This document shows, one piece after another, positions 1 through 54,032 of a stretch of DNA of 54,032 nucleotides. Position numbers and translations under genes: made by a program. Within the stretch, counting starts at the first letter, position 1. Every line of letters starts with the position of its first letter. The stretch comes from an uncultured bacterium (GTDB lineage Bacteria; Verrucomicrobiota; Kiritimatiellia; RFP12; UBA1067): positions 15,041 to 69,072 of the forward strand of contig CADCCQ010000029.1 of the NCBI GenBank assembly GCA_902799955.1, written 5' to 3'. The notes beneath the pieces were generated by a model. It saw only the letters and a list, made by a program, of their open reading frames with translations. It was not told the DNA's origin and ran no database searches.

Positions 1-1867
1 GCTGGTCGCGCTCAGCGCGCCCCGTTCGGCGCAGCACCGAGACGACGCCTGGAATCTCGCGGATCATGTCGGCCGCGTTGTCGGCGATGCGTTCCGTTTC
101 CGCGAGCGACGTGCCGGGAGGGGTGGAGACGAACACCGTGAAGGCGTCCTCGTGGAACGACTGGATGAAGCTCGCACCGAATCCGGACGCTAGGTAGAGC
201 GACCATGCGAGCAGGCCCGCCATGAGGAGGCAGAGCGTCTTCGGGAACTGGAGACAGAATGCGAGCACTGGGCGATACACGCCCTTCATCGCGCACGTGG
301 CCACAGAGTCGCCTGCGGACGTGCCGGTCTTCCTAGCCTGGAAGACCTTGCGCGGATTGCGCCAGAACAGCAGGCTCAAGGCCGGCACCACGGCCACGGC
401 CACGATGAACGAAGCCCCAAATACCAGAAGATAGGCGATTCCGAGCGGTGCGAAGAACCGGCTTTCAAGCCCCGTCAGCATCAGCAGCGGCACGAACACC
501 AGCGCTATGATCACGACGGAGAACAGGACGGACGGCATCACCTCAGCTGCGGCGGAGGCAACGACGGCACGGAAGGGGACCCGCTCCGTCTCGTCCTTCG
601 CGGCGTTTTCGCCAAGTCTTCGCCAGATGATCTCAACGAATATGATCGAGGCGTCCACTATGTCCCCGATGCCTACGGCTAGACCGCCCAGCGTCATCAC
701 GTTGATGCCAAGGTCGAAGAAGGGGAACACGGCAACGCCGATCAATACGGACAGGGGCATCGTGAGCAGTGTGATCAGGATCGTCCGCAGGCGCAGAAGC
801 GTCAAGCCCAGCACAAAGACGACGATGATCGCGGCGTCGCGAATGATGTCGCGACCCTTTGTGATCGAGAGGTTGATGAAGTCCGCCTGGCGGTATGCCT
901 CGCGGTGTACCTCGATTCCGTCCGCCTTGTGGTCTGCCGCGAACTCGTCGAGAATCGCGTCAAGCTGGCGCGTCACCTCGGGCGTGTTCGCGCCCGGCGC
1001 CTTCTGGATGGAAAGCAGAACGGCTCCGTGTCCGCCGAAGCTCGCACTGCCGCGACGCGGCGCTCCGCCGAGCTTCACTTCCGCGACGTCAGAAAGGCGC
1101 AGCGGGCTCTCTCCCTGCGTTGGAAGCTTCACGCGTCCAAGCTCTTCGAGTGAATCTGCTCGCGCCATTTGGCGAAGGGGTATCTCCTCTCCGCCGACAT
1201 GCGGCAGATATCCCGCGCTTGCATGCGTGCGGCTTGATTCTGTTGCCACGATTACATCGCCCAATGCGAGGCCGCGCTGGACGAGCTTCTCTGGCGACAC
1301 GAGGATCTGGTATTCAGGGAGATGTCCGCCTGTCACGACGACGTCTCCTAGACCAGGCACGCTCAAGAGCCGTGTACGCAAGTCGAACTCGGCCATTTCG
1401 CGAACTTCAAGCATCGAGGTTTTGCCGCTTGGGCATGTCAACGCCACGAGCATGATTTCGCCTGTGATCGACACAACTGGCGCGATTTCCGCATGCACTT
1501 CTTCCGGAAGCCGTTCCCTGACGGACTGGAGCCGCTCGAAGACGCTGAACCTGGCGTTCGCGAGGTCCACGTCCCAGTCGAAGTCCACCCACACCATGGC
1601 CAGTCCGCCGCCAGAGCTTGAACGCACTTTCCGAACTCCCGGGATGCCGTTCATCGCTGACTCGATCGGCATGGCGACGCGCTGCTCGACCTCTTCCGCC
1701 GTCAGCCCGCCGGCCTCGACCTGTACGACGACGCGCGGCTCGCGGATCTCCGGGAATACGTCCACGGAAAGTCCGCTCCACACGCGCCATCCTGCCGCCG
1801 CGGCAAGAAGCGCGGCGGCATACACAAGCATTGGATACGCGAGTATCGCGCTAAACATGCGTTTCAC
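1..1867 (-). CDS. Heavy-metal efflux RND transporter (CusA/CzcA type), 3' end beyond the window
   Basis: Inner-membrane proton-driven pump of the HME-RND family, expected to export metal cations through a tripartite complex. I translated the minus strand by hand and found an open frame of about 622 residues running off the left edge. It shows an N-terminal TM segment, the porter-domain start DVFPEIREPRVVVQVEAGG near residue 35, and the TM4 motif GGLAVGIGDIVDASIIFVE near residues 392-410. The D and E of that motif match the family's proton-relay region, and a second periplasmic half begins near the edge. I chose the GTG at 1867, with AAAGG 8 nt upstream, over the ATG at 1858, which is too far from that site. 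No membrane-fusion or outer-membrane partner is visible upstream; they may lie beyond the edge. Metal specificity cannot be told. Confidence 0.9.
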   Translation of the reverse strand, partial: MKRMFSAILAYPMLVYAAALLAAAAGWRVWSGLSVDVFPEIREPRVVVQVEAGGLTAEEVEQRVAMPIESAMNGIPGVRKVRSSSGGGLAMVWVDFDWDVDLANARFSVFERLQSVRERLPEEVHAEIAPVVSITGEIMLVALTCPSGKTSMLEVREMAEFDLRTRLLSVPGLGDVVVTGGHLPEYQILVSPEKLVQRGLALGDVIVATESSRTHASAGYLPHVGGEEIPLRQMARADSLEELGRVKLPTQGESPLRLSDVAEVKLGGAPRRGSASFGGHGAVLLSIQKAPGANTPEVTRQLDAILDEFAADHKADGIEVHREAYRQADFINLSITKGRDIIRDAAIIVVFVLGLTLLRLRTILITLLTMPLSVLIGVAVFPFFDLGINVMTLGGLAVGIGDIVDASIIFVEIIWRRLGENAAKDETERVPFRAVVASAAAEVMPSVLFSVVIIALVFVPLLMLTGLESRFFAPLGIAYLLVFGASFIVAVAVVPALSLLFWRNPRKVFQARKTGTSAGDSVATCAMKGVYRPVLAFCLQFPKTLCLLMAGLLAWSLYLASGFGASFIQSFHEDAFTVFVSTPPGTSLAETERIADNAADMIREIPGVVSVLRRTGRAERDQ

Positions 1868-1921
1868 TGTTTTGCCTTTCGACGTACATAATTTGATTTT
1901 CCCGTGCCGTTTGACTTGGAA

Positions 1922-1938
1922 CGGCGGCTAGTCCGCCG
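1922..1938. other. Small GC-rich inverted repeat before the RND gene
   Basis: CGGCGG (1922-1927) and CCGCCG (1933-1938) form a perfect 6-bp stem with a CTAGT loop, between the small exported protein and the RND gene. No T-run follows on the minus strand, so it is not a standard terminator. It may modulate read-through or RNA stability. Confidence 0.3.
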
Positions 1939-2025
1939 CTGTGGAATCCATACGCGGCAAAGCCGTGGCGCAGTTCTGTAGCAGCTGAACGCCACGTTCC
2001 GCATGGAACTCAGACGCAGGGGAAA

Positions 2026-2433
2026 TCACGACCGCAGAAGGGCGCGGACGCTGTAGTCGACAAAGTCTCCGCCCATAACGGGTGGAGAGGTCGCGTGCGG
2101 CTGACCGTACGCAATGCACGACGCCGTGACGTTTTGTTCGTCTTGACGTGGCAGTGCAATATGAACCAATGATGGAGCCGCGATTTCTGAATCGACAGAC
2201 TCTACATCAGGCAATTCAAATTTGAGATGATTGCATTCCGCCGCCTCCACGTGAACGCAAGGGGGATGGGCGACAGCAGAAAGACCATGGGCACATTCTT
2301 CGCACGGATCGTCTTCGTCAAGCGAACAGAAGCACAACTCGGTTCCCTGCATCAACGCAAGGAACGTCAGGATGAGGGCTTGGAACGCGCATACAAGACG
2401 CCTCATCACGGCATGTCGGCTTTTTGTGTTCAC
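2026..2433 (-). CDS. Small exported Cys/His-rich protein
   Basis: 135-residue protein that I do not recognise by family. A basic N-terminus (about 1-12) and hydrophobic segment (about 13-30) look like a signal peptide. After it come C34-x-C36, C44-xx-C47, H56, C59, H61, C67 and H69, a clustering that suggests metal binding. The second half has no motif I can name. It lies 158 nt upstream of the metal RND gene on the same strand, so a periplasmic metal-binding or sensing role is a reasonable inference. The GTG start at 2433 sits 8 nt after a TATAAT box, implying a leaderless message; the ATG at 2406 is the alternative. Confidence 0.6.
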   Translation of the reverse strand: MNTKSRHAVMRRLVCAFQALILTFLALMQGTELCFCSLDEDDPCEECAHGLSAVAHPPCVHVEAAECNHLKFELPDVESVDSEIAAPSLVHIALPRQDEQNVTASCIAYGQPHATSPPVMGGDFVDYSVRALLRS

Positions 2434-2441
2434 TGCACATT

Positions 2442-2470
2442 ATTATAGCAAAATACAACATTTTCGTCAA
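2442..2470 (-). promoter_or_regulatory. Promoter of the Cys-rich/RND genes, leaderless geometry
   Basis: On the minus strand TTGACG (2470-2465), a 17-bp spacer and TATAAT (2447-2442) with TGC in front (extended -10). The GTG start lies 8 nt after the -10, where transcription itself should begin. The rplU promoter on the other strand begins about 35 bp away, so this is a divergent promoter pair. Confidence 0.75.
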
Positions 2471-2505
2471 TTCAAGATTTGAATGTATTTTGCTGAAAAA
2501 GGGGG

Positions 2506-2534
2506 TTGACAATAAACTTCCGATATTGTATACT
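2506..2534 (+). promoter_or_regulatory. Sigma-70 promoter of rplU-rpmA
   Basis: TTGACA (2506-2511), exactly 17 bp, then TATACT (2529-2534). The predicted transcription start is near 2541, giving a leader of about 60 nt before rplU. Confidence 0.88.
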
Positions 2535-2551
2535 ATTCAGACCAGTTTTTC

Positions 2552-2570
2552 GTGGGAATAGCATTCCCAC
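2552..2570 (+). promoter_or_regulatory. Leader hairpin in the rplU 5' UTR
   Basis: GTGGGAAT (2552-2559), loop AGC, ATTCCCAC (2563-2570): a perfect 8-bp stem in the mRNA leader, 30 nt before the rplU start and upstream of the AAAGG ribosome site. Ribosomal protein operons, including rplU in other phyla, often carry autoregulatory leader structures. Such a role here is inferred from position only. Confidence 0.5.
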
Positions 2571-2600
2571 AAGGAAAACGGTGCAAAAAGGAAAAAACAA

Positions 2601-2915
2601 ATGGAAGCATACGCAGTACTAGAGACCGGCGGCAAGCAGGTGCTTGTTCGTTCCGGCGACAAGATCGAGATTGAAAAGCTCTCGGTCGAGGTAGGTCAGG
2701 ACACCGTCCTGAACACCGTCTGCGCCATCTCGGATGGCGAGACGCTCAGGGTCGGCACCCCGTACGTCGAGGGTGCGTCGGTCACGCTTACGATCGACGG
2801 ACACAAGCGCGGCAAGAAGGTCATCAACTTCAAGGCAAAGCGCAGGAAGGGCGCTCGCCGGAAAGTCGGCCACCGCCAGGAGCTTACAGTCGCAACCGTC
2901 AAGGCGATCGCGTAG
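2601..2915 (+). CDS. rplU: 50S ribosomal protein L21
   Basis: 104-residue large-subunit protein that binds 23S rRNA. The N-terminal YAVLETGGKQVLV and the basic C-terminal stretch FKAKRRKGARRKVGHRQ are diagnostic, and the length is typical of the family. The start is fixed by AAAGG 9 nt upstream. It is followed after 15 nt by rpmA, the usual rplU-rpmA pair; obgE, which often follows, is absent because a terminator comes next. Confidence 0.97.
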   Translation: MEAYAVLETGGKQVLVRSGDKIEIEKLSVEVGQDTVLNTVCAISDGETLRVGTPYVEGASVTLTIDGHKRGKKVINFKAKRRKGARRKVGHRQELTVATVKAIA

Positions 2916-2930
2916 AAAGGAGAAGTCGAA

Positions 2931-3167
2931 ATGGCAAGTTCTGCATCTGCGCGCAATGGGCGCGATTCAAACCCGAAGTATCTCGGCGTAAAGGCCTATG
3001 ATGGGCAGACCCTCACGGCCGGCTCGATCATCGTCCGCCAGAGAGGCACCAAGATCCATCCCGGCAAGAATGTCGGACAGGGTCGCGACTTCACGCTCTT
3101 CGCACTGAAGGACGGCAAAGTGAAGTTCATCAAGGACGGCAAGGTCGTCACGATCGTCGAGTCCTGA
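2931..3167 (+). CDS. rpmA: 50S ribosomal protein L27 with atypical N-terminus
   Basis: 78-residue L27, recognised from RNGRDS near the N-terminus, LGVK, the central [19 protein letters not shown] and [14 protein letters not shown]. An AAAGGAG site lies 8 nt before the ATG, so the start is secure. The N-terminal arm that reaches the peptidyl-transferase centre normally reads AHKKAGGST before RNGRDS. Here it reads MASSASA: the His and both Lys are missing and the arm is a few residues shorter. It is not the cleaved, extended form of Firmicutes either. Confidence 0.96.
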
Positions 3168-3197
3168 TCAACTCGCACACCTAGTCGTGTAACACAT

Positions 3198-3229
3198 AAT
3201 GCGGGCCACCCGGCCCGCATTTGTTTTTT
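3198..3229 (+). terminator. Rho-independent terminator of rplU-rpmA
   Basis: AATGCGGGCC (3198-3207), loop ACCC, GGCCCGCATT (3212-3221): a perfect 10-bp stem followed by a T-rich run to 3229. It lies 30 nt after the rpmA stop. Confidence 0.95.
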
Positions 3230-3341
3230 GTTTACGCAGTGGATTTTACGACCAATCCCTTAAATCGCTTAAATCCCTGGAATCCCGTCTAAAAGTTAAA
3301 ACAGCCCTCCGCCCTTTTGCGCATAATGTGTGTTATGTAAA

Positions 3342-4613
3342 CTACGATTTCAGGAAAGCAAGCCGTTTGGCTATGGTTGCCTCATACCCCTCCAGCGTCG
3401 GACGGTAATAGGTCTTCGGGACCTTCATGTAGTCCTGCTTCACGAAATGGTTGGCGAAATTGTGCGGATACTTGTATTCTGTCACCGTCTCGCTGCCTAT
3501 GGCGCGGACGTGTTTGTTCTTCAAATGTTCGGGTACAGGCTGAACCGCGCCAGACTCAACGTCAGCCATGGCTTCGCTGATCGCCATGCAGCTGGCGTTG
3601 GACTTGGGTGCCGACGCAAGATACGTCGTGGCCTGGGCAAGGTTGATGGCGCATTCAGGCATGCCGACAAAATCGCAAGCCTGCATGGCGGCGACGGCGA
3701 CGGACAATCCCCTAGGATCGGCGTTGCCGATGTCCTCGCTGGCGCTGATCACAAGCCGCCGCGCTATGAACCGTGGATCCTCTCCGGCAACAAGCATCTT
3801 GCCAAGCCAATAGATGGCTGCGTCGGGGTCGCTTCCGCGAATCGACTTTATGAACGCCGAAATCGTATCGTAGTGTCCTTCTTCGGTCTTGTCGTACCGG
3901 ACCTGGCGACGCTGGACGCATTCCTGGATTACATCTATCGTGAGATGTACCTTGCCGTCCTCGGATCTAGGCGTGGACAGCATAGCGATCTCCAGTGCCG
4001 TCAAGGCGTGGCGCGCGTCGCCGTCGGCAATCTCGGAAAGGAATTGAAGGGCGTCAGGGTCGATTACGGAAGGGGTCTTGCCGAATCCCCTTCTTTCGTC
4101 GGCAAGCGCCCTTTTCAGCAATGTCGATATGTCCGGCGGCGCAATGGGATGAAGCTCGAAGACAAGCGAACGTGAAGTCAGAGGCGTGTTGATGAAGAAG
4201 CTTGGATTATGCGTCGTGGCGCCGATCAAGACGACGGTTCCATTCTCTACGTACGGAAGCAATACGTCTTGCTGCGACTTGCTGAACCTGTGGATCTCGT
4301 CGATGAAAAGGATTGATCCCCTTCCGCCAAGCTCGTCCCTCGCCCTGTCGCAGATGCGCCGAATGTCGGCGACGCCAGACGCTACGGCCGAAAGCCTGAC
4401 GAAATTCCTCTGCGTAGTGTGTGCAATGACTTCGGCAAGCGTAGTCTTCCCGCAGCCCGGCGGCCCGTAGAATATGACGTTCGTGAGCCTGTCGGCCTCT
4501 ATCACGCGACGCAGCAGCCGCCCTTCTCCGATTATGTGATCCTGCCCGACGACTTCGTCAAGAGACTGCGGACGCATCCTGGCCGCAAGAGGTTCTGACG
4601 ACATGCCATCCAT
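3342..4613 (-). CDS. rarA: Replication-associated recombination protein A (AAA+ ATPase)
   Basis: 423-residue clamp-loader-like ATPase that acts at stalled or gapped replication forks (RarA/MgsA/WRNIP1 family). The N-terminal PLAARMRPQSLDEVVGQDHI leads into Walker A GPPGCGKTT (about 50-58). Walker B ILFIDEIHRF follows, then a sensor segment with GATTHNPSF and the C-terminal tetramerisation region (GLSVAVAAMQACDFVGMPE; Y-PHNF). Length is usual for the family. I chose the ATG at 4613 because AGGAG lies 9 nt upstream and overlaps the stop of the preceding gene at 4620. It is the last gene of the minus-strand series and nothing in that series explains a repair role. Confidence 0.95.
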   Translation of the reverse strand: MDGMSSEPLAARMRPQSLDEVVGQDHIIGEGRLLRRVIEADRLTNVIFYGPPGCGKTTLAEVIAHTTQRNFVRLSAVASGVADIRRICDRARDELGGRGSILFIDEIHRFSKSQQDVLLPYVENGTVVLIGATTHNPSFFINTPLTSRSLVFELHPIAPPDISTLLKRALADERRGFGKTPSVIDPDALQFLSEIADGDARHALTALEIAMLSTPRSEDGKVHLTIDVIQECVQRRQVRYDKTEEGHYDTISAFIKSIRGSDPDAAIYWLGKMLVAGEDPRFIARRLVISASEDIGNADPRGLSVAVAAMQACDFVGMPECAINLAQATTYLASAPKSNASCMAISEAMADVESGAVQPVPEHLKNKHVRAIGSETVTEYKYPHNFANHFVKQDYMKVPKTYYRPTLEGYEATIAKRLAFLKS

Positions 4614-4619
4614 GTTCAA

Positions 4620-5750
4620 TCACTCCTGAAAGACGTACCAGTTGAGGACTTCCTCCGTGACGGACTTCTTGAAGTCGTAAAGACGCGACAGCCTGGCGTC
4701 GGCAGGCGCAAACAGGAGAATCGTGTTGGTCTTGCCCACGAGGGAGCCGGCCTTCTTTGCCGCGTCGACGGAAGACTTGAAGATGTGATCCACAGGAGTC
4801 AGCTTGGGGTCGACAGAATCCGGATCGCTCCAGTCCTCGCGTATCTCGACAACCTTCAGCGAGCCGTCGGCGAGGAAATGAACCTCTGGCGGCTGCGCAA
4901 GACGTTCGCGTCTGTCGCGCCATTTCTCTAGCGGGATGTACGCACGGAAGAAGAATCGGCCATCCTTTGTGCCGTTGATCTTGACGCGAACAGAATCGAC
5001 GGTGGCGAGCGCGGACGAAACCGCCTGCGCCTCGGCAAGCGTCATTTCCGGAGAGAAGTCGCAGAGCGCGTCAACCTCGCCCTTCTCCGACTTGGATTTG
5101 AGCGACCTCAGGGCCTCGCCGGATTCACCAGGCTTGAACGTCAGTACGATGTGTTCCGCTGCAGGCTGACCAACCCAGGTGAAGGTAAAGGAGCGCTTCT
5201 CCCCTTTCGGAATCTTCACCGCCGGCTTGAAGCGTCCGTAGCTCGGCGACTGGTCGAGCGAGTCGTTGAACTGCATAAGCGACTGTGAGCAGTTGTACAG
5301 TGCGAAGACGGCGGAAGGCATGTTTGTCTGAGCCTCGGGGACTCCGTTCGCGTCCCTCGTGCCGCCGGTGTAGAGAACGCTTGGTGTCGTCTCTCCGCGT
5401 GTCTCCTTGAGGAACGCCTTGAGCGAAGGCTCGACGTTGATTTCCGGCCCTACTGGCCAGAAGCGGCACTTCTCCAGCGAAAACGGAGCGCCCAGGGGAA
5501 TCCCGGCTTTCTTGAAGGCGTCGGATATCTCGGCGACGGACGCCTCGGTGACGAAGAGCGCCTCGTACGCCCTGTCGGAGTCCGGCCCAACGAACAAGAA
5601 CTCAAGCGGCGCGTCGAGTCCGCAGTCGGTCGAGACTGCGGTGATTGTGACGGAATGTTTCTCAGGATCGGCCGAAACACCACCAGCGCTTGCCGTGAGC
5701 GACAGCGACGCGGCGGCAAGGGCAAGTCCGGCAATCGCCCTTCTCATCAT
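4620..5750 (-). CDS. Exported protein with YdjY-like N-terminal region
   Basis: 376-residue protein with a clear signal peptide (MMRRAIAGLALAAASLSLTA, cleavage near residue 22-27). The segment after it, with YEALFVTEASVAEISDAFKKAG and a following PVGPEI-like stretch, resembles the YdjY-type domain seen in exported PVC proteins. This is from memory of the family, not a search. The remainder is unrecognised. The start is supported by GGAGG 7 nt upstream, and the ATG overlaps the stop of the aminotransferase gene (ATGA), implying translational coupling. Probably periplasmic; function unknown. Confidence 0.7.
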   Translation of the reverse strand: MMRRAIAGLALAAASLSLTASAGGVSADPEKHSVTITAVSTDCGLDAPLEFLFVGPDSDRAYEALFVTEASVAEISDAFKKAGIPLGAPFSLEKCRFWPVGPEINVEPSLKAFLKETRGETTPSVLYTGGTRDANGVPEAQTNMPSAVFALYNCSQSLMQFNDSLDQSPSYGRFKPAVKIPKGEKRSFTFTWVGQPAAEHIVLTFKPGESGEALRSLKSKSEKGEVDALCDFSPEMTLAEAQAVSSALATVDSVRVKINGTKDGRFFFRAYIPLEKWRDRRERLAQPPEVHFLADGSLKVVEIREDWSDPDSVDPKLTPVDHIFKSSVDAAKKAGSLVGKTNTILLFAPADARLSRLYDFKKSVTEEVLNWYVFQE

Positions 5751-6949
5751 CTGCACGCCTCCGCGGCACGCCTGAATCCGTCCCTGGAGCGTTCGATGAT
5801 CGCCTCGTCCACGGAGCAGCTGAGGCGTATGTACCCGGCGCGGCCGAAGCCCGCCCCGGGAACGGCGAGGATGCGCTCCGCAAGGAGCGCGTCGACGAAC
5901 TTCGCGTCGTCTCCGCCTGGCGCCTTCGGGAAGAAGTAGAACGCGCCGTGGGGCATCTGGAACTCCACTCCGGCCCCGGCCAGCACATCCGCCATCAGGT
6001 CCCTGCGGCGCTTGTAGATGGAGAGGTCGACGGTCTCGTTGCATATCGCGGCGGCCAGTCGCTGTCCGATGACGGGCGCGTTGACGTAGCCGAGCGTTCG
6101 GTTGACGAGGATGAGGGTGGAGACGAGCGTGCCGGAGTCCTCCGCCGTTAGCGCGGGGTTGACCGCCACGTAGCCTATGCGCTCGCCGGCCATCGACAGC
6201 GTCTTCGAGAAGCTTCCGACGACGAGCGCGTACTTCGTCATCGGGAGGATCGCGGGAACCTCGACGCCGTCGTAGGCGAACGCCCTGTAGGGCTCGTCGG
6301 AGACGAGGAAGAGCGTCCGCTCCCCTTCGCCGCGCCCGGCGTTGACTTCGTCGACGAGCCTTGCGAGCGCCTCGAGGTCGGCGCGCGAGTAGACGGCGCC
6401 GGTGGGGTTGTTCGGCGTGTTGACGAGAATCGCCCTTGTCCTGGGAGTCACCGCGCGCGCGATGGCCTCGACGTCGGGCGAGAAGTCGTCCTTCGACGGG
6501 ACCGGCACGAGGACGCCTCCGAAGTGACCGCAGTAGTTGCCGTATTCCACGAAGTAGGGACTGGGCACGACGACCTCGTCGCCGGGCTCGATCGTGGCGC
6601 GGAAGATGTCGACGAGCGCGCTCGCGGCGCCGACGGTCATGACGACGTCGGCGGACGACAGCGGCATGGACTGCTGGCGCGACAGATGGCGGGCGATAGT
6701 CTCGCGGACGGACGGTATGCCGGCGTTGGGGCAGTAGCCCAGGCCCAGTGGCTTCACCGCGTCGTCCGCAATGGCGTGGAGCGCGGCGGCGGCCGCGGCG
6801 GGCGGCGGCACGTCGGGGTTCCCGAGCGAGAAGTCGCACACCGCGTCCGCGCCGAAGGTGGCCTTGAGCTCAAGGCCCTTCTCGAACATCTTCCTGATGA
6901 AGCTCGCCTTGCCGGCGGCGTCCTTGAAGTATCCTGTGACCGTCTGCAT
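5747..6949 (-). CDS. PLP-dependent aminotransferase, class I/II
   Basis: 400-residue fold-type I aminotransferase of the aspartate aminotransferase superfamily. Visible are the substrate-binding FSLGNPDVPPP near the N-terminus, NTPNNPTGAVY (the conserved Asn), SDEPYRAFAYD (Asp and Tyr that hold PLP), and SFSKTLSMAGERIGY with the Schiff-base lysine. The substrate cannot be assigned. The ATG at 6949 has GAGG 9 nt upstream; a GTG at 6964 overlapping the glgP stop is the alternative and adds five residues. It is coupled at both ends with its neighbours. Confidence 0.93.
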   Translation of the reverse strand: MQTVTGYFKDAAGKASFIRKMFEKGLELKATFGADAVCDFSLGNPDVPPPAAAAAALHAIADDAVKPLGLGYCPNAGIPSVRETIARHLSRQQSMPLSSADVVMTVGAASALVDIFRATIEPGDEVVVPSPYFVEYGNYCGHFGGVLVPVPSKDDFSPDVEAIARAVTPRTRAILVNTPNNPTGAVYSRADLEALARLVDEVNAGRGEGERTLFLVSDEPYRAFAYDGVEVPAILPMTKYALVVGSFSKTLSMAGERIGYVAVNPALTAEDSGTLVSTLILVNRTLGYVNAPVIGQRLAAAICNETVDLSIYKRRRDLMADVLAGAGVEFQMPHGAFYFFPKAPGGDDAKFVDALLAERILAVPGAGFGRAGYIRLSCSVDEAIIERSRDGFRRAAEACR

Positions 6950-6960
6950 CGCGGATCGCC

Positions 6961-9426
6961 TCACTGGAACTTGACGGGCTCGACGTGCCAGATGTCCTTC
7001 GCGTACTCCATGACGGCCCTATCGGACGAGAACCGCCCGGAACGGGCGATGTTCACGAGCGACATCGAGTTCCACTTCTTCGCGTCGCGGTAGGTGGCGT
7101 CCACCCTGTCCTGCGCGTCGCTGTAGCTCTTGAGGTCCGCGAGCAGCATGTAGTAGTCGTTGTAGTCGATCAGCGAGCGGAGGATCGGGTCGAAGAGCCC
7201 CGGCTCGAGGAGCGAGAACACGTTCGACTTGATCATGTCGATGGCAGTGTGTATCTCCGGGTCGCGAAGGTAGAACTCGCGCGAAACGTACGAGGGCCTG
7301 AGCTTCGCGACGTCCTCGGTGCGCATGCCGAAGAGGAACATGTTGTCGTCGCCGACCTCCTGGTTGATCTCGACGTTCGCGCCGTCGTAGGTGCCGAGGG
7401 TCAGCGCTCCGTTCATCATGAACTTCATGTTGCCCGTCCCCGACGCCTCCATTCCGGCAAGTGAGATCTGCTCGGAGACCTCGGCCGCCGGGATGATCTT
7501 CTCCGCGAGCGAGACGCGGTAGTCCGGCAGGAAGGCGACAGAAAGACGGCCCCTTGTCCTCGGGTTGGAGTTGACGACGCCTGCGATTCCGTGGATCAGG
7601 CGGATTATGAGCTTCGCCATGTAGTATCCTGGCGCGGCCTTCGCCGAGAAGATGAAGCACCTCGGCATTGGGTCGTACTTGGGGTTCGTCAGCAGCCTGT
7701 TGTAGAAGATTATGATGTAGAGCGCGAGCAGCAGCTGGCGCTTGTACTCGTGGAGCCGCTTGACCTGCACGTCGAAGATGGCGTCCGGGTCCAGGTCGAC
7801 GCCGAGCGACTTCTTCACCCAGTTCGACAGCTGCCCCTTGTTGGAGCGCTTGATCTTCGCGAGCGCCTCGAGGAACGCCGGGTTGGAGCCGGCCTTCTCG
7901 AGCTTCTTGAGCATGTCCAGGTTGGTTATCCACTCCTCGCCGATCGTCTCCGATATGAGCTGCGCCAGCGACGGGTTCGCCTTCAGGAGCCAGCGCCGCG
8001 GCGTGATGCCGTTCGTGACGTTGCGGAACTTCTCCGGGAACAGTTCGTAGAAGTCCTTGAAGAGCGACTTGCGAAGTATCTTGGAATGGAGCTCCGCCAC
8101 GCCGTTGACGGACGACGTGGACACGAGGCACATATTCGCCATGCGCACGTAGCGCTCGCCGCCCTCGTCGATGAGCGACATTCTCTGGAGGCGCTTGATG
8201 TCCCCGGGATAGAGCGAGGATATCTGCTGCAGGAAGCGCCCGTTGATCTCGTAGATGATCTGGAGGTGCCGCGGAAGCAGCCTCTCCATCATCGAGACCG
8301 GCCACTTCTCCAGCGCCTCCGGGAGGATGGTGTGGTTGGTGTAGCCCGTCGAGCGGCGGGTGATGTCCCACGCCTTGTCCCAGTCAAGTCCCTCTTCGTC
8401 GATGAGGATGCGCATCATCTCCGGGATGACGAGCGCCGGATGCGTCTCGTTGAGGTGGACGAACGCCTTGTCCGGGAAGGCGTCCCATCCCTCGTTCAGC
8501 TCCTTGTAGCGGCGCAGGATGTCCTTCAGCGAACACGCCACGAAGAAGTACTGCTGGCGCAGGCGCAGCTCCTTGCCCGCCATCGTGTTGTCGTTCGGGT
8601 AGAGGACCTTGGTGAGGTTTTCGGCAAGGACCTTGCTCTCGACGGCCTCGATGTACGAGCCCTTGTTGAAGTCGGCGAGGTCGAAGTCGGCCACGGCCTT
8701 GGCGGACCAGAGCCTCAGCGTGTTGACGGCGTTGCGGTAGCCGACGATCGGCAGGTCGTACGGAAGGCCCTCGACCTGCTCTGCGGCGACCCAGCGCCAC
8801 TGCTGGCGTCCGCGCTCGGAGATGCACTCGACGTGTCCGCCGAACTGCACCTGCTGCGTGTACTCGGGACGCGCCATCTCCCACGGATAGCCGTCCTTGA
8901 GCCAGTTGTCCGGCTCCTCGATCTGGCTGCCGCCAACGATCTTCTGTCGGAAGATGCCGTAGTCGTACCTGAGGCCGTACCCCATGCCTGCGAGGTCCAG
9001 CGTCGACATCGAGTCGAGGTAGCACGCGGCGAGGCGCCCGAGGCCGCCGTTGCCGAGTCCGGCGTCGGACTCGTAGTCGCGCAGGTCGTTCCAGTTGATG
9101 CCGTACTCCTTGAGCGCGTCGCGGCAGAGCTGGTCGGCCTTGAGGTTTATGACGTTGTTGCCCAGGAGGCGTCCCATCAGGAACTCAAGGGACAGGTAGT
9201 ACACCCTCTTCGTGTTCTGGTTGTGGTACTCCGCCTGGGTGTTGATCCAGCGCTCGACGATCCGGTCCCTCACCGCGTTCGCAAACGCGGTGTACTGGTC
9301 GCGCGGCGTCGCCATCTCCATGTCCTTGGCAAGCGAATAGCGCAGGTGCCAGGCGAAGTCCTCCTTCAGGCCCTCCGTCGACATCTCGACGCGACGGTCC
9401 TTCTTCTTTGCTGTCTTCTTTTCCAT
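6961..9426 (-). CDS. glgP: Glycogen/maltodextrin phosphorylase
   Basis: 821-residue GT35 enzyme that releases glucose-1-phosphate from alpha-1,4-glucans in the cytoplasm. Seen are RVYYLSLEFLMGRLLGNN near residue 75, GLGNGGLGRLAACYLDS, the GYGLRYDYGIF segment, and EASGTGNMKFMMNGALTLGTYDGANVEI with the PLP lysine in the C-terminal third. Length is typical. The N-terminal extension is short and basic (MEKKTAKKKDRR). The stop overlaps the possible GTG start of the aminotransferase. It makes storage-glucan breakdown the only clear metabolic role in this series. Confidence 0.97.
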   Translation of the reverse strand: MEKKTAKKKDRRVEMSTEGLKEDFAWHLRYSLAKDMEMATPRDQYTAFANAVRDRIVERWINTQAEYHNQNTKRVYYLSLEFLMGRLLGNNVINLKADQLCRDALKEYGINWNDLRDYESDAGLGNGGLGRLAACYLDSMSTLDLAGMGYGLRYDYGIFRQKIVGGSQIEEPDNWLKDGYPWEMARPEYTQQVQFGGHVECISERGRQQWRWVAAEQVEGLPYDLPIVGYRNAVNTLRLWSAKAVADFDLADFNKGSYIEAVESKVLAENLTKVLYPNDNTMAGKELRLRQQYFFVACSLKDILRRYKELNEGWDAFPDKAFVHLNETHPALVIPEMMRILIDEEGLDWDKAWDITRRSTGYTNHTILPEALEKWPVSMMERLLPRHLQIIYEINGRFLQQISSLYPGDIKRLQRMSLIDEGGERYVRMANMCLVSTSSVNGVAELHSKILRKSLFKDFYELFPEKFRNVTNGITPRRWLLKANPSLAQLISETIGEEWITNLDMLKKLEKAGSNPAFLEALAKIKRSNKGQLSNWVKKSLGVDLDPDAIFDVQVKRLHEYKRQLLLALYIIIFYNRLLTNPKYDPMPRCFIFSAKAAPGYYMAKLIIRLIHGIAGVVNSNPRTRGRLSVAFLPDYRVSLAEKIIPAAEVSEQISLAGMEASGTGNMKFMMNGALTLGTYDGANVEINQEVGDDNMFLFGMRTEDVAKLRPSYVSREFYLRDPEIHTAIDMIKSNVFSLLEPGLFDPILRSLIDYNDYYMLLADLKSYSDAQDRVDATYRDAKKWNSMSLVNIARSGRFSSDRAVMEYAKDIWHVEPVKFQ

Positions 9427-9500
9427 GTGCTCTTTCGTGTTCTTTCTTCCGGTGTACCGGTTGTTGTGCTACATCTTGACGCGCAACGTCGCCGCAGGGC

Positions 9501-10646
9501 CTACTTGAAGAGGTTCTGCAATTTGTCGGTCGCTCCGTTCATGGCGTCCTTGACGGCGTCCGTCGCCGCGCCTGCCGCGTTCCCGACGGCGTCGGCGGCG
9601 CCCTTCACTGTTTCCTTCGCCTTGTCCGTGACTCCGCCGCCTGCCTTGCCGTCCTTGGGCGCCGGCGCCTCCTCGGACGAGCCGAAGAGGTTCTTCACGG
9701 CGTCGGTGGCGCCGCCCGCTATGTCCTTGACCTTGTCAGTCGCGGAACCCGCCACGTCCTTCACCGCGTCAACACCCTTGCCGACTGCGTCGCCAACGGC
9801 CTTCGCCGGGTCGGAAAGCGCGTTGCCGATGGCTTCTACGCCATCGATGGCGGCCTTGAGGGCCTTGCCCACGCCTGTGCAGACCTTGTCGGCCGCGTCG
9901 CAGATGCCCTGTACGATCGCGTCGAACGCGCCCTCCTCGTCTGTGCCGCCTTCCTCCTTGCCGATGTCCTTGATCTCGAACTCCGGCAGCGGCACCGGGA
10001 TGTGGCCCCACTGTATCTTGGCGCCGGTGATGAGGACACGGTCGATGACGACCTTCTTGCCGCCCTTCTCGTCCTTCTTCTCCTTTGGCTTCTCCTCCTT
10101 CTCGCCTCCTTCGGTGGCGTTCTTGATGATCTCGCGGATGTTCGCGAACGTCACGTCGCCGTAGATGAAGAGGTCCCTGATGGCGATCTCCTCGATGTGT
10201 ATGGTGTCGGAGGCGAACGACATGGTTTTGTAGCGGACGTCTAGCGACCCGATGGAGACGGCGTTCGTCACGTAGGACGAAACTGCGTCGCCAACGGTCC
10301 TAAGTCCGTCGCCGGCCATCGAGGCAATGTTGTCAGCATGGGCCGCGACTGCGCCGAGGACGGTTCCGTCCCCCTTCACCTCGGTGATGGACTTCGACTT
10401 CTTCTCGCTGTCGGTGAAGAAGCGCGTGGGGTTCTGAAGCTGCATGTCGCCGACGTGCAGCGTACCCCTGTACGGATTGAGCCCGAACTCGCCGAGGTGG
10501 AATTCAGTCTTCGTGATCTTCGGCACCTGCGAATTTGCCACGCCCTTTACCACCGGGCCGATCCACAGCGGCAGCGTCAGGACTGCGGCCAGAACTATGA
10601 CTATGAGCCAGAACACCAGTTTGAAGAGTCCCTTTATCAGCTTCAT
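9501..10646 (-). CDS. AsmA-like membrane-anchored protein with LEA-like C-terminal repeats
   Basis: 381 residues. One N-terminal TM helix (about 8-30, LVFWLIVIVLAAVLTLPLWIG) is followed by an AsmA/DUF748-like segment with PYRGTLHVGDMQLQNP and SIGSLDVRYKTMSF. A Lys/Glu-rich linker comes near 180-195. The last 150 residues are repetitive, Ala/Asp/Lys-rich amphipathic 11-residue-like units (TDKVKDIAGGATDAVKNLF, TDKAKETVKGAADAVG). These closely resemble LEA group 3 proteins. AAAGGA lies 8 nt before the ATG. AsmA-like proteins act in envelope lipid transport; the tail suggests a long helix in the periplasm. The function of the fusion is unknown. Confidence 0.7.
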   Translation of the reverse strand: MKLIKGLFKLVFWLIVIVLAAVLTLPLWIGPVVKGVANSQVPKITKTEFHLGEFGLNPYRGTLHVGDMQLQNPTRFFTDSEKKSKSITEVKGDGTVLGAVAAHADNIASMAGDGLRTVGDAVSSYVTNAVSIGSLDVRYKTMSFASDTIHIEEIAIRDLFIYGDVTFANIREIIKNATEGGEKEEKPKEKKDEKGGKKVVIDRVLITGAKIQWGHIPVPLPEFEIKDIGKEEGGTDEEGAFDAIVQGICDAADKVCTGVGKALKAAIDGVEAIGNALSDPAKAVGDAVGKGVDAVKDVAGSATDKVKDIAGGATDAVKNLFGSSEEAPAPKDGKAGGGVTDKAKETVKGAADAVGNAAGAATDAVKDAMNGATDKLQNLFK

Positions 10647-10729
10647 TTTATCGTTCCTTTTTTTGTTTTGTTTTTTTGTTTGTTTTCCCTAGCCTGTCTT
10701 CCGCGAAGGAATGTCCGCCGCCGCCGAGC

Positions 10730-11404
10730 CTACTTGGCGTCGCCTACGACCTGGACGTCCTCCACGACAATCTTCGTTCTGTACCGGGCGCCCTTCGGCC
10801 CGACCTCTATGTTCTTCGGCGCCCACCTCTCGCCGAACTTCTTGAGGCTTGTGCAGAAGAGCTCGCGGACGACCTTGCCGTCGGTGGACTCCTCCGCCTG
10901 CAGCATTGCGCCCGTTCTGCGGTCAACCCACGCGCGCACCTCCCTGCCCCCGTTTTTGATGAGCAGAACCTTGCACATGATTCCCTGAAGCGATGCGCCG
11001 CTCCGGCTTTCGTCGAAGGAGACGTCCTTCCACCAGAGGTAGTCGAGCGTCAGGTCGCTCCAGGTCACGTCGGTGTCGAGTATCCGGCCGCCCTTCTTGA
11101 ACGGGACCTCCACGCTCGACTTGTCGTAGACGTTCAGCTCCGTCACGCCCTTAACACGCTTCAGCCTGTAGCTGTAGGCGGCGACCTCCGTGCCGTGCCG
11201 GCTGCGGCGGTTTATGTGCCCGGTGACGACGACGTCCTCCGGCACCATCGCGCGGCAGGCGGCGAGCATCTCCGCCGCGGTCGCGTCCTCGGAGAACACC
11301 GGCGCGGCCGCAAGCGAGTCTAGCGGGGACGACGTGTCCGCCGCCGGCGCGGCGGGCGCAGACGCCACAGCCGCAGCCACCGCCGCTGCGAGCAGCGACG
11401 TCAT
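10730..11404 (-). CDS. Outer-membrane lipoprotein-sorting (LolA-like) exported protein
   Basis: 224 residues with an Ala-rich signal peptide (about 1-22). The core resembles the outer-membrane lipoprotein-sorting protein family: alternating strands with DTDVTWSDLTLDYLWWKDV, the paired Trp segment and VRAWVDRRTGAMLQAEE, then a terminal strand with ERWAPKNIEV. Its ATG overlaps the TGA of the TPR gene (ATGA). Proteins of this family are periplasmic carriers or sensors with a half-barrel fold. The real cargo is unknown and it need not be LolA itself. Confidence 0.7.
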   Translation of the reverse strand: MTSLLAAAVAAAVASAPAAPAADTSSPLDSLAAAPVFSEDATAAEMLAACRAMVPEDVVVTGHINRRSRHGTEVAAYSYRLKRVKGVTELNVYDKSSVEVPFKKGGRILDTDVTWSDLTLDYLWWKDVSFDESRSGASLQGIMCKVLLIKNGGREVRAWVDRRTGAMLQAEESTDGKVVRELFCTSLKKFGERWAPKNIEVGPKGARYRTKIVVEDVQVVGDAK

Positions 11405-12339
11405 TTCAACGCCTCCTCCAGCTGCGGGTCGACCGGGCCGCCGCAGAATTCGCGCCCGTTCTCGTAGTACCGCCTAGCAGCCTCCTTGCCGGCCTCGCCG
11501 CGCGTCTGGAGGATGAGCTTCGCGAGGTTGTAGTACCCGTGGTGGTTGCGGGGGTTGGAGTTGATGAGCTGCGTGAGCGTCGCCTCGGCGGCGGCGAAAT
11601 TCTTCTCTGTCGTCTCGATCAAGGCCTTCAGGTTCAACGCCGTGGCGTCGTTCGGACGCTCGTCGAGGAACTTCTTCGTGGCGGCGTGCGCGCCGGCGTA
11701 GTCTTTCTTCGCAAGGCAGGCCTGGACCTTCATGACCATCGCCTTCTTGTCCTTGGGCAGGTCGTTAATGGATGGCTGGGACGCCTTGACCTGGCCTTTC
11801 TTCTTCGCGCCGGGTGCGGGCTTGGCTGGTGCCTGCGGCTTGTTGTCCGCGGCGCCCTCGCTCGCCAGCGTCTCCTGCGACTTCCTGGACGGCGACGGCT
11901 GCGGCTTTATCTTGCGCTCCTGCGCCTTCGTCTCCATCATCGACTTGTACCTCTTCTCGAGGTCCGTGGTGTCCGTGATCGCGACGGCCTTCGCGTTCCT
12001 CCTGGCCTGGTCGAGAAGCAGCGAGTCGATGGCGGACTCGATGTACGCCTTCTTGTTGCGCACGGTCGAGAACTCGCTCGTCTTCGCGCGCTCTGGATTC
12101 TCTATCTCAAGCCGCTCAAGCTCCGCCATGGCCTTCTGGTACTCCTCGATGGCCTCGGCGACCTTGCCGTCGTCGGCGTAGTCGGACGCCTTGTCGATCA
12201 GCTTAGAGGCATCCTCCATCAGCTCGGAGATCCTCGGCTTCTCGACTTCTTCTTCGTCGCTTCCGAACGGCCAGTACCACGAGGCACCTGCCGTCGCCGC
12301 GCACGCCACGGCGCAGATGGTTGCAATTGTTCTTTTCAT
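11401..12339 (-). CDS. Exported TPR-repeat protein
   Basis: 312 residues with a signal peptide (MKRTIATICAVACAATAGA). An N-terminal coiled or TPR-like helix pair (about 30-80) is followed by a disordered Pro/Lys/Ala linker (about 140-185). TPR units then lie near 195-290 (LAKKDYAGAHAATKKFLDERPNDATALNLKA; EKNFAAAEATLTQLINSNPRNHHGYYNLA). I chose the ATG at 12339 because it gives the signal peptide and lies 7 nt after an extended -10 box. It heads the minus-strand series with the LolA-like and AsmA-like genes, so an envelope-assembly role is likely but unproven. Confidence 0.78.
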   Translation of the reverse strand: MKRTIATICAVACAATAGASWYWPFGSDEEEVEKPRISELMEDASKLIDKASDYADDGKVAEAIEEYQKAMAELERLEIENPERAKTSEFSTVRNKKAYIESAIDSLLLDQARRNAKAVAITDTTDLEKRYKSMMETKAQERKIKPQPSPSRKSQETLASEGAADNKPQAPAKPAPGAKKKGQVKASQPSINDLPKDKKAMVMKVQACLAKKDYAGAHAATKKFLDERPNDATALNLKALIETTEKNFAAAEATLTQLINSNPRNHHGYYNLAKLILQTRGEAGKEAARRYYENGREFCGGPVDPQLEEALK

Positions 12340-12346
12340 GCCATAT

Positions 12347-12355
12347 ATTATACCA
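12347..12355 (-). promoter_or_regulatory. Extended -10 promoter, leaderless geometry (TPR gene)
   Basis: TGG-TATAAT on the minus strand, the hexamer at 12352-12347. The ATG follows after 7 nt. The nearest -35-like sequence (TTGAAG, 12378-12373) has a 20-bp spacer, so the extended -10 probably carries the promoter. Confidence 0.65.
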
Positions 12356-12437
12356 CATTTCCTAATAGTCTGCTTCAAGAAAGTGTACTTTAACTTTTAT
12401 AATGGAGAATTGTAAATCTCAAAGCAGAATTGAATGT

Positions 12438-13697
12438 TTACCGGTTGCGGCGCAGGAAGGAGAAGAGGCAGAAGAGGAAGCGGGCGGCCGACGCGGCGGC
12501 GAACCACGCGAGAAGCGTCCCGAGATTGGCGACCAGGCCGCGTTTCGCGGCAAGCATCAAGGCGACCGGATAGACGATGTGCAACGGCACAAGCCACCAG
12601 AGGAATCCAAAGCGCCCCGCGGAGACCTCCGCGTTCGTGAAGAACACCTGGCACGACGTCATCACTGTCACTGCGACAAGCCACGGCATGTACTTGGCGT
12701 ACTCCGCGTAGTCCCCGCCATGGGGCATCAGCGCAAGGAGGTGTCCGCCGCAGACGGCGTACACCGCCGCCATGACCGCCGCGCCGACAAGCGTCGCCGC
12801 GCAGCACTTGCCGACAAACGGGCGCGTAGACCCCTTCCGCTCCGCCGCGACTGCGGTGTACGGAAACAGGACAAGCAGAAGCGGGAATGTCAGATAGGAG
12901 AGAAAGTCGGAGAAGCGCGACGCCATGTAGTATCCGGCGGAATCCATTGACGGCAGATGCGTCCGAAGGATCGTCTGCTCAACAAGCGCCGCCGCCATCG
13001 GCGCGGCGGCGTACGCGAGTATGGCAAGGAACGAAAGCGCGAGGCGGCGCGTCGACTCGCGCGTCCAGTACGGCTCCGGCCTGGCGGAGAGGCTGCCGCG
13101 GAGCGCGACCACGCTACCGGCCATCCGGAACGCCGGAAGCGCGGCCTGTCCGGCGAAATACCCCGCCAGCGCGCGAAACGGCATGACCGCAAGCATCGTC
13201 GCGAAGCGCACGAACGCGCCGCCGACCTCGACGACCGCAAGCGACCGGAACTTCTTGAGCGACTGAAGCGCGTCCGTGTAGACCGGCGCGACGCATCCCA
13301 GGAACGCCGCGACGACGACAAGGAACCCTACGGACGCCTCGGAGACGCGCATGAGGGCGAGATACCTGGGGACCGCGAATGCGGCGACGGCTATGACGAC
13401 GGCCATCGCGACGGCGACTGCGACGAAGACCCCGGCGAGAAGAGACTTGACACGCCCCCTCTCGCCGCGCGCCGTCAGCACGGCGCTCTCCCTCATCACG
13501 GCCATCGCGAGCGCGAAGACGGGCAGCGAGACGAACGTCGCGAACGACGAAACGGGAAGCACCGCGCCGATCTCCTCGGGAGAGACGTAGCGCGGCACAA
13601 ACCACATCCCGGCCGCGAGGCTCACGGCGTCCCCCGCCCTGAGGGCGAGGAACATAAGAACCGCATTGGCCGCAAAGCCCCTGGCCTCGTCCTTCAT
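12438..13697 (-). CDS. MOP-type flippase (polysaccharide/oligosaccharide exporter family)
   Basis: 419 residues with about twelve predicted TM helices spread over the whole length, separated by short Arg/Lys-rich loops (GERGRVKS; AERKGSTRP). An N-terminal amphipathic start and PRYVSPEEIGAVLPVSS are typical of Wzx/MATE-like transporters. It would flip lipid-linked sugars or a similar substrate across the inner membrane. It follows btuB by 13 nt, so it may be co-transcribed behind the B12 riboswitch, though no functional link is evident. The substrate is unknown. Confidence 0.75.
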   Translation of the reverse strand: MKDEARGFAANAVLMFLALRAGDAVSLAAGMWFVPRYVSPEEIGAVLPVSSFATFVSLPVFALAMAVMRESAVLTARGERGRVKSLLAGVFVAVAVAMAVVIAVAAFAVPRYLALMRVSEASVGFLVVVAAFLGCVAPVYTDALQSLKKFRSLAVVEVGGAFVRFATMLAVMPFRALAGYFAGQAALPAFRMAGSVVALRGSLSARPEPYWTRESTRRLALSFLAILAYAAAPMAAALVEQTILRTHLPSMDSAGYYMASRFSDFLSYLTFPLLLVLFPYTAVAAERKGSTRPFVGKCCAATLVGAAVMAAVYAVCGGHLLALMPHGGDYAEYAKYMPWLVAVTVMTSCQVFFTNAEVSAGRFGFLWWLVPLHIVYPVALMLAAKRGLVANLGTLLAWFAAASAARFLFCLFSFLRRNR

Positions 13698-13710
13698 CGC
13701 GGAACGCGAA

Positions 13711-15711
13711 TCAGAATTCGTAGCTCAGCGCGAGCATGAAGTTGCGCCCGACGGCGGGATAGAAGTACGCCCCGCTCCAGTCGCTCCAGCCCGCGAAGTC
13801 GCAGTACTTGCGGTCGAAGAGGTTGTTGACCGTGAGCGACGCCTTGAGCCCCTTCGCCCAGCTCGGCGCGTACTGGATCCCGACGTCGAAGAGCGAATAC
13901 GCCTTCAGGCCGTCGTGGTCGTTCTCGAAGTCGCCCGCGAGGTTCTGCGAGGAGACGTAGTTGTAGCCGCCCTTCACCTCAAGGTCGTCGAACACCCACA
14001 CGCCGACCTCCGCGCGGACGCGGTGGCTGGGAACGAGCGGGATGTCGCACTTGTCGTAGCGGTTGCCGCGGAACTCGGCCTGGACGGCGGAGTACTTCAC
14101 CGCCGCCTCGGCCACCTTGTCCTTGCACCACGCAAGGCCCGTGTCGAAGCCGAGCCTGCGCGTCCGCGCAGGGCTGTTGCCGTTGTAGCCGCTCCACCCG
14201 TACGGGCTCGGCGTGACGTGCGGGTTGTAGAAGATCTCGTCCTCCATCATCGAGCCGTATGCGTTGAAGTCGAACTTGAAATCCTCGAGGAACTTCCACT
14301 CCAGCCCGGCGTCGAGCGACATCCCCGTCTCTGGCTTGAGCATGTAGCCGCTTCTCGTGTAGTTCATCTCGTCGCAGAACGGCGAGCGGTGGAAGCGCGT
14401 CCACTTCAGGTAGGTCTTCATGCCGTCGAGCGGACGGTACACGACGCCGAGCTCGTAGTCGCCGATCAGGTCGACCGTGCGCGGGCTCCTGACGGACGTC
14501 GCGCCAGACCAATGGTTCTCGATGCGCTCGAGGCGCGCGCCGGCGACGAGGGACAGCTCCTCGGTGAGCCACAGCTCGTCATGGACGAAGAAGGCGCCAC
14601 GTGCGCGGGCGAAGTCCGACTTCGAGTGCGAGCCGCCGCTGAAGGTCTCCGCGTTGTAGTCGTCGTAGCGGAAGTCGAAGCCGACGGTCAGCCTGTTGTC
14701 CAGCCCGAACACGCTCTTCTCGTTGATGTAGCGCGGCGAGAGCCAGTAGCTGTAGTAGGTGTACTCGTACGTCGAGTTGCCGTACGCGCTCTCGTAGTGC
14801 GCGCGCGTGAACTTGTTCTCGAAGCCGGCGTCCAGCTTCAGCCACTGGTCCTCCGCGATCAGCGCCTTGACGTCGAGGCCAACTCCGTAGCTCCACACCC
14901 TCGCCCAGTCGCCGGGCGTGAACGAGTTGCGCGCGCTGTGCTTCCACTGCGCAAGCGAGAGCGAGCCCGGCATGTCGTAGAATCCGTTCTGGTAGTTCGC
15001 CTTGATGGCGGCCGTGGAGCCGTTGTCGAAGTTCTCCCTGAGGACGGCGTTGACGGCGTGGATGTCGTAGGCGCTGTGGTCGCGGTAGCCGTCGGATCGC
15101 ACGTAGTCGTATGCGCCTGAGTACTGCAGACCCTCCTCCTCGAATCCGCCCTTCGTCGAGACGTTCGCGCCGGCGGTTCCGTACGATCCACCGCGCACCG
15201 CGAGACGCGTCTTCTTCTCGTAGTCCCTGGTGTCCGTCGTCGCGCTTATCACGCCTGCGACGGCGCCGTCGCCGTACAGCACCGGGCTCGGCCCGTGGAT
15301 GACCTCAACGCGCTCCACGCTCCAGATGGGGATGCGCATCATGTTGGGCGCGGCCATGTCTACGTTGTTCAGCTCCTCCCCGTCGAGGAGAAGCTTCACG
15401 CGTCCGAAGCCGTTCTCGCCGAAGCCGCCCATGTACACTGCGCCCTGCATCGGGTTGCCGTTGAGGTTGCGGACGTCGAGCGCGGCCTTCCTGGAGAGGA
15501 ACTCCCCGAAGTCCCCGGCGCCGCTTCCGGCGACCGCGTCCGCGTCGAACACCTGGACTGCGGACGGCATCCACTCCCTCGTCGCGTCGACGCGCGACGC
15601 GTAAACGACGACCGGCTCGAGGGTCGCCACTTCCGTTTCGTTCGTATCGGCGCACGCCGCGCACGCCGAACCGGCGGCCACCGCCGCCAGCACTGCTTTC
15701 CCTGTCTTCAT
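13711..15711 (-). CDS. btuB: TonB-dependent vitamin B12 receptor
   Basis: 666-residue outer-membrane beta-barrel receptor. Seen are a signal peptide (about 1-21), a TonB-box-like ETEVATLEPVVVYA, the plug domain with VKLLLDGEELNNVDMAAPNMMRIP and RVEVIHGPSPVLYGDGAVAGVI, aromatic-rich barrel strands, the terminal repeat VNNLFDRKYCDFAG, and a C-terminal Phe (LALSYEF). AAAGGG precedes the ATG. The family alone does not give the ligand. The cobalamin riboswitch directly upstream makes a BtuB role (cobalamin or cobinamide uptake) the best reading. No BtuCDF genes are in the window. Confidence 0.88.
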   Translation of the reverse strand: MKTGKAVLAAVAAGSACAACADTNETEVATLEPVVVYASRVDATREWMPSAVQVFDADAVAGSGAGDFGEFLSRKAALDVRNLNGNPMQGAVYMGGFGENGFGRVKLLLDGEELNNVDMAAPNMMRIPIWSVERVEVIHGPSPVLYGDGAVAGVISATTDTRDYEKKTRLAVRGGSYGTAGANVSTKGGFEEEGLQYSGAYDYVRSDGYRDHSAYDIHAVNAVLRENFDNGSTAAIKANYQNGFYDMPGSLSLAQWKHSARNSFTPGDWARVWSYGVGLDVKALIAEDQWLKLDAGFENKFTRAHYESAYGNSTYEYTYYSYWLSPRYINEKSVFGLDNRLTVGFDFRYDDYNAETFSGGSHSKSDFARARGAFFVHDELWLTEELSLVAGARLERIENHWSGATSVRSPRTVDLIGDYELGVVYRPLDGMKTYLKWTRFHRSPFCDEMNYTRSGYMLKPETGMSLDAGLEWKFLEDFKFDFNAYGSMMEDEIFYNPHVTPSPYGWSGYNGNSPARTRRLGFDTGLAWCKDKVAEAAVKYSAVQAEFRGNRYDKCDIPLVPSHRVRAEVGVWVFDDLEVKGGYNYVSSQNLAGDFENDHDGLKAYSLFDVGIQYAPSWAKGLKASLTVNNLFDRKYCDFAGWSDWSGAYFYPAVGRNFMLALSYEF

Positions 15712-15723
15712 TTTTCCCTTTCC

Positions 15724-15836
15724 CCCTCATGCGAGGGTACTTGCGGACTAGTTTACGCCCACCGTTCCGCATTCCGACTTTGACGGCTGCGCGACAGCGC
15801 CTGGTTTCCACAGGACTTTCCGGCTCGGGGGCCCTG
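15724..15836 (-). promoter_or_regulatory. Cobalamin riboswitch upstream of btuB
   Basis: The minus-strand leader contains the core pattern of the B12 riboswitch. GGAAAGTCCTGTGGAAACC is followed by CAGGCGCTGTCGCGCAGCC, GTCAA and AGTCGGAATGC, matching the conserved GGGAA-GGTG-AAtCC / GCTGtCgCGCAgC-GTaA / aGTCcGaa blocks. A hairpin CCCTC-GAGGG (15724-15737) close to the AAAGGG site could be the expression platform. The genetic context, a TonB receptor, fits. B12 would lower expression. Exact boundaries are approximate. Confidence 0.78.
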
Positions 15837-15842
15837 CAAAAC

Positions 15843-15851
15843 ATTATACCA
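15843..15851 (-). promoter_or_regulatory. Extended -10 promoter of the btuB riboswitch transcript
   Basis: TGG-TATAAT (15851-15843, minus). The expected start near 15836 coincides with the 5' end of the riboswitch. It is divergent from the GH95 promoter about 20 bp away. Confidence 0.65.
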
Positions 15852-15869
15852 CAAATGCCGTGGCCGTTG

Positions 15870-15878
15870 TGATATAAT
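15870..15878 (+). promoter_or_regulatory. Extended -10 promoter of the GH95 gene
   Basis: TGA-TATAAT (15870-15878). No good -35 lies 17 bp upstream. The predicted leader of about 55 nt contains a short upstream ORF and a hairpin CCTCC-GCC-GGAGG (15916-15928) that buries the ribosome site. Confidence 0.6.
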
Positions 15879-15900
15879 ATCAACAGGCAATCACAGACAA

Positions 15901-15942
15901 ATGGCGAAGGGAAGGCCTCCGCCGGAGGGGAACGAAAAATGA
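15901..15942 (+). CDS. Possible 13-codon upstream ORF overlapping the GH95 start
   Basis: ATG at 15901 opens MAKGRPPPEGNEK, whose TGA (15940-15942) overlaps the GH95 start codon (ATGA). Three consecutive Pro codons (CCT CCG CCG) form one arm of a hairpin whose other arm is the GH95 ribosome site GGAGG. It has no strong ribosome site of its own, only a weak AGG. Translation would open the hairpin; a PPP stall is known to depend on EF-P. It could be fortuitous. Confidence 0.3.
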   Translation: MAKGRPPPEGNEK

Positions 15943-17963
15943 AAAACACATGTTTTGCGCTAATCGCCGCGGCACTTTCCGCTTCGACGTCCACAAACGG
16001 CGACACGCTCATCGACCTGGAGGCGCCCGTATCCTCGTGGGAGGACGGCATACCGCTCGGCAACGGCGGCGCGGGCGCGCTCGTCTGGGGCGGCGGCGAC
16101 ACACTGAACATCACTCTCGACCGGGCCGACTTCTGGCATAACGTCGTCCCCTCCCGCTACGACTCCCCGGACTTCACGTGGGATACGCTCGTGGACACTG
16201 TCGCGAAGAAGGACGACGCCAGACGCCGCGAGATATTCGACAAGGGAGAGTCCGCCACGAAGCTCCCAGGCGTCCGGCTGGTCCTCAAGCTCGCGCCAGG
16301 TCTCTCCATCAGGCGCTTCCGCCTCGACGGCGCCTCCGCCGCCGCGACGGTCGTGGTGGCGACGCCTGGCGGCGACAGGGAGATCCTCGCGTGGTTCGAC
16401 GACGGCGACAAGCTTCTCTCCATGCGCGTCCCCGAAGGCGTCGCTTTCGCTTCGAAGGAGTTCGTCAAGAATCAGTCGTTCGCGAAGCTCGGCGGATACC
16501 CGGAAGCCGAAGTTGAATACGCAGACGCGAAGGCGATGTACCGCCGCGCGCGTCGCGCTGGCGCCGACAACAGGTTCGACACGGACTTCGAGGCAGGCGT
16601 GCGCTTCCGCGCCGCGGACGCCAGGCCGCGCTCCGAATTCTGGCCGAGGTTCAACGCCAAGAGCGCAGTCTCCATCCCAGACGCGGACATGCAGCGAATG
16701 TATGACATCGCGATGTACCTCTACGGCGCGGGCGCGCGCGCCGGGCACGCCCCGCTCGCCCTGCAGGGGCTGTGGACGGCGGACAACGGGCAGCTCCCTC
16801 CGTGGCACGGCGACTACCACAACGACCTCAACACCGAGATGACATACTGGGCCGCCGGCCCCGCCGGGCACATCGAGGCCCTCGAGGCGTTCGCGGACTT
16901 CTACATCGAGCGACTCCCAGAGTGCCGCGAGTTCTGCCGCAAGATCTTCAAGGGCGGCGACGGCGCCGTCATCCCCCCGACGATGGGCTACGCCGCGCAG
17001 CCGATCCTGGGCTGGACAGCCTACACGATCCCCCCGATCCACGGCATCTGGGCGTACAACACCTTCTGCGACGCATGGGACTACGACCCGACCCCCGAAA
17101 AGGCCGCGAAGTACCTCGCGTTCGGACGCGAGCTCGCGGCGGGGCTCGAGCATTCGTGGAAGGTCGTCGACGGCGTCCGCCGGCTAGAGCTCTCCTGCTC
17201 GCCGGAAGTCGGCGACAACAGGAACGAATGTTTCCTCAACGCGAACTCCAGCTACGAACGCGCGATCCTGAACAGCTTCTACATCTGGCTCTCGCGCTTC
17301 GCGGAGGCCTGCGGCGACAAGGAGGAATCGAAGAAGTGGCGCGGGCACGTCGGAACGTTCGGTCCGCCGAACGCGACGAAGGACGGCGTCCTGGAGATAT
17401 CCCGCGGCAAGCCGCTGACGTTCACACACCGCCATGCGTCGCATCTTCTGCAGGTGTTCCCGCTCGTCAACGTCCCGCCGGAGGCCGGCGTCGACTTTCA
17501 GAAGTCGATCGACCAATGGGAGAGCCTCGGCACGGGGCTGTGGTGCGGATACTCCTTCTCGTGGGCCGGGTGTTTCGAGGCGCGGCTCGGGCGCGGCGAC
17601 CGTGCCCACCGCTACCTCAAGGACTTCCAGCGCGCGTTCGTCTCGCGCAACGGATTCCACGTGAACGGAGACCAGACGAAGAGCGGGCTCTCGCGCTTCA
17701 CCTACCGCCCGTTCACGCTCGAGGGCAACTTCGGCTATGCGCGCGGCATCCAGGAGATGCTCCTCTCCTACGACCCCGCAACGAACAGCTACCGCCTGTT
17801 CCCCGCGCTTCCGAAGGCATGGGACGGCAAGAAGGTGTCGTTCAGGGACCTGCGCCTCCCGGGCGGACACCGCGTCACCGCGAAGCGCATGGCTGACGGG
17901 ACCGTCACGCATGTTCTCGTGGCGAACCCGGACGCCGGATTCGTTCCGAAGCTGGCAAAATGA
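15939..17963 (+). CDS. Exported GH95-family glycosidase (alpha-L-fucosidase-like)
   Basis: 674 residues with a signal peptide (about 1-20). The family layout is present: an N-terminal beta domain starting PVSSWEDGIPLGNGGAGALVWGG, then the (alpha/alpha)6 barrel with ALQGLWTADN near 272-282, PWHGDYHNDLNTEMTYW, and LSCSPEVGDN (the SPE whose Glu near 424 matches the family's acid). HRHASHLLQVFP and LEGNFGYARGIQEMLLSY follow, then the ending FPALPKAWDGKKVSFRDLRLPGG. GH95 enzymes act on alpha-1,2-fucosyl or galactosyl glycans. At 674 residues it is shorter than many members. GGAGGGG precedes the ATG at a proper distance. Confidence 0.88.
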   Translation: MKNTCFALIAAALSASTSTNGDTLIDLEAPVSSWEDGIPLGNGGAGALVWGGGDTLNITLDRADFWHNVVPSRYDSPDFTWDTLVDTVAKKDDARRREIFDKGESATKLPGVRLVLKLAPGLSIRRFRLDGASAAATVVVATPGGDREILAWFDDGDKLLSMRVPEGVAFASKEFVKNQSFAKLGGYPEAEVEYADAKAMYRRARRAGADNRFDTDFEAGVRFRAADARPRSEFWPRFNAKSAVSIPDADMQRMYDIAMYLYGAGARAGHAPLALQGLWTADNGQLPPWHGDYHNDLNTEMTYWAAGPAGHIEALEAFADFYIERLPECREFCRKIFKGGDGAVIPPTMGYAAQPILGWTAYTIPPIHGIWAYNTFCDAWDYDPTPEKAAKYLAFGRELAAGLEHSWKVVDGVRRLELSCSPEVGDNRNECFLNANSSYERAILNSFYIWLSRFAEACGDKEESKKWRGHVGTFGPPNATKDGVLEISRGKPLTFTHRHASHLLQVFPLVNVPPEAGVDFQKSIDQWESLGTGLWCGYSFSWAGCFEARLGRGDRAHRYLKDFQRAFVSRNGFHVNGDQTKSGLSRFTYRPFTLEGNFGYARGIQEMLLSYDPATNSYRLFPALPKAWDGKKVSFRDLRLPGGHRVTAKRMADGTVTHVLVANPDAGFVPKLAK

Positions 17964-18002
17964 CGCCCCGCGCCCGCCGCGAAAATTTTTGAAAATTCCC
18001 CC

Positions 18003-18031
18003 TTGCGCGAGGCGAAGAGTTATGGTATACT
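18003..18031 (+). promoter_or_regulatory. Promoter of the tRNA-Asp/tRNA-Gln unit
   Basis: TTGCGC (18003-18008), 17 bp, TGG-TATACT (hexamer 18026-18031). The predicted start is about 14 nt before tRNA-Asp. Confidence 0.7.
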
Positions 18032-18051
18032 ATTCTCACTTTTCGGAACAC

Positions 18052-18128
18052 GGGGTTGTGGCGCAATTGGTTAGCGCACTGGACTGTCGATCCGGGGGTT
18101 GCGGGTTCGAGCCCCGTCGACCCCGCCA
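18052..18128 (+). tRNA. tRNA-Asp (anticodon GTC)
   Basis: Acceptor GGGGTTG pairs with CGACCCC (one G-U). The D arm is GGCGC-AATTGGTTA-GCGC, and the anticodon stem CTGGA/TCCGG has loop CTGTCGA, so the anticodon is GTC. The T arm is GCGGGTTCGAGCCCCGT. Discriminator G at 18125 and an encoded CCA at 18126-18128. Confidence 0.95.
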
Positions 18129-18150
18129 GTACGGAAAGTCAAGCGAGTAT

Positions 18151-18224
18151 TGCCTCGTGGTGTAATGGTAGCACCGCAGATTCTGATTCTGCTTGTTGGG
18201 GTTCGAGTCCCTGCGAGGCAACCA
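18151..18224 (+). tRNA. tRNA-Gln (anticodon CTG)
   Basis: Acceptor TGCCTCG pairs with CGAGGCA. The anticodon stem GCAGA/TCTGC has loop TTCTGAT, giving anticodon CTG. The T arm contains GGGGTTCGAGTCCCTG. Discriminator A at 18221 and encoded CCA to 18224. It lies 22 nt after tRNA-Asp in the same transcript. Confidence 0.95.
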
Positions 18225-18241
18225 TTGAAGAAGAAAAAGGG

Positions 18242-18265
18242 CCGCGCGTGAAAGCGCGGTTTTTT
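18242..18265 (+). terminator. Rho-independent terminator after the tRNA pair
   Basis: CCGCGC (18242-18247), loop GTGAAA, GCGCGG (18254-18259), then six T. It separates the tRNAs from the protease gene that starts 15 nt later. Confidence 0.9.
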
Positions 18266-18279
18266 GCTATACATAGACA

Positions 18280-18837
18280 ATGCTTCACACAGGGGAGAAC
18301 ATCGTCGGCGGCGTGCCGGTCGAAGTCGTGCGCAAGCGCGTGAGGCGCATAAGCATCCGCGTCGGCGCGGACGGCCGCGTCACGGTTTCCCTTCCGCGAT
18401 GGTTCGCCACGCTCCGTGATGCGGAGGAGTTCCTCGTCTCCAAGTGGAACTGGGTCGTCAAGACCAGGGAAAAGGCGCTGGCAAACCCTCCGCCCGCACT
18501 GCACGCTCCTCCAGCCGGGCTGGAGATACTCTCCCTCCAGGCACTCCTCCAGACGCTCAACGCCAAGTGGTCCGCCGCGCTCGGCGAACCAGGCGTCCGC
18601 TGGCGGCTCCGCAGGATGAAGACGCTCTGGGGCTCGTGCCACTGGCGCAGGCGCGTGATAACGTACAACACCGAGCTCGCGTTCATGGCCGACGACCTCG
18701 TGGAGTACGTAGTCGTCCACGAATTCACGCATTTTGCGGCGCACGACCACGGAGCGGCCTTCCAGCGGCTGATGGACGAGCGTCTCCCGGGCTGGAGGGA
18801 ATTGCGCCGGCGTTTGAACAAACGCGGCAAAATGTGA
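18280..18837 (+). CDS. YgjP-like (DUF45/M48-type) metallopeptidase
   Basis: 185 residues. Family marks are VRRISIRVGADGRVTVSLP near the N-terminus, MKTLWGSCHWRRRVITYNTEL (the conserved WGSC) and VVVHEFTHFAAHDHGAAF (HExxH zinc site with a third His). It is cytoplasmic by lack of signal. It is shorter than most members, with a compact middle region. The ATG lies 6 nt after a TGC-TATACA box that directly follows the tRNA terminator, so a leaderless message is possible but less certain than elsewhere because no -35 is present. Substrate unknown. Confidence 0.85.
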   Translation: MLHTGENIVGGVPVEVVRKRVRRISIRVGADGRVTVSLPRWFATLRDAEEFLVSKWNWVVKTREKALANPPPALHAPPAGLEILSLQALLQTLNAKWSAALGEPGVRWRLRRMKTLWGSCHWRRRVITYNTELAFMADDLVEYVVVHEFTHFAAHDHGAAFQRLMDERLPGWRELRRRLNKRGKM

Positions 18838-18843
18838 TATAAT
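18814..18843 (+). promoter_or_regulatory. Promoter of the V-ATPase subunit B gene
   Basis: TTGAAC (18814-18819), 18 bp, TATAAT (18838-18843) preceded by TGA. That TGA is also the stop codon of the YgjP-like gene. A normal leader with GAGGAG precedes the start at 18874. Confidence 0.7.
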
Positions 18844-18873
18844 ATTAAACAAGTCTGCTGAGGAGCAAAAGCA

Positions 18874-20175
18874 ATGTTCAACAACAAAGTGTACCATAAA
18901 ATCGACGCGCTCTCCGGTTCGGTCGCGACGCTCCGCGCCGAGGGAGTCAAATACAACGAGATAGCCGAAGTGGAATCCCGCGCCGGGACATCGCTCGCGC
19001 AGGTGATCAAGCTGGACGGCCCGAACGTGACGATCCAGATCTTCGCCGGCGCCCGCGGCGTGGACACCGCGGCGCGCGTGAGGTTTCTCGGCGAGACGAT
19101 GAAAGTCCCCTTCTCCGATGCGCTCCTCGGCCGCGCCTTCACGGGCGCAGGCGTCCCCCGCGACGGCGGCCCCGCCATCAGCGACAACCCGTCGCCCATC
19201 GGGCAGCCGTCCGTGAACCCGGCTAAGCGCATCATGCCGCACGAGATGGTGAGGACGAACATCCCGATGATCGACCTCTTCAACACGCTCGTGAAGTCGC
19301 AGAAGCTCCCCGTCTTCGCCAAGGCGGGCGAACCGTACAACGAGCTTCTCGCGCGCATCGCGCTCCAGGCCGACTCCGATGTCATCGTCATCGGCGGCAT
19401 GGGCCTCAAGTACGACGAGTACCTGAAGTTCCGCAGCACACTGGACAAGTCAGGCGCGCTCGCCAAGACCGTGATGTTCATCCACACCGCAGCCGACCCG
19501 ACGGTGGAGTGCAAGCTCGTCCCCGACGTCTCCCTCGCCGTCGCGGAGAAGTTCGCCCTCCAGGGCAAGGACGTCCTTGTGCTGCTCACCGACATGACGT
19601 CGTTCGCCGACGCGATGAAGGAGATCGCCATCACCATGGAGCAGATCCCCTCCAACCGCGGCTACCCCGGCGACCTCTACTCCCAGCTCGCGTCCCGCTA
19701 CGAGAAGGCGGTCGACTTCGACGGCGCCGGCTCCATCACGATCCTCGCGGTCACGACGATGCCAGGCGACGACGTGACCCACCCCGTCCCGGACAACACC
19801 GGCTACATCACCGAGGGGCAGTTCTACCTCCGCAACGGGCGTATCGAGCCGTTCGGCTCCCTCTCGCGCCTAAAGCAGCAGGTCAACAAGAACACCCGCG
19901 AAGACCACCGCACCATCATGGACGCGATGATCAAGCTCTACGCGCAGTACAAGGAGACCATCGAGAAGCAGTCGATGGGATTCAAGATGTCCGCCTGGGA
20001 CATGAAGCTGCTGAAGTACGGCGCGATGTTCGAGAAGGAGATGATGGACCTCTCCGTGAACATCCCGCTTGAAGAGGCGCTCGACCTCGGCTGGAAGATC
20101 CTGGCCGAATGCTTCGACAAGGGCGAGGTCGGCATACCGTCCAAGCTCTCGGACAAGTTCTGGCCAAAGAAGTAA
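18874..20175 (+). CDS. atpB: V-type ATP synthase subunit B, orphan
   Basis: 433-residue non-catalytic nucleotide-site subunit of the V1 head. Clear family segments: [69 protein letters not shown] in place of a full Walker [40 protein letters not shown] and [28 protein letters not shown]. Length is usual. GAGGAG lies 7-8 nt before the ATG. V-ATPase B is normally in an operon with A, D, E, I and K. Here it has its own promoter, a protease upstream and a convergent glycosyltransferase 7 nt downstream, so the other subunits must lie elsewhere. Confidence 0.94.
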
Positions 20176-20182
20176 CGGCGCA

Positions 20183-21226
20183 CTAGCCGCGGCGGATCTC
20201 GGACGCCCATTCGTAGGGCTCCGAGAACTCCTCGCCCATCACGGCCTCGACCATGCACTTCAGGACGCGCCTTGCGTCGAAGAGGGCGTGGTACTTCGCG
20301 CGGCCCGCCGCCGCCACCGCCCGCCGCGCGTCGTCGTGGCCGTTGTAGTAGGCGACCTTCTCGGCCAGTTCGGCCGGGTCCATGAAATACACTGTCTCTT
20401 CGTCCGAGAAGAACCTCTGCATGTCGTTGCCGCCGTACTGGAACGTCAAGACGCCATTACCCATCAAGTGCGTGATGCGGTCGGAGGCGTACCACTTCCA
20501 TCCCTCGAAGCGGTTGATCGAAAGCCCCATCTTGGACGCGGCAATGGCATCCTCGTAGTCGCGTCCGACGACAAGAGGTGTCTTCCCCATTCCGAAGAAC
20601 CCCTTCCGGATCGACGGATCGAGCTTTGGCATAAGCGCATCCAGCAGCTCCGCCCTGGCGTCCGCCAGCGCCGGACGCCCCGCGAAGAAGAGGTCGTACT
20701 TGAAGTCGCCCTTCTTCGAGTTGTCTTCCGTCTCGAACGCCGGATCCGACGGGTTGGGGAAGAAACCGACGACGTTGGACTGTCTTTTCCATCCGTCCAG
20801 GATTTCCCCGGCTGTCGTGACGAACACCGCGTCGCAAGACTCCACCCTGCGCTCTATCTGCGCGCGGCAGTGCTCCGTCTCCACGGGGTCGCAGTTTATG
20901 TGCACGACCCTGACTCCGGGCGCCGCCTTGCGCATGGCCGCTATCGTCTCGTTGGTGACGTAGTCGCAGTGGCTTATGAACACGACGTCAGGCCGCCAGT
21001 TGCGGACTGTCTTCACAAGCCTGGAGTTCATCATCGCCGCGCCGACCTTGCGCATGAAGCCAAGGGGCGCGAGGAAGCGGGCGATGTCGCGCTCGGCGAA
21101 CGAGAGCGATGGCCAGTTGAGCCTCGTCGCCCCCGCCATGAGACGCATGTCTATGCCCGTCCGTCCGCGTCCCCAGTGGCGGATGAGGAAATTGCCGACG
21201 AAGAGAATCCTTGGAGGCGTGCGCAT
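20183..21226 (-). CDS. Glycosyltransferase, GT-B type (CgeB-like)
   Basis: 347 residues from the ATG at 21226, which has TAGGA 5 nt upstream overlapping the stop of the GH51 gene. The N-terminal RILFVGNFLIRHWGRG starts a Rossmann domain. NWRPDVVFISHCDYV and VVHINCDPVETEHCRAQI are typical of family-1-like spore-coat or CgeB-type enzymes. The C-terminal half has YDLFFAGRP, SKMGLSINRFEGWKWYASDRITHLMGNGVLTFQYGG and FFSDEETVYFMDPAELAEKVAYYN, a nucleotide-sugar binding pattern. Donor and acceptor are unknown. Confidence 0.8.
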   Translation of the reverse strand: MRTPPRILFVGNFLIRHWGRGRTGIDMRLMAGATRLNWPSLSFAERDIARFLAPLGFMRKVGAAMMNSRLVKTVRNWRPDVVFISHCDYVTNETIAAMRKAAPGVRVVHINCDPVETEHCRAQIERRVESCDAVFVTTAGEILDGWKRQSNVVGFFPNPSDPAFETEDNSKKGDFKYDLFFAGRPALADARAELLDALMPKLDPSIRKGFFGMGKTPLVVGRDYEDAIAASKMGLSINRFEGWKWYASDRITHLMGNGVLTFQYGGNDMQRFFSDEETVYFMDPAELAEKVAYYNGHDDARRAVAAAGRAKYHALFDARRVLKCMVEAVMGEEFSEPYEWASEIRRG

Positions 21227-21233
21227 GATATTC

Positions 21234-23789
21234 CTACTTTGCAATCCTAACGCTTGCGAGGCTGGCGGGGCCAAGTGTCAGCTCGTAGTAGTCGCCGACG
21301 ACCTTGCCCGTACCGGGCTTGCGTACGAAGCGGCACCCGGACTCAAGTCCGTTCGGGACAAGCGTCTCCTCCGCAATGATCTTGCCGCGTCCGTCCGTTG
21401 GGATGCGGAACGTGCAGGGCTTCTCGGTCGAGAAGTTGTAGAACGTCACGTAGCGTGAGCCGTCGGGCGCGTCGGTGGCGAATGCGTTCTCGGGCAGGTC
21501 GGGAATCACGGACGGCACGCCGCCGACGTGACCCTTCCAGAGGCGCATCGCCTCGCCGATCGACGTGAGGTGGCTCTCGAACGGGCTCACCGTGATCGCC
21601 TGCTCGTTGATCGGCTGGAAGTAGCAGACGTACCTGAGTCCCCACGCCTCCCAGTTGTGCATCATCTGGGTGAGCATCTTCGCGGCGTAGAGGCCCTCGA
21701 CGATCGCCTCCTTGCGGTACCACATGTACCAGATGTTCCATTCGTCGTAGGAGATGCCGACGTTCCAGGGAAGGCGCGAACGGAAGTTCGTCAGCGCCGC
21801 CTCGGCACGTTCCGCGCTCTTCGACACGACGTCGAACAGCTTCGCCGTGCTCTCGGGCGTCGTGTAGTCGAACAGGCAGCCGTCCCACGCGTCGTAGCGA
21901 TGGTAGGAGATCACGGGCGCGACGGCGTTGAGCGCCAGTGCGCTGTTCTTGATCCAGTCTTCACCTCCGCCCGGGTACGGACCCGACGCCGTGATCGCGA
22001 GCGTGGGATCGACCTTGAGCATCGCCTCGGCGTGCGGACGCACCATGTCCGTATAGCCCTTCGCGCCCTTGGGACCTTCCATGTGGCCGTAGCCCATCTC
22101 GTTGCCGAGCGACCACAACTTCACGCGCCCCTTGCACGCCTTCACCCAGTCGGCGGAGTCCTGCGGGCTCTCCCACGAGGCGTTGATGGTGAAGAACGGC
22201 TGCGCGCCGATCCGTTCGCAGAGCGCGAGGATGTCCTCCATGCCGATGTCGTTCTGGTCGTAGCCAAGGCCATGGGGCTGCGTTTCGATCTCGGTGTAGC
22301 TCTGAAGCGGCGCGCGCTCGTCGGGATCGGGGATGAGCCCGTCGCGCCAACGGTACTCGCCCGCGAAGTTGCCACCCGGCCAGCGGACGATGGACGTGCC
22401 GATTTCGCGCAGGTGCTCGATCACGTCCGCGCGCATCCCGCGGAAGTTGTCCGCCGGCATCACCGAGACAGCGCCGACAACGGCGTACTTCCTCCCCTTC
22501 ACGCCGATGGAGATCTCCGCCGTGACGTCCTTCTCCACCGTGAAGTCGAACGCGACGCGCTTCCAGTCGCCCCGACCCTTCGTGTTCACCGTGAATGCGC
22601 GTTCCGCAAGAACCTTCTTGCCCGACTTGACGCGCAGCACGATCGGCGTATCTACGGGTTGGAGCGTACCCACCACCGCCCTGAAGTTGTGTGCGACGCC
22701 GCCGCGGAGCCCGATGCCGCCCTGGCGGATTCCCGCCTCACCGTTTTCGTCGAGGCATCCGATCACCTGCGATCCGCGCTCGTTCCAGCGCGGCATCCGG
22801 CTGCGTGCCGCGTGGCGCGTCACGCTCAGGCCTTGGGCCTGATGGTAGAACGCCTTGGAGCCGTATGGCTCCCACAGCATCGCGACGCCGGCGCGCGAGG
22901 GCTTCCCGGCGAACTTGCGGTTCCGGACGAGCTGCGCGGAGAGTCCGCCTTGGAGCGCCGAGCGCGTATGTTCGATGTTCTGACCGAAGATGAACGCGGG
23001 AATCGGCTTCAAGGCGCGTTCCGTCGAAACCGACACCTTCGCGGGAAGCGCGTCCGGCCCGGCCTGGACGTTCGCGGCGAGCTGCGCATCCGTCAGCGCG
23101 CCCTTCCACACGCGCACCTCGTCGTAGTCCGCGCCCGCGTCGCCGTCACATGCGTACTGCGAGCCGCCGAGGAGGAATCGCGGATTGACAAGGGACGCCA
23201 GCGTCCAGCCGCTGTACACCTGCCGGTGCTCACGCTCGATCTTGCCGGTCTTCGCGTTGCGGCGCATCGCGCGCATCGTCGTGGAGCCGTTCCCGTTGTT
23301 CACGAGCGTCACGGAGATGTGGTAAGGCGTGTCCTTCTTGTACGGACACAGCATCTTGAAAGCCGAATGCTTCTTTCCGTCGCAGCACATCTCGATGCTG
23401 TCCGTGTCTGGCTTCGCGGATTCGCTCCACGCCATCGTGAAGTAGTTCTTGTCGTCCGAGCCGTAGTCGAAGATACGCGCCCAGAAATGGACGGACCGGA
23501 GCGTCGCCCATATCTCGATCGTGACGTCGGATCCGTCTGCCGGCAGGATGTTCCTTCCAAGGTCGAGATGCCCCGCTTCGTGCGTACCGCCGGGCAGGAG
23601 AAGTGTCGTCGCGGAAAGGTTTGCCTTGCCGACACTCTTCGCCTCCACACCCGTCATGGAATCCTTGACGTTCCCGGAGAAACTCCATCTGTGCGCAAGC
23701 GTCTCAGCCGTTGTCCTCTCCACCGCGCCGAGCGCAGCGAACGTGACGCACGCCGCCACCATGCCGCCAAGCAATTTCCTCTTCGTCAT
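21234..23789 (-). CDS. Exported GH51 alpha-L-arabinofuranosidase-like enzyme with N-terminal LamG domain
   Basis: 851 residues. Signal peptide about 1-23. A LamG/concanavalin-like module (about 28-225) begins AHRWSFSGNVKDSMTG and ends YDEVRVWKGALTDAQLAAN. The catalytic part starts PIPAFIFGQNIEHT, has REIGTSIVRWPGGNFAGEYRWRDG, the acid/base Glu near 564 in WSLGNEMGYGH, and the nucleophile Glu near 683 in ISYDEWNIWY. A C-terminal beta domain follows. These are the two GH51 catalytic sites. The ATG at 23789 has AAAGGGG 8 nt upstream; an in-frame ATG at 23807 is a poorer start. It is the arabinose-releasing member of this region's glycan enzymes. Confidence 0.9.
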   Translation of the reverse strand: MTKRKLLGGMVAACVTFAALGAVERTTAETLAHRWSFSGNVKDSMTGVEAKSVGKANLSATTLLLPGGTHEAGHLDLGRNILPADGSDVTIEIWATLRSVHFWARIFDYGSDDKNYFTMAWSESAKPDTDSIEMCCDGKKHSAFKMLCPYKKDTPYHISVTLVNNGNGSTTMRAMRRNAKTGKIEREHRQVYSGWTLASLVNPRFLLGGSQYACDGDAGADYDEVRVWKGALTDAQLAANVQAGPDALPAKVSVSTERALKPIPAFIFGQNIEHTRSALQGGLSAQLVRNRKFAGKPSRAGVAMLWEPYGSKAFYHQAQGLSVTRHAARSRMPRWNERGSQVIGCLDENGEAGIRQGGIGLRGGVAHNFRAVVGTLQPVDTPIVLRVKSGKKVLAERAFTVNTKGRGDWKRVAFDFTVEKDVTAEISIGVKGRKYAVVGAVSVMPADNFRGMRADVIEHLREIGTSIVRWPGGNFAGEYRWRDGLIPDPDERAPLQSYTEIETQPHGLGYDQNDIGMEDILALCERIGAQPFFTINASWESPQDSADWVKACKGRVKLWSLGNEMGYGHMEGPKGAKGYTDMVRPHAEAMLKVDPTLAITASGPYPGGGEDWIKNSALALNAVAPVISYHRYDAWDGCLFDYTTPESTAKLFDVVSKSAERAEAALTNFRSRLPWNVGISYDEWNIWYMWYRKEAIVEGLYAAKMLTQMMHNWEAWGLRYVCYFQPINEQAITVSPFESHLTSIGEAMRLWKGHVGGVPSVIPDLPENAFATDAPDGSRYVTFYNFSTEKPCTFRIPTDGRGKIIAEETLVPNGLESGCRFVRKPGTGKVVGDYYELTLGPASLASVRIAK

Positions 23790-23822
23790 GTTGTGATCCC
23801 CTTTCATTTTATCTGATGTATA

Positions 23823-23831
23823 ATTATATCA
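23823..23831 (-). promoter_or_regulatory. Extended -10 promoter of the GH51 gene
   Basis: TGA-TATAAT (23831-23823, minus); no -35 is visible at 17 bp. A leader of about 25 nt carries the AAAGGGG site. Confidence 0.6.
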
Positions 23832-23851
23832 CATCCAGGACATCGACGCCC

Positions 23852-25255
23852 CTACTTCTTCGCCTTTGAGAGGCCTGGAACAGAATGCCAGACCTTCGAG
23901 ACAAGTGGCCTCGACGCCTTGCCGAAGCAGTTGCATGCCCTGACCTCAAGGGTGTAGTCGACGTCCTGCGGGACTTCCGCGGCGTCGAACCAGAAGCGCA
24001 TCGTCTTCGGCTCGTACTTCGCAAGACGCGAATAGGCGGGAGACAGGAACTTCTTCACGAGCGGCTGTGAACCGTCCTTCGGCACTGCGCGGATCTCGTA
24101 GTCGAACACGCGCGTGCCCTTCGGTGGGACCGCGGCGGGAAAGACGCAGTTCATCACAATAGTCCACTTCCCCTCGCGGTTCTCGGTGTTGCGAGTGTCG
24201 ACATGGAGCGCCGCGCCGTCTGGGAACTGGGGAGCGACGGACGCCGCCGTGCGCCTGGCGAGCTCGAACGGCCTCTCGCCGCCCGCAAGCGGGACTATCC
24301 ACGCCGGCGCGCCCTCGGCACAGTCCTCGGCGATGTCGATACGCTCGACGACCATGCGATCTTCGTAGACGGAGACGACATAGCCCTGGCCCCCGCGCAG
24401 ATCCCTGCGGTCGGGGATTGGAGGCATCGTCCGCCCGCCCCGCTTGCGGTCCTGTCCGTTTTCATGCCCTGGAGGGTGGTTCGCATACGAAAGCGACGGA
24501 GTCGCGAAGGCGGTGAACTCGTCCTGCCAGATGGAACGCTCGTCGTTGAACGGACGGTGGGAATGGCCCATGAACATAAAGGCGTTCGGGAAGCCCTTGA
24601 GCGCCGAGTGCGCCGCGCCCTTGTCCGCCCACCCGTCCCCGTCGGGCGTCGTGCCCTTCGCCGGAGGGTGCTGGAAATAGAAGAAAGGCCGGCTCCCCTT
24701 GAAGCGCGCGCCGTTCGCGGCCATCCATTCCGGGAACTTGTCGAACGAGTCCCATTCTGCCGAAACGAAGTCGTAGCCCTTCACGGTGCGGACGCGGATC
24801 GGCGCGTATTTCTCGCCGAACAGGCGTTCCCATTCCGCTGGAAGCCCGAGTTTGACAAGCGCCTCGTCCTCGGAATAGCCGTTCGCATGCATCTCCAGCG
24901 TCATGTCGCCGTAGTGCCATCCGCCGAAGTCGTGGTTGCCCGTGCAGAAAAGCGGCACGACGTCAGTCCCGGCGAAAACACCGTCCCACGTCGCCTTCAC
25001 GTATTCGAGGCTGCTCTTCAATCCCCAGTCCGTGAGGTCGCCGGAGACTAGGACCGCGTCGACGCCGCGCGACTTGAAGTAGCGCAACGCCTTGTCGAAC
25101 ATCGCGCACGATTCCGGCGTGGTGACGTGCAGGTCGCTAACGACGCCGAAGCGAAGCGAGGGGCGACCCGCGAGCCAGCCCCCGGTCTTGCAGCCAGAGA
25201 CGAAGAACGCCGCCATCGCACCTCCGATAAACCCTCTGCGAGATATGTCCGCCAT
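23852..25255 (-). CDS. TAT-exported metallophosphoesterase (copy 1)
   Basis: 467 residues from the ATG at 25255 (AGGA 9 nt upstream). The N-terminus MADISRRGFIGGAMAAFFVSGC combines a twin-Arg motif with a lipobox-like Cys. Calcineurin-type metal motifs follow in order: VSDLHV, VSGDLTDWG, CTGNHDFGGWH, FYFQHPP and GHSHRPFND. A C-terminal domain of about 130 residues contains VFDYEIRAV and YTLEVRACNCFGKASRPLVS, a fibronectin-like beta fold. A related gene lies at 28737. Substrate unknown; secreted or lipid-anchored phosphodiesterase activity is likely. Confidence 0.85.
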   Translation of the reverse strand: MADISRRGFIGGAMAAFFVSGCKTGGWLAGRPSLRFGVVSDLHVTTPESCAMFDKALRYFKSRGVDAVLVSGDLTDWGLKSSLEYVKATWDGVFAGTDVVPLFCTGNHDFGGWHYGDMTLEMHANGYSEDEALVKLGLPAEWERLFGEKYAPIRVRTVKGYDFVSAEWDSFDKFPEWMAANGARFKGSRPFFYFQHPPAKGTTPDGDGWADKGAAHSALKGFPNAFMFMGHSHRPFNDERSIWQDEFTAFATPSLSYANHPPGHENGQDRKRGGRTMPPIPDRRDLRGGQGYVVSVYEDRMVVERIDIAEDCAEGAPAWIVPLAGGERPFELARRTAASVAPQFPDGAALHVDTRNTENREGKWTIVMNCVFPAAVPPKGTRVFDYEIRAVPKDGSQPLVKKFLSPAYSRLAKYEPKTMRFWFDAAEVPQDVDYTLEVRACNCFGKASRPLVSKVWHSVPGLSKAKK

Positions 25256-25274
25256 TGTTTGCATTCCTTTCTTG

Positions 25275-25343
25275 TTTGCATTGGAAACAACTCAAACAAC
25301 CTTTTCTGCGGTCTCCGGTGTGCGGGCTAACCCGCCCGCACAC
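25275..25343. repeat. Left imperfect terminal inverted repeat of the GxxExxY cassette
   Basis: Starts with TTTGCATTGGAAACAACTC and ends with the palindrome TGCGGGC-TAACC-CGCCCGCA (25321-25340). The right-hand copy (25815-25870) is its reverse complement with scattered differences; the 16-bp core CGGGCTAACCCGCCCG is exact. The GxxExxY stop codon lies inside it. Confidence 0.75.
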
Positions 25344-25777
25344 AATGACCGTTCAACAAACGGCTTCCCGTCTGATGTCAGTATCTCTTGTTTGTCGACA
25401 TCGTAGAAGTATCGTTCAATCGTGGCGAATCGCGGATAAAAATTCACAACGATTCCACAAGGGACTCTGAGAAGCCGCATATAGTTGAAAAGTTGAGCGC
25501 GATGGATTGGAAGCAACGCCTGAACGGCTTTGCATTCAACAACGACACTGCCTTTACAAAAGAAATCCATGCGAAACTCAGCGTTCAACATCCGTCCTTT
25601 GTATGATGGATGAAATGACATTTCACGTTGAAACGGGATACCTCTTTCCGACAATTCAACAGCCAAAGCCTCTTGATAGCAGTATTCATTGACCCCTGGA
25701 CCCAGTTCATGATGAACTACATGCATGGCCCCCACAATGTCATAGACGTGATCTTTGAGTTTCTCAACATCTATCAT
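25292..25777 (-). CDS. GxxExxY family protein inside inverted repeats
   Basis: 161 residues. The family motif is seen as ELGPGVNEYCYQEAL near 24-38. MDFFCKGSVVVECKAVQALLPIHRAQLFNYMRLL follows, whose D-x10-ECK pattern resembles a PD-(D/E)XK nuclease core, and then GIVVNFYPRF. The function of this family is unknown; it is common in PVC and Bacteroidota genomes. The last 16 or so residues (AGGLARTPETAEKVV) are encoded by the left inverted repeat. It interrupts the gap between the metallophosphoesterase and GHMP kinase genes and has only a weak ribosome site. Context suggests a mobile or selfish cassette. Confidence 0.85.
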   Translation of the reverse strand: MIDVEKLKDHVYDIVGAMHVVHHELGPGVNEYCYQEALAVELSERGIPFQREMSFHPSYKGRMLNAEFRMDFFCKGSVVVECKAVQALLPIHRAQLFNYMRLLRVPCGIVVNFYPRFATIERYFYDVDKQEILTSDGKPFVERSLCAGGLARTPETAEKVV

Positions 25778-25814
25778 AGTGACCTACCATTTTCATGAAC
25801 ACCAGTGGCATATC

Positions 25815-25870
25815 ATGCACGGGCGGGTTAGCCCGTGCAGACAAAGTTGTCCAAGTTGTTTCCATTCAAA
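25815..25870. repeat. Right imperfect terminal inverted repeat of the GxxExxY cassette
   Basis: Palindrome GCACGGGC-GGGTTA-GCCCGTGC (25817-25838), then a stretch ending TTGTTTCCATTCAAAA. Read in reverse complement it aligns with the left repeat from TTGGAAACAACT through the CGGGCTAACCCGCCCG core. Confidence 0.75.
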
Positions 25871-25882
25871 AAACACATTGCT

Positions 25883-26938
25883 TCACGAGTTGCGCCACTT
25901 GGCGAAGGACGCGATCTCCCCTTCCTCGTCCGACGGCAGGGCGATCCTCGGCTTGAGCGTGCGGCAGCCTATCTCCGCGAGAGCGCGCTCCAGCGCCGCG
26001 TACTGCTCGTCGTCCTCGTACGTGCCGACGATCGCGCCGCCGGAGCCGGCGAACTTCGCGCTTGCGCCCGTTTTCCTCGCGGTCATCACCATGCGCCTGT
26101 TCTCCTCGGCCACGTTGAAGATGCTGTCGCGCAGGTCGAAGTTTGCGTCCACGAGCGCGGGCAGCTTCTCTGGATGCCCCGAGACGAGCGCGTCGCGCCC
26201 CTGCCTGGCGATGTCGGCGAACTCGGTCATGGCGGAAAGCACGTCCGCGTTCTTCGCCTCGAAAAGGCGCTTCACCTCCTTGTGCGCCTCGCCCGACTCC
26301 TCGGCGCGGGCGGCGTCGTACGACACGTAGACGTTCGGCATGAGCCCCGGGTCTATTCGTTCGTAACGTCCCCTGTTGTTCGCCTCGACGAACGACTTCT
26401 CGAAGTCCATGTATACGACCCCGTTGTACATCTGGATGACGCGGTCCTGGAAGCCGCAGTTGATGCGCAGCTCCTCGCGCTCCGCCTCAAGGCATATCGT
26501 CGGCGCGACCTCAAGGGGAATCTCCACCTCGTAGAACCGCATCAGCGCCTTGAGCATCGCAGAGCATATCGCGGACGACCCGGAAAGCCCCACTAGGCGC
26601 GGGATGTTTATCTTGTACTCCGCCGTGAAGTTCCTCTTCGGAAGCGTAAGGCCGTTGCGCGTACAATATTCCCAGAACCGCTTTGTGACTGCCTTCAGAA
26701 GGCGTATTCCGCCGTAGTAGCCGTAGAGGCGGAGATCTCGGACAAGCTGCTCCGGCGATTCGAACGTCGCGTCGTCGACCTCGCCGGGGACGAACCTGAG
26801 GCGCGACGACTCGGTTAGCGTCAGCTGGACGCCGAAGTCAGAGAAAGCAAACGAGATCGTCTTTCCGAAATATCCGTCGGACGGGTTGCCGAGAAACCCT
26901 GCGCGGGCGAAACTTCTTGTCTTTACTACTGTATTCAT
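25883..26938 (-). CDS. GHMP-family sugar kinase, glucuronokinase-like
   Basis: 351 residues. The N-terminus RAGFLGNPSDGYFGKTISFAFSDF, the ATP loop PRLVGLSGSSAICSAMLKALMRFYEV near 115-140, AEREELRINCGFQDRVIQMYNGVVYMDF, and the C-terminal motif GASAKFAGSGGAIVG are GHMP marks. The order and wording resemble plant-type glucuronokinases more than galactokinase or mevalonate kinase (comparison from memory). The following gene encodes a UDP-sugar pyrophosphorylase-type enzyme, which fits a sugar-1-phosphate product. No ribosome site precedes the ATG; GTTAGT-type repeats lie directly upstream. Confidence 0.85.
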   Translation of the reverse strand: MNTVVKTRSFARAGFLGNPSDGYFGKTISFAFSDFGVQLTLTESSRLRFVPGEVDDATFESPEQLVRDLRLYGYYGGIRLLKAVTKRFWEYCTRNGLTLPKRNFTAEYKINIPRLVGLSGSSAICSAMLKALMRFYEVEIPLEVAPTICLEAEREELRINCGFQDRVIQMYNGVVYMDFEKSFVEANNRGRYERIDPGLMPNVYVSYDAARAEESGEAHKEVKRLFEAKNADVLSAMTEFADIARQGRDALVSGHPEKLPALVDANFDLRDSIFNVAEENRRMVMTARKTGASAKFAGSGGAIVGTYEDDEQYAALERALAEIGCRTLKPRIALPSDEEGEIASFAKWRNS

Positions 26939-26949
26939 TGTGGTTTGTT

Positions 26950-27005
26950 GTTAGTGGTTAGTCGATAGTCGTTAGCTGCTAGTCGTTAGTGATTAGTCGT
27001 TAGTG
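26950..27005. repeat. GTTAGT-type short repeats between galU and the GHMP kinase
   Basis: Irregular repeats of GTTAGTGGTTAGTC / GTTAGTGATTAGTC over about 56 bp. The same sequence type recurs between trpC and trpB (37972-38051). Both copies sit between co-directional genes of an operon and end within 15 nt of the next start codon. Confidence 0.8.
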
Positions 27006-27020
27006 GGGCGCGATAGTGCT

Positions 27021-27722
27021 TCAATTCCTGAAAGCCGTCAGCGCGGCATAGTAGCCGTCTGGATTCCCAATGTCCTGGCGATTGCCGGGATAGACGTAAG
27101 CGTATGCCTCGCGTTCGGCGAGCATCCGGCGAATGGCGTCCGTGAGCTGGATCTCGCCGCCCTTCCCCGGCGTCTGCGTCTCAAGGTAGGAGAAGATTGA
27201 CGCAGGCAGCAGATAGCGCCCGGCGACGGCGATGTCGCTAGGCGCCTCGTCGACGGACGGCTTCTCCACCATGTCCACGATGCGCTCGCCGTCGAGCTTC
27301 ATTATGCCGTAGCGAGAGACCTTCTCCCTCGGCACCCGCTCGCATCCGATCACAGCGGCCCCGCCGTGGCGCCGCGACATCTCGACTATCCCCTCCGACG
27401 CATTGCATCCGGCGATTACGGCGTCGCCAAGGAGAATGAGGACGTCGTCGTCAGTCTTCGCCTGCAGGACGGCGTGCCCCAACCCCTTCTGTTCCTTCTG
27501 GTACACGAACTGAATGTCGCTCTGGCCTTCGAAGTAGCGGCGGATCAGCTCCTTGCCCTCGGAGATGACAATCGTGATTCCCTGCGCCCCCGCCGAACGT
27601 GCCTCGTCGACGATCAGCTCCAGCGCGGGCTTCGCGCCAATGGGGAGCATCTCCTTCGGCACGACCCGCGTCACTGGCAGGAACCTCGTTCCATGTCCTG
27701 CTGCCGGTATGATAGCCTTCAT
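27021..27722 (-). CDS. galU: UTP-glucose-1-phosphate uridylyltransferase
   Basis: 233 residues, a compact nucleotidyltransferase. The N-terminal MKAIIPAAGHGTRFLPVTRVVPKEMLPIGAKP is the signature. QKGLGHAVL, LGDAVIAG, VEKPSVDEAPSDIAVAGRYLLP and GKGGEIQLTDAIRRML are also conserved. It lacks about 50 residues found in typical GalU, so it may be a minimal form. With the glucuronokinase-like gene it suggests activation of a hexose- or hexuronate-1-phosphate to a UDP-sugar, so the real sugar may not be glucose. AGGA lies about 14 nt upstream, farther than ideal. Confidence 0.88.
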   Translation of the reverse strand: MKAIIPAAGHGTRFLPVTRVVPKEMLPIGAKPALELIVDEARSAGAQGITIVISEGKELIRRYFEGQSDIQFVYQKEQKGLGHAVLQAKTDDDVLILLGDAVIAGCNASEGIVEMSRRHGGAAVIGCERVPREKVSRYGIMKLDGERIVDMVEKPSVDEAPSDIAVAGRYLLPASIFSYLETQTPGKGGEIQLTDAIRRMLAEREAYAYVYPGNRQDIGNPDGYYAALTAFRN

Positions 27723-27775
27723 GTCAGTTCTGTCTTTCCTTTGTTGTGTCGTGATGTCGGCAATCCATGGCTATT

Positions 27776-27784
27776 AGTATATCA
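27776..27784 (-). promoter_or_regulatory. Extended -10 promoter of galU
   Basis: TGA-TATACT (27784-27776, minus). Leader of about 50 nt before the galU ATG. Confidence 0.55.
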
Positions 27785-27814
27785 CAAATTCCCGAAAAAC
27801 ATGTGCGTTTATGT

Positions 27815-28729
27815 TCAGCGACTGTCCACAAAGGTTATCCCAAGGTTGAGGGCGGTCTTGCGGACGTAGCCCTTTGCATGGTGATTTAGCATGACAGACC
27901 TGCCCGACTCATGGTCGAAGACTACCAGGGACGTTGAGCCGCCGCCGTCCATGTTCACCGCGTCTGTGCAGCCTTCGCGCAGAAGGATCTCAGCGAGGTC
28001 GGCACGCGTCGCGCCCTCGCTGTAGCCAGGCTGCCGCCCGTCGACCGCAAGAATGACAAGCGTCTTCCTGTCCGCCGTAAGTCCGAACGAAGTGCGCGGA
28101 TGAACCTCCGTGAATTTTGCTGCGGCCTCGGGCGTGGGTGCACCGTTCTTCAGCAGGTGCCGGTTGCCGTAGATGGCAAATGCCATGTCGTTCGTCATGG
28201 AGGGGCGTATGACCGACCGAATCTCCGCCTTGCCGTTTTTGCGCACAATGAAGTACGTGCCCATGCCGGGCCGCTTCCCGCTCGACAGCTCCACGCCGTC
28301 CGCGAGATCCCAGCGGTAGAACGCGGCATATATGCTGTTGCATGCCACACGCCCGCCCCACGGCCGCCAGCCGGATGTATTCACCGCGACTTCGACATTT
28401 TTCCCCTCTCTGCGCCGCCGCGTCATGAAGTCAGCCGTCGTCTCGCGCTTGGTGTTGACCAGCCACGTCTCGTTCGTGTAGTCGGGCATCGGCCTTCCCC
28501 AGAGCGGGTCGCGCTCCGTCGCCGTGAAGCCGACGCCGGGCGCCGCGAGGTCGATCCGCGCGACGTAAGCCTTCATCAGTCGCGGCTTCTCAAGCGCGTA
28601 TGCGCGGATAGTCACGCCCTCGCGCAGCGTGACAGGCCGCTTCCACATCTCATCGCGCCAGCCATTCGCGCCTGCGTACGTCACGTAGCAGACGGCGGCG
28701 GCGAGAAGACACAACGCATTCTCTTTCAT
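27815..28729 (-). CDS. Exported NAGPA-domain (phosphodiester glycosidase) protein
   Basis: 304 residues from ATG 28729, which gives a clean signal peptide (MKENALCLLAAAVCYVTYA). The domain is recognised from VAVNTSGW, HPRTSFGLTADRKTLVILAVDGRQPGYSEGATRADLAEILL and DAVNMDGGGSTSLVV near 240-285. In animals this domain uncovers GlcNAc-phosphodiester; bacterial versions act on cell-wall or glycan phosphodiesters. The gene overlaps nothing but begins 7 nt before the end of the metallophosphoesterase gene upstream. The pair could remove a sugar and then a phosphate. No ribosome site precedes this ATG. Confidence 0.85.
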   Translation of the reverse strand: MKENALCLLAAAVCYVTYAGANGWRDEMWKRPVTLREGVTIRAYALEKPRLMKAYVARIDLAAPGVGFTATERDPLWGRPMPDYTNETWLVNTKRETTADFMTRRRREGKNVEVAVNTSGWRPWGGRVACNSIYAAFYRWDLADGVELSSGKRPGMGTYFIVRKNGKAEIRSVIRPSMTNDMAFAIYGNRHLLKNGAPTPEAAAKFTEVHPRTSFGLTADRKTLVILAVDGRQPGYSEGATRADLAEILLREGCTDAVNMDGGGSTSLVVFDHESGRSVMLNHHAKGYVRKTALNLGITFVDSR

Positions 28730-28736
28730 GGCGGGG

Positions 28737-30167
28737 CTACACTGCGAGTTCGGCATTTATTGCGCGGCCCTTGTGCCCGAAGCACTCGATGGGCCTGACG
28801 TCGAAGCGGTAGCGCCCCTTCAGCGGGAGGTCGGCGGCGGAGAACACGCACGCCCCCGGCCTCCCCTCCGGTGTCTCCGGAAGATGGAAGTCCGGCGCCA
28901 TGACGCGGCGCTGCGCCTGCACAAGGTCGACGTCGTCCTCCACCAACGTGGCCGTGACCTCGTACTCGAACACGCGGCACTTCGACTGCGTACGCGCCGC
29001 GGGGAACGTCACCTCTATCATTTCGCCCTTCTTCGCGTCCTTCGCCTTCACCGCCTTCGCCACGGCGCCTTCGGCGAACTCGGGGGCGACGCGCTTCTTC
29101 GCGTGCGCTGCGTAGGCGAACGGCTTCGAGTCGGCGCAAGGAAGCGGAATCACCCAGTCGTCGCCGAGCGACTTGTCCGTCACGAACTCGCGGCGCTCGA
29201 GCGCGATGTGGTCGTCGAAGACGGACATAAGCATGCCCTGGCGACCATTGGAGGTATGGACCTTCGCCATGACGTGTTTTCGCCTTTCGCCGCGATAGCC
29301 GTGTCCGTTGCCTGGCATGTTCTCGCGCAGCGCGTAGTCAGTCGACGCGTACTTGAGCGAAGCGGTGTTCACGGACGTGAACGCGCCCTGCCAGACTGTC
29401 CGCTCGTCGGTTAGCGTGTAGTGGCTGTGGCCGGAGAACGCGACGGCGTTTGGAAACGGGCTCAGCGCGCGCGTGGAGCGCCCGTCGTCGCGCCCCCACG
29501 CCCACGAACCGAAGCATGTGTTCCTGGGATGGGCGTGCTGCGTGTAGAAGAACGGAAGCGTCGGGTCGATTTCCCTGCCGTGCGCCTTCATGAACTCCTC
29601 GATGCGGATGTCGCCCCAGTGCGCGCCGACGAAGGCGTAGCCCTTGACTCGCTTCATCCAGATCGGCGCGAACTTCTCGTGGAAGAACTCCTCCCAGATG
29701 CGGGCGCGGTTGTTCTCGAAGCCAATTGCGTCGACCTTCTTCAGCTCCGGATTTGCCTTGTAGCGTTCCTCGTTCGACTTCCACTTCCAGCCGTCGATGT
29801 CGTGGTTGCCGTAGACGAAGAGCTGCTCGACGGGACGGCCGTCCAGCGCCTTGCCGTTCGGAAACGTCTTGAACCAGCTGTCCGCGCATATCTTCAGCTC
29901 GGCGGCCCGTCCGGTGTCTGCGATGTCGCCGGCGATCAGCACGCCATCGGCGCCGTGGTCCCTAAAGTACGCAAGGGCCTTGAGGAACGTCGCCTCGTCG
30001 CCGGGGTTGCGCAAGTGTACGTCGCTAAGGACGCCGATCCTGAGCCTTGCGCCCGGCTTTGCCGCCGCGCCCGGCGCGGCGAAGAGTCGCGAGCCCGCCA
30101 TCGTGCCGATGCCCGCCGCCATGCCTCCAATGAACCACCGGCGGGTGAATGTGTTGTTCAGTCTCAT
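28737..30167 (-). CDS. TAT-exported metallophosphoesterase (copy 2)
   Basis: 476 residues from the ATG at 30167 (GGGAG 5 nt upstream). Twin-Arg signal TRRWFIGGMAAGIG near 8-21, then metal motifs VLSDVHLRN, AGDIADTG, YGNHDIDGW, TQHAHPR and GHSHYTL. A C-terminal beta domain contains FEYEVTATLV and RYRFDVRPIECFGHKGRAI, matching copy 1 at 23852. The two copies share layout but are clearly diverged, with different insertions between the metal motifs, so they probably act on different substrates. It is transcribed from a good promoter at 30204-30232. Confidence 0.85.
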   Translation of the reverse strand: MRLNNTFTRRWFIGGMAAGIGTMAGSRLFAAPGAAAKPGARLRIGVLSDVHLRNPGDEATFLKALAYFRDHGADGVLIAGDIADTGRAAELKICADSWFKTFPNGKALDGRPVEQLFVYGNHDIDGWKWKSNEERYKANPELKKVDAIGFENNRARIWEEFFHEKFAPIWMKRVKGYAFVGAHWGDIRIEEFMKAHGREIDPTLPFFYTQHAHPRNTCFGSWAWGRDDGRSTRALSPFPNAVAFSGHSHYTLTDERTVWQGAFTSVNTASLKYASTDYALRENMPGNGHGYRGERRKHVMAKVHTSNGRQGMLMSVFDDHIALERREFVTDKSLGDDWVIPLPCADSKPFAYAAHAKKRVAPEFAEGAVAKAVKAKDAKKGEMIEVTFPAARTQSKCRVFEYEVTATLVEDDVDLVQAQRRVMAPDFHLPETPEGRPGACVFSAADLPLKGRYRFDVRPIECFGHKGRAINAELAV

Positions 30168-30203
30168 TTCTTCTCCCAATTGGTTTCATCCCAACATGAA
30201 CAT

Positions 30204-30232
30204 ATTATACAAGCCCTTCCCGCGATTGGCAA
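30204..30232 (-). promoter_or_regulatory. Promoter of metallophosphoesterase copy 2
   Basis: TTGCCA (30232-30227), 17 bp, TATAAT (30209-30204), minus strand. Leader of about 30 nt with a normal ribosome site. Confidence 0.8.
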
Positions 30233-30402
30233 GGGCAAAAACAGCGAACATCCGCAAATGCGTCACATTATGTATGCACTCTATCGAAAGGCGTATCAGG
30301 ATTGTGACGAGCCCGTTTGTCAAATACCAGACACTGTTGGTGTTATTTGATGAATGCGCAATGATTGAATGGTAACAAATGCATATCGATTGTTTTGCGA
30401 CA

Positions 30403-30431
30403 TTGAAAAAATCTTCTCCTGGTGCTATAAT
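30403..30431 (+). promoter_or_regulatory. Promoter of tadA, leaderless geometry
   Basis: TTGAAA (30403-30408), exactly 17 bp, TATAAT (30426-30431), then 7 nt to the ATG at 30439. There is no ribosome site between. Confidence 0.85.
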
Positions 30432-30438
30432 TTAATCA

Positions 30439-31005
30439 ATGACAGACATGACTACTGAGAAATTCGACGCGTACTTCATGAGAGTCGCATTGCGGGAGGC
30501 CGAAAAGGCCGCACAGGCCGGGGAAGTGCCGACTGGCTGCGTCATTGTCGAGCCAGCCATTCTGGAGGCTGCGCACGACGGACACGCCGCCGTCATCGAT
30601 CCCGATCCCGCAAAGGCGGTCATTCTCGGTCTTGCCCACAACCAGACCGAAGCGTTGACCAACGCCACAGCCCACGCCGAAATGCTCGCCCTCAAATCCG
30701 CTTTCGCCGCGAAAGGCAACTGGCGGCTCACAAACGCAAGGCTCTATGTCACAAAAGAGCCATGCCCAATGTGCGCGGGGGGAATCGTACTGGCTCGTCC
30801 ATCGGCGGTAATCTGGGGCGCGTCGGATGCCAAACGCGGCGGCGGGACGGTGTTCGGCATCTTCTCCCATCCCGGCATAAACCACCACCCGTCCGTCACC
30901 GCCGGCGTGCTGGAGGAGGAATGCCTGACGATGCTTCAGTCGTTCTTCAGGGGAAGACGGTCCAGCTCCCCAGAAGACAGGGCCTCCACGACTTTCAGCG
31001 CCTGA
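30439..31005 (+). CDS. tadA: tRNA adenosine(34) deaminase
   Basis: 188-residue zinc deaminase that converts A34 to inosine in tRNA-Arg. The zinc and catalytic site is H79-A-E81 with P108-C-P-M-C112, followed by AGGIVLARPSAVIWGASDAKRGG and a C-terminal helix. Between GCVIV (33-37) and the AHN motif near 66-68 there is about 20 residues more than in typical TadA. It starts at the first nucleotides of the predicted transcript. Its 3' end overlaps the convergent folP gene by 70 bp. Confidence 0.92.
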   Translation: MTDMTTEKFDAYFMRVALREAEKAAQAGEVPTGCVIVEPAILEAAHDGHAAVIDPDPAKAVILGLAHNQTEALTNATAHAEMLALKSAFAAKGNWRLTNARLYVTKEPCPMCAGGIVLARPSAVIWGASDAKRGGGTVFGIFSHPGINHHPSVTAGVLEEECLTMLQSFFRGRRSSSPEDRASTTFSA

Positions 31006-31250
31006 ACCGTCTCCTGCACGTCGTGTACTCGCACGATGGATGCGCCGTTCATCGCGCACCACACCGCTATTCCGAGATTGCCTCCAAGGTTCTTCCCAGT
31101 GACCCTTTCCCCGGTAATCCGCTTCACGATCCTCTTCCGACTTGCGCCAACCAGCACGCGCCCTTTCTTCGCCAGTTCCGGAATCCCCCTCAACAACTCC
31201 AGATCCTCTTCCCTCGTCGTCCCAAACCCAATCATCGGATCAAGATATAT

Positions 31251-31294
31251 GGGGACACTCCCCGCAGGATCTGTGGGGACAGTCCCCGCAGATC
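31251..31294. repeat. GGGGAC/GTCCCC palindromic repeat, in-frame copy in folP
   Basis: Two near-tandem units: GGGGACACTCCCCGCAG and GGGGACAGTCCCCGCAGATC. On the folP strand it encodes an extra segment with GSAGTVPTDPAGSVP that is not part of the usual enzyme, just before the conserved LDP-GFG motif. Confidence 0.8.
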
Positions 31295-31483
31295 CTTCTT
31301 CTTCTAAATGGCTATTTGCAGGAATAACAAGAGAAGCGTTGTATTTTGCGCAAATTGCAAGCATCTGCCTCACTGGCTCTTCATAAACGCAATTTATCAT
31401 GTCAACGCCGGCCTTCAATGCTCGCTCCGCCGTTTCCGGGTGATAGGTGTCGATGGAAATCATCCCTCCCGACTGACAATTCC

Positions 31484-31520
31484 GTGGGGACTGTCCCCGC
31501 AGATTCTGTGGGGACAGTCG
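31484..31520. repeat. GGGGAC/GTCCCC palindromic repeat at the folP frame break
   Basis: GGGGACTGTCCCC (31486-31498), a GCAGATTCT spacer, then GGGGACAGTC (31510-31519). On the folP strand one frame reads PTVPTESAGTVPTE, the same peptide flavour as the other copy. The conserved C-terminal half is in another frame. Confidence 0.8.
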
Positions 31521-31770
31521 GTTCAAGGCGAGCCCATTCCTCCTCCCAGCTGATTGGCGTCGAGCCTGGACGTGTCGATTCAGCGCCGATGTCTACGATG
31601 TCCGCCCCCTCTTCAAACATGTTGCGGACACGGCGAATGGCCTCTTCGGGCTTGAAATACTTTCCGCCGTCAGAAAACGAATCCGGCGTGACATTCACGA
31701 TTCCCATCACCATACATTTCATTCTCTTCTACTCCTTATTTCTCTCAGCCAACCTCGTATCCTTCACTCT

Positions 31771-31817
31771 ACACTTTCAACTTTCACTTTACATTTTACA
31801 CTTTACATTTTACACTT
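31771..31817. repeat. TAAAATGTAAAGTG-type repeats between rnhB and folP
   Basis: About 47 bp of alternating ACTTTACATTTTAC units (plus strand) in an otherwise GC-rich region. They fill the gap between the co-directional rnhB and folP genes; the ribosome site of folP lies beyond them. Confidence 0.75.
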
Positions 31818-31820
31818 CTT

Positions 31821-32495
31821 CTAAATCCCCAGTTCCATCTGGGCGACCGGCCCGAAGCTCATCCGATGCTCAGGACACGGCCCAAGCGCCGCAAGCGCCT
31901 TGAGATGCTCCGCAGTAGGATATCCTTTGTGCTTCGCAAAACCATATCCCGGATAAACGGCCTCCATTCTTTCGCAGTCACTGTCTCTCGTCGTCTTCGC
32001 GAGGATTGACGCCGCCGCTATCATCAGCGACTTTGCATCGCCCTTCACGAGGTTCGCCGACGCACACGGCAAGGAATTCACCGGCAGTCCGTCCACAAGT
32101 GCGCGAATGTTGTCGGCCGCAGCGCCTCCCTTGAGCAAGGCGTCGCGTACTTCGCCGACCGCCCTTGCCATGGCCAGGTGGGTCGCCCTCAGAATGTTGA
32201 GGCGGTCGATTTCCGCAGGCGAGGCGCTGGCCACCGCCCAGACGCACCCTTCCGTCGCCTTTATCACCTCTGCAAGCGCGGCGCGTCGGCGCTCAGTCAG
32301 CTTCTTCGAGTCGTCCACCCCCTGCCATGCTCCAGCGAGCAGCTTGTCCGCAAGCGCAAACGGCACATGGACGGCCGCCGCGAACACGCCACCAGCAAGA
32401 GGCCCCCGTCCGGCCTCGTCCACGCCGATTACAAGCCCGCCAAGGGCCCTCTCATTCTCGACAGTCACCGCCATACAGCCAAGATCAGAAAGCAA
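31821..32495 (-). CDS. rnhB: Ribonuclease HII
   Basis: 224-residue nuclease that cuts RNA in RNA-DNA hybrids and excises misincorporated ribonucleotides. The active-site motif GVDEAGRGPLAG is at 24-35 (Asp-Glu), with DDSKKLTERRR near 62, NILRATHLAM, an Asp in ALVDGLPV, and SILAKTTRDSDCERM. The C-terminus PEHRMSFGPV is typical. The TTG at 32495 begins just after the yggS stop with GAGG close by; the ATG at 32474 is the alternative and loses seven residues. Co-transcribed with yggS and folP. Confidence 0.95.
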   Translation of the reverse strand: MLSDLGCMAVTVENERALGGLVIGVDEAGRGPLAGGVFAAAVHVPFALADKLLAGAWQGVDDSKKLTERRRAALAEVIKATEGCVWAVASASPAEIDRLNILRATHLAMARAVGEVRDALLKGGAAADNIRALVDGLPVNSLPCASANLVKGDAKSLMIAAASILAKTTRDSDCERMEAVYPGYGFAKHKGYPTAEHLKALAALGPCPEHRMSFGPVAQMELGI

Positions 32496-32501
32496 TGTTC
32501 C

Positions 32502-33308
32502 TCAGTCAAGAACTCGGACGGTCGGCCCCGCGCCGGAATACGAGTCCAGTCCGCCTGAAGACAACCCATCGTCGTCAGGAGTGCTCGACACCCGCTTCAC
32601 CTTTGGCCTGTCGCCGAAAAGCACAGTGCCGAGCCTGACCCACGTCGCCCCTTCCTCCACCGCGACCTCGTAATCTCCGCTCATGCCCATGGAAAGCCGC
32701 GGCAGCCTTACGCCCAGTTCCGACTCCACTACGTCACGGAGCTCGCGCAACCTGCGGAAATGCGGCCGGGCGTCCTCTGGGTTCTCGCTGAACGGTGCCA
32801 TCGTCATAAGCCCTTCTACGGAAACCCTTGGACATTTCTCTACGATGTGGCGCACCGTCGCGGCGACATCCTCCGGCTTCATTCCACTCTTTGAGCTTTC
32901 GCCAGACACGTTCACCTCTAACAGTATTCTCGGAGAGGCGCCAGTCTCCTCTGCGATTGCGTTAATGCGGTCCGCGAGCTTGGCAGAGTCCACGCTGTGG
33001 ATGAAGTCGAAAAGCGTTAGCGCATGGCGCACCTTGTTGCCCTGAAGGTGTCCGATAAGATGCCATTCTGGGCCGGACGGACACATTGGCTTCTTCCACG
33101 CTGCCTCTTGCACCTTGTTCTCCCCGACAATGCGCAACCCGGCCCGCCACGCCTCCTCTACGACCTCCGCGCCGTGCGTCTTTGTCACGGCTACGATCTC
33201 AACGTCTTCAGGGCTACGTCCCGCCCTCCTTGCCGCCGCCGCGATCTTTGCGCGAACCTCGGCTAGCGTCTCGTTTATGTCTCTCTGTTCCATGTGCATT
33301 TGTTCCAT
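32502..33308 (-). CDS. PLP homeostasis protein (YggS/PLPBP family)
   Basis: 268 residues, a PLP-binding TIM-barrel protein without known enzymatic activity. The PLP lysine is in VEIVAVTKTHGAEVV near residue 43, followed by GENKVQEA, WHLIGHLQGNKVRHAL, SVDSAKLADRI and LSMGMSGDYEVAVEEGATWVRLGTVLFG. A C-terminal tail of about 30 residues (Ser/Asp/Gly-rich) extends past the usual end. The ATG at 33308 lies 7 nt after a GATAAT box with TTGAAA 17 bp further up, predicting a leaderless message; nearby ATG codons at 33299 and 33293 also lack ribosome sites. Confidence 0.94.
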   Translation of the reverse strand: MEQMHMEQRDINETLAEVRAKIAAAARRAGRSPEDVEIVAVTKTHGAEVVEEAWRAGLRIVGENKVQEAAWKKPMCPSGPEWHLIGHLQGNKVRHALTLFDFIHSVDSAKLADRINAIAEETGASPRILLEVNVSGESSKSGMKPEDVAATVRHIVEKCPRVSVEGLMTMAPFSENPEDARPHFRRLRELRDVVESELGVRLPRLSMGMSGDYEVAVEEGATWVRLGTVLFGDRPKVKRVSSTPDDDGLSSGGLDSYSGAGPTVRVLD

Positions 33309-33315
33309 ACGTTAT

Positions 33316-33344
33316 ATTATCCTACTTTCGCCGCCTAATTTCAA
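33316..33344 (-). promoter_or_regulatory. Promoter of yggS-rnhB-folP, leaderless geometry
   Basis: TTGAAA (33344-33339), 17 bp, GATAAT (33321-33316), then 7 nt to the ATG at 33308 (minus strand). Confidence 0.78.
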
Positions 33345-33482
33345 CACCAAACTTGAAAATTTTTGCGCCGAACGACTAGACAAAGTGAATGTACATCCCC
33401 TGCAAATCCGGGATTATATGCTTTTTGTCTTTTCACCCAGAAAAAGACTTTTAAGATTTTTCCGCATTGAAATCTCATTTTG

Positions 33483-33491
33483 TGGTATAAT
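33483..33491 (+). promoter_or_regulatory. Extended -10 promoter, leaderless geometry
   Basis: TGG-TATAAT (33483-33491), then 8 nt to the ATG at 33500. A TTGAAA lies 13 bp upstream, too close to serve as a normal -35. Confidence 0.65.
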
Positions 33492-33499
33492 ATACACTG

Positions 33500-34426
33500 A
33501 TGGCTAGAAAGGCATATAAACATTCGGCGTACTGGTATGCATACCACAACGGCTGGACATACAGCGAGGCGAAGACCTACGCAGGCAAGTACCTCGACAT
33601 GCACACATACCATCCACGCACAAGTGAACGGCTTGACGAGGAGTGCCGCGGCAGGGACTGGTACGTATGGCGCCAAGCGCCAAAGCGCTTCGACTCGAAG
33701 TTCAACCCCCTTCTCCTATGCGCCTGCGCCATGGTCGACATCGGCGTAGCCGTACGTGACAAGATATCAAAGCTCGCCGATCCCGCAGAACGCAAGAGGA
33801 TGAAGCGTGAACTCATGCGCGACTTGAGAAAGCTGCGGCGTCCCTTTTATTACATGCGCGAGACCGAGCGCCGACGTGAACTCGCCGCCGCGCGGCGAAG
33901 GGTCACAAAACGGACTACATCCGCACCAATGCCGACTCCAGAAGACATACTCTCAGCGTGGAACGCACGCAAGGAATCTCACGAAGCGATGATCCGACTC
34001 GGGGGGATGCTCCAGGACCTGGAGTGCTATGTCGACAACAGCCTGAGATTCGACGAATACGGCAATGTGTCAGGAAGGAACGGCGGAATAAAGGAATGGC
34101 TTCAGGAAAATGTTCCAGAACTCTTGCCAAAATACAAGACGCTCATGCGATACAAAGCTATGGTGATGCGCCTTAGGCAGGTGACCGGCACAAAAGACCC
34201 GAAACCAACATCCGCCCTTCTCGACGAAACACCACGCCATGATGTCGTCATGAGACTTCTCTCCGAGACAAAGCCTGCATTCTCGCGCATCTTCGAGACA
34301 CTAGAACACATGATCTCGCCAGATATGGTTTTCGTCGATACACCAGACAAGGACGTATACAGGAATCTGTCCGGTCTGCGAAAACGAAGGCGAACTCAAC
34401 GCCGTGTACAAAACACACGAGCATAA
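33500..34426 (+). CDS. Unrecognised basic protein
   Basis: 308 residues, no family recognised. The N-terminus is Tyr/Trp/His-rich (HSAYWYAYHNGWTYSEAK near 8-25). A Lys/Arg-rich helical stretch (about 90-135) follows. A segment around 185-230 (GGIKEWLQENVPELLPKYKTLMRYKAMVMRLRQ) looks like a helical nucleic-acid-binding region of the kind seen in DUF3102-like proteins. The C-terminus is very basic (RKRRRTQRR). No signal peptide or TM helix. Codon use is less GC-rich than its neighbours and the sequence after it is AT-rich, so recent acquisition is possible. DNA or RNA binding is an inference from charge only. Confidence 0.65.
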   Translation: MARKAYKHSAYWYAYHNGWTYSEAKTYAGKYLDMHTYHPRTSERLDEECRGRDWYVWRQAPKRFDSKFNPLLLCACAMVDIGVAVRDKISKLADPAERKRMKRELMRDLRKLRRPFYYMRETERRRELAAARRRVTKRTTSAPMPTPEDILSAWNARKESHEAMIRLGGMLQDLECYVDNSLRFDEYGNVSGRNGGIKEWLQENVPELLPKYKTLMRYKAMVMRLRQVTGTKDPKPTSALLDETPRHDVVMRLLSETKPAFSRIFETLEHMISPDMVFVDTPDKDVYRNLSGLRKRRRTQRRVQNTRA

Positions 34427-35097
34427 AACACGACGAGCTAACAGTAGTCGCGACAACATCATAACAAGTAGACCACAAAGAGGCTGGACACTTTGAGATA
34501 ATCTTGCGTCCTGCTGTTTAGGAATATTTTGTATTTGTGAAAACGGCTACAGATTTTTGTCTGTCTTGCCTTTCAGAACATCTACTAGGGCTTCTGCGCT
34601 CACTTATAAACACCTTCGGATAGAGAGTTGCGAAGTTCTTAGTGGTTTGAGCAGCGCCAAAAGGGCTAAAAGCCGCGATATTATAGAATTCCCTTTTCAC
34701 TTCAAAAGAACGAGAATTCTCATTCAAGAATTTTCCGCAATGAAATCTTATTATCGTCTGCAGACATCTAGAATAGATGTATTTCTTGAGGATTCTTATC
34801 GAATTGGGTGGATGACTAATGTCTATTGCATCGGGAATGTAAGCAGAGTGATTGTTGAAAGAGGCGTTGTAAAATTCGCGGCTTACGAAGTTGCAGTACG
34901 AGAGGGATTATTGGCGGAAACCCGTGGACAGTCCATGTGAGTCTTTCCTGTCTACATTGGAGTTTGGCCTGCCCTGTCGCTCTTGCAAATAAAGGTGTTG
35001 ATCCAATTAAGAAGGCAGCCGTCCCCAGCTGCCGTAGTTGCGGTGCGTAAAGAAACATGCCATCACGTGCAATCATTCCCTTTTATTGACACCTCTA
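34427..35097. other. AT-rich intergenic stretch, no supported gene
   Basis: About 670 bp of distinctly lower GC than the rest. It holds an open plus-strand frame (34557-34940) with no recognisable motif, no good ribosome site and no neighbours of use, so I do not call it a gene. No RNA gene, terminator or insertion-sequence end could be identified. It may be the remnant of an acquired segment together with the preceding gene. Confidence 0.5.
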
Positions 35098-35263
35098 TAG
35101 TAGAAGTTGGGATTGTCCTTGTAGGAGTCGGGACTGTCCATGTAGGAGTTGGAATTGTTCTAGTAGGAGTTGGGGTTGTTCTAGTAGAAGTTGGGACTGT
35201 CCTAGTGGGAGTTAGGAACGTTCTAGGCTGTTCTAGTAGGAGTTTTGCTTGTTCACGTTGGAG
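35098..35263. repeat. 21-nt tandem repeat array at the 3' end of the trp operon
   Basis: About eight units of TAGTAGGAGTTGGGGTTGTTC-like sequence, mostly 21 nt apart, with point differences and one shortened unit (35224-35233). Its right end runs into trpF: the last residues of TrpF (SNSNVNKQNSY) and its TAG stop are repeat-encoded. Confidence 0.85.
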
Positions 35264-36006
35264 TTGGAGGGAACAGCATAGAAATTGATAGAACGCAGCA
35301 ATTCATCAAGTAGTTCCAATGACTTTACACCTGGGGATGTTTCTATCGAGCTGTTGACGTCGATGACATCGGCGCCGGTAGCGATGGCGGCGGAGATGTT
35401 CTCGGCTGAGATTCCGCCGGCGAGGACAACGCGCCGCCCAGACTCTTTCAACGGCGCGACTAGCGACCAGTCAGCACGGCGGCTCTCGTTGCCGCGCCTG
35501 CCGTCTAGTAGAACTGCGTCTTCCGGGGATTCTTCTTGCAGTAAGTCAAGGCCGGAGAGAAGCCGATGGGCGACCTCGTTCCGCTGAGGTTTGCACCGAA
35601 GGCGTCCGCGAGGGCTGTCCTGACCTTCGACACCATCAGCCCCGGCCACTCGACCGACAGCATTGAACAGCCGCCAAACCTCGTATCCCCTTTTCTTCAG
35701 CGTCGTGACGGCGGAGTCGCCGTAGTCTCCGTGAAGCTGGATTGCGTCAAGCCCGACGCGAGTTGCGACATCGACGATTTCCTCAGGCGTGTGCCTGACG
35801 AAGACGCCGACAAAACGCGGCGTCGACTTCACTGCGGACGTCCCAACGTCGGCTCTGACATGCGCGACGATTTCGTGCGCCTTCTCCGGCGTGACTTGCC
35901 GTGGCGAGCCCTCTGCGAAAATGAGGCCGAGGTAGTCAACGCCACGCCGCGCCGCCTCGACTGCGAACGCGGCGTCCGTCACGCCGCACACCTTTATTCT
36001 AGGCAT
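35233..36006 (-). CDS. trpF: Phosphoribosylanthranilate isomerase
   Basis: 257-residue TIM-barrel enzyme converting phosphoribosylanthranilate to CdRP. The catalytic Cys is in IKVCGVTD at 7 and the Asp in AIQLHGDYGD near 95. DAVLLDGR, ADWSLVAPL, VVLAGGIS and DVNSSIE follow. Two oddities: about 20 residues more than usual between VWRLFNA and DAVLLDG (polar, Arg/Gly/Asp-rich), and a tail encoded by the tandem repeat. The start overlaps the trpA stop by 13 nt. Last gene of the trp operon. Confidence 0.93.
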   Translation of the reverse strand: MPRIKVCGVTDAAFAVEAARRGVDYLGLIFAEGSPRQVTPEKAHEIVAHVRADVGTSAVKSTPRFVGVFVRHTPEEIVDVATRVGLDAIQLHGDYGDSAVTTLKKRGYEVWRLFNAVGRVAGADGVEGQDSPRGRLRCKPQRNEVAHRLLSGLDLLQEESPEDAVLLDGRRGNESRRADWSLVAPLKESGRRVVLAGGISAENISAAIATGADVIDVNSSIETSPGVKSLELLDELLRSINFYAVPSNSNVNKQNSY

Positions 36007-36752
36007 GGTGGCTTCCCCTCGCCAAGTCGCTTCACAAGCGCGGAGCCGACGATGAATCCGTCTGCGTGGCGGCAGACCTCCTCGGCCTGGGCCTTCGTGG
36101 CGATACCGAACCCCGCCGCAACCGGAATCGGCGAGACGGCACGTATCGCATCAAGGCGCGATGCGAGATCCGCCGGGAGTTCCGTTCTTGCGCCAGTCGT
36201 CCCCTTCACCGTAATTACATAGAGGAAACTGTCGCCGACGCCGTCCGCCGATGCCTTTACGCGATCAATCGGCGTGTTGGGCGCAATCAACGGGACGTAG
36301 CCGACGCCCTTCGGACGCAACACAGCAAGCAACTCCTCGCGTTCCTCGAACGGAAGGTCGACGGATAGCACCGCGTCGATTCCGGCGTCTGATACCACGT
36401 CGGCGAACTGCTCCAGACCCATGGAGAATATAGGGTTGTAGTAGGAGAATAGTACCAGGGCGGTCTCGGGATGACGCCCACGGAGGCGTTTCGCCAGGGC
36501 GATTGCGTCGACGAGAGACACTCCGTTCTCAAGAGCCTTGTACGCGGCGGAGCGGATGACGCCGCCGTCGGCAAACGGATCGGAAAACGGAACGCCTAGC
36601 TCAAGGACGTCCGCGCCGTTGGCGACGAGTGCGTCCGCCGCGGCTTCGCTCTCCGCGAGCGTAGGATAGCCGATCGTCAGATAGGCGACGAATGCGCCGC
36701 GACCCTCTGATTTCGCCTTCGAAAAGGCATTTGCGATTCTTGTGTTTTTCAT
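35994..36752 (-). CDS. trpA: Tryptophan synthase alpha chain
   Basis: 252 residues. It cleaves indole-glycerol-phosphate and channels indole to TrpB. Motifs are AYLTIGYPT, DVLELGVPFSDPFADG (the catalytic Glu and Asp; Phe replaces the common Leu), SYYNPIFSMG, VLSVDLPFEE, LIAPNTPIDRV and VAAGFGIATKAQA. AAAGG lies 7 nt before the ATG. It follows trpB by 27 nt. Confidence 0.96.
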   Translation of the reverse strand: MKNTRIANAFSKAKSEGRGAFVAYLTIGYPTLAESEAAADALVANGADVLELGVPFSDPFADGGVIRSAAYKALENGVSLVDAIALAKRLRGRHPETALVLFSYYNPIFSMGLEQFADVVSDAGIDAVLSVDLPFEEREELLAVLRPKGVGYVPLIAPNTPIDRVKASADGVGDSFLYVITVKGTTGARTELPADLASRLDAIRAVSPIPVAAGFGIATKAQAEEVCRHADGFIVGSALVKRLGEGKPPCLE

Positions 36753-36779
36753 GTGGGTGCCTTTGTTAGAAGTGAGATG

Positions 36780-37970
36780 TTATGCTTTAACCGATGGGCG
36801 GTGCGCCGCCTTGTATCTCATTACGTTTTCCATGTCCTTGTCGCCGCGTCCCGAGAGGTTGACGAGAAGAAGAGAGTCCTTCGGAAGCGACGGAGCGCGC
36901 TTGATCGCCTCCGCGAGCGCGTGGCTGGACTCAAGCGCGGGGATTATGCCCTCGAAGACGCACAGCGCGTCAAACGCGGCTATCGCCTCGTCGTCGTTTA
37001 TGACGGCGTATTCGGCGCGGCCCGTGTCGTGGAGGTGGCAGTGTTCAGGTCCGACGCCCGGATAGTCAAGCCCAGCGGAGACGGAATACGTGTCGATGAT
37101 GTTCCCGACGTCAGTCTGGAGAAGCATAGTCTTCGCGCCATGGAGGACGCCGAGGCGTCCGCCGTTGATTGAGGCGGCGTGCTCTCCGCTCGCGATCCCC
37201 TTTCCGCCGGCCTCTACGCCGACAAGCCTCACTTCTGGATCGTCGATGAACCCTGCGAAGAGGCCCATCGCGTTCGAGCCGCCACCCACGCACGCTATCG
37301 CCTGGTCTGGGAGGCGTCCGAACTTCTCCAGGCACTGGCGCCGCGCCTCCCTGCCGATGACGCTCTGGAAGTCGCGGACCATCTCGGGGTACGGGGCGGG
37401 CCCGGCGACAGTGCCGATCACGTAGAACGTGTCGTCACAGTTCGAGACCCAGTCGCGAAGCGCCTCGTTCATCGCGTCCTTCAGCGTCGCGCTTCCCTCG
37501 GAGACTGCGTGGATCGTCGCGCCCAGCATCTTCATGCGCTCAACGTTGGGCGCCTGTCGATCGACGTCAATCGCGCCCATGTACACGTCACACGGCATCC
37601 CGAAGAGCGCGGCGACAGTCGCCGTCGCGACGCCGTGCATCCCCGCGCCAGTTTCTGCGATGAGCCGCCGCTTACCCATGCGCCGCGCGAGCAGCGCCTG
37701 TCCGATGGTGTTGTTCACCTTGTGTGCGCCGGTGTGGTTGAGGTCCTCGCGCTTCAGGAGAATCTTCGCGCCGCCAAGGTGCTCCGAAAGTCGCTTCGCG
37801 TACGTTATGGGCGACTCACGTCCGACATAGTCGCGGAGGATGTCGTTGAACTCCTGGGCAAAAGCCGGGTCGGCCTTTGCGGATTCGTATGCGGCCTCAA
37901 GCTCCTTGAGCGGGGCCATCAGCGTTTCGGCGACGTATTGTCCGCCATATATTCCGTAGTGTGTTTTCAT
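36780..37970 (-). CDS. trpB: Tryptophan synthase beta chain
   Basis: 396-residue PLP enzyme making Trp from indole and Ser. [10 protein letters not shown] at the N-terminus, the PLP lysine in [15 protein letters not shown] near 87, [14 protein letters not shown] and the phosphate-binding [10 protein letters not shown] are all present, with [13 protein letters not shown] later. Length is typical. No ribosome site precedes the ATG: the GTTAGT repeat array lies immediately upstream. Confidence 0.97.
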
Positions 37971-37971
37971 A

Positions 37972-38051
37972 GATTAGTCGTTAGTTGTTAGTGGTTAGTC
38001 GTTAGTGGTTAGCCGTTAGTGGTTAGTTGTTAGTGGCTAGTGGTCAGTGGT
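37972..38051. repeat. GTTAGT-type short repeats between trpC and trpB
   Basis: About 80 bp of TTAGTGGTTAGTCG-like units, the same type as at 26950-27005. It fills the trpC-trpB gap and ends two bases before the trpB start codon on the operon strand. Confidence 0.85.
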
Positions 38052-38057
38052 TTGTGG

Positions 38058-38849
38058 TCAGAGATTGGAGATGAGTTCTGTCAATTTTTCGCCCGGGCGG
38101 GGGGCGCGCATCAGTGCGGTGCCGACGAGGAAGGCGTCGGCACCGGCGGACTTTGCGCGGCGGATGGCGTCGGCAGTGTGCATTCCAGATTCCGCGACGC
38201 GGACGCAGCTATCGGGGATCTTCCCGACGAGTGCCTCGAGGAGCGAGACGTCCGTGGAGAAGTTCCGAAGGTCGCGGCAGTTGACGCCGACGACCTTCGC
38301 GCCGGAGGCGACAGCGCGTGCGATCTCCCCTTCGTCATGCGTCTCGACAAGCGCCGCCATGCCGAGGTCGTGCGCATACGCCAGGAGGTCGGCAAGCGCG
38401 TCGTCGTCGAGGACTGCAGCTATGAGCAGCACGGCGTCCGCCCCCGCCGCGCGTGCCGCCGCGACCTGGTAGCGCGTGGAGAGGAAGTCCTTGTAGAGCA
38501 GAGGCAGTCCGACGGCCCTTCGCACGTCTGAGAGATATTCCTCGTTGCCGAGGAAACGGTGCGGTTCGCAGAGGACCGAAAGCGCCGCGGCGCCTGCGGA
38601 CTCCAGTTCGCGTGCGAGTTCCACGTGGCGGAAGTCGTCGCGTATCATTCCCTCAGAAGGCGACGCCCTCTTCAGCTCCGCGATCACGCCGCCGCCGCGG
38701 AGGGCCGCAGCGAAATCGCGCGGCGGAGGTGCGAGCCTGGCGCGGGCCTGCATCGCTTCGAACGGGATCTCCGCTTCGCGTAGCGCCGCGTCGCTTCTTC
38801 TGGCTTCCGTCAGTTCGCGGAGGATGTCTTTTTTGTCTTCGTCTTTCAT
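38058..38849 (-). CDS. trpC: Indole-3-glycerol phosphate synthase
   Basis: 263-residue TIM-barrel enzyme. IAELKRASPSEGMI carries the catalytic Lys; ALSVLCEPHRFLGNEEYL, LLYKDFLSTRYQV, LIAAVLDD, ALVETHDEGE, GVNCRDLRNFSTD and VAESGMHT follow. Its ATG overlaps the TGA of trpGD (ATGA), implying coupled translation. Confidence 0.96.
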   Translation of the reverse strand: MKDEDKKDILRELTEARRSDAALREAEIPFEAMQARARLAPPPRDFAAALRGGGVIAELKRASPSEGMIRDDFRHVELARELESAGAAALSVLCEPHRFLGNEEYLSDVRRAVGLPLLYKDFLSTRYQVAAARAAGADAVLLIAAVLDDDALADLLAYAHDLGMAALVETHDEGEIARAVASGAKVVGVNCRDLRNFSTDVSLLEALVGKIPDSCVRVAESGMHTADAIRRAKSAGADAFLVGTALMRAPRPGEKLTELISNL

Positions 38850-40462
38850 CGCCTGTTCGATGCCTCCACAAGTGAGTTCAGCTTTTCAGACGCCCTTCCC
38901 GAATCGACAGACTCAGCCGCGAGCGCAAGGGCCTCCTCGTAGCTCTTGGCGATTCCACCGACGAGGATGGCCGCGGCGGCGTTCTCGAGCGCGGCGGCGC
39001 GGTATGCGCCGCGGACGCTTCCGTCGAGGACGCCAACAAGGAGCTTTGCGTTGCACGCGGCGTCGCCGCCCTTGATGTCCTCTATCGAATACCGCTCGCC
39101 GTACGCCGCGCCGGCGTCCAGGAGAGAGTTGCGCACGGCGCCGTCCTCAAGCGAAGAGACGAACGTGAAGCCGCCCGGGCTGATCTCGTCCACGCCGCCT
39201 TCGCCGGAGACGATCATCGAACGCGTCGACCCGAGCCGCCTGAACGTCTCCGCAAACGTCATCGCGATTCTCTCGTCCGGGACTCCTATCACCTGGCGAC
39301 GCGTCCCGGCGGGGTTCGTCAGCGGGCCGAGGAGGTTGAAGACCGTCCTGAACCCGAGCGTGCGCCTGACGGACGCCGCGAAGCGCATCGCGGGGTGGAG
39401 GGAGCGCGCGAAGAGGAAGCCGATGCCGACGTCGTGGATGCAGCGCGCGACCGTCGCTGCGTCTACAGACAGGTTGTAGCCAAGCGCGTCGAGGACGTCT
39501 GCGGAGCCGCACTTCGAGGTTGAGGCGACGTTGCCGTGCTTTGCGATGGGCGTCCCAGCGCCTGCCGCGATGAAGGCCGCAGTGGTCGAGACGTTGAAGG
39601 TGCCTGCGCCGTCGCCGCCCGTCCCGACGATGTCCACCGCGTCTATCCCCGCGAGGTCTATCTTCACGCTGGCTCCCTGCATCGCCCTTGCCGCGCCCGC
39701 GAGGGCGTCTGCAGTGATGGGCGTCCTGGCGAGGGCGGTCAGGAATGCGGCCAGCTCCGGCTCCCCGACCTCGCCCGCCATCACGGCGGAGAAGAACCCC
39801 TCGCTCTCCTCTTCGCTGGGCGTCACGCCGTCGAGGGCGCGCACGAGGATCGCGCGGCGGACAGACTGCGTCGCGCTCTTGCAGATGCGCCGCCCGGTGG
39901 CGAATTCGATGATGTTCGCCAGCTGCCTCGCGCCCTGGGGCGTGCCTACGGACTCCGGGTGGTACTGGACGCTTTCTATCGGAAGCGTCTTGTGTCGAAG
40001 TCCCATGATCTCGCCGTCCTCGCTTTCGGCGGTGATCTCGAAGCAGTCGGGAAGCGTATCGCGCTCGACGGCAAGGGAATGGTAGCGCATGGCGACGAAC
40101 CCCTGGTCGAGTCCGGCGAAGAGGCCGCGTCCGTCATGCCTCAGGCGGCTCGTCTTGCCATGCATGAGCCTTTTTGCGCGGACGATCTTCGCACCGAAGG
40201 CCTGGGCGATAGACTGGTGGCCCAGGCATATCCCGACGAGCGGCATCTTCCCCGCGAACGCCTTGACGGCCTCCAGCGTCACGCCTGCGGAGTCGGGGTT
40301 CCCGGGGCCGGGCGAGAAGAGTATGGCCTGAGGCGCCTTCGCGGCGATGCCCGCGACGTCGATTTCGTCGTTGCGGACGACCTCGATCTCCGCTCCAAGC
40401 GCCCCCAGTCCCTGTACTATGTTGTAGGTGAAGGAATCGTAGTTGTCTATTACAAGTATCAT
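38846..40462 (-). CDS. trpGD: Fused anthranilate synthase component II / anthranilate phosphoribosyltransferase
   Basis: 538 residues. Domain 1 (about 1-190) is a class I glutamine amidotransferase: ILVIDNYDSFTYN, LFSPGPGNPDSAG, GICLGHQSIAQAFG with the nucleophile Cys79, and VQYHPESVGTPQG with the His/Glu pair. Domain 2 (about 200-538) is the phosphoribosyltransferase TrpD: DIVGTGGDGAGTFNVSTTAAFIAAGAG, KHGNVASTSKCGSADVLDALG, HPAMRFAASVRRTLGFRTVFNLLGPLTNP. The ATG at 40462 has GAGGAG 7 nt upstream. The same fusion occurs in enterobacteria; here the cluster order is E-GD-C-B-A-F. Confidence 0.96.
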   Translation of the reverse strand: MILVIDNYDSFTYNIVQGLGALGAEIEVVRNDEIDVAGIAAKAPQAILFSPGPGNPDSAGVTLEAVKAFAGKMPLVGICLGHQSIAQAFGAKIVRAKRLMHGKTSRLRHDGRGLFAGLDQGFVAMRYHSLAVERDTLPDCFEITAESEDGEIMGLRHKTLPIESVQYHPESVGTPQGARQLANIIEFATGRRICKSATQSVRRAILVRALDGVTPSEEESEGFFSAVMAGEVGEPELAAFLTALARTPITADALAGAARAMQGASVKIDLAGIDAVDIVGTGGDGAGTFNVSTTAAFIAAGAGTPIAKHGNVASTSKCGSADVLDALGYNLSVDAATVARCIHDVGIGFLFARSLHPAMRFAASVRRTLGFRTVFNLLGPLTNPAGTRRQVIGVPDERIAMTFAETFRRLGSTRSMIVSGEGGVDEISPGGFTFVSSLEDGAVRNSLLDAGAAYGERYSIEDIKGGDAACNAKLLVGVLDGSVRGAYRAAALENAAAAILVGGIAKSYEEALALAAESVDSGRASEKLNSLVEASNRR

Positions 40463-40490
40463 AGCGGTTCTCCTCGGTTGCAATTTAAGA

Positions 40491-41930
40491 TCACAGTCCC
40501 TCCGCGAACCTGACCGCCTCGAAGACGGCCTTCGCCTTGTTTATCGTCTCGTCATACTCCCTGTCGGGGTCGGAGTCAGCGACGATGCCCGCGCCCGAGC
40601 GCATCGTCAGGGTCCTGCCCTCCAGCACCATCGTCCGTATGACTATGGCGAGGTCCATGTCGCCAGTGAGGGAGAAGTACCCGGCCGCGCCGCCGTATAT
40701 CCCGCGAGGAGACTTCTCGAACTCGGCGATGAGCTCCATTGCGCGGACCTTAGGTGCGCCCGTGAGCGTCCCAGCGGGGAACGCCGCGCGCACGAGGTCG
40801 AACGCGTCTCGCCCCTTCGAAAGCGTCCCGGTCACGGTGCTGACGAGATGCATCACGTGTGAGTAGCGCTCCACGCGGGCGAAGGAGTCCACCTTCACGC
40901 TCCCCGTCTCGCAGACGCGCCCGAGGTCGTTGCGCCCGAGGTCGACGAGCATCACGTGCTCGGCGTTCTCCTTTTCGTCGGACTTGAGCTCGCGCTCGAG
41001 CGCGGCGTCGTCGGCAGGCGTAGCGCCTCTCGGACGCGTCCCGGCGATCGGCGCGGTGGACGCCGTGCGGTCCGAGAGCTTCACAAGCTCCTCCGGCGAC
41101 GACCCGACAAGCGTCTTCGCGCCTATCCGCATGAAAAAGTTGTATGGCGAGGGGTTGACCGTGCGAAGCGCGCGGTAGAGCGACAGCGCCGAGACGTCGG
41201 TATGCGCCACGAACTTCTGCGATGGCACGATCTGGATGACCTCGCCCGCGCATATCGCCTCCTTGCACTTCGCCACCATCGAGCGGAACTCCTCCCGCGT
41301 CATCTCAGGCCTGAAGTCGTCGTTCGACGGGGTTGGCCGAGATGATCCGCCCGAACCGTCCTCGGAGCGCTGCATCAACCTGGCGATCGATTCGGCGCTC
41401 AGCATCTTCGTGAAGATGCGGTCTATCTCGGCCATCGCCTTGGAGTATGCGTCGGCGGCGGAAGTGTCGGCTATGACGACAATCGTCACGGTGTCCCGGA
41501 CATTGTCGAACATCAGGAACTTGTCGCAGAGCAAAAACGCCATGCGCGGCGTCCCCTCCTCCGGGCGCAGCCCCACGCGCGGCTCGAACGTCTTGACGGC
41601 GTCGTATGCGACGTATCCGACTGCTCCGCCCTGGAAGGACGGGAGCTCCGGCGCGGGGGCATACGGCCTCTCGGAGAAGCGGCGGCGAAGCTCATCGAGC
41701 GCGTTCTCGCCCTCCACCTTGCCGCAGGGCTCGATGCCGAGATACGAATAGCGTCCGCGCGTCTCGCCGCCCGCGACGCTTTCGAGGAGGAAGGCCTCCT
41801 CGTCGGGACCAAGGCGCGAAAGCGCGGCGACGGGCGTCTCGCGGTCCGCGAGAAACTCCCTGAACACCGCGACACGGTCGACGCCCTCGGCGCGCCGCCT
41901 GAACTCATCCTCTGTCAGCATCTTGAACAT
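40491..41930 (-). CDS. trpE: Anthranilate synthase component I
   Basis: 479-residue chorismate-using enzyme. The Trp feedback site is LLES near the N-terminus (residues about 47-50), followed by YSYLGIEP. The catalytic domain has GEVIQIVPSQKF, NPSPYNFFMRIG, LVGSSPEELVKL, PIAGTRPRGATPADD, DLGRNDLGRVCE, FPAGTLTGAPKVRAMELI, RGIYGGAAGYFS and TMRSGAGIVADSDPDREYDETINKA. AAAGGA lies 7 nt before the ATG. It is the first structural gene after the trp attenuator. Confidence 0.97.
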   Translation of the reverse strand: MFKMLTEDEFRRRAEGVDRVAVFREFLADRETPVAALSRLGPDEEAFLLESVAGGETRGRYSYLGIEPCGKVEGENALDELRRRFSERPYAPAPELPSFQGGAVGYVAYDAVKTFEPRVGLRPEEGTPRMAFLLCDKFLMFDNVRDTVTIVVIADTSAADAYSKAMAEIDRIFTKMLSAESIARLMQRSEDGSGGSSRPTPSNDDFRPEMTREEFRSMVAKCKEAICAGEVIQIVPSQKFVAHTDVSALSLYRALRTVNPSPYNFFMRIGAKTLVGSSPEELVKLSDRTASTAPIAGTRPRGATPADDAALERELKSDEKENAEHVMLVDLGRNDLGRVCETGSVKVDSFARVERYSHVMHLVSTVTGTLSKGRDAFDLVRAAFPAGTLTGAPKVRAMELIAEFEKSPRGIYGGAAGYFSLTGDMDLAIVIRTMVLEGRTLTMRSGAGIVADSDPDREYDETINKAKAVFEAVRFAEGL

Positions 41931-42000
41931 CTATTGTTCCTTTCTGTTGTCTGTTTTGTTTGAGGCCGTTCGTCGTCCGCCATCTGTCCTTCGCCTGCCG

Positions 42001-42043
42001 CCAAAAAACAAATCGGGCCGACTCTCATAAGAGATTCGGCCCG
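42001..42043 (-). terminator. trp attenuator terminator
   Basis: On the minus strand CGGGCCGAATCTC (42043-42031), loop TTAT, GAGAGTCGGCCCG (42026-42014): 12 of 13 positions pair. Then ATTTGTTTTTTGG gives a U-run. It lies between trpL and trpE. Confidence 0.93.
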
Positions 42044-42104
42044 GTTTACGTTTGGCTGGCTACTTCTTTCTACTATGCAAGAGCGCGCGCCCCAGGACCG
42101 AATC
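42033..42104 (-). promoter_or_regulatory. trp antiterminator pairing (segments 2 and 3)
   Basis: GATTCGGTCC (42104-42095) just after the Trp codons can pair over 10 bp (one G-U) with GGGCCGAATC (42042-42033), the 5' arm of the terminator. Segment 2 can also fold back as CGGGA-UUCGG-UCCUG with the preceding sequence. These mutually exclusive forms are the classic attenuator design. Confidence 0.88.
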
Positions 42105-42150
42105 CCGTGCGCCACCACCAGCAGCAGTAGAAGTAGTTGTTTGTCTTCAT
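42073..42150 (-). CDS. trpL: trp operon leader peptide
   Basis: 25-codon peptide starting MKTNNYFYCC, then three consecutive Trp codons (residues 11-13, WWW), then RTGFGPGARALA and a TAG at 42075-42073. The Trp codons lie immediately before the segment that can form the antiterminator, so a ribosome stalled for Trp-tRNA would favour read-through into trpE. The start codon is 8 nt after the -10 box, without a ribosome site: the peptide would be made from a leaderless message. E. coli TrpL also has tandem Trp followed by RT. Confidence 0.92.
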   Translation of the reverse strand: MKTNNYFYCCWWWRTGFGPGARALA

Positions 42151-42158
42151 TTGCCTGT

Positions 42159-42188
42159 ATTCTATCACAAGTGGCGTTTACATGTCAA
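42159..42188 (-). promoter_or_regulatory. trp operon promoter
   Basis: TTGACA (42188-42183), 18 bp, TGA-TAGAAT (hexamer 42164-42159), minus strand. The trpL ATG follows after 8 nt. I see no convincing operator palindrome. Confidence 0.88.
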
Positions 42189-42230
42189 CAGGGATTTTTA
42201 AAATTTTTCCATTACCATCCCATAGGTTTT

Positions 42231-42377
42231 TCACGCAGAGGTACAGAGAGGCAGAGTTCGCAGAGAACTTCCAACTTTCGGTCTCTACTATCTTTGATGC
42301 AAACTGCACTGAAGTTTTTAGATGTTAAAAATCAATTTTTCTCCGATTCTCTCTGTGCTCTCTGCGTCTCTGCGTGA
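42231..42377. repeat. CAGAG-rich imperfect inverted repeat pair
   Basis: Left arm 42231-42267 (TCACGCAGAGGTACAGAGAG...) and right arm 42348-42377, whose reverse complement reads TCACGCAGAGACGCAGAGAG. They are separated by about 80 bp of AT-rich sequence. The pair lies just upstream of the trp promoter and after the stop of the 42393 gene. It may serve as a terminator for that gene or be a small non-coding mobile repeat. Confidence 0.7.
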
Positions 42378-42392
42378 GATTTATATGGGATG

Positions 42393-43584
42393 CTACTGGC
42401 CGGAGGAGGAGATGGGCTCGACTGCGACTTTGAAGAAGCGATGTCCGGGAGTGAACGGCTGCCAGCCCGCGCTATCGTCAAGCGAGGTGCGTCCCTTCGG
42501 CACGTATTGGTAGCCTAACGCCTGGATGTTGGCGTTCGTGTGGCTCCATCCGAAGATCGGCGTTGTCCCCTCCATGCGGATCGTCGCGTAAAGACGGCTC
42601 GCATAAACCGTGGGGTCGGTATCCAGCAGGTACTCCTGCCATGCGGGGAATCCGTCGCCGTCAGAGTCCGCAGTCGCCAGCGCCTCATACGCCGCCGCCG
42701 AGCCGCCCTGGTTGGGATAGTAGCCGTCGAGCCAAGTGTAGGGCACAGACACTCCATTTACTTCGACGGCCTGATCTCGCGTCTTGAACTTGCCAATATA
42801 CGCACCGCTGGAAAAATAGCCGTCATCAGGCCATACCATCGCAGTGAGTGTAGCTGCGGAATCCAGATTGGTGATGGCCCCTGTGTACTCAATACCGTTT
42901 GTCTTTGTCGGCACGGAGCCGTCGAGCGTGTAGTAGATCGTACCGACGCCATTCGGGTTCGTGAGCGTCACTGTAATCGGGAAAGAATCGACGAGAGTTT
43001 CTGTTTGTGAACAGAGTGGAGCCTGAGGCACAGTCGTACCCTGCATGGACACGGCAAAACCGTTGATGAGAGATCCGACATTGTCAAGGTAATTACACTC
43101 CATGCCATCATCAAACATACCATCGTTAATATTGAAGACAACCGACGGACCGTCGCCGTTGCAGAAGAACCAAATACCCTTGATGGTGTAATCCTGCGGC
43201 GAAACAAACAATAACATCGGGTTGTCGTCGTTTCCGGAGTAATAACCATAATCCCAATAGGGGTCAAACTTGTAACAGAAGTCAGACAAGAACGAACCGT
43301 ATTCATTAGAATCAGCTATTGCGAGATAGATACCGTTAACCCTGGCCCAAGCAAGGAATTCAGCGTTTGTGGCAACATAGTTGAATTTCTCAAGCCACTC
43401 TTCGTCATTTATACTATCAACCATCAGCACGGCGATAGGGCGTGCATAAGTACCATAGACATCATCGATGGCGGATGTCACGCTCGCCACGCTCGTTGCC
43501 CATTCGCCGGGGGTGGCGGCCTCAATCAAGCTGGCGAACACACACAATACAGAGCAACATTAGGACTTTGGATTTTGCTTTCAT
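42393..43584 (-). CDS. Secreted protein with chitobiase-like C-terminal domain, apparent frameshift in signal peptide
   Basis: The main frame (42393-43547, 384 residues) has an acidic, aromatic-rich N-terminal region that I cannot name. A chitobiase/beta-hexosaminidase C-terminal-like domain follows around 190-250 (VTLTNPNGVGTIYYTLDGSVPTKTNGIEYTG). Then come ATADSDGDGFPAWQEYLLDTDPT, a Ca-binding-type repeat, and a terminal FFKVAVEP strand. Its own start would be a TTG without signal. An ATG at 43584 opens MKAKSKVLMLLCIVC, a signal peptide in another frame that stops after 20 codons. One extra GT in the GTGTGTGT tract (about 43540-43547) would join them as ...CIVCVFASLIEA. Confidence 0.6.
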
Positions 43585-43590
43585 GGTTTA

Positions 43591-43619
43591 ATTATACCAA
43601 ACTACGACATAAAACACAA
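43591..43619 (-). promoter_or_regulatory. Promoter upstream of the chitobiase-like-domain gene
   Basis: TTGTGT (43619-43614), 17 bp, TGG-TATAAT (hexamer 43596-43591). The ATG at 43584 follows after 6 nt, again a leaderless layout. Confidence 0.65.
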
Positions 43620-43787
43620 TACCTTCACGCTGGTAATAAATCTGATTGTGGCTAGGAATATACGGAATCACACAGAAGACTGAATCTCAGAGTCCTCCGT
43701 GGCAACTAAAAATCAACATGTTAAAGCCACATCTTTAGTCCACGGAAATCGCACCACCTCCCAATAAAAACACTTTTCAATAAACGC

Positions 43788-43816
43788 TTGACTTTAAACA
43801 CTTCAGATGATAATAT
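43788..43816 (+). promoter_or_regulatory. Promoter of the XylR-type regulator, leaderless geometry
   Basis: TTGACT (43788-43793), 17 bp, TGA-TAATAT (hexamer 43811-43816), then 7 nt to the ATG at 43824. Confidence 0.75.
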
Positions 43817-43823
43817 TCTCAAT

Positions 43824-44987
43824 ATGAAAGATGTAAAAACAATCATTCTCCTCTTCGAGAGCAGCTACGAATACGGGCGCGAGTTCCTAAAGGGAGTGGC
43901 GCAGTACGCGCGCGAGCGCCGCAACTGGCATCTGCGCCTCTATCCGCTGGCAGTGGCCGACGTAAAGAACCCGCTAGCCGGTTGCGACGGCATCATCGCC
44001 CGTTCAGCCGAAGCTGCCACCATGCAACGTCTGAAAGCGTCAGGATTGCCGCTCGTGGACGCGTTCTGCCAGGTGCAGGATCCCGACATCGTCGGCGTGG
44101 ACAGCAACCATGAAACGATTGCAGTCATGGCCGCAAAGCATTTAATGCATCGCCACTTCAGAAACTTCGCCTACTGCGGATACCGCGGCACGCGCTATTC
44201 CGACATGATGGCCGCCGCGTTTTCGCGCACTCTCGCAAAGGCCGGACACAAGTGCCTGGAATACGGCATACTCGAAAAGCCCACCGACGCCGTTTTCTCC
44301 GACAACGGGGCGCGGAAGCCTAAATCCCCGCGCCGCCTGGCAGCGTGGCTCGCCAAGCTTCCGTCCCGCACGGCGATATTCTGTGCAAACGACCTCAGGG
44401 CCTACAACGTGCTGAACATCTGTAATGAAATCGGTCGAAATGTGCCGTCCGACATCGCGATCATAGGCGTGGACAACGACACGGTTCTCTGCTCGTGCGC
44501 CTCGGTGCCGCTTTCGAGCATCGACCCCAACGCCTTCAACGTCGGGCATACCGCGGCAAAGGTCCTTGACGACCTCATGGAGCATCGCACGTCGCAGCAG
44601 GATGCACGTTCCATCCACTATGTCAAGCCAGGAGATCTAATCGAGCGCGAATCGACCGAGACATATCCGCTGGATCCGTCGTGGCTCGCGGAGGCGCTCG
44701 TCCACGTGGACGCAAACATAAGTCGTCCACTGTCGGCACACAACCTCCTCAAGATTGCGGGCGTGTCGCACACCGCTCTCCAGAAGACGTTCAAGCGCAA
44801 GGTCGGCATGAGTCCCGGACGCTACATCCTGTCGGTGAAGATGCGAGAGGCCCAGCGGCTGCTTGAGACAAAGAAGATACTTGTGAAGGAAATCGCCATG
44901 CGGACGGGATTCCCCGACCCCAAGTATTTCTGCCGCACCTACCACGCCTACTTCGGCCACCCTCCATCGCTGGCAAGCGTCGAGTAG
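43824..44987 (+). CDS. XylR-type transcription regulator (LacI-like sensor + AraC HTH)
   Basis: 387 residues from the ATG at 43824. The N-terminal half (about 5-275) is a periplasmic-binding-protein-like sugar sensor: TIILLFESSYEYGREFLKGVAQYARE, PDIVGVDSNHETIAVMAAKHL, FCANDLRAYNVLNICNEIGRNVPSDIAIIGVDND. The C-terminal 100 residues are an AraC-type double HTH: LLKIAGVSHTALQKTFKRKVGMSPGRYILSVKMREAQRLL and VKEIAMRTGFPDPKYFCRTYHAYFG. It converges on murQ with 9 nt between the genes, so it may control the amino-sugar cluster. The ligand is unknown. Confidence 0.92.
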   Translation: MKDVKTIILLFESSYEYGREFLKGVAQYARERRNWHLRLYPLAVADVKNPLAGCDGIIARSAEAATMQRLKASGLPLVDAFCQVQDPDIVGVDSNHETIAVMAAKHLMHRHFRNFAYCGYRGTRYSDMMAAAFSRTLAKAGHKCLEYGILEKPTDAVFSDNGARKPKSPRRLAAWLAKLPSRTAIFCANDLRAYNVLNICNEIGRNVPSDIAIIGVDNDTVLCSCASVPLSSIDPNAFNVGHTAAKVLDDLMEHRTSQQDARSIHYVKPGDLIERESTETYPLDPSWLAEALVHVDANISRPLSAHNLLKIAGVSHTALQKTFKRKVGMSPGRYILSVKMREAQRLLETKKILVKEIAMRTGFPDPKYFCRTYHAYFGHPPSLASVE

Positions 44988-44996
44988 TTCGACAGA

Positions 44997-45809
44997 CTAC
45001 CCTTCTTCCGCCGAGATGATGGTGTTGCGAATCTTCCAATCCGCCCGCTCCAGAAGACTGCGCGCTTCCTCGCGGCCAACACCGTGAATCTCGGAGACGA
45101 TGCCGATCATGCGCTCGCGAAGCTTGTCGTTCGTCGGGCTGAGGTTCACCATCATGTTCTCATAGACGTTTCCAAGATGCACCATGGAACAGGTGGAGAG
45201 CATGTTTAGGACAAGCTTGTGTGCCGTACCGGCCTTCATTCGCGTGGAACCAGTCACCACCTCCGCGCCGGTATCCGTGACGATCACTATGTCCGCCAGT
45301 TTCGCGAGTGGAGACCCGTCGTTGCACGTAAGCCCAACCGTCGTGCAGCCAAGCGACTTCGCGTATCCGACAGCCGCGAGGACATACTCAGCGCCACCCG
45401 CGGCGCTTATGCCCACGACGCAGTCCGCCGGAACGAGGTGCAGCGCCTTGATGTCGCGTTCGCCGAATTCCGCGCTGTCCTCCTCCGGCTCTCCCGCGCG
45501 GTACAGCGCCTCAACGCCGCCAGCCATTACGCCGACAATCGTCCCCTCCGGGACGCCGAATGTGGGGCAGGCCTCGGATGCGTCCAGGACGCCCAGCCGA
45601 CCCGACGTCCCCGCGCCGACGTAGATGAGCCTGCCCCCCTTCCGCATAGATTCTGTCACCGCGTCTACGGCGCGTTCAATCGCGTCGAGGCAGCCGTCCA
45701 CCGCCTTCACCGCGTTGAAGTTCTCCTCTTGGATGACGCGCAGCATCTCCGCCGTCGTCATGCGGTCGAGATACGTCGTCTTCGGATTTCTCATTTCAGT
45801 TTTCAACAT
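44997..45809 (-). CDS. murQ: N-acetylmuramic acid 6-phosphate etherase
   Basis: 270-residue SIS-domain lyase that splits MurNAc-6-P into GlcNAc-6-P and lactate. Seen are [26 protein letters not shown]-like sequence at 58-84 (actual ...[12 protein letters not shown]), [48 protein letters not shown] and [24 protein letters not shown]. It is some 30 residues shorter than common MurQ at the C-terminus. AGAGGG lies 7 nt before the ATG. The 81-nt gap to the kinase gene holds GAGAC-rich short repeats. Confidence 0.95.
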   Translation of the reverse strand: [270 protein letters not shown]

Positions 45810-45890
45810 ACCATAACCCTCTTTTCTTCTGGACTCGAGACATGAGACGAGAGACTTGGAGAAGCCCTTCTTCCACGCACTCTACACGTC

Positions 45891-46823
45891 CTACACGGCC
45901 ATTTCACCATACTCCCCAGCAAGCCTTTCACGCAATGCCAGCGAGTCAACGCCGCGGAACCTGGCGCAGTTGACGCAGGCGCCGACAACCTGCGGACACG
46001 ACGGCACGACGAGGCGCAGCCCGTTGTTGAGCTCCTTCGTAAGCAGTTCCCCGAAACGAGCGTTCGTGGCGATTCCGCCGGAGACGACGACTTCGTCTCC
46101 GCAGTCATACAGTTCTGCCGCACGATTCAGCAACTTCGTGAAGGCCCGCGCATTTGCGACAAGGATGTCCTTCGCAACCGCATCGCCTGCGGCATCCGCC
46201 TCGAACGCGAGCGGCGCGAACGACGCGACAAACGCGGGGTCGTGTCGATAGACTTCGAGAACAAGATTCTCAAGCGACATGCCCGCCTTGCGTTCGACGA
46301 GCGGCGTAAGCGCCGTCGCGGCGGAAGTGCCCTCCGACTCGCCAACCGCCGCGCGGATCACGTCGCGTCCGATGTCGTAGCCGCTTCCGCCGAGGCCCAG
46401 CAGATATCCCCATCCGTCGAGGCGTGTGACGCGGTCCGGCTCCTTCGCATAGACGATCATACCAGTGCCGCAGACACCCGCCACACACCTATCGGCGTCC
46501 GTCGCGGCGGCGATTACGTTCATCACGTCGTTCTCGCACTTCACCTTCTCGACGTCACATGCCTTGGCGACGGCTGCGGCGAAACGCGGTCCGTCGTCCT
46601 TGGTGAAGATTCCAGCCGTGCCGATGTAGATGGCCGCGACGGAACGCTGTTCGCCCTGCGTCAGCATTTCGACGATCTTCTTTACGCGCATGGTGCTTTC
46701 GTCGAACCCCAGCACGTTCGGGTTGCACGGACCAACGGCACACTGCGCAAGCACGTGCCCTTCCTCGTCGAAGAGGATGGCCGCAGTCTTCGTACCGCCG
46801 CCGTCTATGCCGATCAACCTCAT
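45891..46823 (-). CDS. N-acetylglucosamine kinase (BadF/BadG ATPase family)
   Basis: 310-residue ASKHA-fold kinase. The phosphate loop IGIDGGGTKTAAILFDEEG is at 4-22, IYIGTAGIF and VCGTGMIVYAKE in the middle, and LDGWGYLLGLGGSGYDIGRDVIRAA is the sugar-kinase signature; VVVSGGIATNARFGELL follows. Expected to phosphorylate GlcNAc (or a related amino sugar such as MurNAc) released by the GH20 enzymes. The ATG overlaps the stop of the GH20 gene (46820-46823). Confidence 0.9.
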   Translation of the reverse strand: MRLIGIDGGGTKTAAILFDEEGHVLAQCAVGPCNPNVLGFDESTMRVKKIVEMLTQGEQRSVAAIYIGTAGIFTKDDGPRFAAAVAKACDVEKVKCENDVMNVIAAATDADRCVAGVCGTGMIVYAKEPDRVTRLDGWGYLLGLGGSGYDIGRDVIRAAVGESEGTSAATALTPLVERKAGMSLENLVLEVYRHDPAFVASFAPLAFEADAAGDAVAKDILVANARAFTKLLNRAAELYDCGDEVVVSGGIATNARFGELLTKELNNGLRLVVPSCPQVVGACVNCARFRGVDSLALRERLAGEYGEMAV

Positions 46824-49027
46824 TTGAGCGGGGCGCAGTTGACGCGCGAGCGGATGAGGCGGAGGCGATGCGCGGCGGCGCGCTGCGAGAACTCGGCGAA
46901 ATCGCGCTTAGCGGGATCGGGATACGTCCAGAGCGCCTCGGAGAGCGCGAGCGCGCGCGGCCAAAGCTTCCACTCCAGCATGGTTATGTTGGGCGTCCGC
47001 TCCGCCCAGTTGCAGCACTGGCCGCCAACCACGTTCTTGCGCGCCTGCGGCTCGACGCCCTCAAGCACGTCGAAGCGGTACACTTTCTCGAGCGAAAGGC
47101 GTGGGTATCCAAGATAGGGGAATGGGTCTTCGGGGAGGCCCTGGTCCATGTCGAAGTAGCAGTAAGTCGTGGGGCAACGCACAATCTCGTAGCCCCTATT
47201 CGCGGCGAGCGCCCCCGCGCCCCACGGACGCCAGCACATGCCCATCGTGGTCTTGGGCAGGAGCGAGTTGAACGAATCGCCTCCGGCCTTCTTGAAGTCG
47301 CTCCAATTCTCCCACGAGGACGAAAGGAATATCTCGTCCCAGCCGATCGCGCGGCGTCCCTTCTTCGCCAAGTACTCCACGAGATGACGCGTGAGCCACG
47401 GCTGGATTTCCTCCACGCCCTTCAGTCCCTCGCGCTTGATGTGCGCCTGGCACACGGGGCACTCCTTCCAGTACTTGCGCGTGCACTCGTCGCCGCCGAA
47501 GTGGATCACGTCGCTCGGGAAGAGCTCGCACACGCGGTCAAGGACCTTCTCGGCGAAACGCACCGTCTCGGGGTTGCCGATGCAGAACACCCTACCGCCG
47601 CCGGGACACGTACACTTCATCGACGGATACGCACGGAGCGCCGCCTCGAAATGTCCGGGCATCTCGATTTCCGGCACGACCTTCACGTGCCGCGCCGCCG
47701 CGTAGGCGACGATCTCCTGGACGTCCTTCGTGCTGTAGTAGAACGGCTGGAGCTTTTCGCCGTAAACGAATCCGGAGCGTCCCCTCGCAACGCCCTGCTT
47801 GACGAGTTCGGGGAATTCAGGAATCTCGAGCGTCCACGAATCGCCGTCCGTGAAGTGGATCTGCAGCACGTTGAGCTTGTACCACGACATCTCGTCGATG
47901 ACGCGCAGGATGGCAGTCTTGCCGAGGAAGTGGCGGGCCGTATCCAGCAGCACGCCGCGCCACTTGAACTTCGGCGCGTCAACAATCTCCACGCACGGAT
48001 AGATCTTCTGCTTTGTCTTCGGATCGACCTTCTCGATCTGCGCAAGCGTCATGCGGGCGTAGAACGCGCCCGCGTCGTCGGAACAGCGGATCGTCACGCC
48101 GCCCTTCGTGATCGAAAGCTCGTATCCCTCCGGCGGAATGGACGCCACCTTCTCGACCTTCGGCGCGCCCTTGAGACGGCACTCGCCGCCGGTCACGGAC
48201 ATCTTCTGCGGCGCGGGGATGATCGCCAGCTTCTCCTCCGGCACGGGCTCGAAGGAAATCTTGTCGAGCAATATCGCGTTCGCGTTCTTGTCGCCGTCCT
48301 TATTCAGTCCGCCCGGGGCGATCCAGAAGTACTCGCCGTCGTTCGGGACGAATGTACAGATGTCGTACCAGGCGTAGTCCGAGCTCACGTCATGCGTCCG
48401 CCGGACCGTAGACCCCGCAAGCTTCCATGTCCGCTCGTCAAACACGCCCGCCGAGAACGCGACACCGCCGACCGTCGCCTCGCTCCTGATGCGCGCACGT
48501 ACGCGGTACTTCACGCCCGGCTCGAACGCGATGCGGTTCATCATCAACATCACGCACCATTCGTGATGCGAGTTGAACATCTTGACGGCGCGTCCGTCGC
48601 TCGCAAGCGGATCATCCACGAACTCGCCGAATTCGCCGGGCCTGTCGAGGCTGAGCATCGACTCCTGAATCTCGACGCCGTTGACCGTCGGTACCACGTT
48701 TGCGAGCGTGTCCGGCGACGCCGCGATGATCCGCCACACAATGGATCGGCGGCGAAGCTCCTCCTTCGTGAGGCCCATGTCGCCCTTCGCCGCGCGGTCC
48801 AAAAGCGCCTTCGCAAGACGGCGTTGCTCGGCGAGTTCGCCCTTCGGCGCCGCGACCGGTCCGGCTTTCAGCCATGCGATCTTGTCGCCCACCATCGGCT
48901 TCTCCCGAAGCTGCGAGAGCTTCGCCATGTCCTTGGCGAAGTCATCCTGCACGCCGGCGAACGCCGAACCCGTTGCTGCCGCCGCCAGTGCGGCGCCTGC
49001 GATTGCGATGTACTTTAGTGTTTTCAT
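46820..49027 (-). CDS. Exported GH20 beta-N-acetylhexosaminidase (copy 1)
   Basis: 735 residues. Signal peptide about 1-25. An N-terminal module (about 30-270) with carbohydrate-binding-like strands (AFEPGVKYRVRARIRSEAT; WYDICTFVPNDGEYFWIAPG) precedes the GH20b domain (KLAIIPAPQKMSVTGGECRLK). The catalytic barrel starts KFKWRGVLLDTARHF and has the Asp-Glu pair near 513-514 in VIHFGGDECTRKYW. At the usual HWHxTDDQ position it reads QIHFTDGDSW. It ends WTYPDPAKRDFAEFSQRAAAHRLRLIRSRVNCAPLK-like. AAAGGA precedes the ATG. Paralogue at 50718. Confidence 0.92.
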   Translation of the reverse strand: MKTLKYIAIAGAALAAAATGSAFAGVQDDFAKDMAKLSQLREKPMVGDKIAWLKAGPVAAPKGELAEQRRLAKALLDRAAKGDMGLTKEELRRRSIVWRIIAASPDTLANVVPTVNGVEIQESMLSLDRPGEFGEFVDDPLASDGRAVKMFNSHHEWCVMLMMNRIAFEPGVKYRVRARIRSEATVGGVAFSAGVFDERTWKLAGSTVRRTHDVSSDYAWYDICTFVPNDGEYFWIAPGGLNKDGDKNANAILLDKISFEPVPEEKLAIIPAPQKMSVTGGECRLKGAPKVEKVASIPPEGYELSITKGGVTIRCSDDAGAFYARMTLAQIEKVDPKTKQKIYPCVEIVDAPKFKWRGVLLDTARHFLGKTAILRVIDEMSWYKLNVLQIHFTDGDSWTLEIPEFPELVKQGVARGRSGFVYGEKLQPFYYSTKDVQEIVAYAAARHVKVVPEIEMPGHFEAALRAYPSMKCTCPGGGRVFCIGNPETVRFAEKVLDRVCELFPSDVIHFGGDECTRKYWKECPVCQAHIKREGLKGVEEIQPWLTRHLVEYLAKKGRRAIGWDEIFLSSSWENWSDFKKAGGDSFNSLLPKTTMGMCWRPWGAGALAANRGYEIVRCPTTYCYFDMDQGLPEDPFPYLGYPRLSLEKVYRFDVLEGVEPQARKNVVGGQCCNWAERTPNITMLEWKLWPRALALSEALWTYPDPAKRDFAEFSQRAAAHRLRLIRSRVNCAPLK

Positions 49028-49059
49028 TTGTCGTATTCCTTTTTATGGTTGAAAATCTG

Positions 49060-50424
49060 TCACGCCCTGCGCGAAAGCAGGTAGGTCATGTAAAGCGGCA
49101 AATACACGACCCCATCCCTTGTCATCACGTCTTTCTTGTGCAGTACAAAAGGCGTGTCGAGAAACGCCGCGAACTTTGCGCGGTACTTGTCCAGCGAGAC
49201 GGTGGAGTATTTGCGGCTGCTCTTGACTTCGATCGGCGAGACGTTGTGCTGCGGCATGGTGTGCGACTTGGAGACAAGGAAGTCGATTTCCATTCGATTG
49301 GACGCATCCGTCCTGTCGGAACTGGAGAAGAAGTAGAGTTTGTGCCCGGCGGCGCGGAGCATCTGCGCCACTACGTTTTCGACGATCATGCCTTCGTTTA
49401 TCTCGATGTCGTCGTCGAGAATCCTGTTGTGGATGTCTGCGGAGGCAAGTTCGTTTTCGTCGAACGCAAGACTGACGAGCAGCCCCGTGTCGCCAAGGTA
49501 GCATTTGAGCGTCGTCCTGTCCATGTTGAGCCGCAATCCGACGTTCGGCTCGCTCGCCCCGAAGCAGATGTTCACGGTCATCGCGCCTTTGAGCCATTCA
49601 AATGCGCCGTCGTAGTCGCGGATGCGTGCGTCTTCCTTAAGAGCCGACACGGAGAATTTCTTTTCGTGCTTGGAAAGCTGGGCAGGTATCTCGCTGAATA
49701 TTGACGAAACCTTTTCCCTGAGCGCCCCTGCGAACTTATGGATGTCGGCACGATAGAGGCTGAGGATGTTGCGCTTCTCGAACTCGACCTTCCGCAGGTC
49801 GTGCGTCGTCACGAACATTTCGACGACCTGCGGCATGCCACCAACGACAAGATACTGACGGAACACGTCCATGATCTGTCGGTGCATGTCTGCACCGACA
49901 GGAAGACGTTCCCTGAACCGCCGCTCAATCAGGGGGAGCATCGCCCCGTTGCCGGTCGCCCAGGCGAATTCCTCGAAATCCATGGGGAACATCTTCAAGT
50001 GGTATTCCTCGGATGGTATTACGATGTTCTTGACGTTCTTGCGGATTGATATGAGAGAGCCGGTTTCGATGTAGTGGAAGCGCCCGTCCTTGACAAGGTA
50101 CTTGATGGCCTCCCGTGCGCGGGGAAACCGCTGGACTTCGTCGAATATGATGACACTGTTGCCTTGAACAAGAGTCTTCCGATACGCCGAACAAAGATAC
50201 ATAAAGAACGTGTCGAGATCGTTCAGGTATTCCTCAAAGTAGCGCTTGACCTTTCGGGGAGCTGTGGCGAAATCGACGACAAGATAGGCGGCATATTCAT
50301 TTCTGGCGAATTCTTCGGCGATGTAGCTCTTGCCTACGCGCCGTGCGCCGTCCAGCATGACTGCGGACTTGCCATTGCTCGTTCTCTTCCATTCAAGAAG
50401 GGTTTCGTATATCTTGCGTTTCAT
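49060..50424 (-). CDS. AAA ATPase with DUF4143 domain
   Basis: 454 residues from the ATG at 50424. Walker A LDGARRVGKSYIAEEFA near 22-38, Walker B NSVIIFDEVQRFPRAREAIKYLV near 90, and a sensor segment YIETGSLISI. Then the DUF4143 part has LKMFPMDFEEFAWATGN, YLVVGGMPQVVEMF, LKCYLGDTGLLVSL, NEGMIVENVVAQMLRAAGHKLYFF, EIDFLV and SPIEVKSS (a nuclease-like core). The family is widespread and of unclear function. It lies between two tandem GH20 paralogues with its own promoter, and GH20 copy 1 follows after 32 nt. It is probably an insertion into the sugar operon. Confidence 0.92.
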   Translation of the reverse strand: MKRKIYETLLEWKRTSNGKSAVMLDGARRVGKSYIAEEFARNEYAAYLVVDFATAPRKVKRYFEEYLNDLDTFFMYLCSAYRKTLVQGNSVIIFDEVQRFPRAREAIKYLVKDGRFHYIETGSLISIRKNVKNIVIPSEEYHLKMFPMDFEEFAWATGNGAMLPLIERRFRERLPVGADMHRQIMDVFRQYLVVGGMPQVVEMFVTTHDLRKVEFEKRNILSLYRADIHKFAGALREKVSSIFSEIPAQLSKHEKKFSVSALKEDARIRDYDGAFEWLKGAMTVNICFGASEPNVGLRLNMDRTTLKCYLGDTGLLVSLAFDENELASADIHNRILDDDIEINEGMIVENVVAQMLRAAGHKLYFFSSSDRTDASNRMEIDFLVSKSHTMPQHNVSPIEVKSSRKYSTVSLDKYRAKFAAFLDTPFVLHKKDVMTRDGVVYLPLYMTYLLSRRA

Positions 50425-50449
50425 TTTTCTTTTCCCTGTTTGGCGGCAT

Positions 50450-50458
50450 ATTATATCA
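50450..50458 (-). promoter_or_regulatory. Extended -10 promoter of the ATPase gene
   Basis: TGA-TATAAT (50458-50450, minus). A leader of about 20 nt contains AGGG before the ATG at 50424. Confidence 0.6.
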
Positions 50459-50515
50459 TATTTACCTCTGTCCGCGCAAGTAGGCATGGTCGAAATCAAA
50501 GGATTCTCATATTCA

Positions 50516-50583
50516 AAATTCACACGTTTTCAAGGAATTCGCAAACATGAAATTCACACGTTTTCAAGGAATTCGCAAATATG
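50516..50583. repeat. 34-bp tandem duplication upstream of the ATPase gene
   Basis: Two adjacent copies (50516-50549 and 50550-50583) of a unit beginning AAATTCACACGTTTTCAAGG, differing at one position near the end (CATGA/TATGA). A degenerate GGGGAC/GTCCCC-type repeat (GGGCCTGTCCCCACA, 50589-50603) follows directly. The rest of the gap to GH20 copy 2 (50604-50717) is AT-rich with nothing identifiable. Confidence 0.85.
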
Positions 50584-50717
50584 ACATAGGGCCTGTCCCC
50601 ACAAATCTACATCGTTTTTGCGACCACTCATCTTACCCTCTGGAATATTTTAAAAATTCTCCTTATCTCCGAGACTCCTAATCTCCCAATAGCGAAAGCA
50701 ATAATCAAAGTTATCCG

Positions 50718-52982
50718 CTACTTCAACGGGGCGCAGTTGACGTGCGCGCGGATGAGGCGGAGGCGGTGCGCGGCGGCGCGCTGCGAGAACTCTGCGAAGT
50801 CGCGCTTGGCGGGGTCGGGGTACGTCCATAGCACCTCTGCCAGCGCAAGGCCGCGCGGCCAGAGCTTCCATTCTAGGTCATAGCGGTAGAACGTGTGAGA
50901 CGTCCAGTTGCAGCACTGTCCGCCCACGATGTGCGGACGCGCCGCCGCGTCCACTCCGGCGAGCGGATCGAACTGATAGACTTTCGAAAGGGGAAGCCTT
51001 ACGCCTCCGAAGTACATGTACGGGTCCTCGGGAAGGTTCTGGCGGTAGTCAAAGTATGTGTACATGTGCGGCGTCATCACGATGTCGTATCCCTGGTTCG
51101 CGGCGGCGACGCCCGCTCCCTGGACGCGGTAGCACATTCCCATTGTGGATTTCGGCAGCAGCGACGTGATCTTCGTGTTGCTCACGTTGACGTGGCGGTT
51201 CTTGGACTCGATGAAGATTTCGTCCCACCCGATGGCGCGACGCCCCTTCTTCGCCAAATACTCCGTGAAGTGCCGCGTCACCCATGGCTGGATCTGCTCA
51301 ATGCCCGTCAATCCCTCGCTCTTGACGAACGCCTGGCACTTCGGGCACTTCTCCCAGAACGTGCGCGGGCATTCGTCGCCGCCGATGTGTATGACCTCGG
51401 ACGGGAATATCTCGCACACATGGTCAAGCACTTTCTCAATGAAACGTATCGAGTCGGGATTGCCGATGCACAGCACGCCGTTGCCGCCGCCTCCGAAGTT
51501 GGACGGATCGCGTTCGCGCTTGAGAATGTACTGCGGATCGCAGGCTAACTGCGGATAGGCGCAAAGCGCGCACACGGAATGCCCTGGGAACTCGATCTCC
51601 GGCACCACGGTGATGTGACGCGCCTTCGCGTACGCCACTATCTCCCTCACGTCGTTTGCCGTGTAAATGCCCGGCGACACCTTCTCGCCATGGTACTTGC
51701 GGGACTGGCCGGCGACGAGGCACTCGCCGCCATATTGCTGCAGTTCGGGGAAGCCCGGGATTTCAAGCGGCCAATACTGGTCGTCGGTGATGTGCCAGTG
51801 GAACACGTTCAGCTTGAACCACGACATCTGTTCGAGGATATGCAGGATTACGTCCTTGCCGAAGAAGTGCCGCGCGTCGTCGAAGTTGACACCGCGCCAC
51901 TTGAACTTCGGCGCGTCAACAATCTCCACGCACGGATAGATTTTCTGCTTCGTCTTCGGATCGACCTTCTCGATCTGCGCGAGCGTCATCTTGGCGTAGA
52001 ACGCGCCCGCGTCGTCGGACGAGCGGATCGTCACGCCGTCCTTCGTGATCGAAAGTTCGTATCCCTCCGGCGGGATGGACGCGACTTTTTCGACCTTCGG
52101 CTCAGCCTTCGTGTGGCACTCGCCGCCGGTCACTGTCATCTTCTGCGGCGCGGGGATGATTGCAAGTTTCTCTTCAGGCACCGGCTCAAAGGAAATCTTG
52201 TCGAGCCAGAGCGCGTTCGCGTCCTTGTCGCCGTTCTTGTTCAGTTTGCCCGGTGCGATCCAGAAGTACTCGCCGTCGTTCGGGACGAATGTGCAGATGT
52301 CGTACCAGACGTAGTCCGGGCTCATGCGATCCGCCCGCACGGACACTTGCCCGGCGAGCTTCCACGTCCGCTCGTCGAACACGCCCGCAGTGAATGCGTT
52401 TCCCCTTGCCGTCGCCGCGCACCTGAGACGCGCCCGCAGGCGGTACTTGACTCCCGGCTCGAAGGCGATCCGGTTCATCATCAGCATTGCACACCACTGG
52501 TGGTGCGAGTTGAACATCTTGATGGCGCGGCCGTCGCTCGCAAGCGGATCGTCCACGAACGCTCCGTATTCTCCGGGCCTGTCGAAACTCAGCGCGCTTT
52601 CCTGGAGTTCGCCGCAGAACGGCGTGGGGGAGAGACGCGCCGGCGCGTCGGGCGATCCAGCCACGATACCCCACACGATCGAACGGCGGCGCAAAACCTC
52701 CTTGCGGGCATCGTCCGCGCCCTCGCGCTCCTTGTCGATGCGCGCAAGCAGCGACTTCGCGAGGCGGCGGTGTTCGGCCAGCTTGCCGCGTTCCGCGACA
52801 AACGGACTCTTCCGCATCCACAAAAGTCTGTCGCCTTTCTGCGGTTTGGCGAGCATGCTCGCCATCCGCGCCGAATCCGCCTCGAACGCGACATCAACCG
52901 CCAGGGCGTCTACGACACACGAGAGGCTCATTGCAAACGCAACAGCCGCACCAATCATCGTGATCTTCTTTTGCGTTTTCAT
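50718..52982 (-). CDS. Exported GH20 beta-N-acetylhexosaminidase (copy 2)
   Basis: 754 residues. Signal peptide about 1-28. Same layout as copy 1: an N-terminal module with SFDRPGEYGAFVDDPLASDGRAIKMFNSHHQW, the GH20b domain (KLAIIPAPQKMTVTGGECH), and a barrel with VFHWHITDDQYWPLEIPGFPEL and the catalytic Asp-Glu near 535 in VIHIGGDECPRTFW. Unlike copy 1 it keeps the canonical HWHxTDDQ motif. Segments around GH20b and the C-terminal 40 residues are nearly identical between copies while the active-site surroundings differ. The start overlaps the stop of the thioredoxin gene (52979-52982). Confidence 0.94.
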   Translation of the reverse strand: MKTQKKITMIGAAVAFAMSLSCVVDALAVDVAFEADSARMASMLAKPQKGDRLLWMRKSPFVAERGKLAEHRRLAKSLLARIDKEREGADDARKEVLRRRSIVWGIVAGSPDAPARLSPTPFCGELQESALSFDRPGEYGAFVDDPLASDGRAIKMFNSHHQWCAMLMMNRIAFEPGVKYRLRARLRCAATARGNAFTAGVFDERTWKLAGQVSVRADRMSPDYVWYDICTFVPNDGEYFWIAPGKLNKNGDKDANALWLDKISFEPVPEEKLAIIPAPQKMTVTGGECHTKAEPKVEKVASIPPEGYELSITKDGVTIRSSDDAGAFYAKMTLAQIEKVDPKTKQKIYPCVEIVDAPKFKWRGVNFDDARHFFGKDVILHILEQMSWFKLNVFHWHITDDQYWPLEIPGFPELQQYGGECLVAGQSRKYHGEKVSPGIYTANDVREIVAYAKARHITVVPEIEFPGHSVCALCAYPQLACDPQYILKRERDPSNFGGGGNGVLCIGNPDSIRFIEKVLDHVCEIFPSEVIHIGGDECPRTFWEKCPKCQAFVKSEGLTGIEQIQPWVTRHFTEYLAKKGRRAIGWDEIFIESKNRHVNVSNTKITSLLPKSTMGMCYRVQGAGVAAANQGYDIVMTPHMYTYFDYRQNLPEDPYMYFGGVRLPLSKVYQFDPLAGVDAAARPHIVGGQCCNWTSHTFYRYDLEWKLWPRGLALAEVLWTYPDPAKRDFAEFSQRAAAHRLRLIRAHVNCAPLK

Positions 52983-53989
52983 ATTCCTTTGCTGTCGCGT
53001 TTCCTGAAACTCATTAGGTGATCCACATACGCCTTGGCGCCGCCTTTGCGGTAGCCCGTTTCACCAATCTTCTTCCCGTCGCCGTCGAAGACAAGGGCCG
53101 TGGGGAAACCTCTTATGCGGTATTTGTCGACAAGCGCTGGGTTCGCGCTCTTCGCATGCTCCGAAAGGAGACTCTTGTCTTCGGGCAAGTCGATGAACAC
53201 GAGGACATAGTCGTCCTTGACGCCTGATATGAACTCCGGCTTCGAGAAGACCTCGCGTTCCAGCTTCATGCACCACCCGCACCAGTCACTCCCCGAGAAG
53301 CAGGCGTATACGAACTTCCCCTCTGCCTTGGCTTTGGCGAACGCCGCGTCTAAATCGTCCGTAAAGCCGGCCGGCGTCGACGATCTGGGCTTGACGGGTT
53401 GCCTGTCCGGCGCGACGACGCCTAGAGAAGCGTCCGGCGCGGGAGAAGGCCTAGGATCAAGCACCTTGGCCTTGCTGCCGTCAGCATCGCCCTTGTTGGC
53501 GAAGAGCACGTTCACCGGCGCGTCGCAAATGAAGAACGAACCGTTTCTTCGCGCCCCTTTCTTCGACTCGATCTCGCCAGAAATCCGCACGGACTTGAGG
53601 AGAAGCTCCTGTTCGTACGGCTCGCTTCCGCCGGCTCCGAGGATGACTACCCTGGCGACGGACCCCTTGCCGGACAAAAGTCCGGACGCGCTCGTTCCGA
53701 ACGGATCGCCGCCCAGTATGGACACGTTGAAGTTCGGCCCAAGGAACAACCGCGACTTGACGCCTTCAGGAAAATCGTACTCGAGACGGAACACGGCCAG
53801 GTTCCCCGGCGTGACCACGATGCGCTTGTCCGGGGGGAGCGACTTTGCCGAGAAGTCGTCGGCGTCTGCGCGCTCAATGCTGACGCCGACGAGCTTGACC
53901 TTGAAGTCCGACGCCTTATGTTCGGCATAGCCCGCAAAGGCCACCGAGAACAGCGCACAAGCGGACAGCGCCATCTTGATTGCTTTCAT
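52979..53989 (-). CDS. Exported thioredoxin-fold protein
   Basis: 336 residues with a signal peptide (about 1-22). The N-terminal region (about 25-165) is beta-rich and unrecognised (PGNLAVFRLEYDFPEGVKSRLFLGPNF). A Pro/Ser linker (about 178-208) leads to a thioredoxin domain with YACFSGSDWCGWCMKLEREVF (C237-G-W-C240) and the cis-Pro segment RIRGFPTALVFDGDGKKIG. GGTG precedes the ATG. It is the first gene of the GH20 operon and its stop overlaps the GH20 start, so it may keep cysteines of the exported hydrolases in order. That role is inferred from position only. Confidence 0.88.
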   Translation of the reverse strand: MKAIKMALSACALFSVAFAGYAEHKASDFKVKLVGVSIERADADDFSAKSLPPDKRIVVTPGNLAVFRLEYDFPEGVKSRLFLGPNFNVSILGGDPFGTSASGLLSGKGSVARVVILGAGGSEPYEQELLLKSVRISGEIESKKGARRNGSFFICDAPVNVLFANKGDADGSKAKVLDPRPSPAPDASLGVVAPDRQPVKPRSSTPAGFTDDLDAAFAKAKAEGKFVYACFSGSDWCGWCMKLEREVFSKPEFISGVKDDYVLVFIDLPEDKSLLSEHAKSANPALVDKYRIRGFPTALVFDGDGKKIGETGYRKGGAKAYVDHLMSFRKRDSKGI

Positions 53990-54032
53990 TTCTCACCACA
54001 CCTTTCACTTTCTACTAATGCCCGTCTTTATC

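Follow-up and report, generated by a model that had tools for sequence, protein, structure and literature searches.

The window analysed here, 54,032 nt long, comes from an uncultured gut bacterium of the Kiritimatiellae lineage. It contains eight genes or short reading frames whose start codon lies 6-8 nt behind a -10 hexamer, as well as a leadered gene for contrast:

2442..2447, minus strand: -10 TATAAT, 8 nt before the GTG at 2433, with a -35 TTGACG at 2465-2470 (TTGACG-17-TATAAT-8-GTG); the open reading frame encodes a Cys-rich protein of 135 aa without a Pfam match
12347..12352, minus strand: extended -10 TGGTATAAT, 7 nt before the ATG at 12339; open reading frame of 312 aa with a signal-peptide-like N-terminus and weak TPR matches
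30426..30431, plus strand: extended -10 TGCTATAAT, 7 nt before the ATG at 30439 of a TadA-like deaminase (TTGAAA-17-TATAAT-7-ATG)
33316..33321, minus strand: -10 GATAAT, 7 nt before the ATG at 33308 of a YggS family gene (TTGAAA-17-GATAAT-7-ATG)
33486..33491, plus strand: extended -10 TGGTATAAT, 8 nt before the ATG at 33500; open reading frame of 308 aa without a Pfam match
42159..42164, minus strand: -10 TAGAAT, 8 nt before the ATG at 42150, with TTGACA at 42183-42188 (TTGACA-18-TAGAAT-8-ATG)
43591..43596, minus strand: extended -10 TGGTATAAT, 6 nt before the ATG at 43584 (TTGTGT-17-TATAAT-6-ATG)
43811..43816, plus strand: -10 TAATAT, 7 nt before the ATG at 43824 (TTGACT-17-TAATAT-7-ATG); the product is periplasmic-binding-protein-like with an AraC-type regulator
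15843..15848, minus strand: extended -10 TGGTATAAT preceding the leadered gene of a TonB-dependent receptor

All eight hexamers and spacings had been listed in an earlier note, and each agrees with the sequence letter for letter. A ninth start that the note considered possible, at 18280, was rejected as leaderless because it has no acceptable -10: the sequence there offers only TATACA-6-ATG, which follows a hairpin and a T run located downstream of a tRNA. At 43824, an alternative -10 (GATAAT, 43809-43814) lies 9 nt before the ATG. Two of the eight starts open very short frames, namely 42150 (25 aa) and 43584 (20 aa). The latter frame has an apparent break at a GT run soon after the start, past which an overlapping open reading frame (42393-43547) continues the coding in another frame. 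A protein encoded elsewhere (L044:2-286) resembles that of 33500 in both N-terminus and promoter geometry. In the leadered gene at 15843..15848, a match to the AdoCbl-II riboswitch starts at 15831, 11 nt after the -10.

Counting ATG or GTG starts of open reading frames of at least 60 codons and allowing at most one mismatch in the -10, we found five starts with a box at 6-8 nt in the window, compared to 1.40 ± 1.43 in 40 random Markov-1 sequences. As the random maximum was also five, the window alone is weak evidence.

The earlier note had proposed a genome-wide count of -10-to-start distances, and this count does show a peak at 6-8 nt. In 0.83 Mb of sequence (sample A: the window together with L009-L048, which are stretches from C1-C9 and a single one from C64), TATAAT preceded the ATG of open reading frames of at least 100 codons at spacings of 6, 7, and 8 nt at 7, 10, and 7 sites, respectively, with 0-2 sites at each spacing of 1-5 and 9-14 nt and four at spacing 0. 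Some stretch ends in this sample had been set from pre-listed pattern sites, a small bias that is absent from the whole-genome counts. There, TATAAT-N7-ATG occurred 79 times against four times for the reversed pattern, and spacings N6-8 occurred 171 times against 37 for N12-14, which served as internal control. A second set of stretches (sample B: L129-L148) was chosen mostly around listed TATAAT-N7-ATG sites and was left out of the spacing analysis, since this choice inflates the count at spacing 7. The peak is specific for ATG: the spacing counts for GTG and TTG starts showed none at 6-8 nt, and the GTG start at 2433 is therefore less secure as a leaderless start. Extended -10 boxes in which one of positions 3-5 was changed likewise gave no peak (2, 0, and 0 sites at 6, 7, and 8 nt in sample A), so that the genome-wide signal is carried by near-consensus boxes and concerns a small fraction of all genes. 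Even among exact TATAAT sites that could be assigned to a start, the geometry is that of a minority (30 of 90).

A crude gene caller served solely for an initial gene-level spectrum because it trimmed several starts and missed genes such as those at 30439, 33308, and 33500. With exact TATAAT it yielded 7, 7, and 6 sites at 6, 7, and 8 nt. With up to one mismatch it yielded 8, 8, and 8, with as many as 10 at other spacings; this latter spectrum is not convincing by itself.

The candidate leaderless starts also differ from leadered starts in their surrounding sequence. In sample A, a four-base Shine-Dalgarno (SD) motif in the region -18..-4, which partly overlaps the -10 box, was found at none of 30 leaderless candidates but at 31 of 60 leadered starts (p 2e-7). 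Within the last 8 nt alone, the corresponding counts were 0/30 and 12/60 in sample A, and 1/24 and 2/28 in sample B. A pyrimidine at -1 preceded 24/30 leaderless candidates and 15/60 leadered starts (p 1e-6), and TGn was present in 28/30 and 38/60 of the promoters, respectively (p 0.002; both sample A). The consensus pooled over 54 sites, including sample B, is an extended -10 TTGTGRTATAATAT with a weak -35. When 20 of the 30 candidates were searched against Pfam, 17 gave matches at E <=0.001 and 15 scored above the Pfam cut-off; the matched proteins include ArgJ, UxaC, GyrA, ScpB, an FtsH-type protease, HisD, and beta-galactosidase.

A palindromic repeat accompanied 6/30 leaderless and 3/60 leadered promoters in sample A, and 2/24 and 5/28 in sample B. 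Its 26-bp form was absent from 114 relatives, and we thus rejected this species-private promoter repeat as the cause of a clade-wide trait.

The start at 42150 is that of the leader peptide of a trp attenuator, arranged as follows:

42073..42150, minus strand: trp leader peptide open reading frame (trpL), 25 aa, containing WWW, without an SD motif before the start
42003..42043, minus strand: intrinsic-terminator-like hairpin and T run (attenuator) between trpL and trpE
40491..41930, minus strand: trpE, the first structural trp gene, leadered, with AAGGA before the ATG
35233-41930, minus strand: trp operon, trpE and further trp genes

A short open reading frame with a run of Trp codons thus precedes the trp genes and, in the window, a terminator separates trpL from trpE; the leader, for which minimum-energy and centroid folds were computed, has a folding z of -4.08. 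This operon would use both initiation modes, with a leaderless WWW peptide that would sense tryptophan before the terminator, followed by an SD-led trpE. Among 30 trpE loci, the best matches in 57 genomes searched, 20 have a leader open reading frame with adjacent Trp codons, and a further four have a leader frame containing two or more Trp codons. Across these 24 peptide-bearing loci, the -10 lies 5-9 nt before trpL in 10 (own locus included), at 10 nt in four, and at 16 nt or more in 10, compared to 11.5% of random positions with a -10 at 5-9 nt. Nested trpL starts were picked by hand in L171, L176, L177, and L185, and the leader of one relative (L175) starts with GTG.

A similar range of states was seen for gltX, whose start is fixed by an N-terminal motif. 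In the 30 best-matching loci of the 57 genomes searched, the -10 lies at 5-9 nt in eight (own locus included) and at 10-11 nt in 11, while two are leadered and nine have no strong -10. Because both sets consist of best matches, near relatives are over-represented. For tadA, reading by eye revealed a -10-like box at a distance of 6-8 nt from the start in only 4/35 loci listed (L050, L054, L061, and L075). Degenerate extended -10 boxes showed a modest excess in a mixed set of more distant relatives (L065-L086, 335 kb), with 8, 4, and 4 sites at 6, 7, and 8 nt; in L087-L128 (650 kb) the numbers were 1, 6, and 4. Given this excess, absence of exact TATAAT does not prove that leaderless genes are absent elsewhere.

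Of 115 genomes from the host's order, 62 showed the 6-8 nt peak (p < 0.001), while the other 53 fell short of this threshold. Enriched and non-enriched genera occur within one family: every genome examined of g108, g109, g111, and g112 in the same family fell short of p < 0.001. Outside the order, the peak was found in 1/178 genomes, with overall ratios of 1.00 and 0.98. Of 24 genomes reached via the named loci, there were 19 in which matches outnumbered those of the reversed control by a factor of five or more. A search of 21 genomes found the 16S end GGNTGGATCACCTCCTT, which carries the anti-SD, in 13; the host's own genome is outside those 13, and a search of it for the 16S rRNA 3' end found none.

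Together, the ATG-specific peak, the lack of SD motifs, and the partial recurrence at gltX and trpL support the prediction of the earlier note. On this sequence evidence, we consider it very probable that the recurrent -10 boxes 6-8 nt before ATG place the transcription start at or near the start codon, yielding leaderless mRNAs. RNA polymerase would start 6-8 nt past the -10 hexamer, on or close to the first base of the ATG, and the resulting 5'-AUG would be bound by 70S ribosomes or ribosomes loaded with initiator tRNA, as in the known leaderless mechanism, without an SD helix. That two initiation modes coexist, as the note had also supposed, is supported by the SD motifs of leadered genes and the anti-SD kept in relatives. 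Leaderless transcription alongside SD initiation is hence the best reading.

The box next to the ATG might instead be a secondary promoter, with the main transcript leadered and starting farther upstream. Some sites do have a second -10-like match further upstream (e.g., L209), but none of the 30 candidates offers such a transcript an SD motif in -18..-4, and some of the relatives share the spacing although their remaining upstream sequence differs, which makes this explanation improbable. We give still less credence to mis-called starts, i.e., true SD-led starts downstream in frame with short leaders. For 3/30 leaderless candidates, an SD-led start in the same frame lies no more than 90 nt downstream, but such starts are commoner among leadered genes (12/60); moreover, the motif fixing gltX, the Trp-rich peptide constraining the possible trpL start, and the pyrimidine at -1 all mark the ATGs as called. 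Chance occurrence of TATAAT near ATG in AT-rich intergenic sequence would fit the count in the window, but it is refuted at genome scale by a peak confined to 6-8 nt and by the flat ratios outside the order, and is barely credible.

For leaderless transcription alongside SD initiation, an evolutionary reading that we hold to be evenly balanced is that leaderless initiation arose recently and repeatedly in this one gut Kiritimatiellae order, with promoters sliding onto starts in one genus after another and separately for individual genes. If so, the leaderless, near-leaderless, and SD-led forms of gltX and trpL among relatives would make the group a natural evolution experiment on switching of initiation mode, including a tryptophan sensor with a leaderless leader peptide. 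The genus-level on/off pattern in one family, together with orthologues in several states, would then allow candidate drivers of the switch to be probed, such as promoter drift, operon structure, and ribosome changes. Annotation of gut-bacterial starts would also be affected, as SD-expecting gene finders may shift such starts and could overlook leader peptides like trpL.

Discussions of leaderless initiation usually centre on Actinobacteria, Deinococcus-Thermus, and archaea, and the literature matches listed include no report of it in the Kiritimatiellae lineage. According to Zheng et al. 2011 (PMC3160421), translation of the TA-led leaderless genes of Actinobacteria and Deinococcus-Thermus starts about 10-12 bp after a Pribnow-like box. 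The Kiritimatiellae genes resemble these in having a Pribnow-like box, SD-led genes alongside, and a high-GC genome, and they share several marks of the class: a box peaked at a fixed distance, no SD motif, and coexisting SD-led genes and, in relatives, the anti-SD. However, the box described there for the TA-led high-GC groups is a degenerate TANNNT, whereas the Kiritimatiellae box is a near-exact extended -10 TGNTATAAT; the lineage is also another one, and enriched and non-enriched genera share one family. The Kiritimatiellae starts are almost only ATG, in contrast to M. smegmatis, S. erythraea, and S. coelicolor, for which PMC9031893 describes GUG as more efficient in leaderless mRNAs. As in the leaderless class of GeneMarkS-2, leaderless transcription is predicted for part of a genome's genes (StartLink, PMC9581028; "Verrucomicrob-" has no occurrence in the text searched). 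The closest parallel to the leader peptide is trpL of Sinorhizobium meliloti, which, according to PMC7298713, is leaderless, with the ATG as transcript 5' end and attenuation before trpE. Both systems pair a short trp leader peptide with an attenuator before trpE, with the transcription start predicted in our case. They differ in peptide and host phylum, and in that trpL among the Kiritimatiellae relatives may be leaderless, near-leaderless, or leadered.

All eight promoter geometries of the earlier note, each with a -10 hexamer 6-8 nt before a start codon, proved exact as written when checked against the sequence (the coordinates of the parts were rechecked), and a doubtful further case at 18280 was without a convincing -10 box. 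Frames of 135-387 aa are opened by six of them (2433, 12339, 30439, 33308, 33500 and 43824), and short frames by the other two:

42150 (minus strand), start of a 25-aa frame
43584 (minus strand), start of a 20-aa frame

The window held five leaderless-type starts, compared with a mean of 1.40 and a maximum of 5 in 40 random sequences. This is a modest excess over random sequence, so the whole genome is the proper scale for judging the claim. In the whole genome (3.81 Mb in 148 contigs, window included), the peak at 6-8 nt proposed in the earlier note as support was indeed present: TATAAT-N6-8-ATG occurred 171 times versus 37 for the control spacing N12-14, and TATAAT-N7-ATG 79 times versus 4 for the backwards pattern. 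Within 0.83 Mb made up of the window and fetched loci L009-L048 (sample A), we counted 7, 10 and 7 ATGs opening at least 100 codons at 6, 7 and 8 nt; each spacing of 1-5 or 9-14 nt gave 0-2, and a spacing of 0 gave 4. Another, wider rise at about 33-36 nt matches the expectation for ordinary leaders. No spacing peak was found for GTG and TTG starts.

The two kinds of start also differed in sequence. Sample A has 174 sites with an exact TATAAT; from these, considering ATGs followed by at least 60 codons, we compared a leaderless class (ATG at 5-9 nt, n=30) with a leadered class (first ATG at 15-60 nt, n=60). A pyrimidine directly preceded the ATG in 24/30 leaderless versus 15/60 leadered starts (p = 1e-6), as expected if the A of ATG is the initiating purine. 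Shine-Dalgarno (SD) tetramers between -18 and -4, a stretch partly filled by the -10 box, were present in 0/30 versus 31/60 starts (p = 2e-7), and the last 8 nt alone gave 0/30 versus 12/60; the leadered starts thus bear out the earlier note's view that SD-type genes coexist with the leaderless geometry. In sample B (L129-L148, picked mostly around TATAAT-N7-ATG places), the corresponding values were 18/24 versus 7/28 for the pyrimidine, 0/24 versus 17/28 for SD tetramers and 1/24 versus 2/28 for the last 8 nt. An intact anti-SD was found in relatives (13 of 21 genomes searched), and none was found in the window's own assembly. The promoters are of the extended -10 type, TGn occurring in 28 of the 30 leaderless sites of sample A; the 54 sites of both samples gave the consensus TTGTGRTATAATAT with a weak -35.

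Of the 30 leaderless genes of sample A, 20 were searched against Pfam; 17 had matches with E of at most 0.001, and 15 of these passed the database's own cut-off. The products include ArgJ, glucuronate isomerase, gyrase A, FGGY kinase, ScpB, an ABC ATPase, an FtsH-type protease, histidinol dehydrogenase and beta-galactosidase. These are ordinary genes, and some of them are generally known to be essential.

The 25-aa frame at 42150 encodes MKTNNYFYCCWWWRTGFGPGARALA. TTGACA-18-TAGAAT-8 lies before it; after it come a terminator-like hairpin, a T run and trpE, which has AAGGA ahead of its ATG. With this peptide and these surroundings, it is not a stray ORF. Window 42003-42150 (minus strand) has the anatomy of a trp attenuator with a predicted leaderless leader peptide, so that, with an SD-type trpE, both initiation modes would serve one operon.

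This leader peptide varies from leaderless to leadered among relatives. Of 57 genomes searched with trpE, 46 had a match and 30 loci were taken, 24 with a Trp-rich leader ORF; one of several nested in-frame starts was picked by hand at loci L171, L176, L177 and L185. The -10 lay at 5-9 nt in 10/24 (window included; 11.5% by random positions), at 10 nt in 4 and at 16 nt or more in 10. We chose gltX because its start is pinned by a motif adjoining the N-terminus. In the 30 best-matching loci among 57 genomes of the family, the -10 lay at 5-9 nt in 8 and at 10-11 nt in 11, the latter with a predicted leader of about 2-4 nt; it was more distant in 2, both with an SD motif, and 9 had no strong -10. 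In genus g2, 9 of 10 gltX loci (L205, L212, L213, L216 and L220-L224) had the -10 at 10-11 nt, and L215 had no strong -10; gltX of this genus would thus consistently have a leader, of about 2-4 nt, instead of none. For tadA, a -10-like box was seen by eye 6-8 nt before the start in 4 of the 35 loci printed, and its spacing is less conserved than that of gltX or the trp leader. By these spacings, the same gene has predicted leaderless, near-leaderless and leadered forms among relatives. The best relatives of the window's TadA (up to 74% identity) come from MAGs whose titles read Kiritimatiellae bacterium or uncultured bacterium; several of these carry sample names that refer to the ruminant gut.

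Counting exact TATAAT per genome (N6-8 versus N12-14, p < 0.001), we found a significant N6-8 excess in 62/115 genomes of the order: 28/32 in the window's genus, 12/12 in g2, 9/17 in g4, 2/2 each in genera g107, g110, g114 and g119, and 5 further genomes of g6, g113, g125 and g127. No genome reached this level in g3, g108, g109, g111, g112, g118 or g124. Outside the order, the ratio was 1.00 (48 genomes of the class) and 0.98 (130 of the phylum), with 1/178 genomes at p < 0.001, although an exact-TATAAT test could overlook lineages whose boxes are looser. Among genomes reached via named loci, N6-8 was at least fivefold above the reversed control in 19/24; the others were those of L055 (105 versus 36), L065 (160 versus 112) and L072 (27 versus 7), Kiritimatiellota bacterium B12222 (89 versus 60) and Pontiella sulfatireligans (106 versus 67).

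Several further features were observed. At window 15759-15879 lie divergent promoter-like sites, each TTGTG[GA]TATAAT, one leading to an AdoCbl-II riboswitch and then a TonB-dependent receptor gene; the 11 nt between the TGGTATAAT box and the riboswitch match (15831-15759) limit how far downstream of the box transcription can begin. The ORF at 42393-43584 (minus strand) had no NCBIfam match, and what looks like its N-terminal part, at 43584, lies in a different frame; the break, near a GT run, marks either a site of slippage or a mistake in the assembly. The proteins of window 33500-34426 (plus strand; no Pfam match for this copy) and L044:2-286 (minus strand) are near-identical by eye at the N-terminus, with the -10 8-9 nt before ATG in both, and are perhaps a repeated gene family. 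Outside the window, the genome holds an 18-bp palindrome, ACAACAA-N4-TTGTTGT, in 31 places (0 in the reversed control), always with N4 although N2-10 was allowed. It sits within the spacer that precedes an extended -10, and copies lie 75 bp apart in L150 (825-1211; 5.2 copies by tandem-repeat finder, run on this locus), L017, L035, L135, L137, L159, L160, L165 and L167. The 26-bp form including the -10 occurs 23 times here and 0 times in the 114 further genomes searched within the order; the element is thus a species-private repeat carrying a promoter.

Among the literature matches listed (Verrucomicrobia, Kiritimatiellae, Planctomycetes, rumen), none was seen to describe leaderless genes for this Kiritimatiellae lineage. 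Related work includes Zheng 2011 (PMC3160421), Nakagawa 2017 (PMC5397173), StartLink (PMC9581028) and a paper on S. meliloti trpL (PMC7298713); Estrada 2024 (PMC10783764) places the class Kiritimatiellae in a group with CCUCCUUU anti-SD. We propose that transcription would start at or near the A of ATG and that the ribosome would accept the resulting 5'-AUG, as in the known leaderless systems treated in a review on leaderless translation (PMC9031893).
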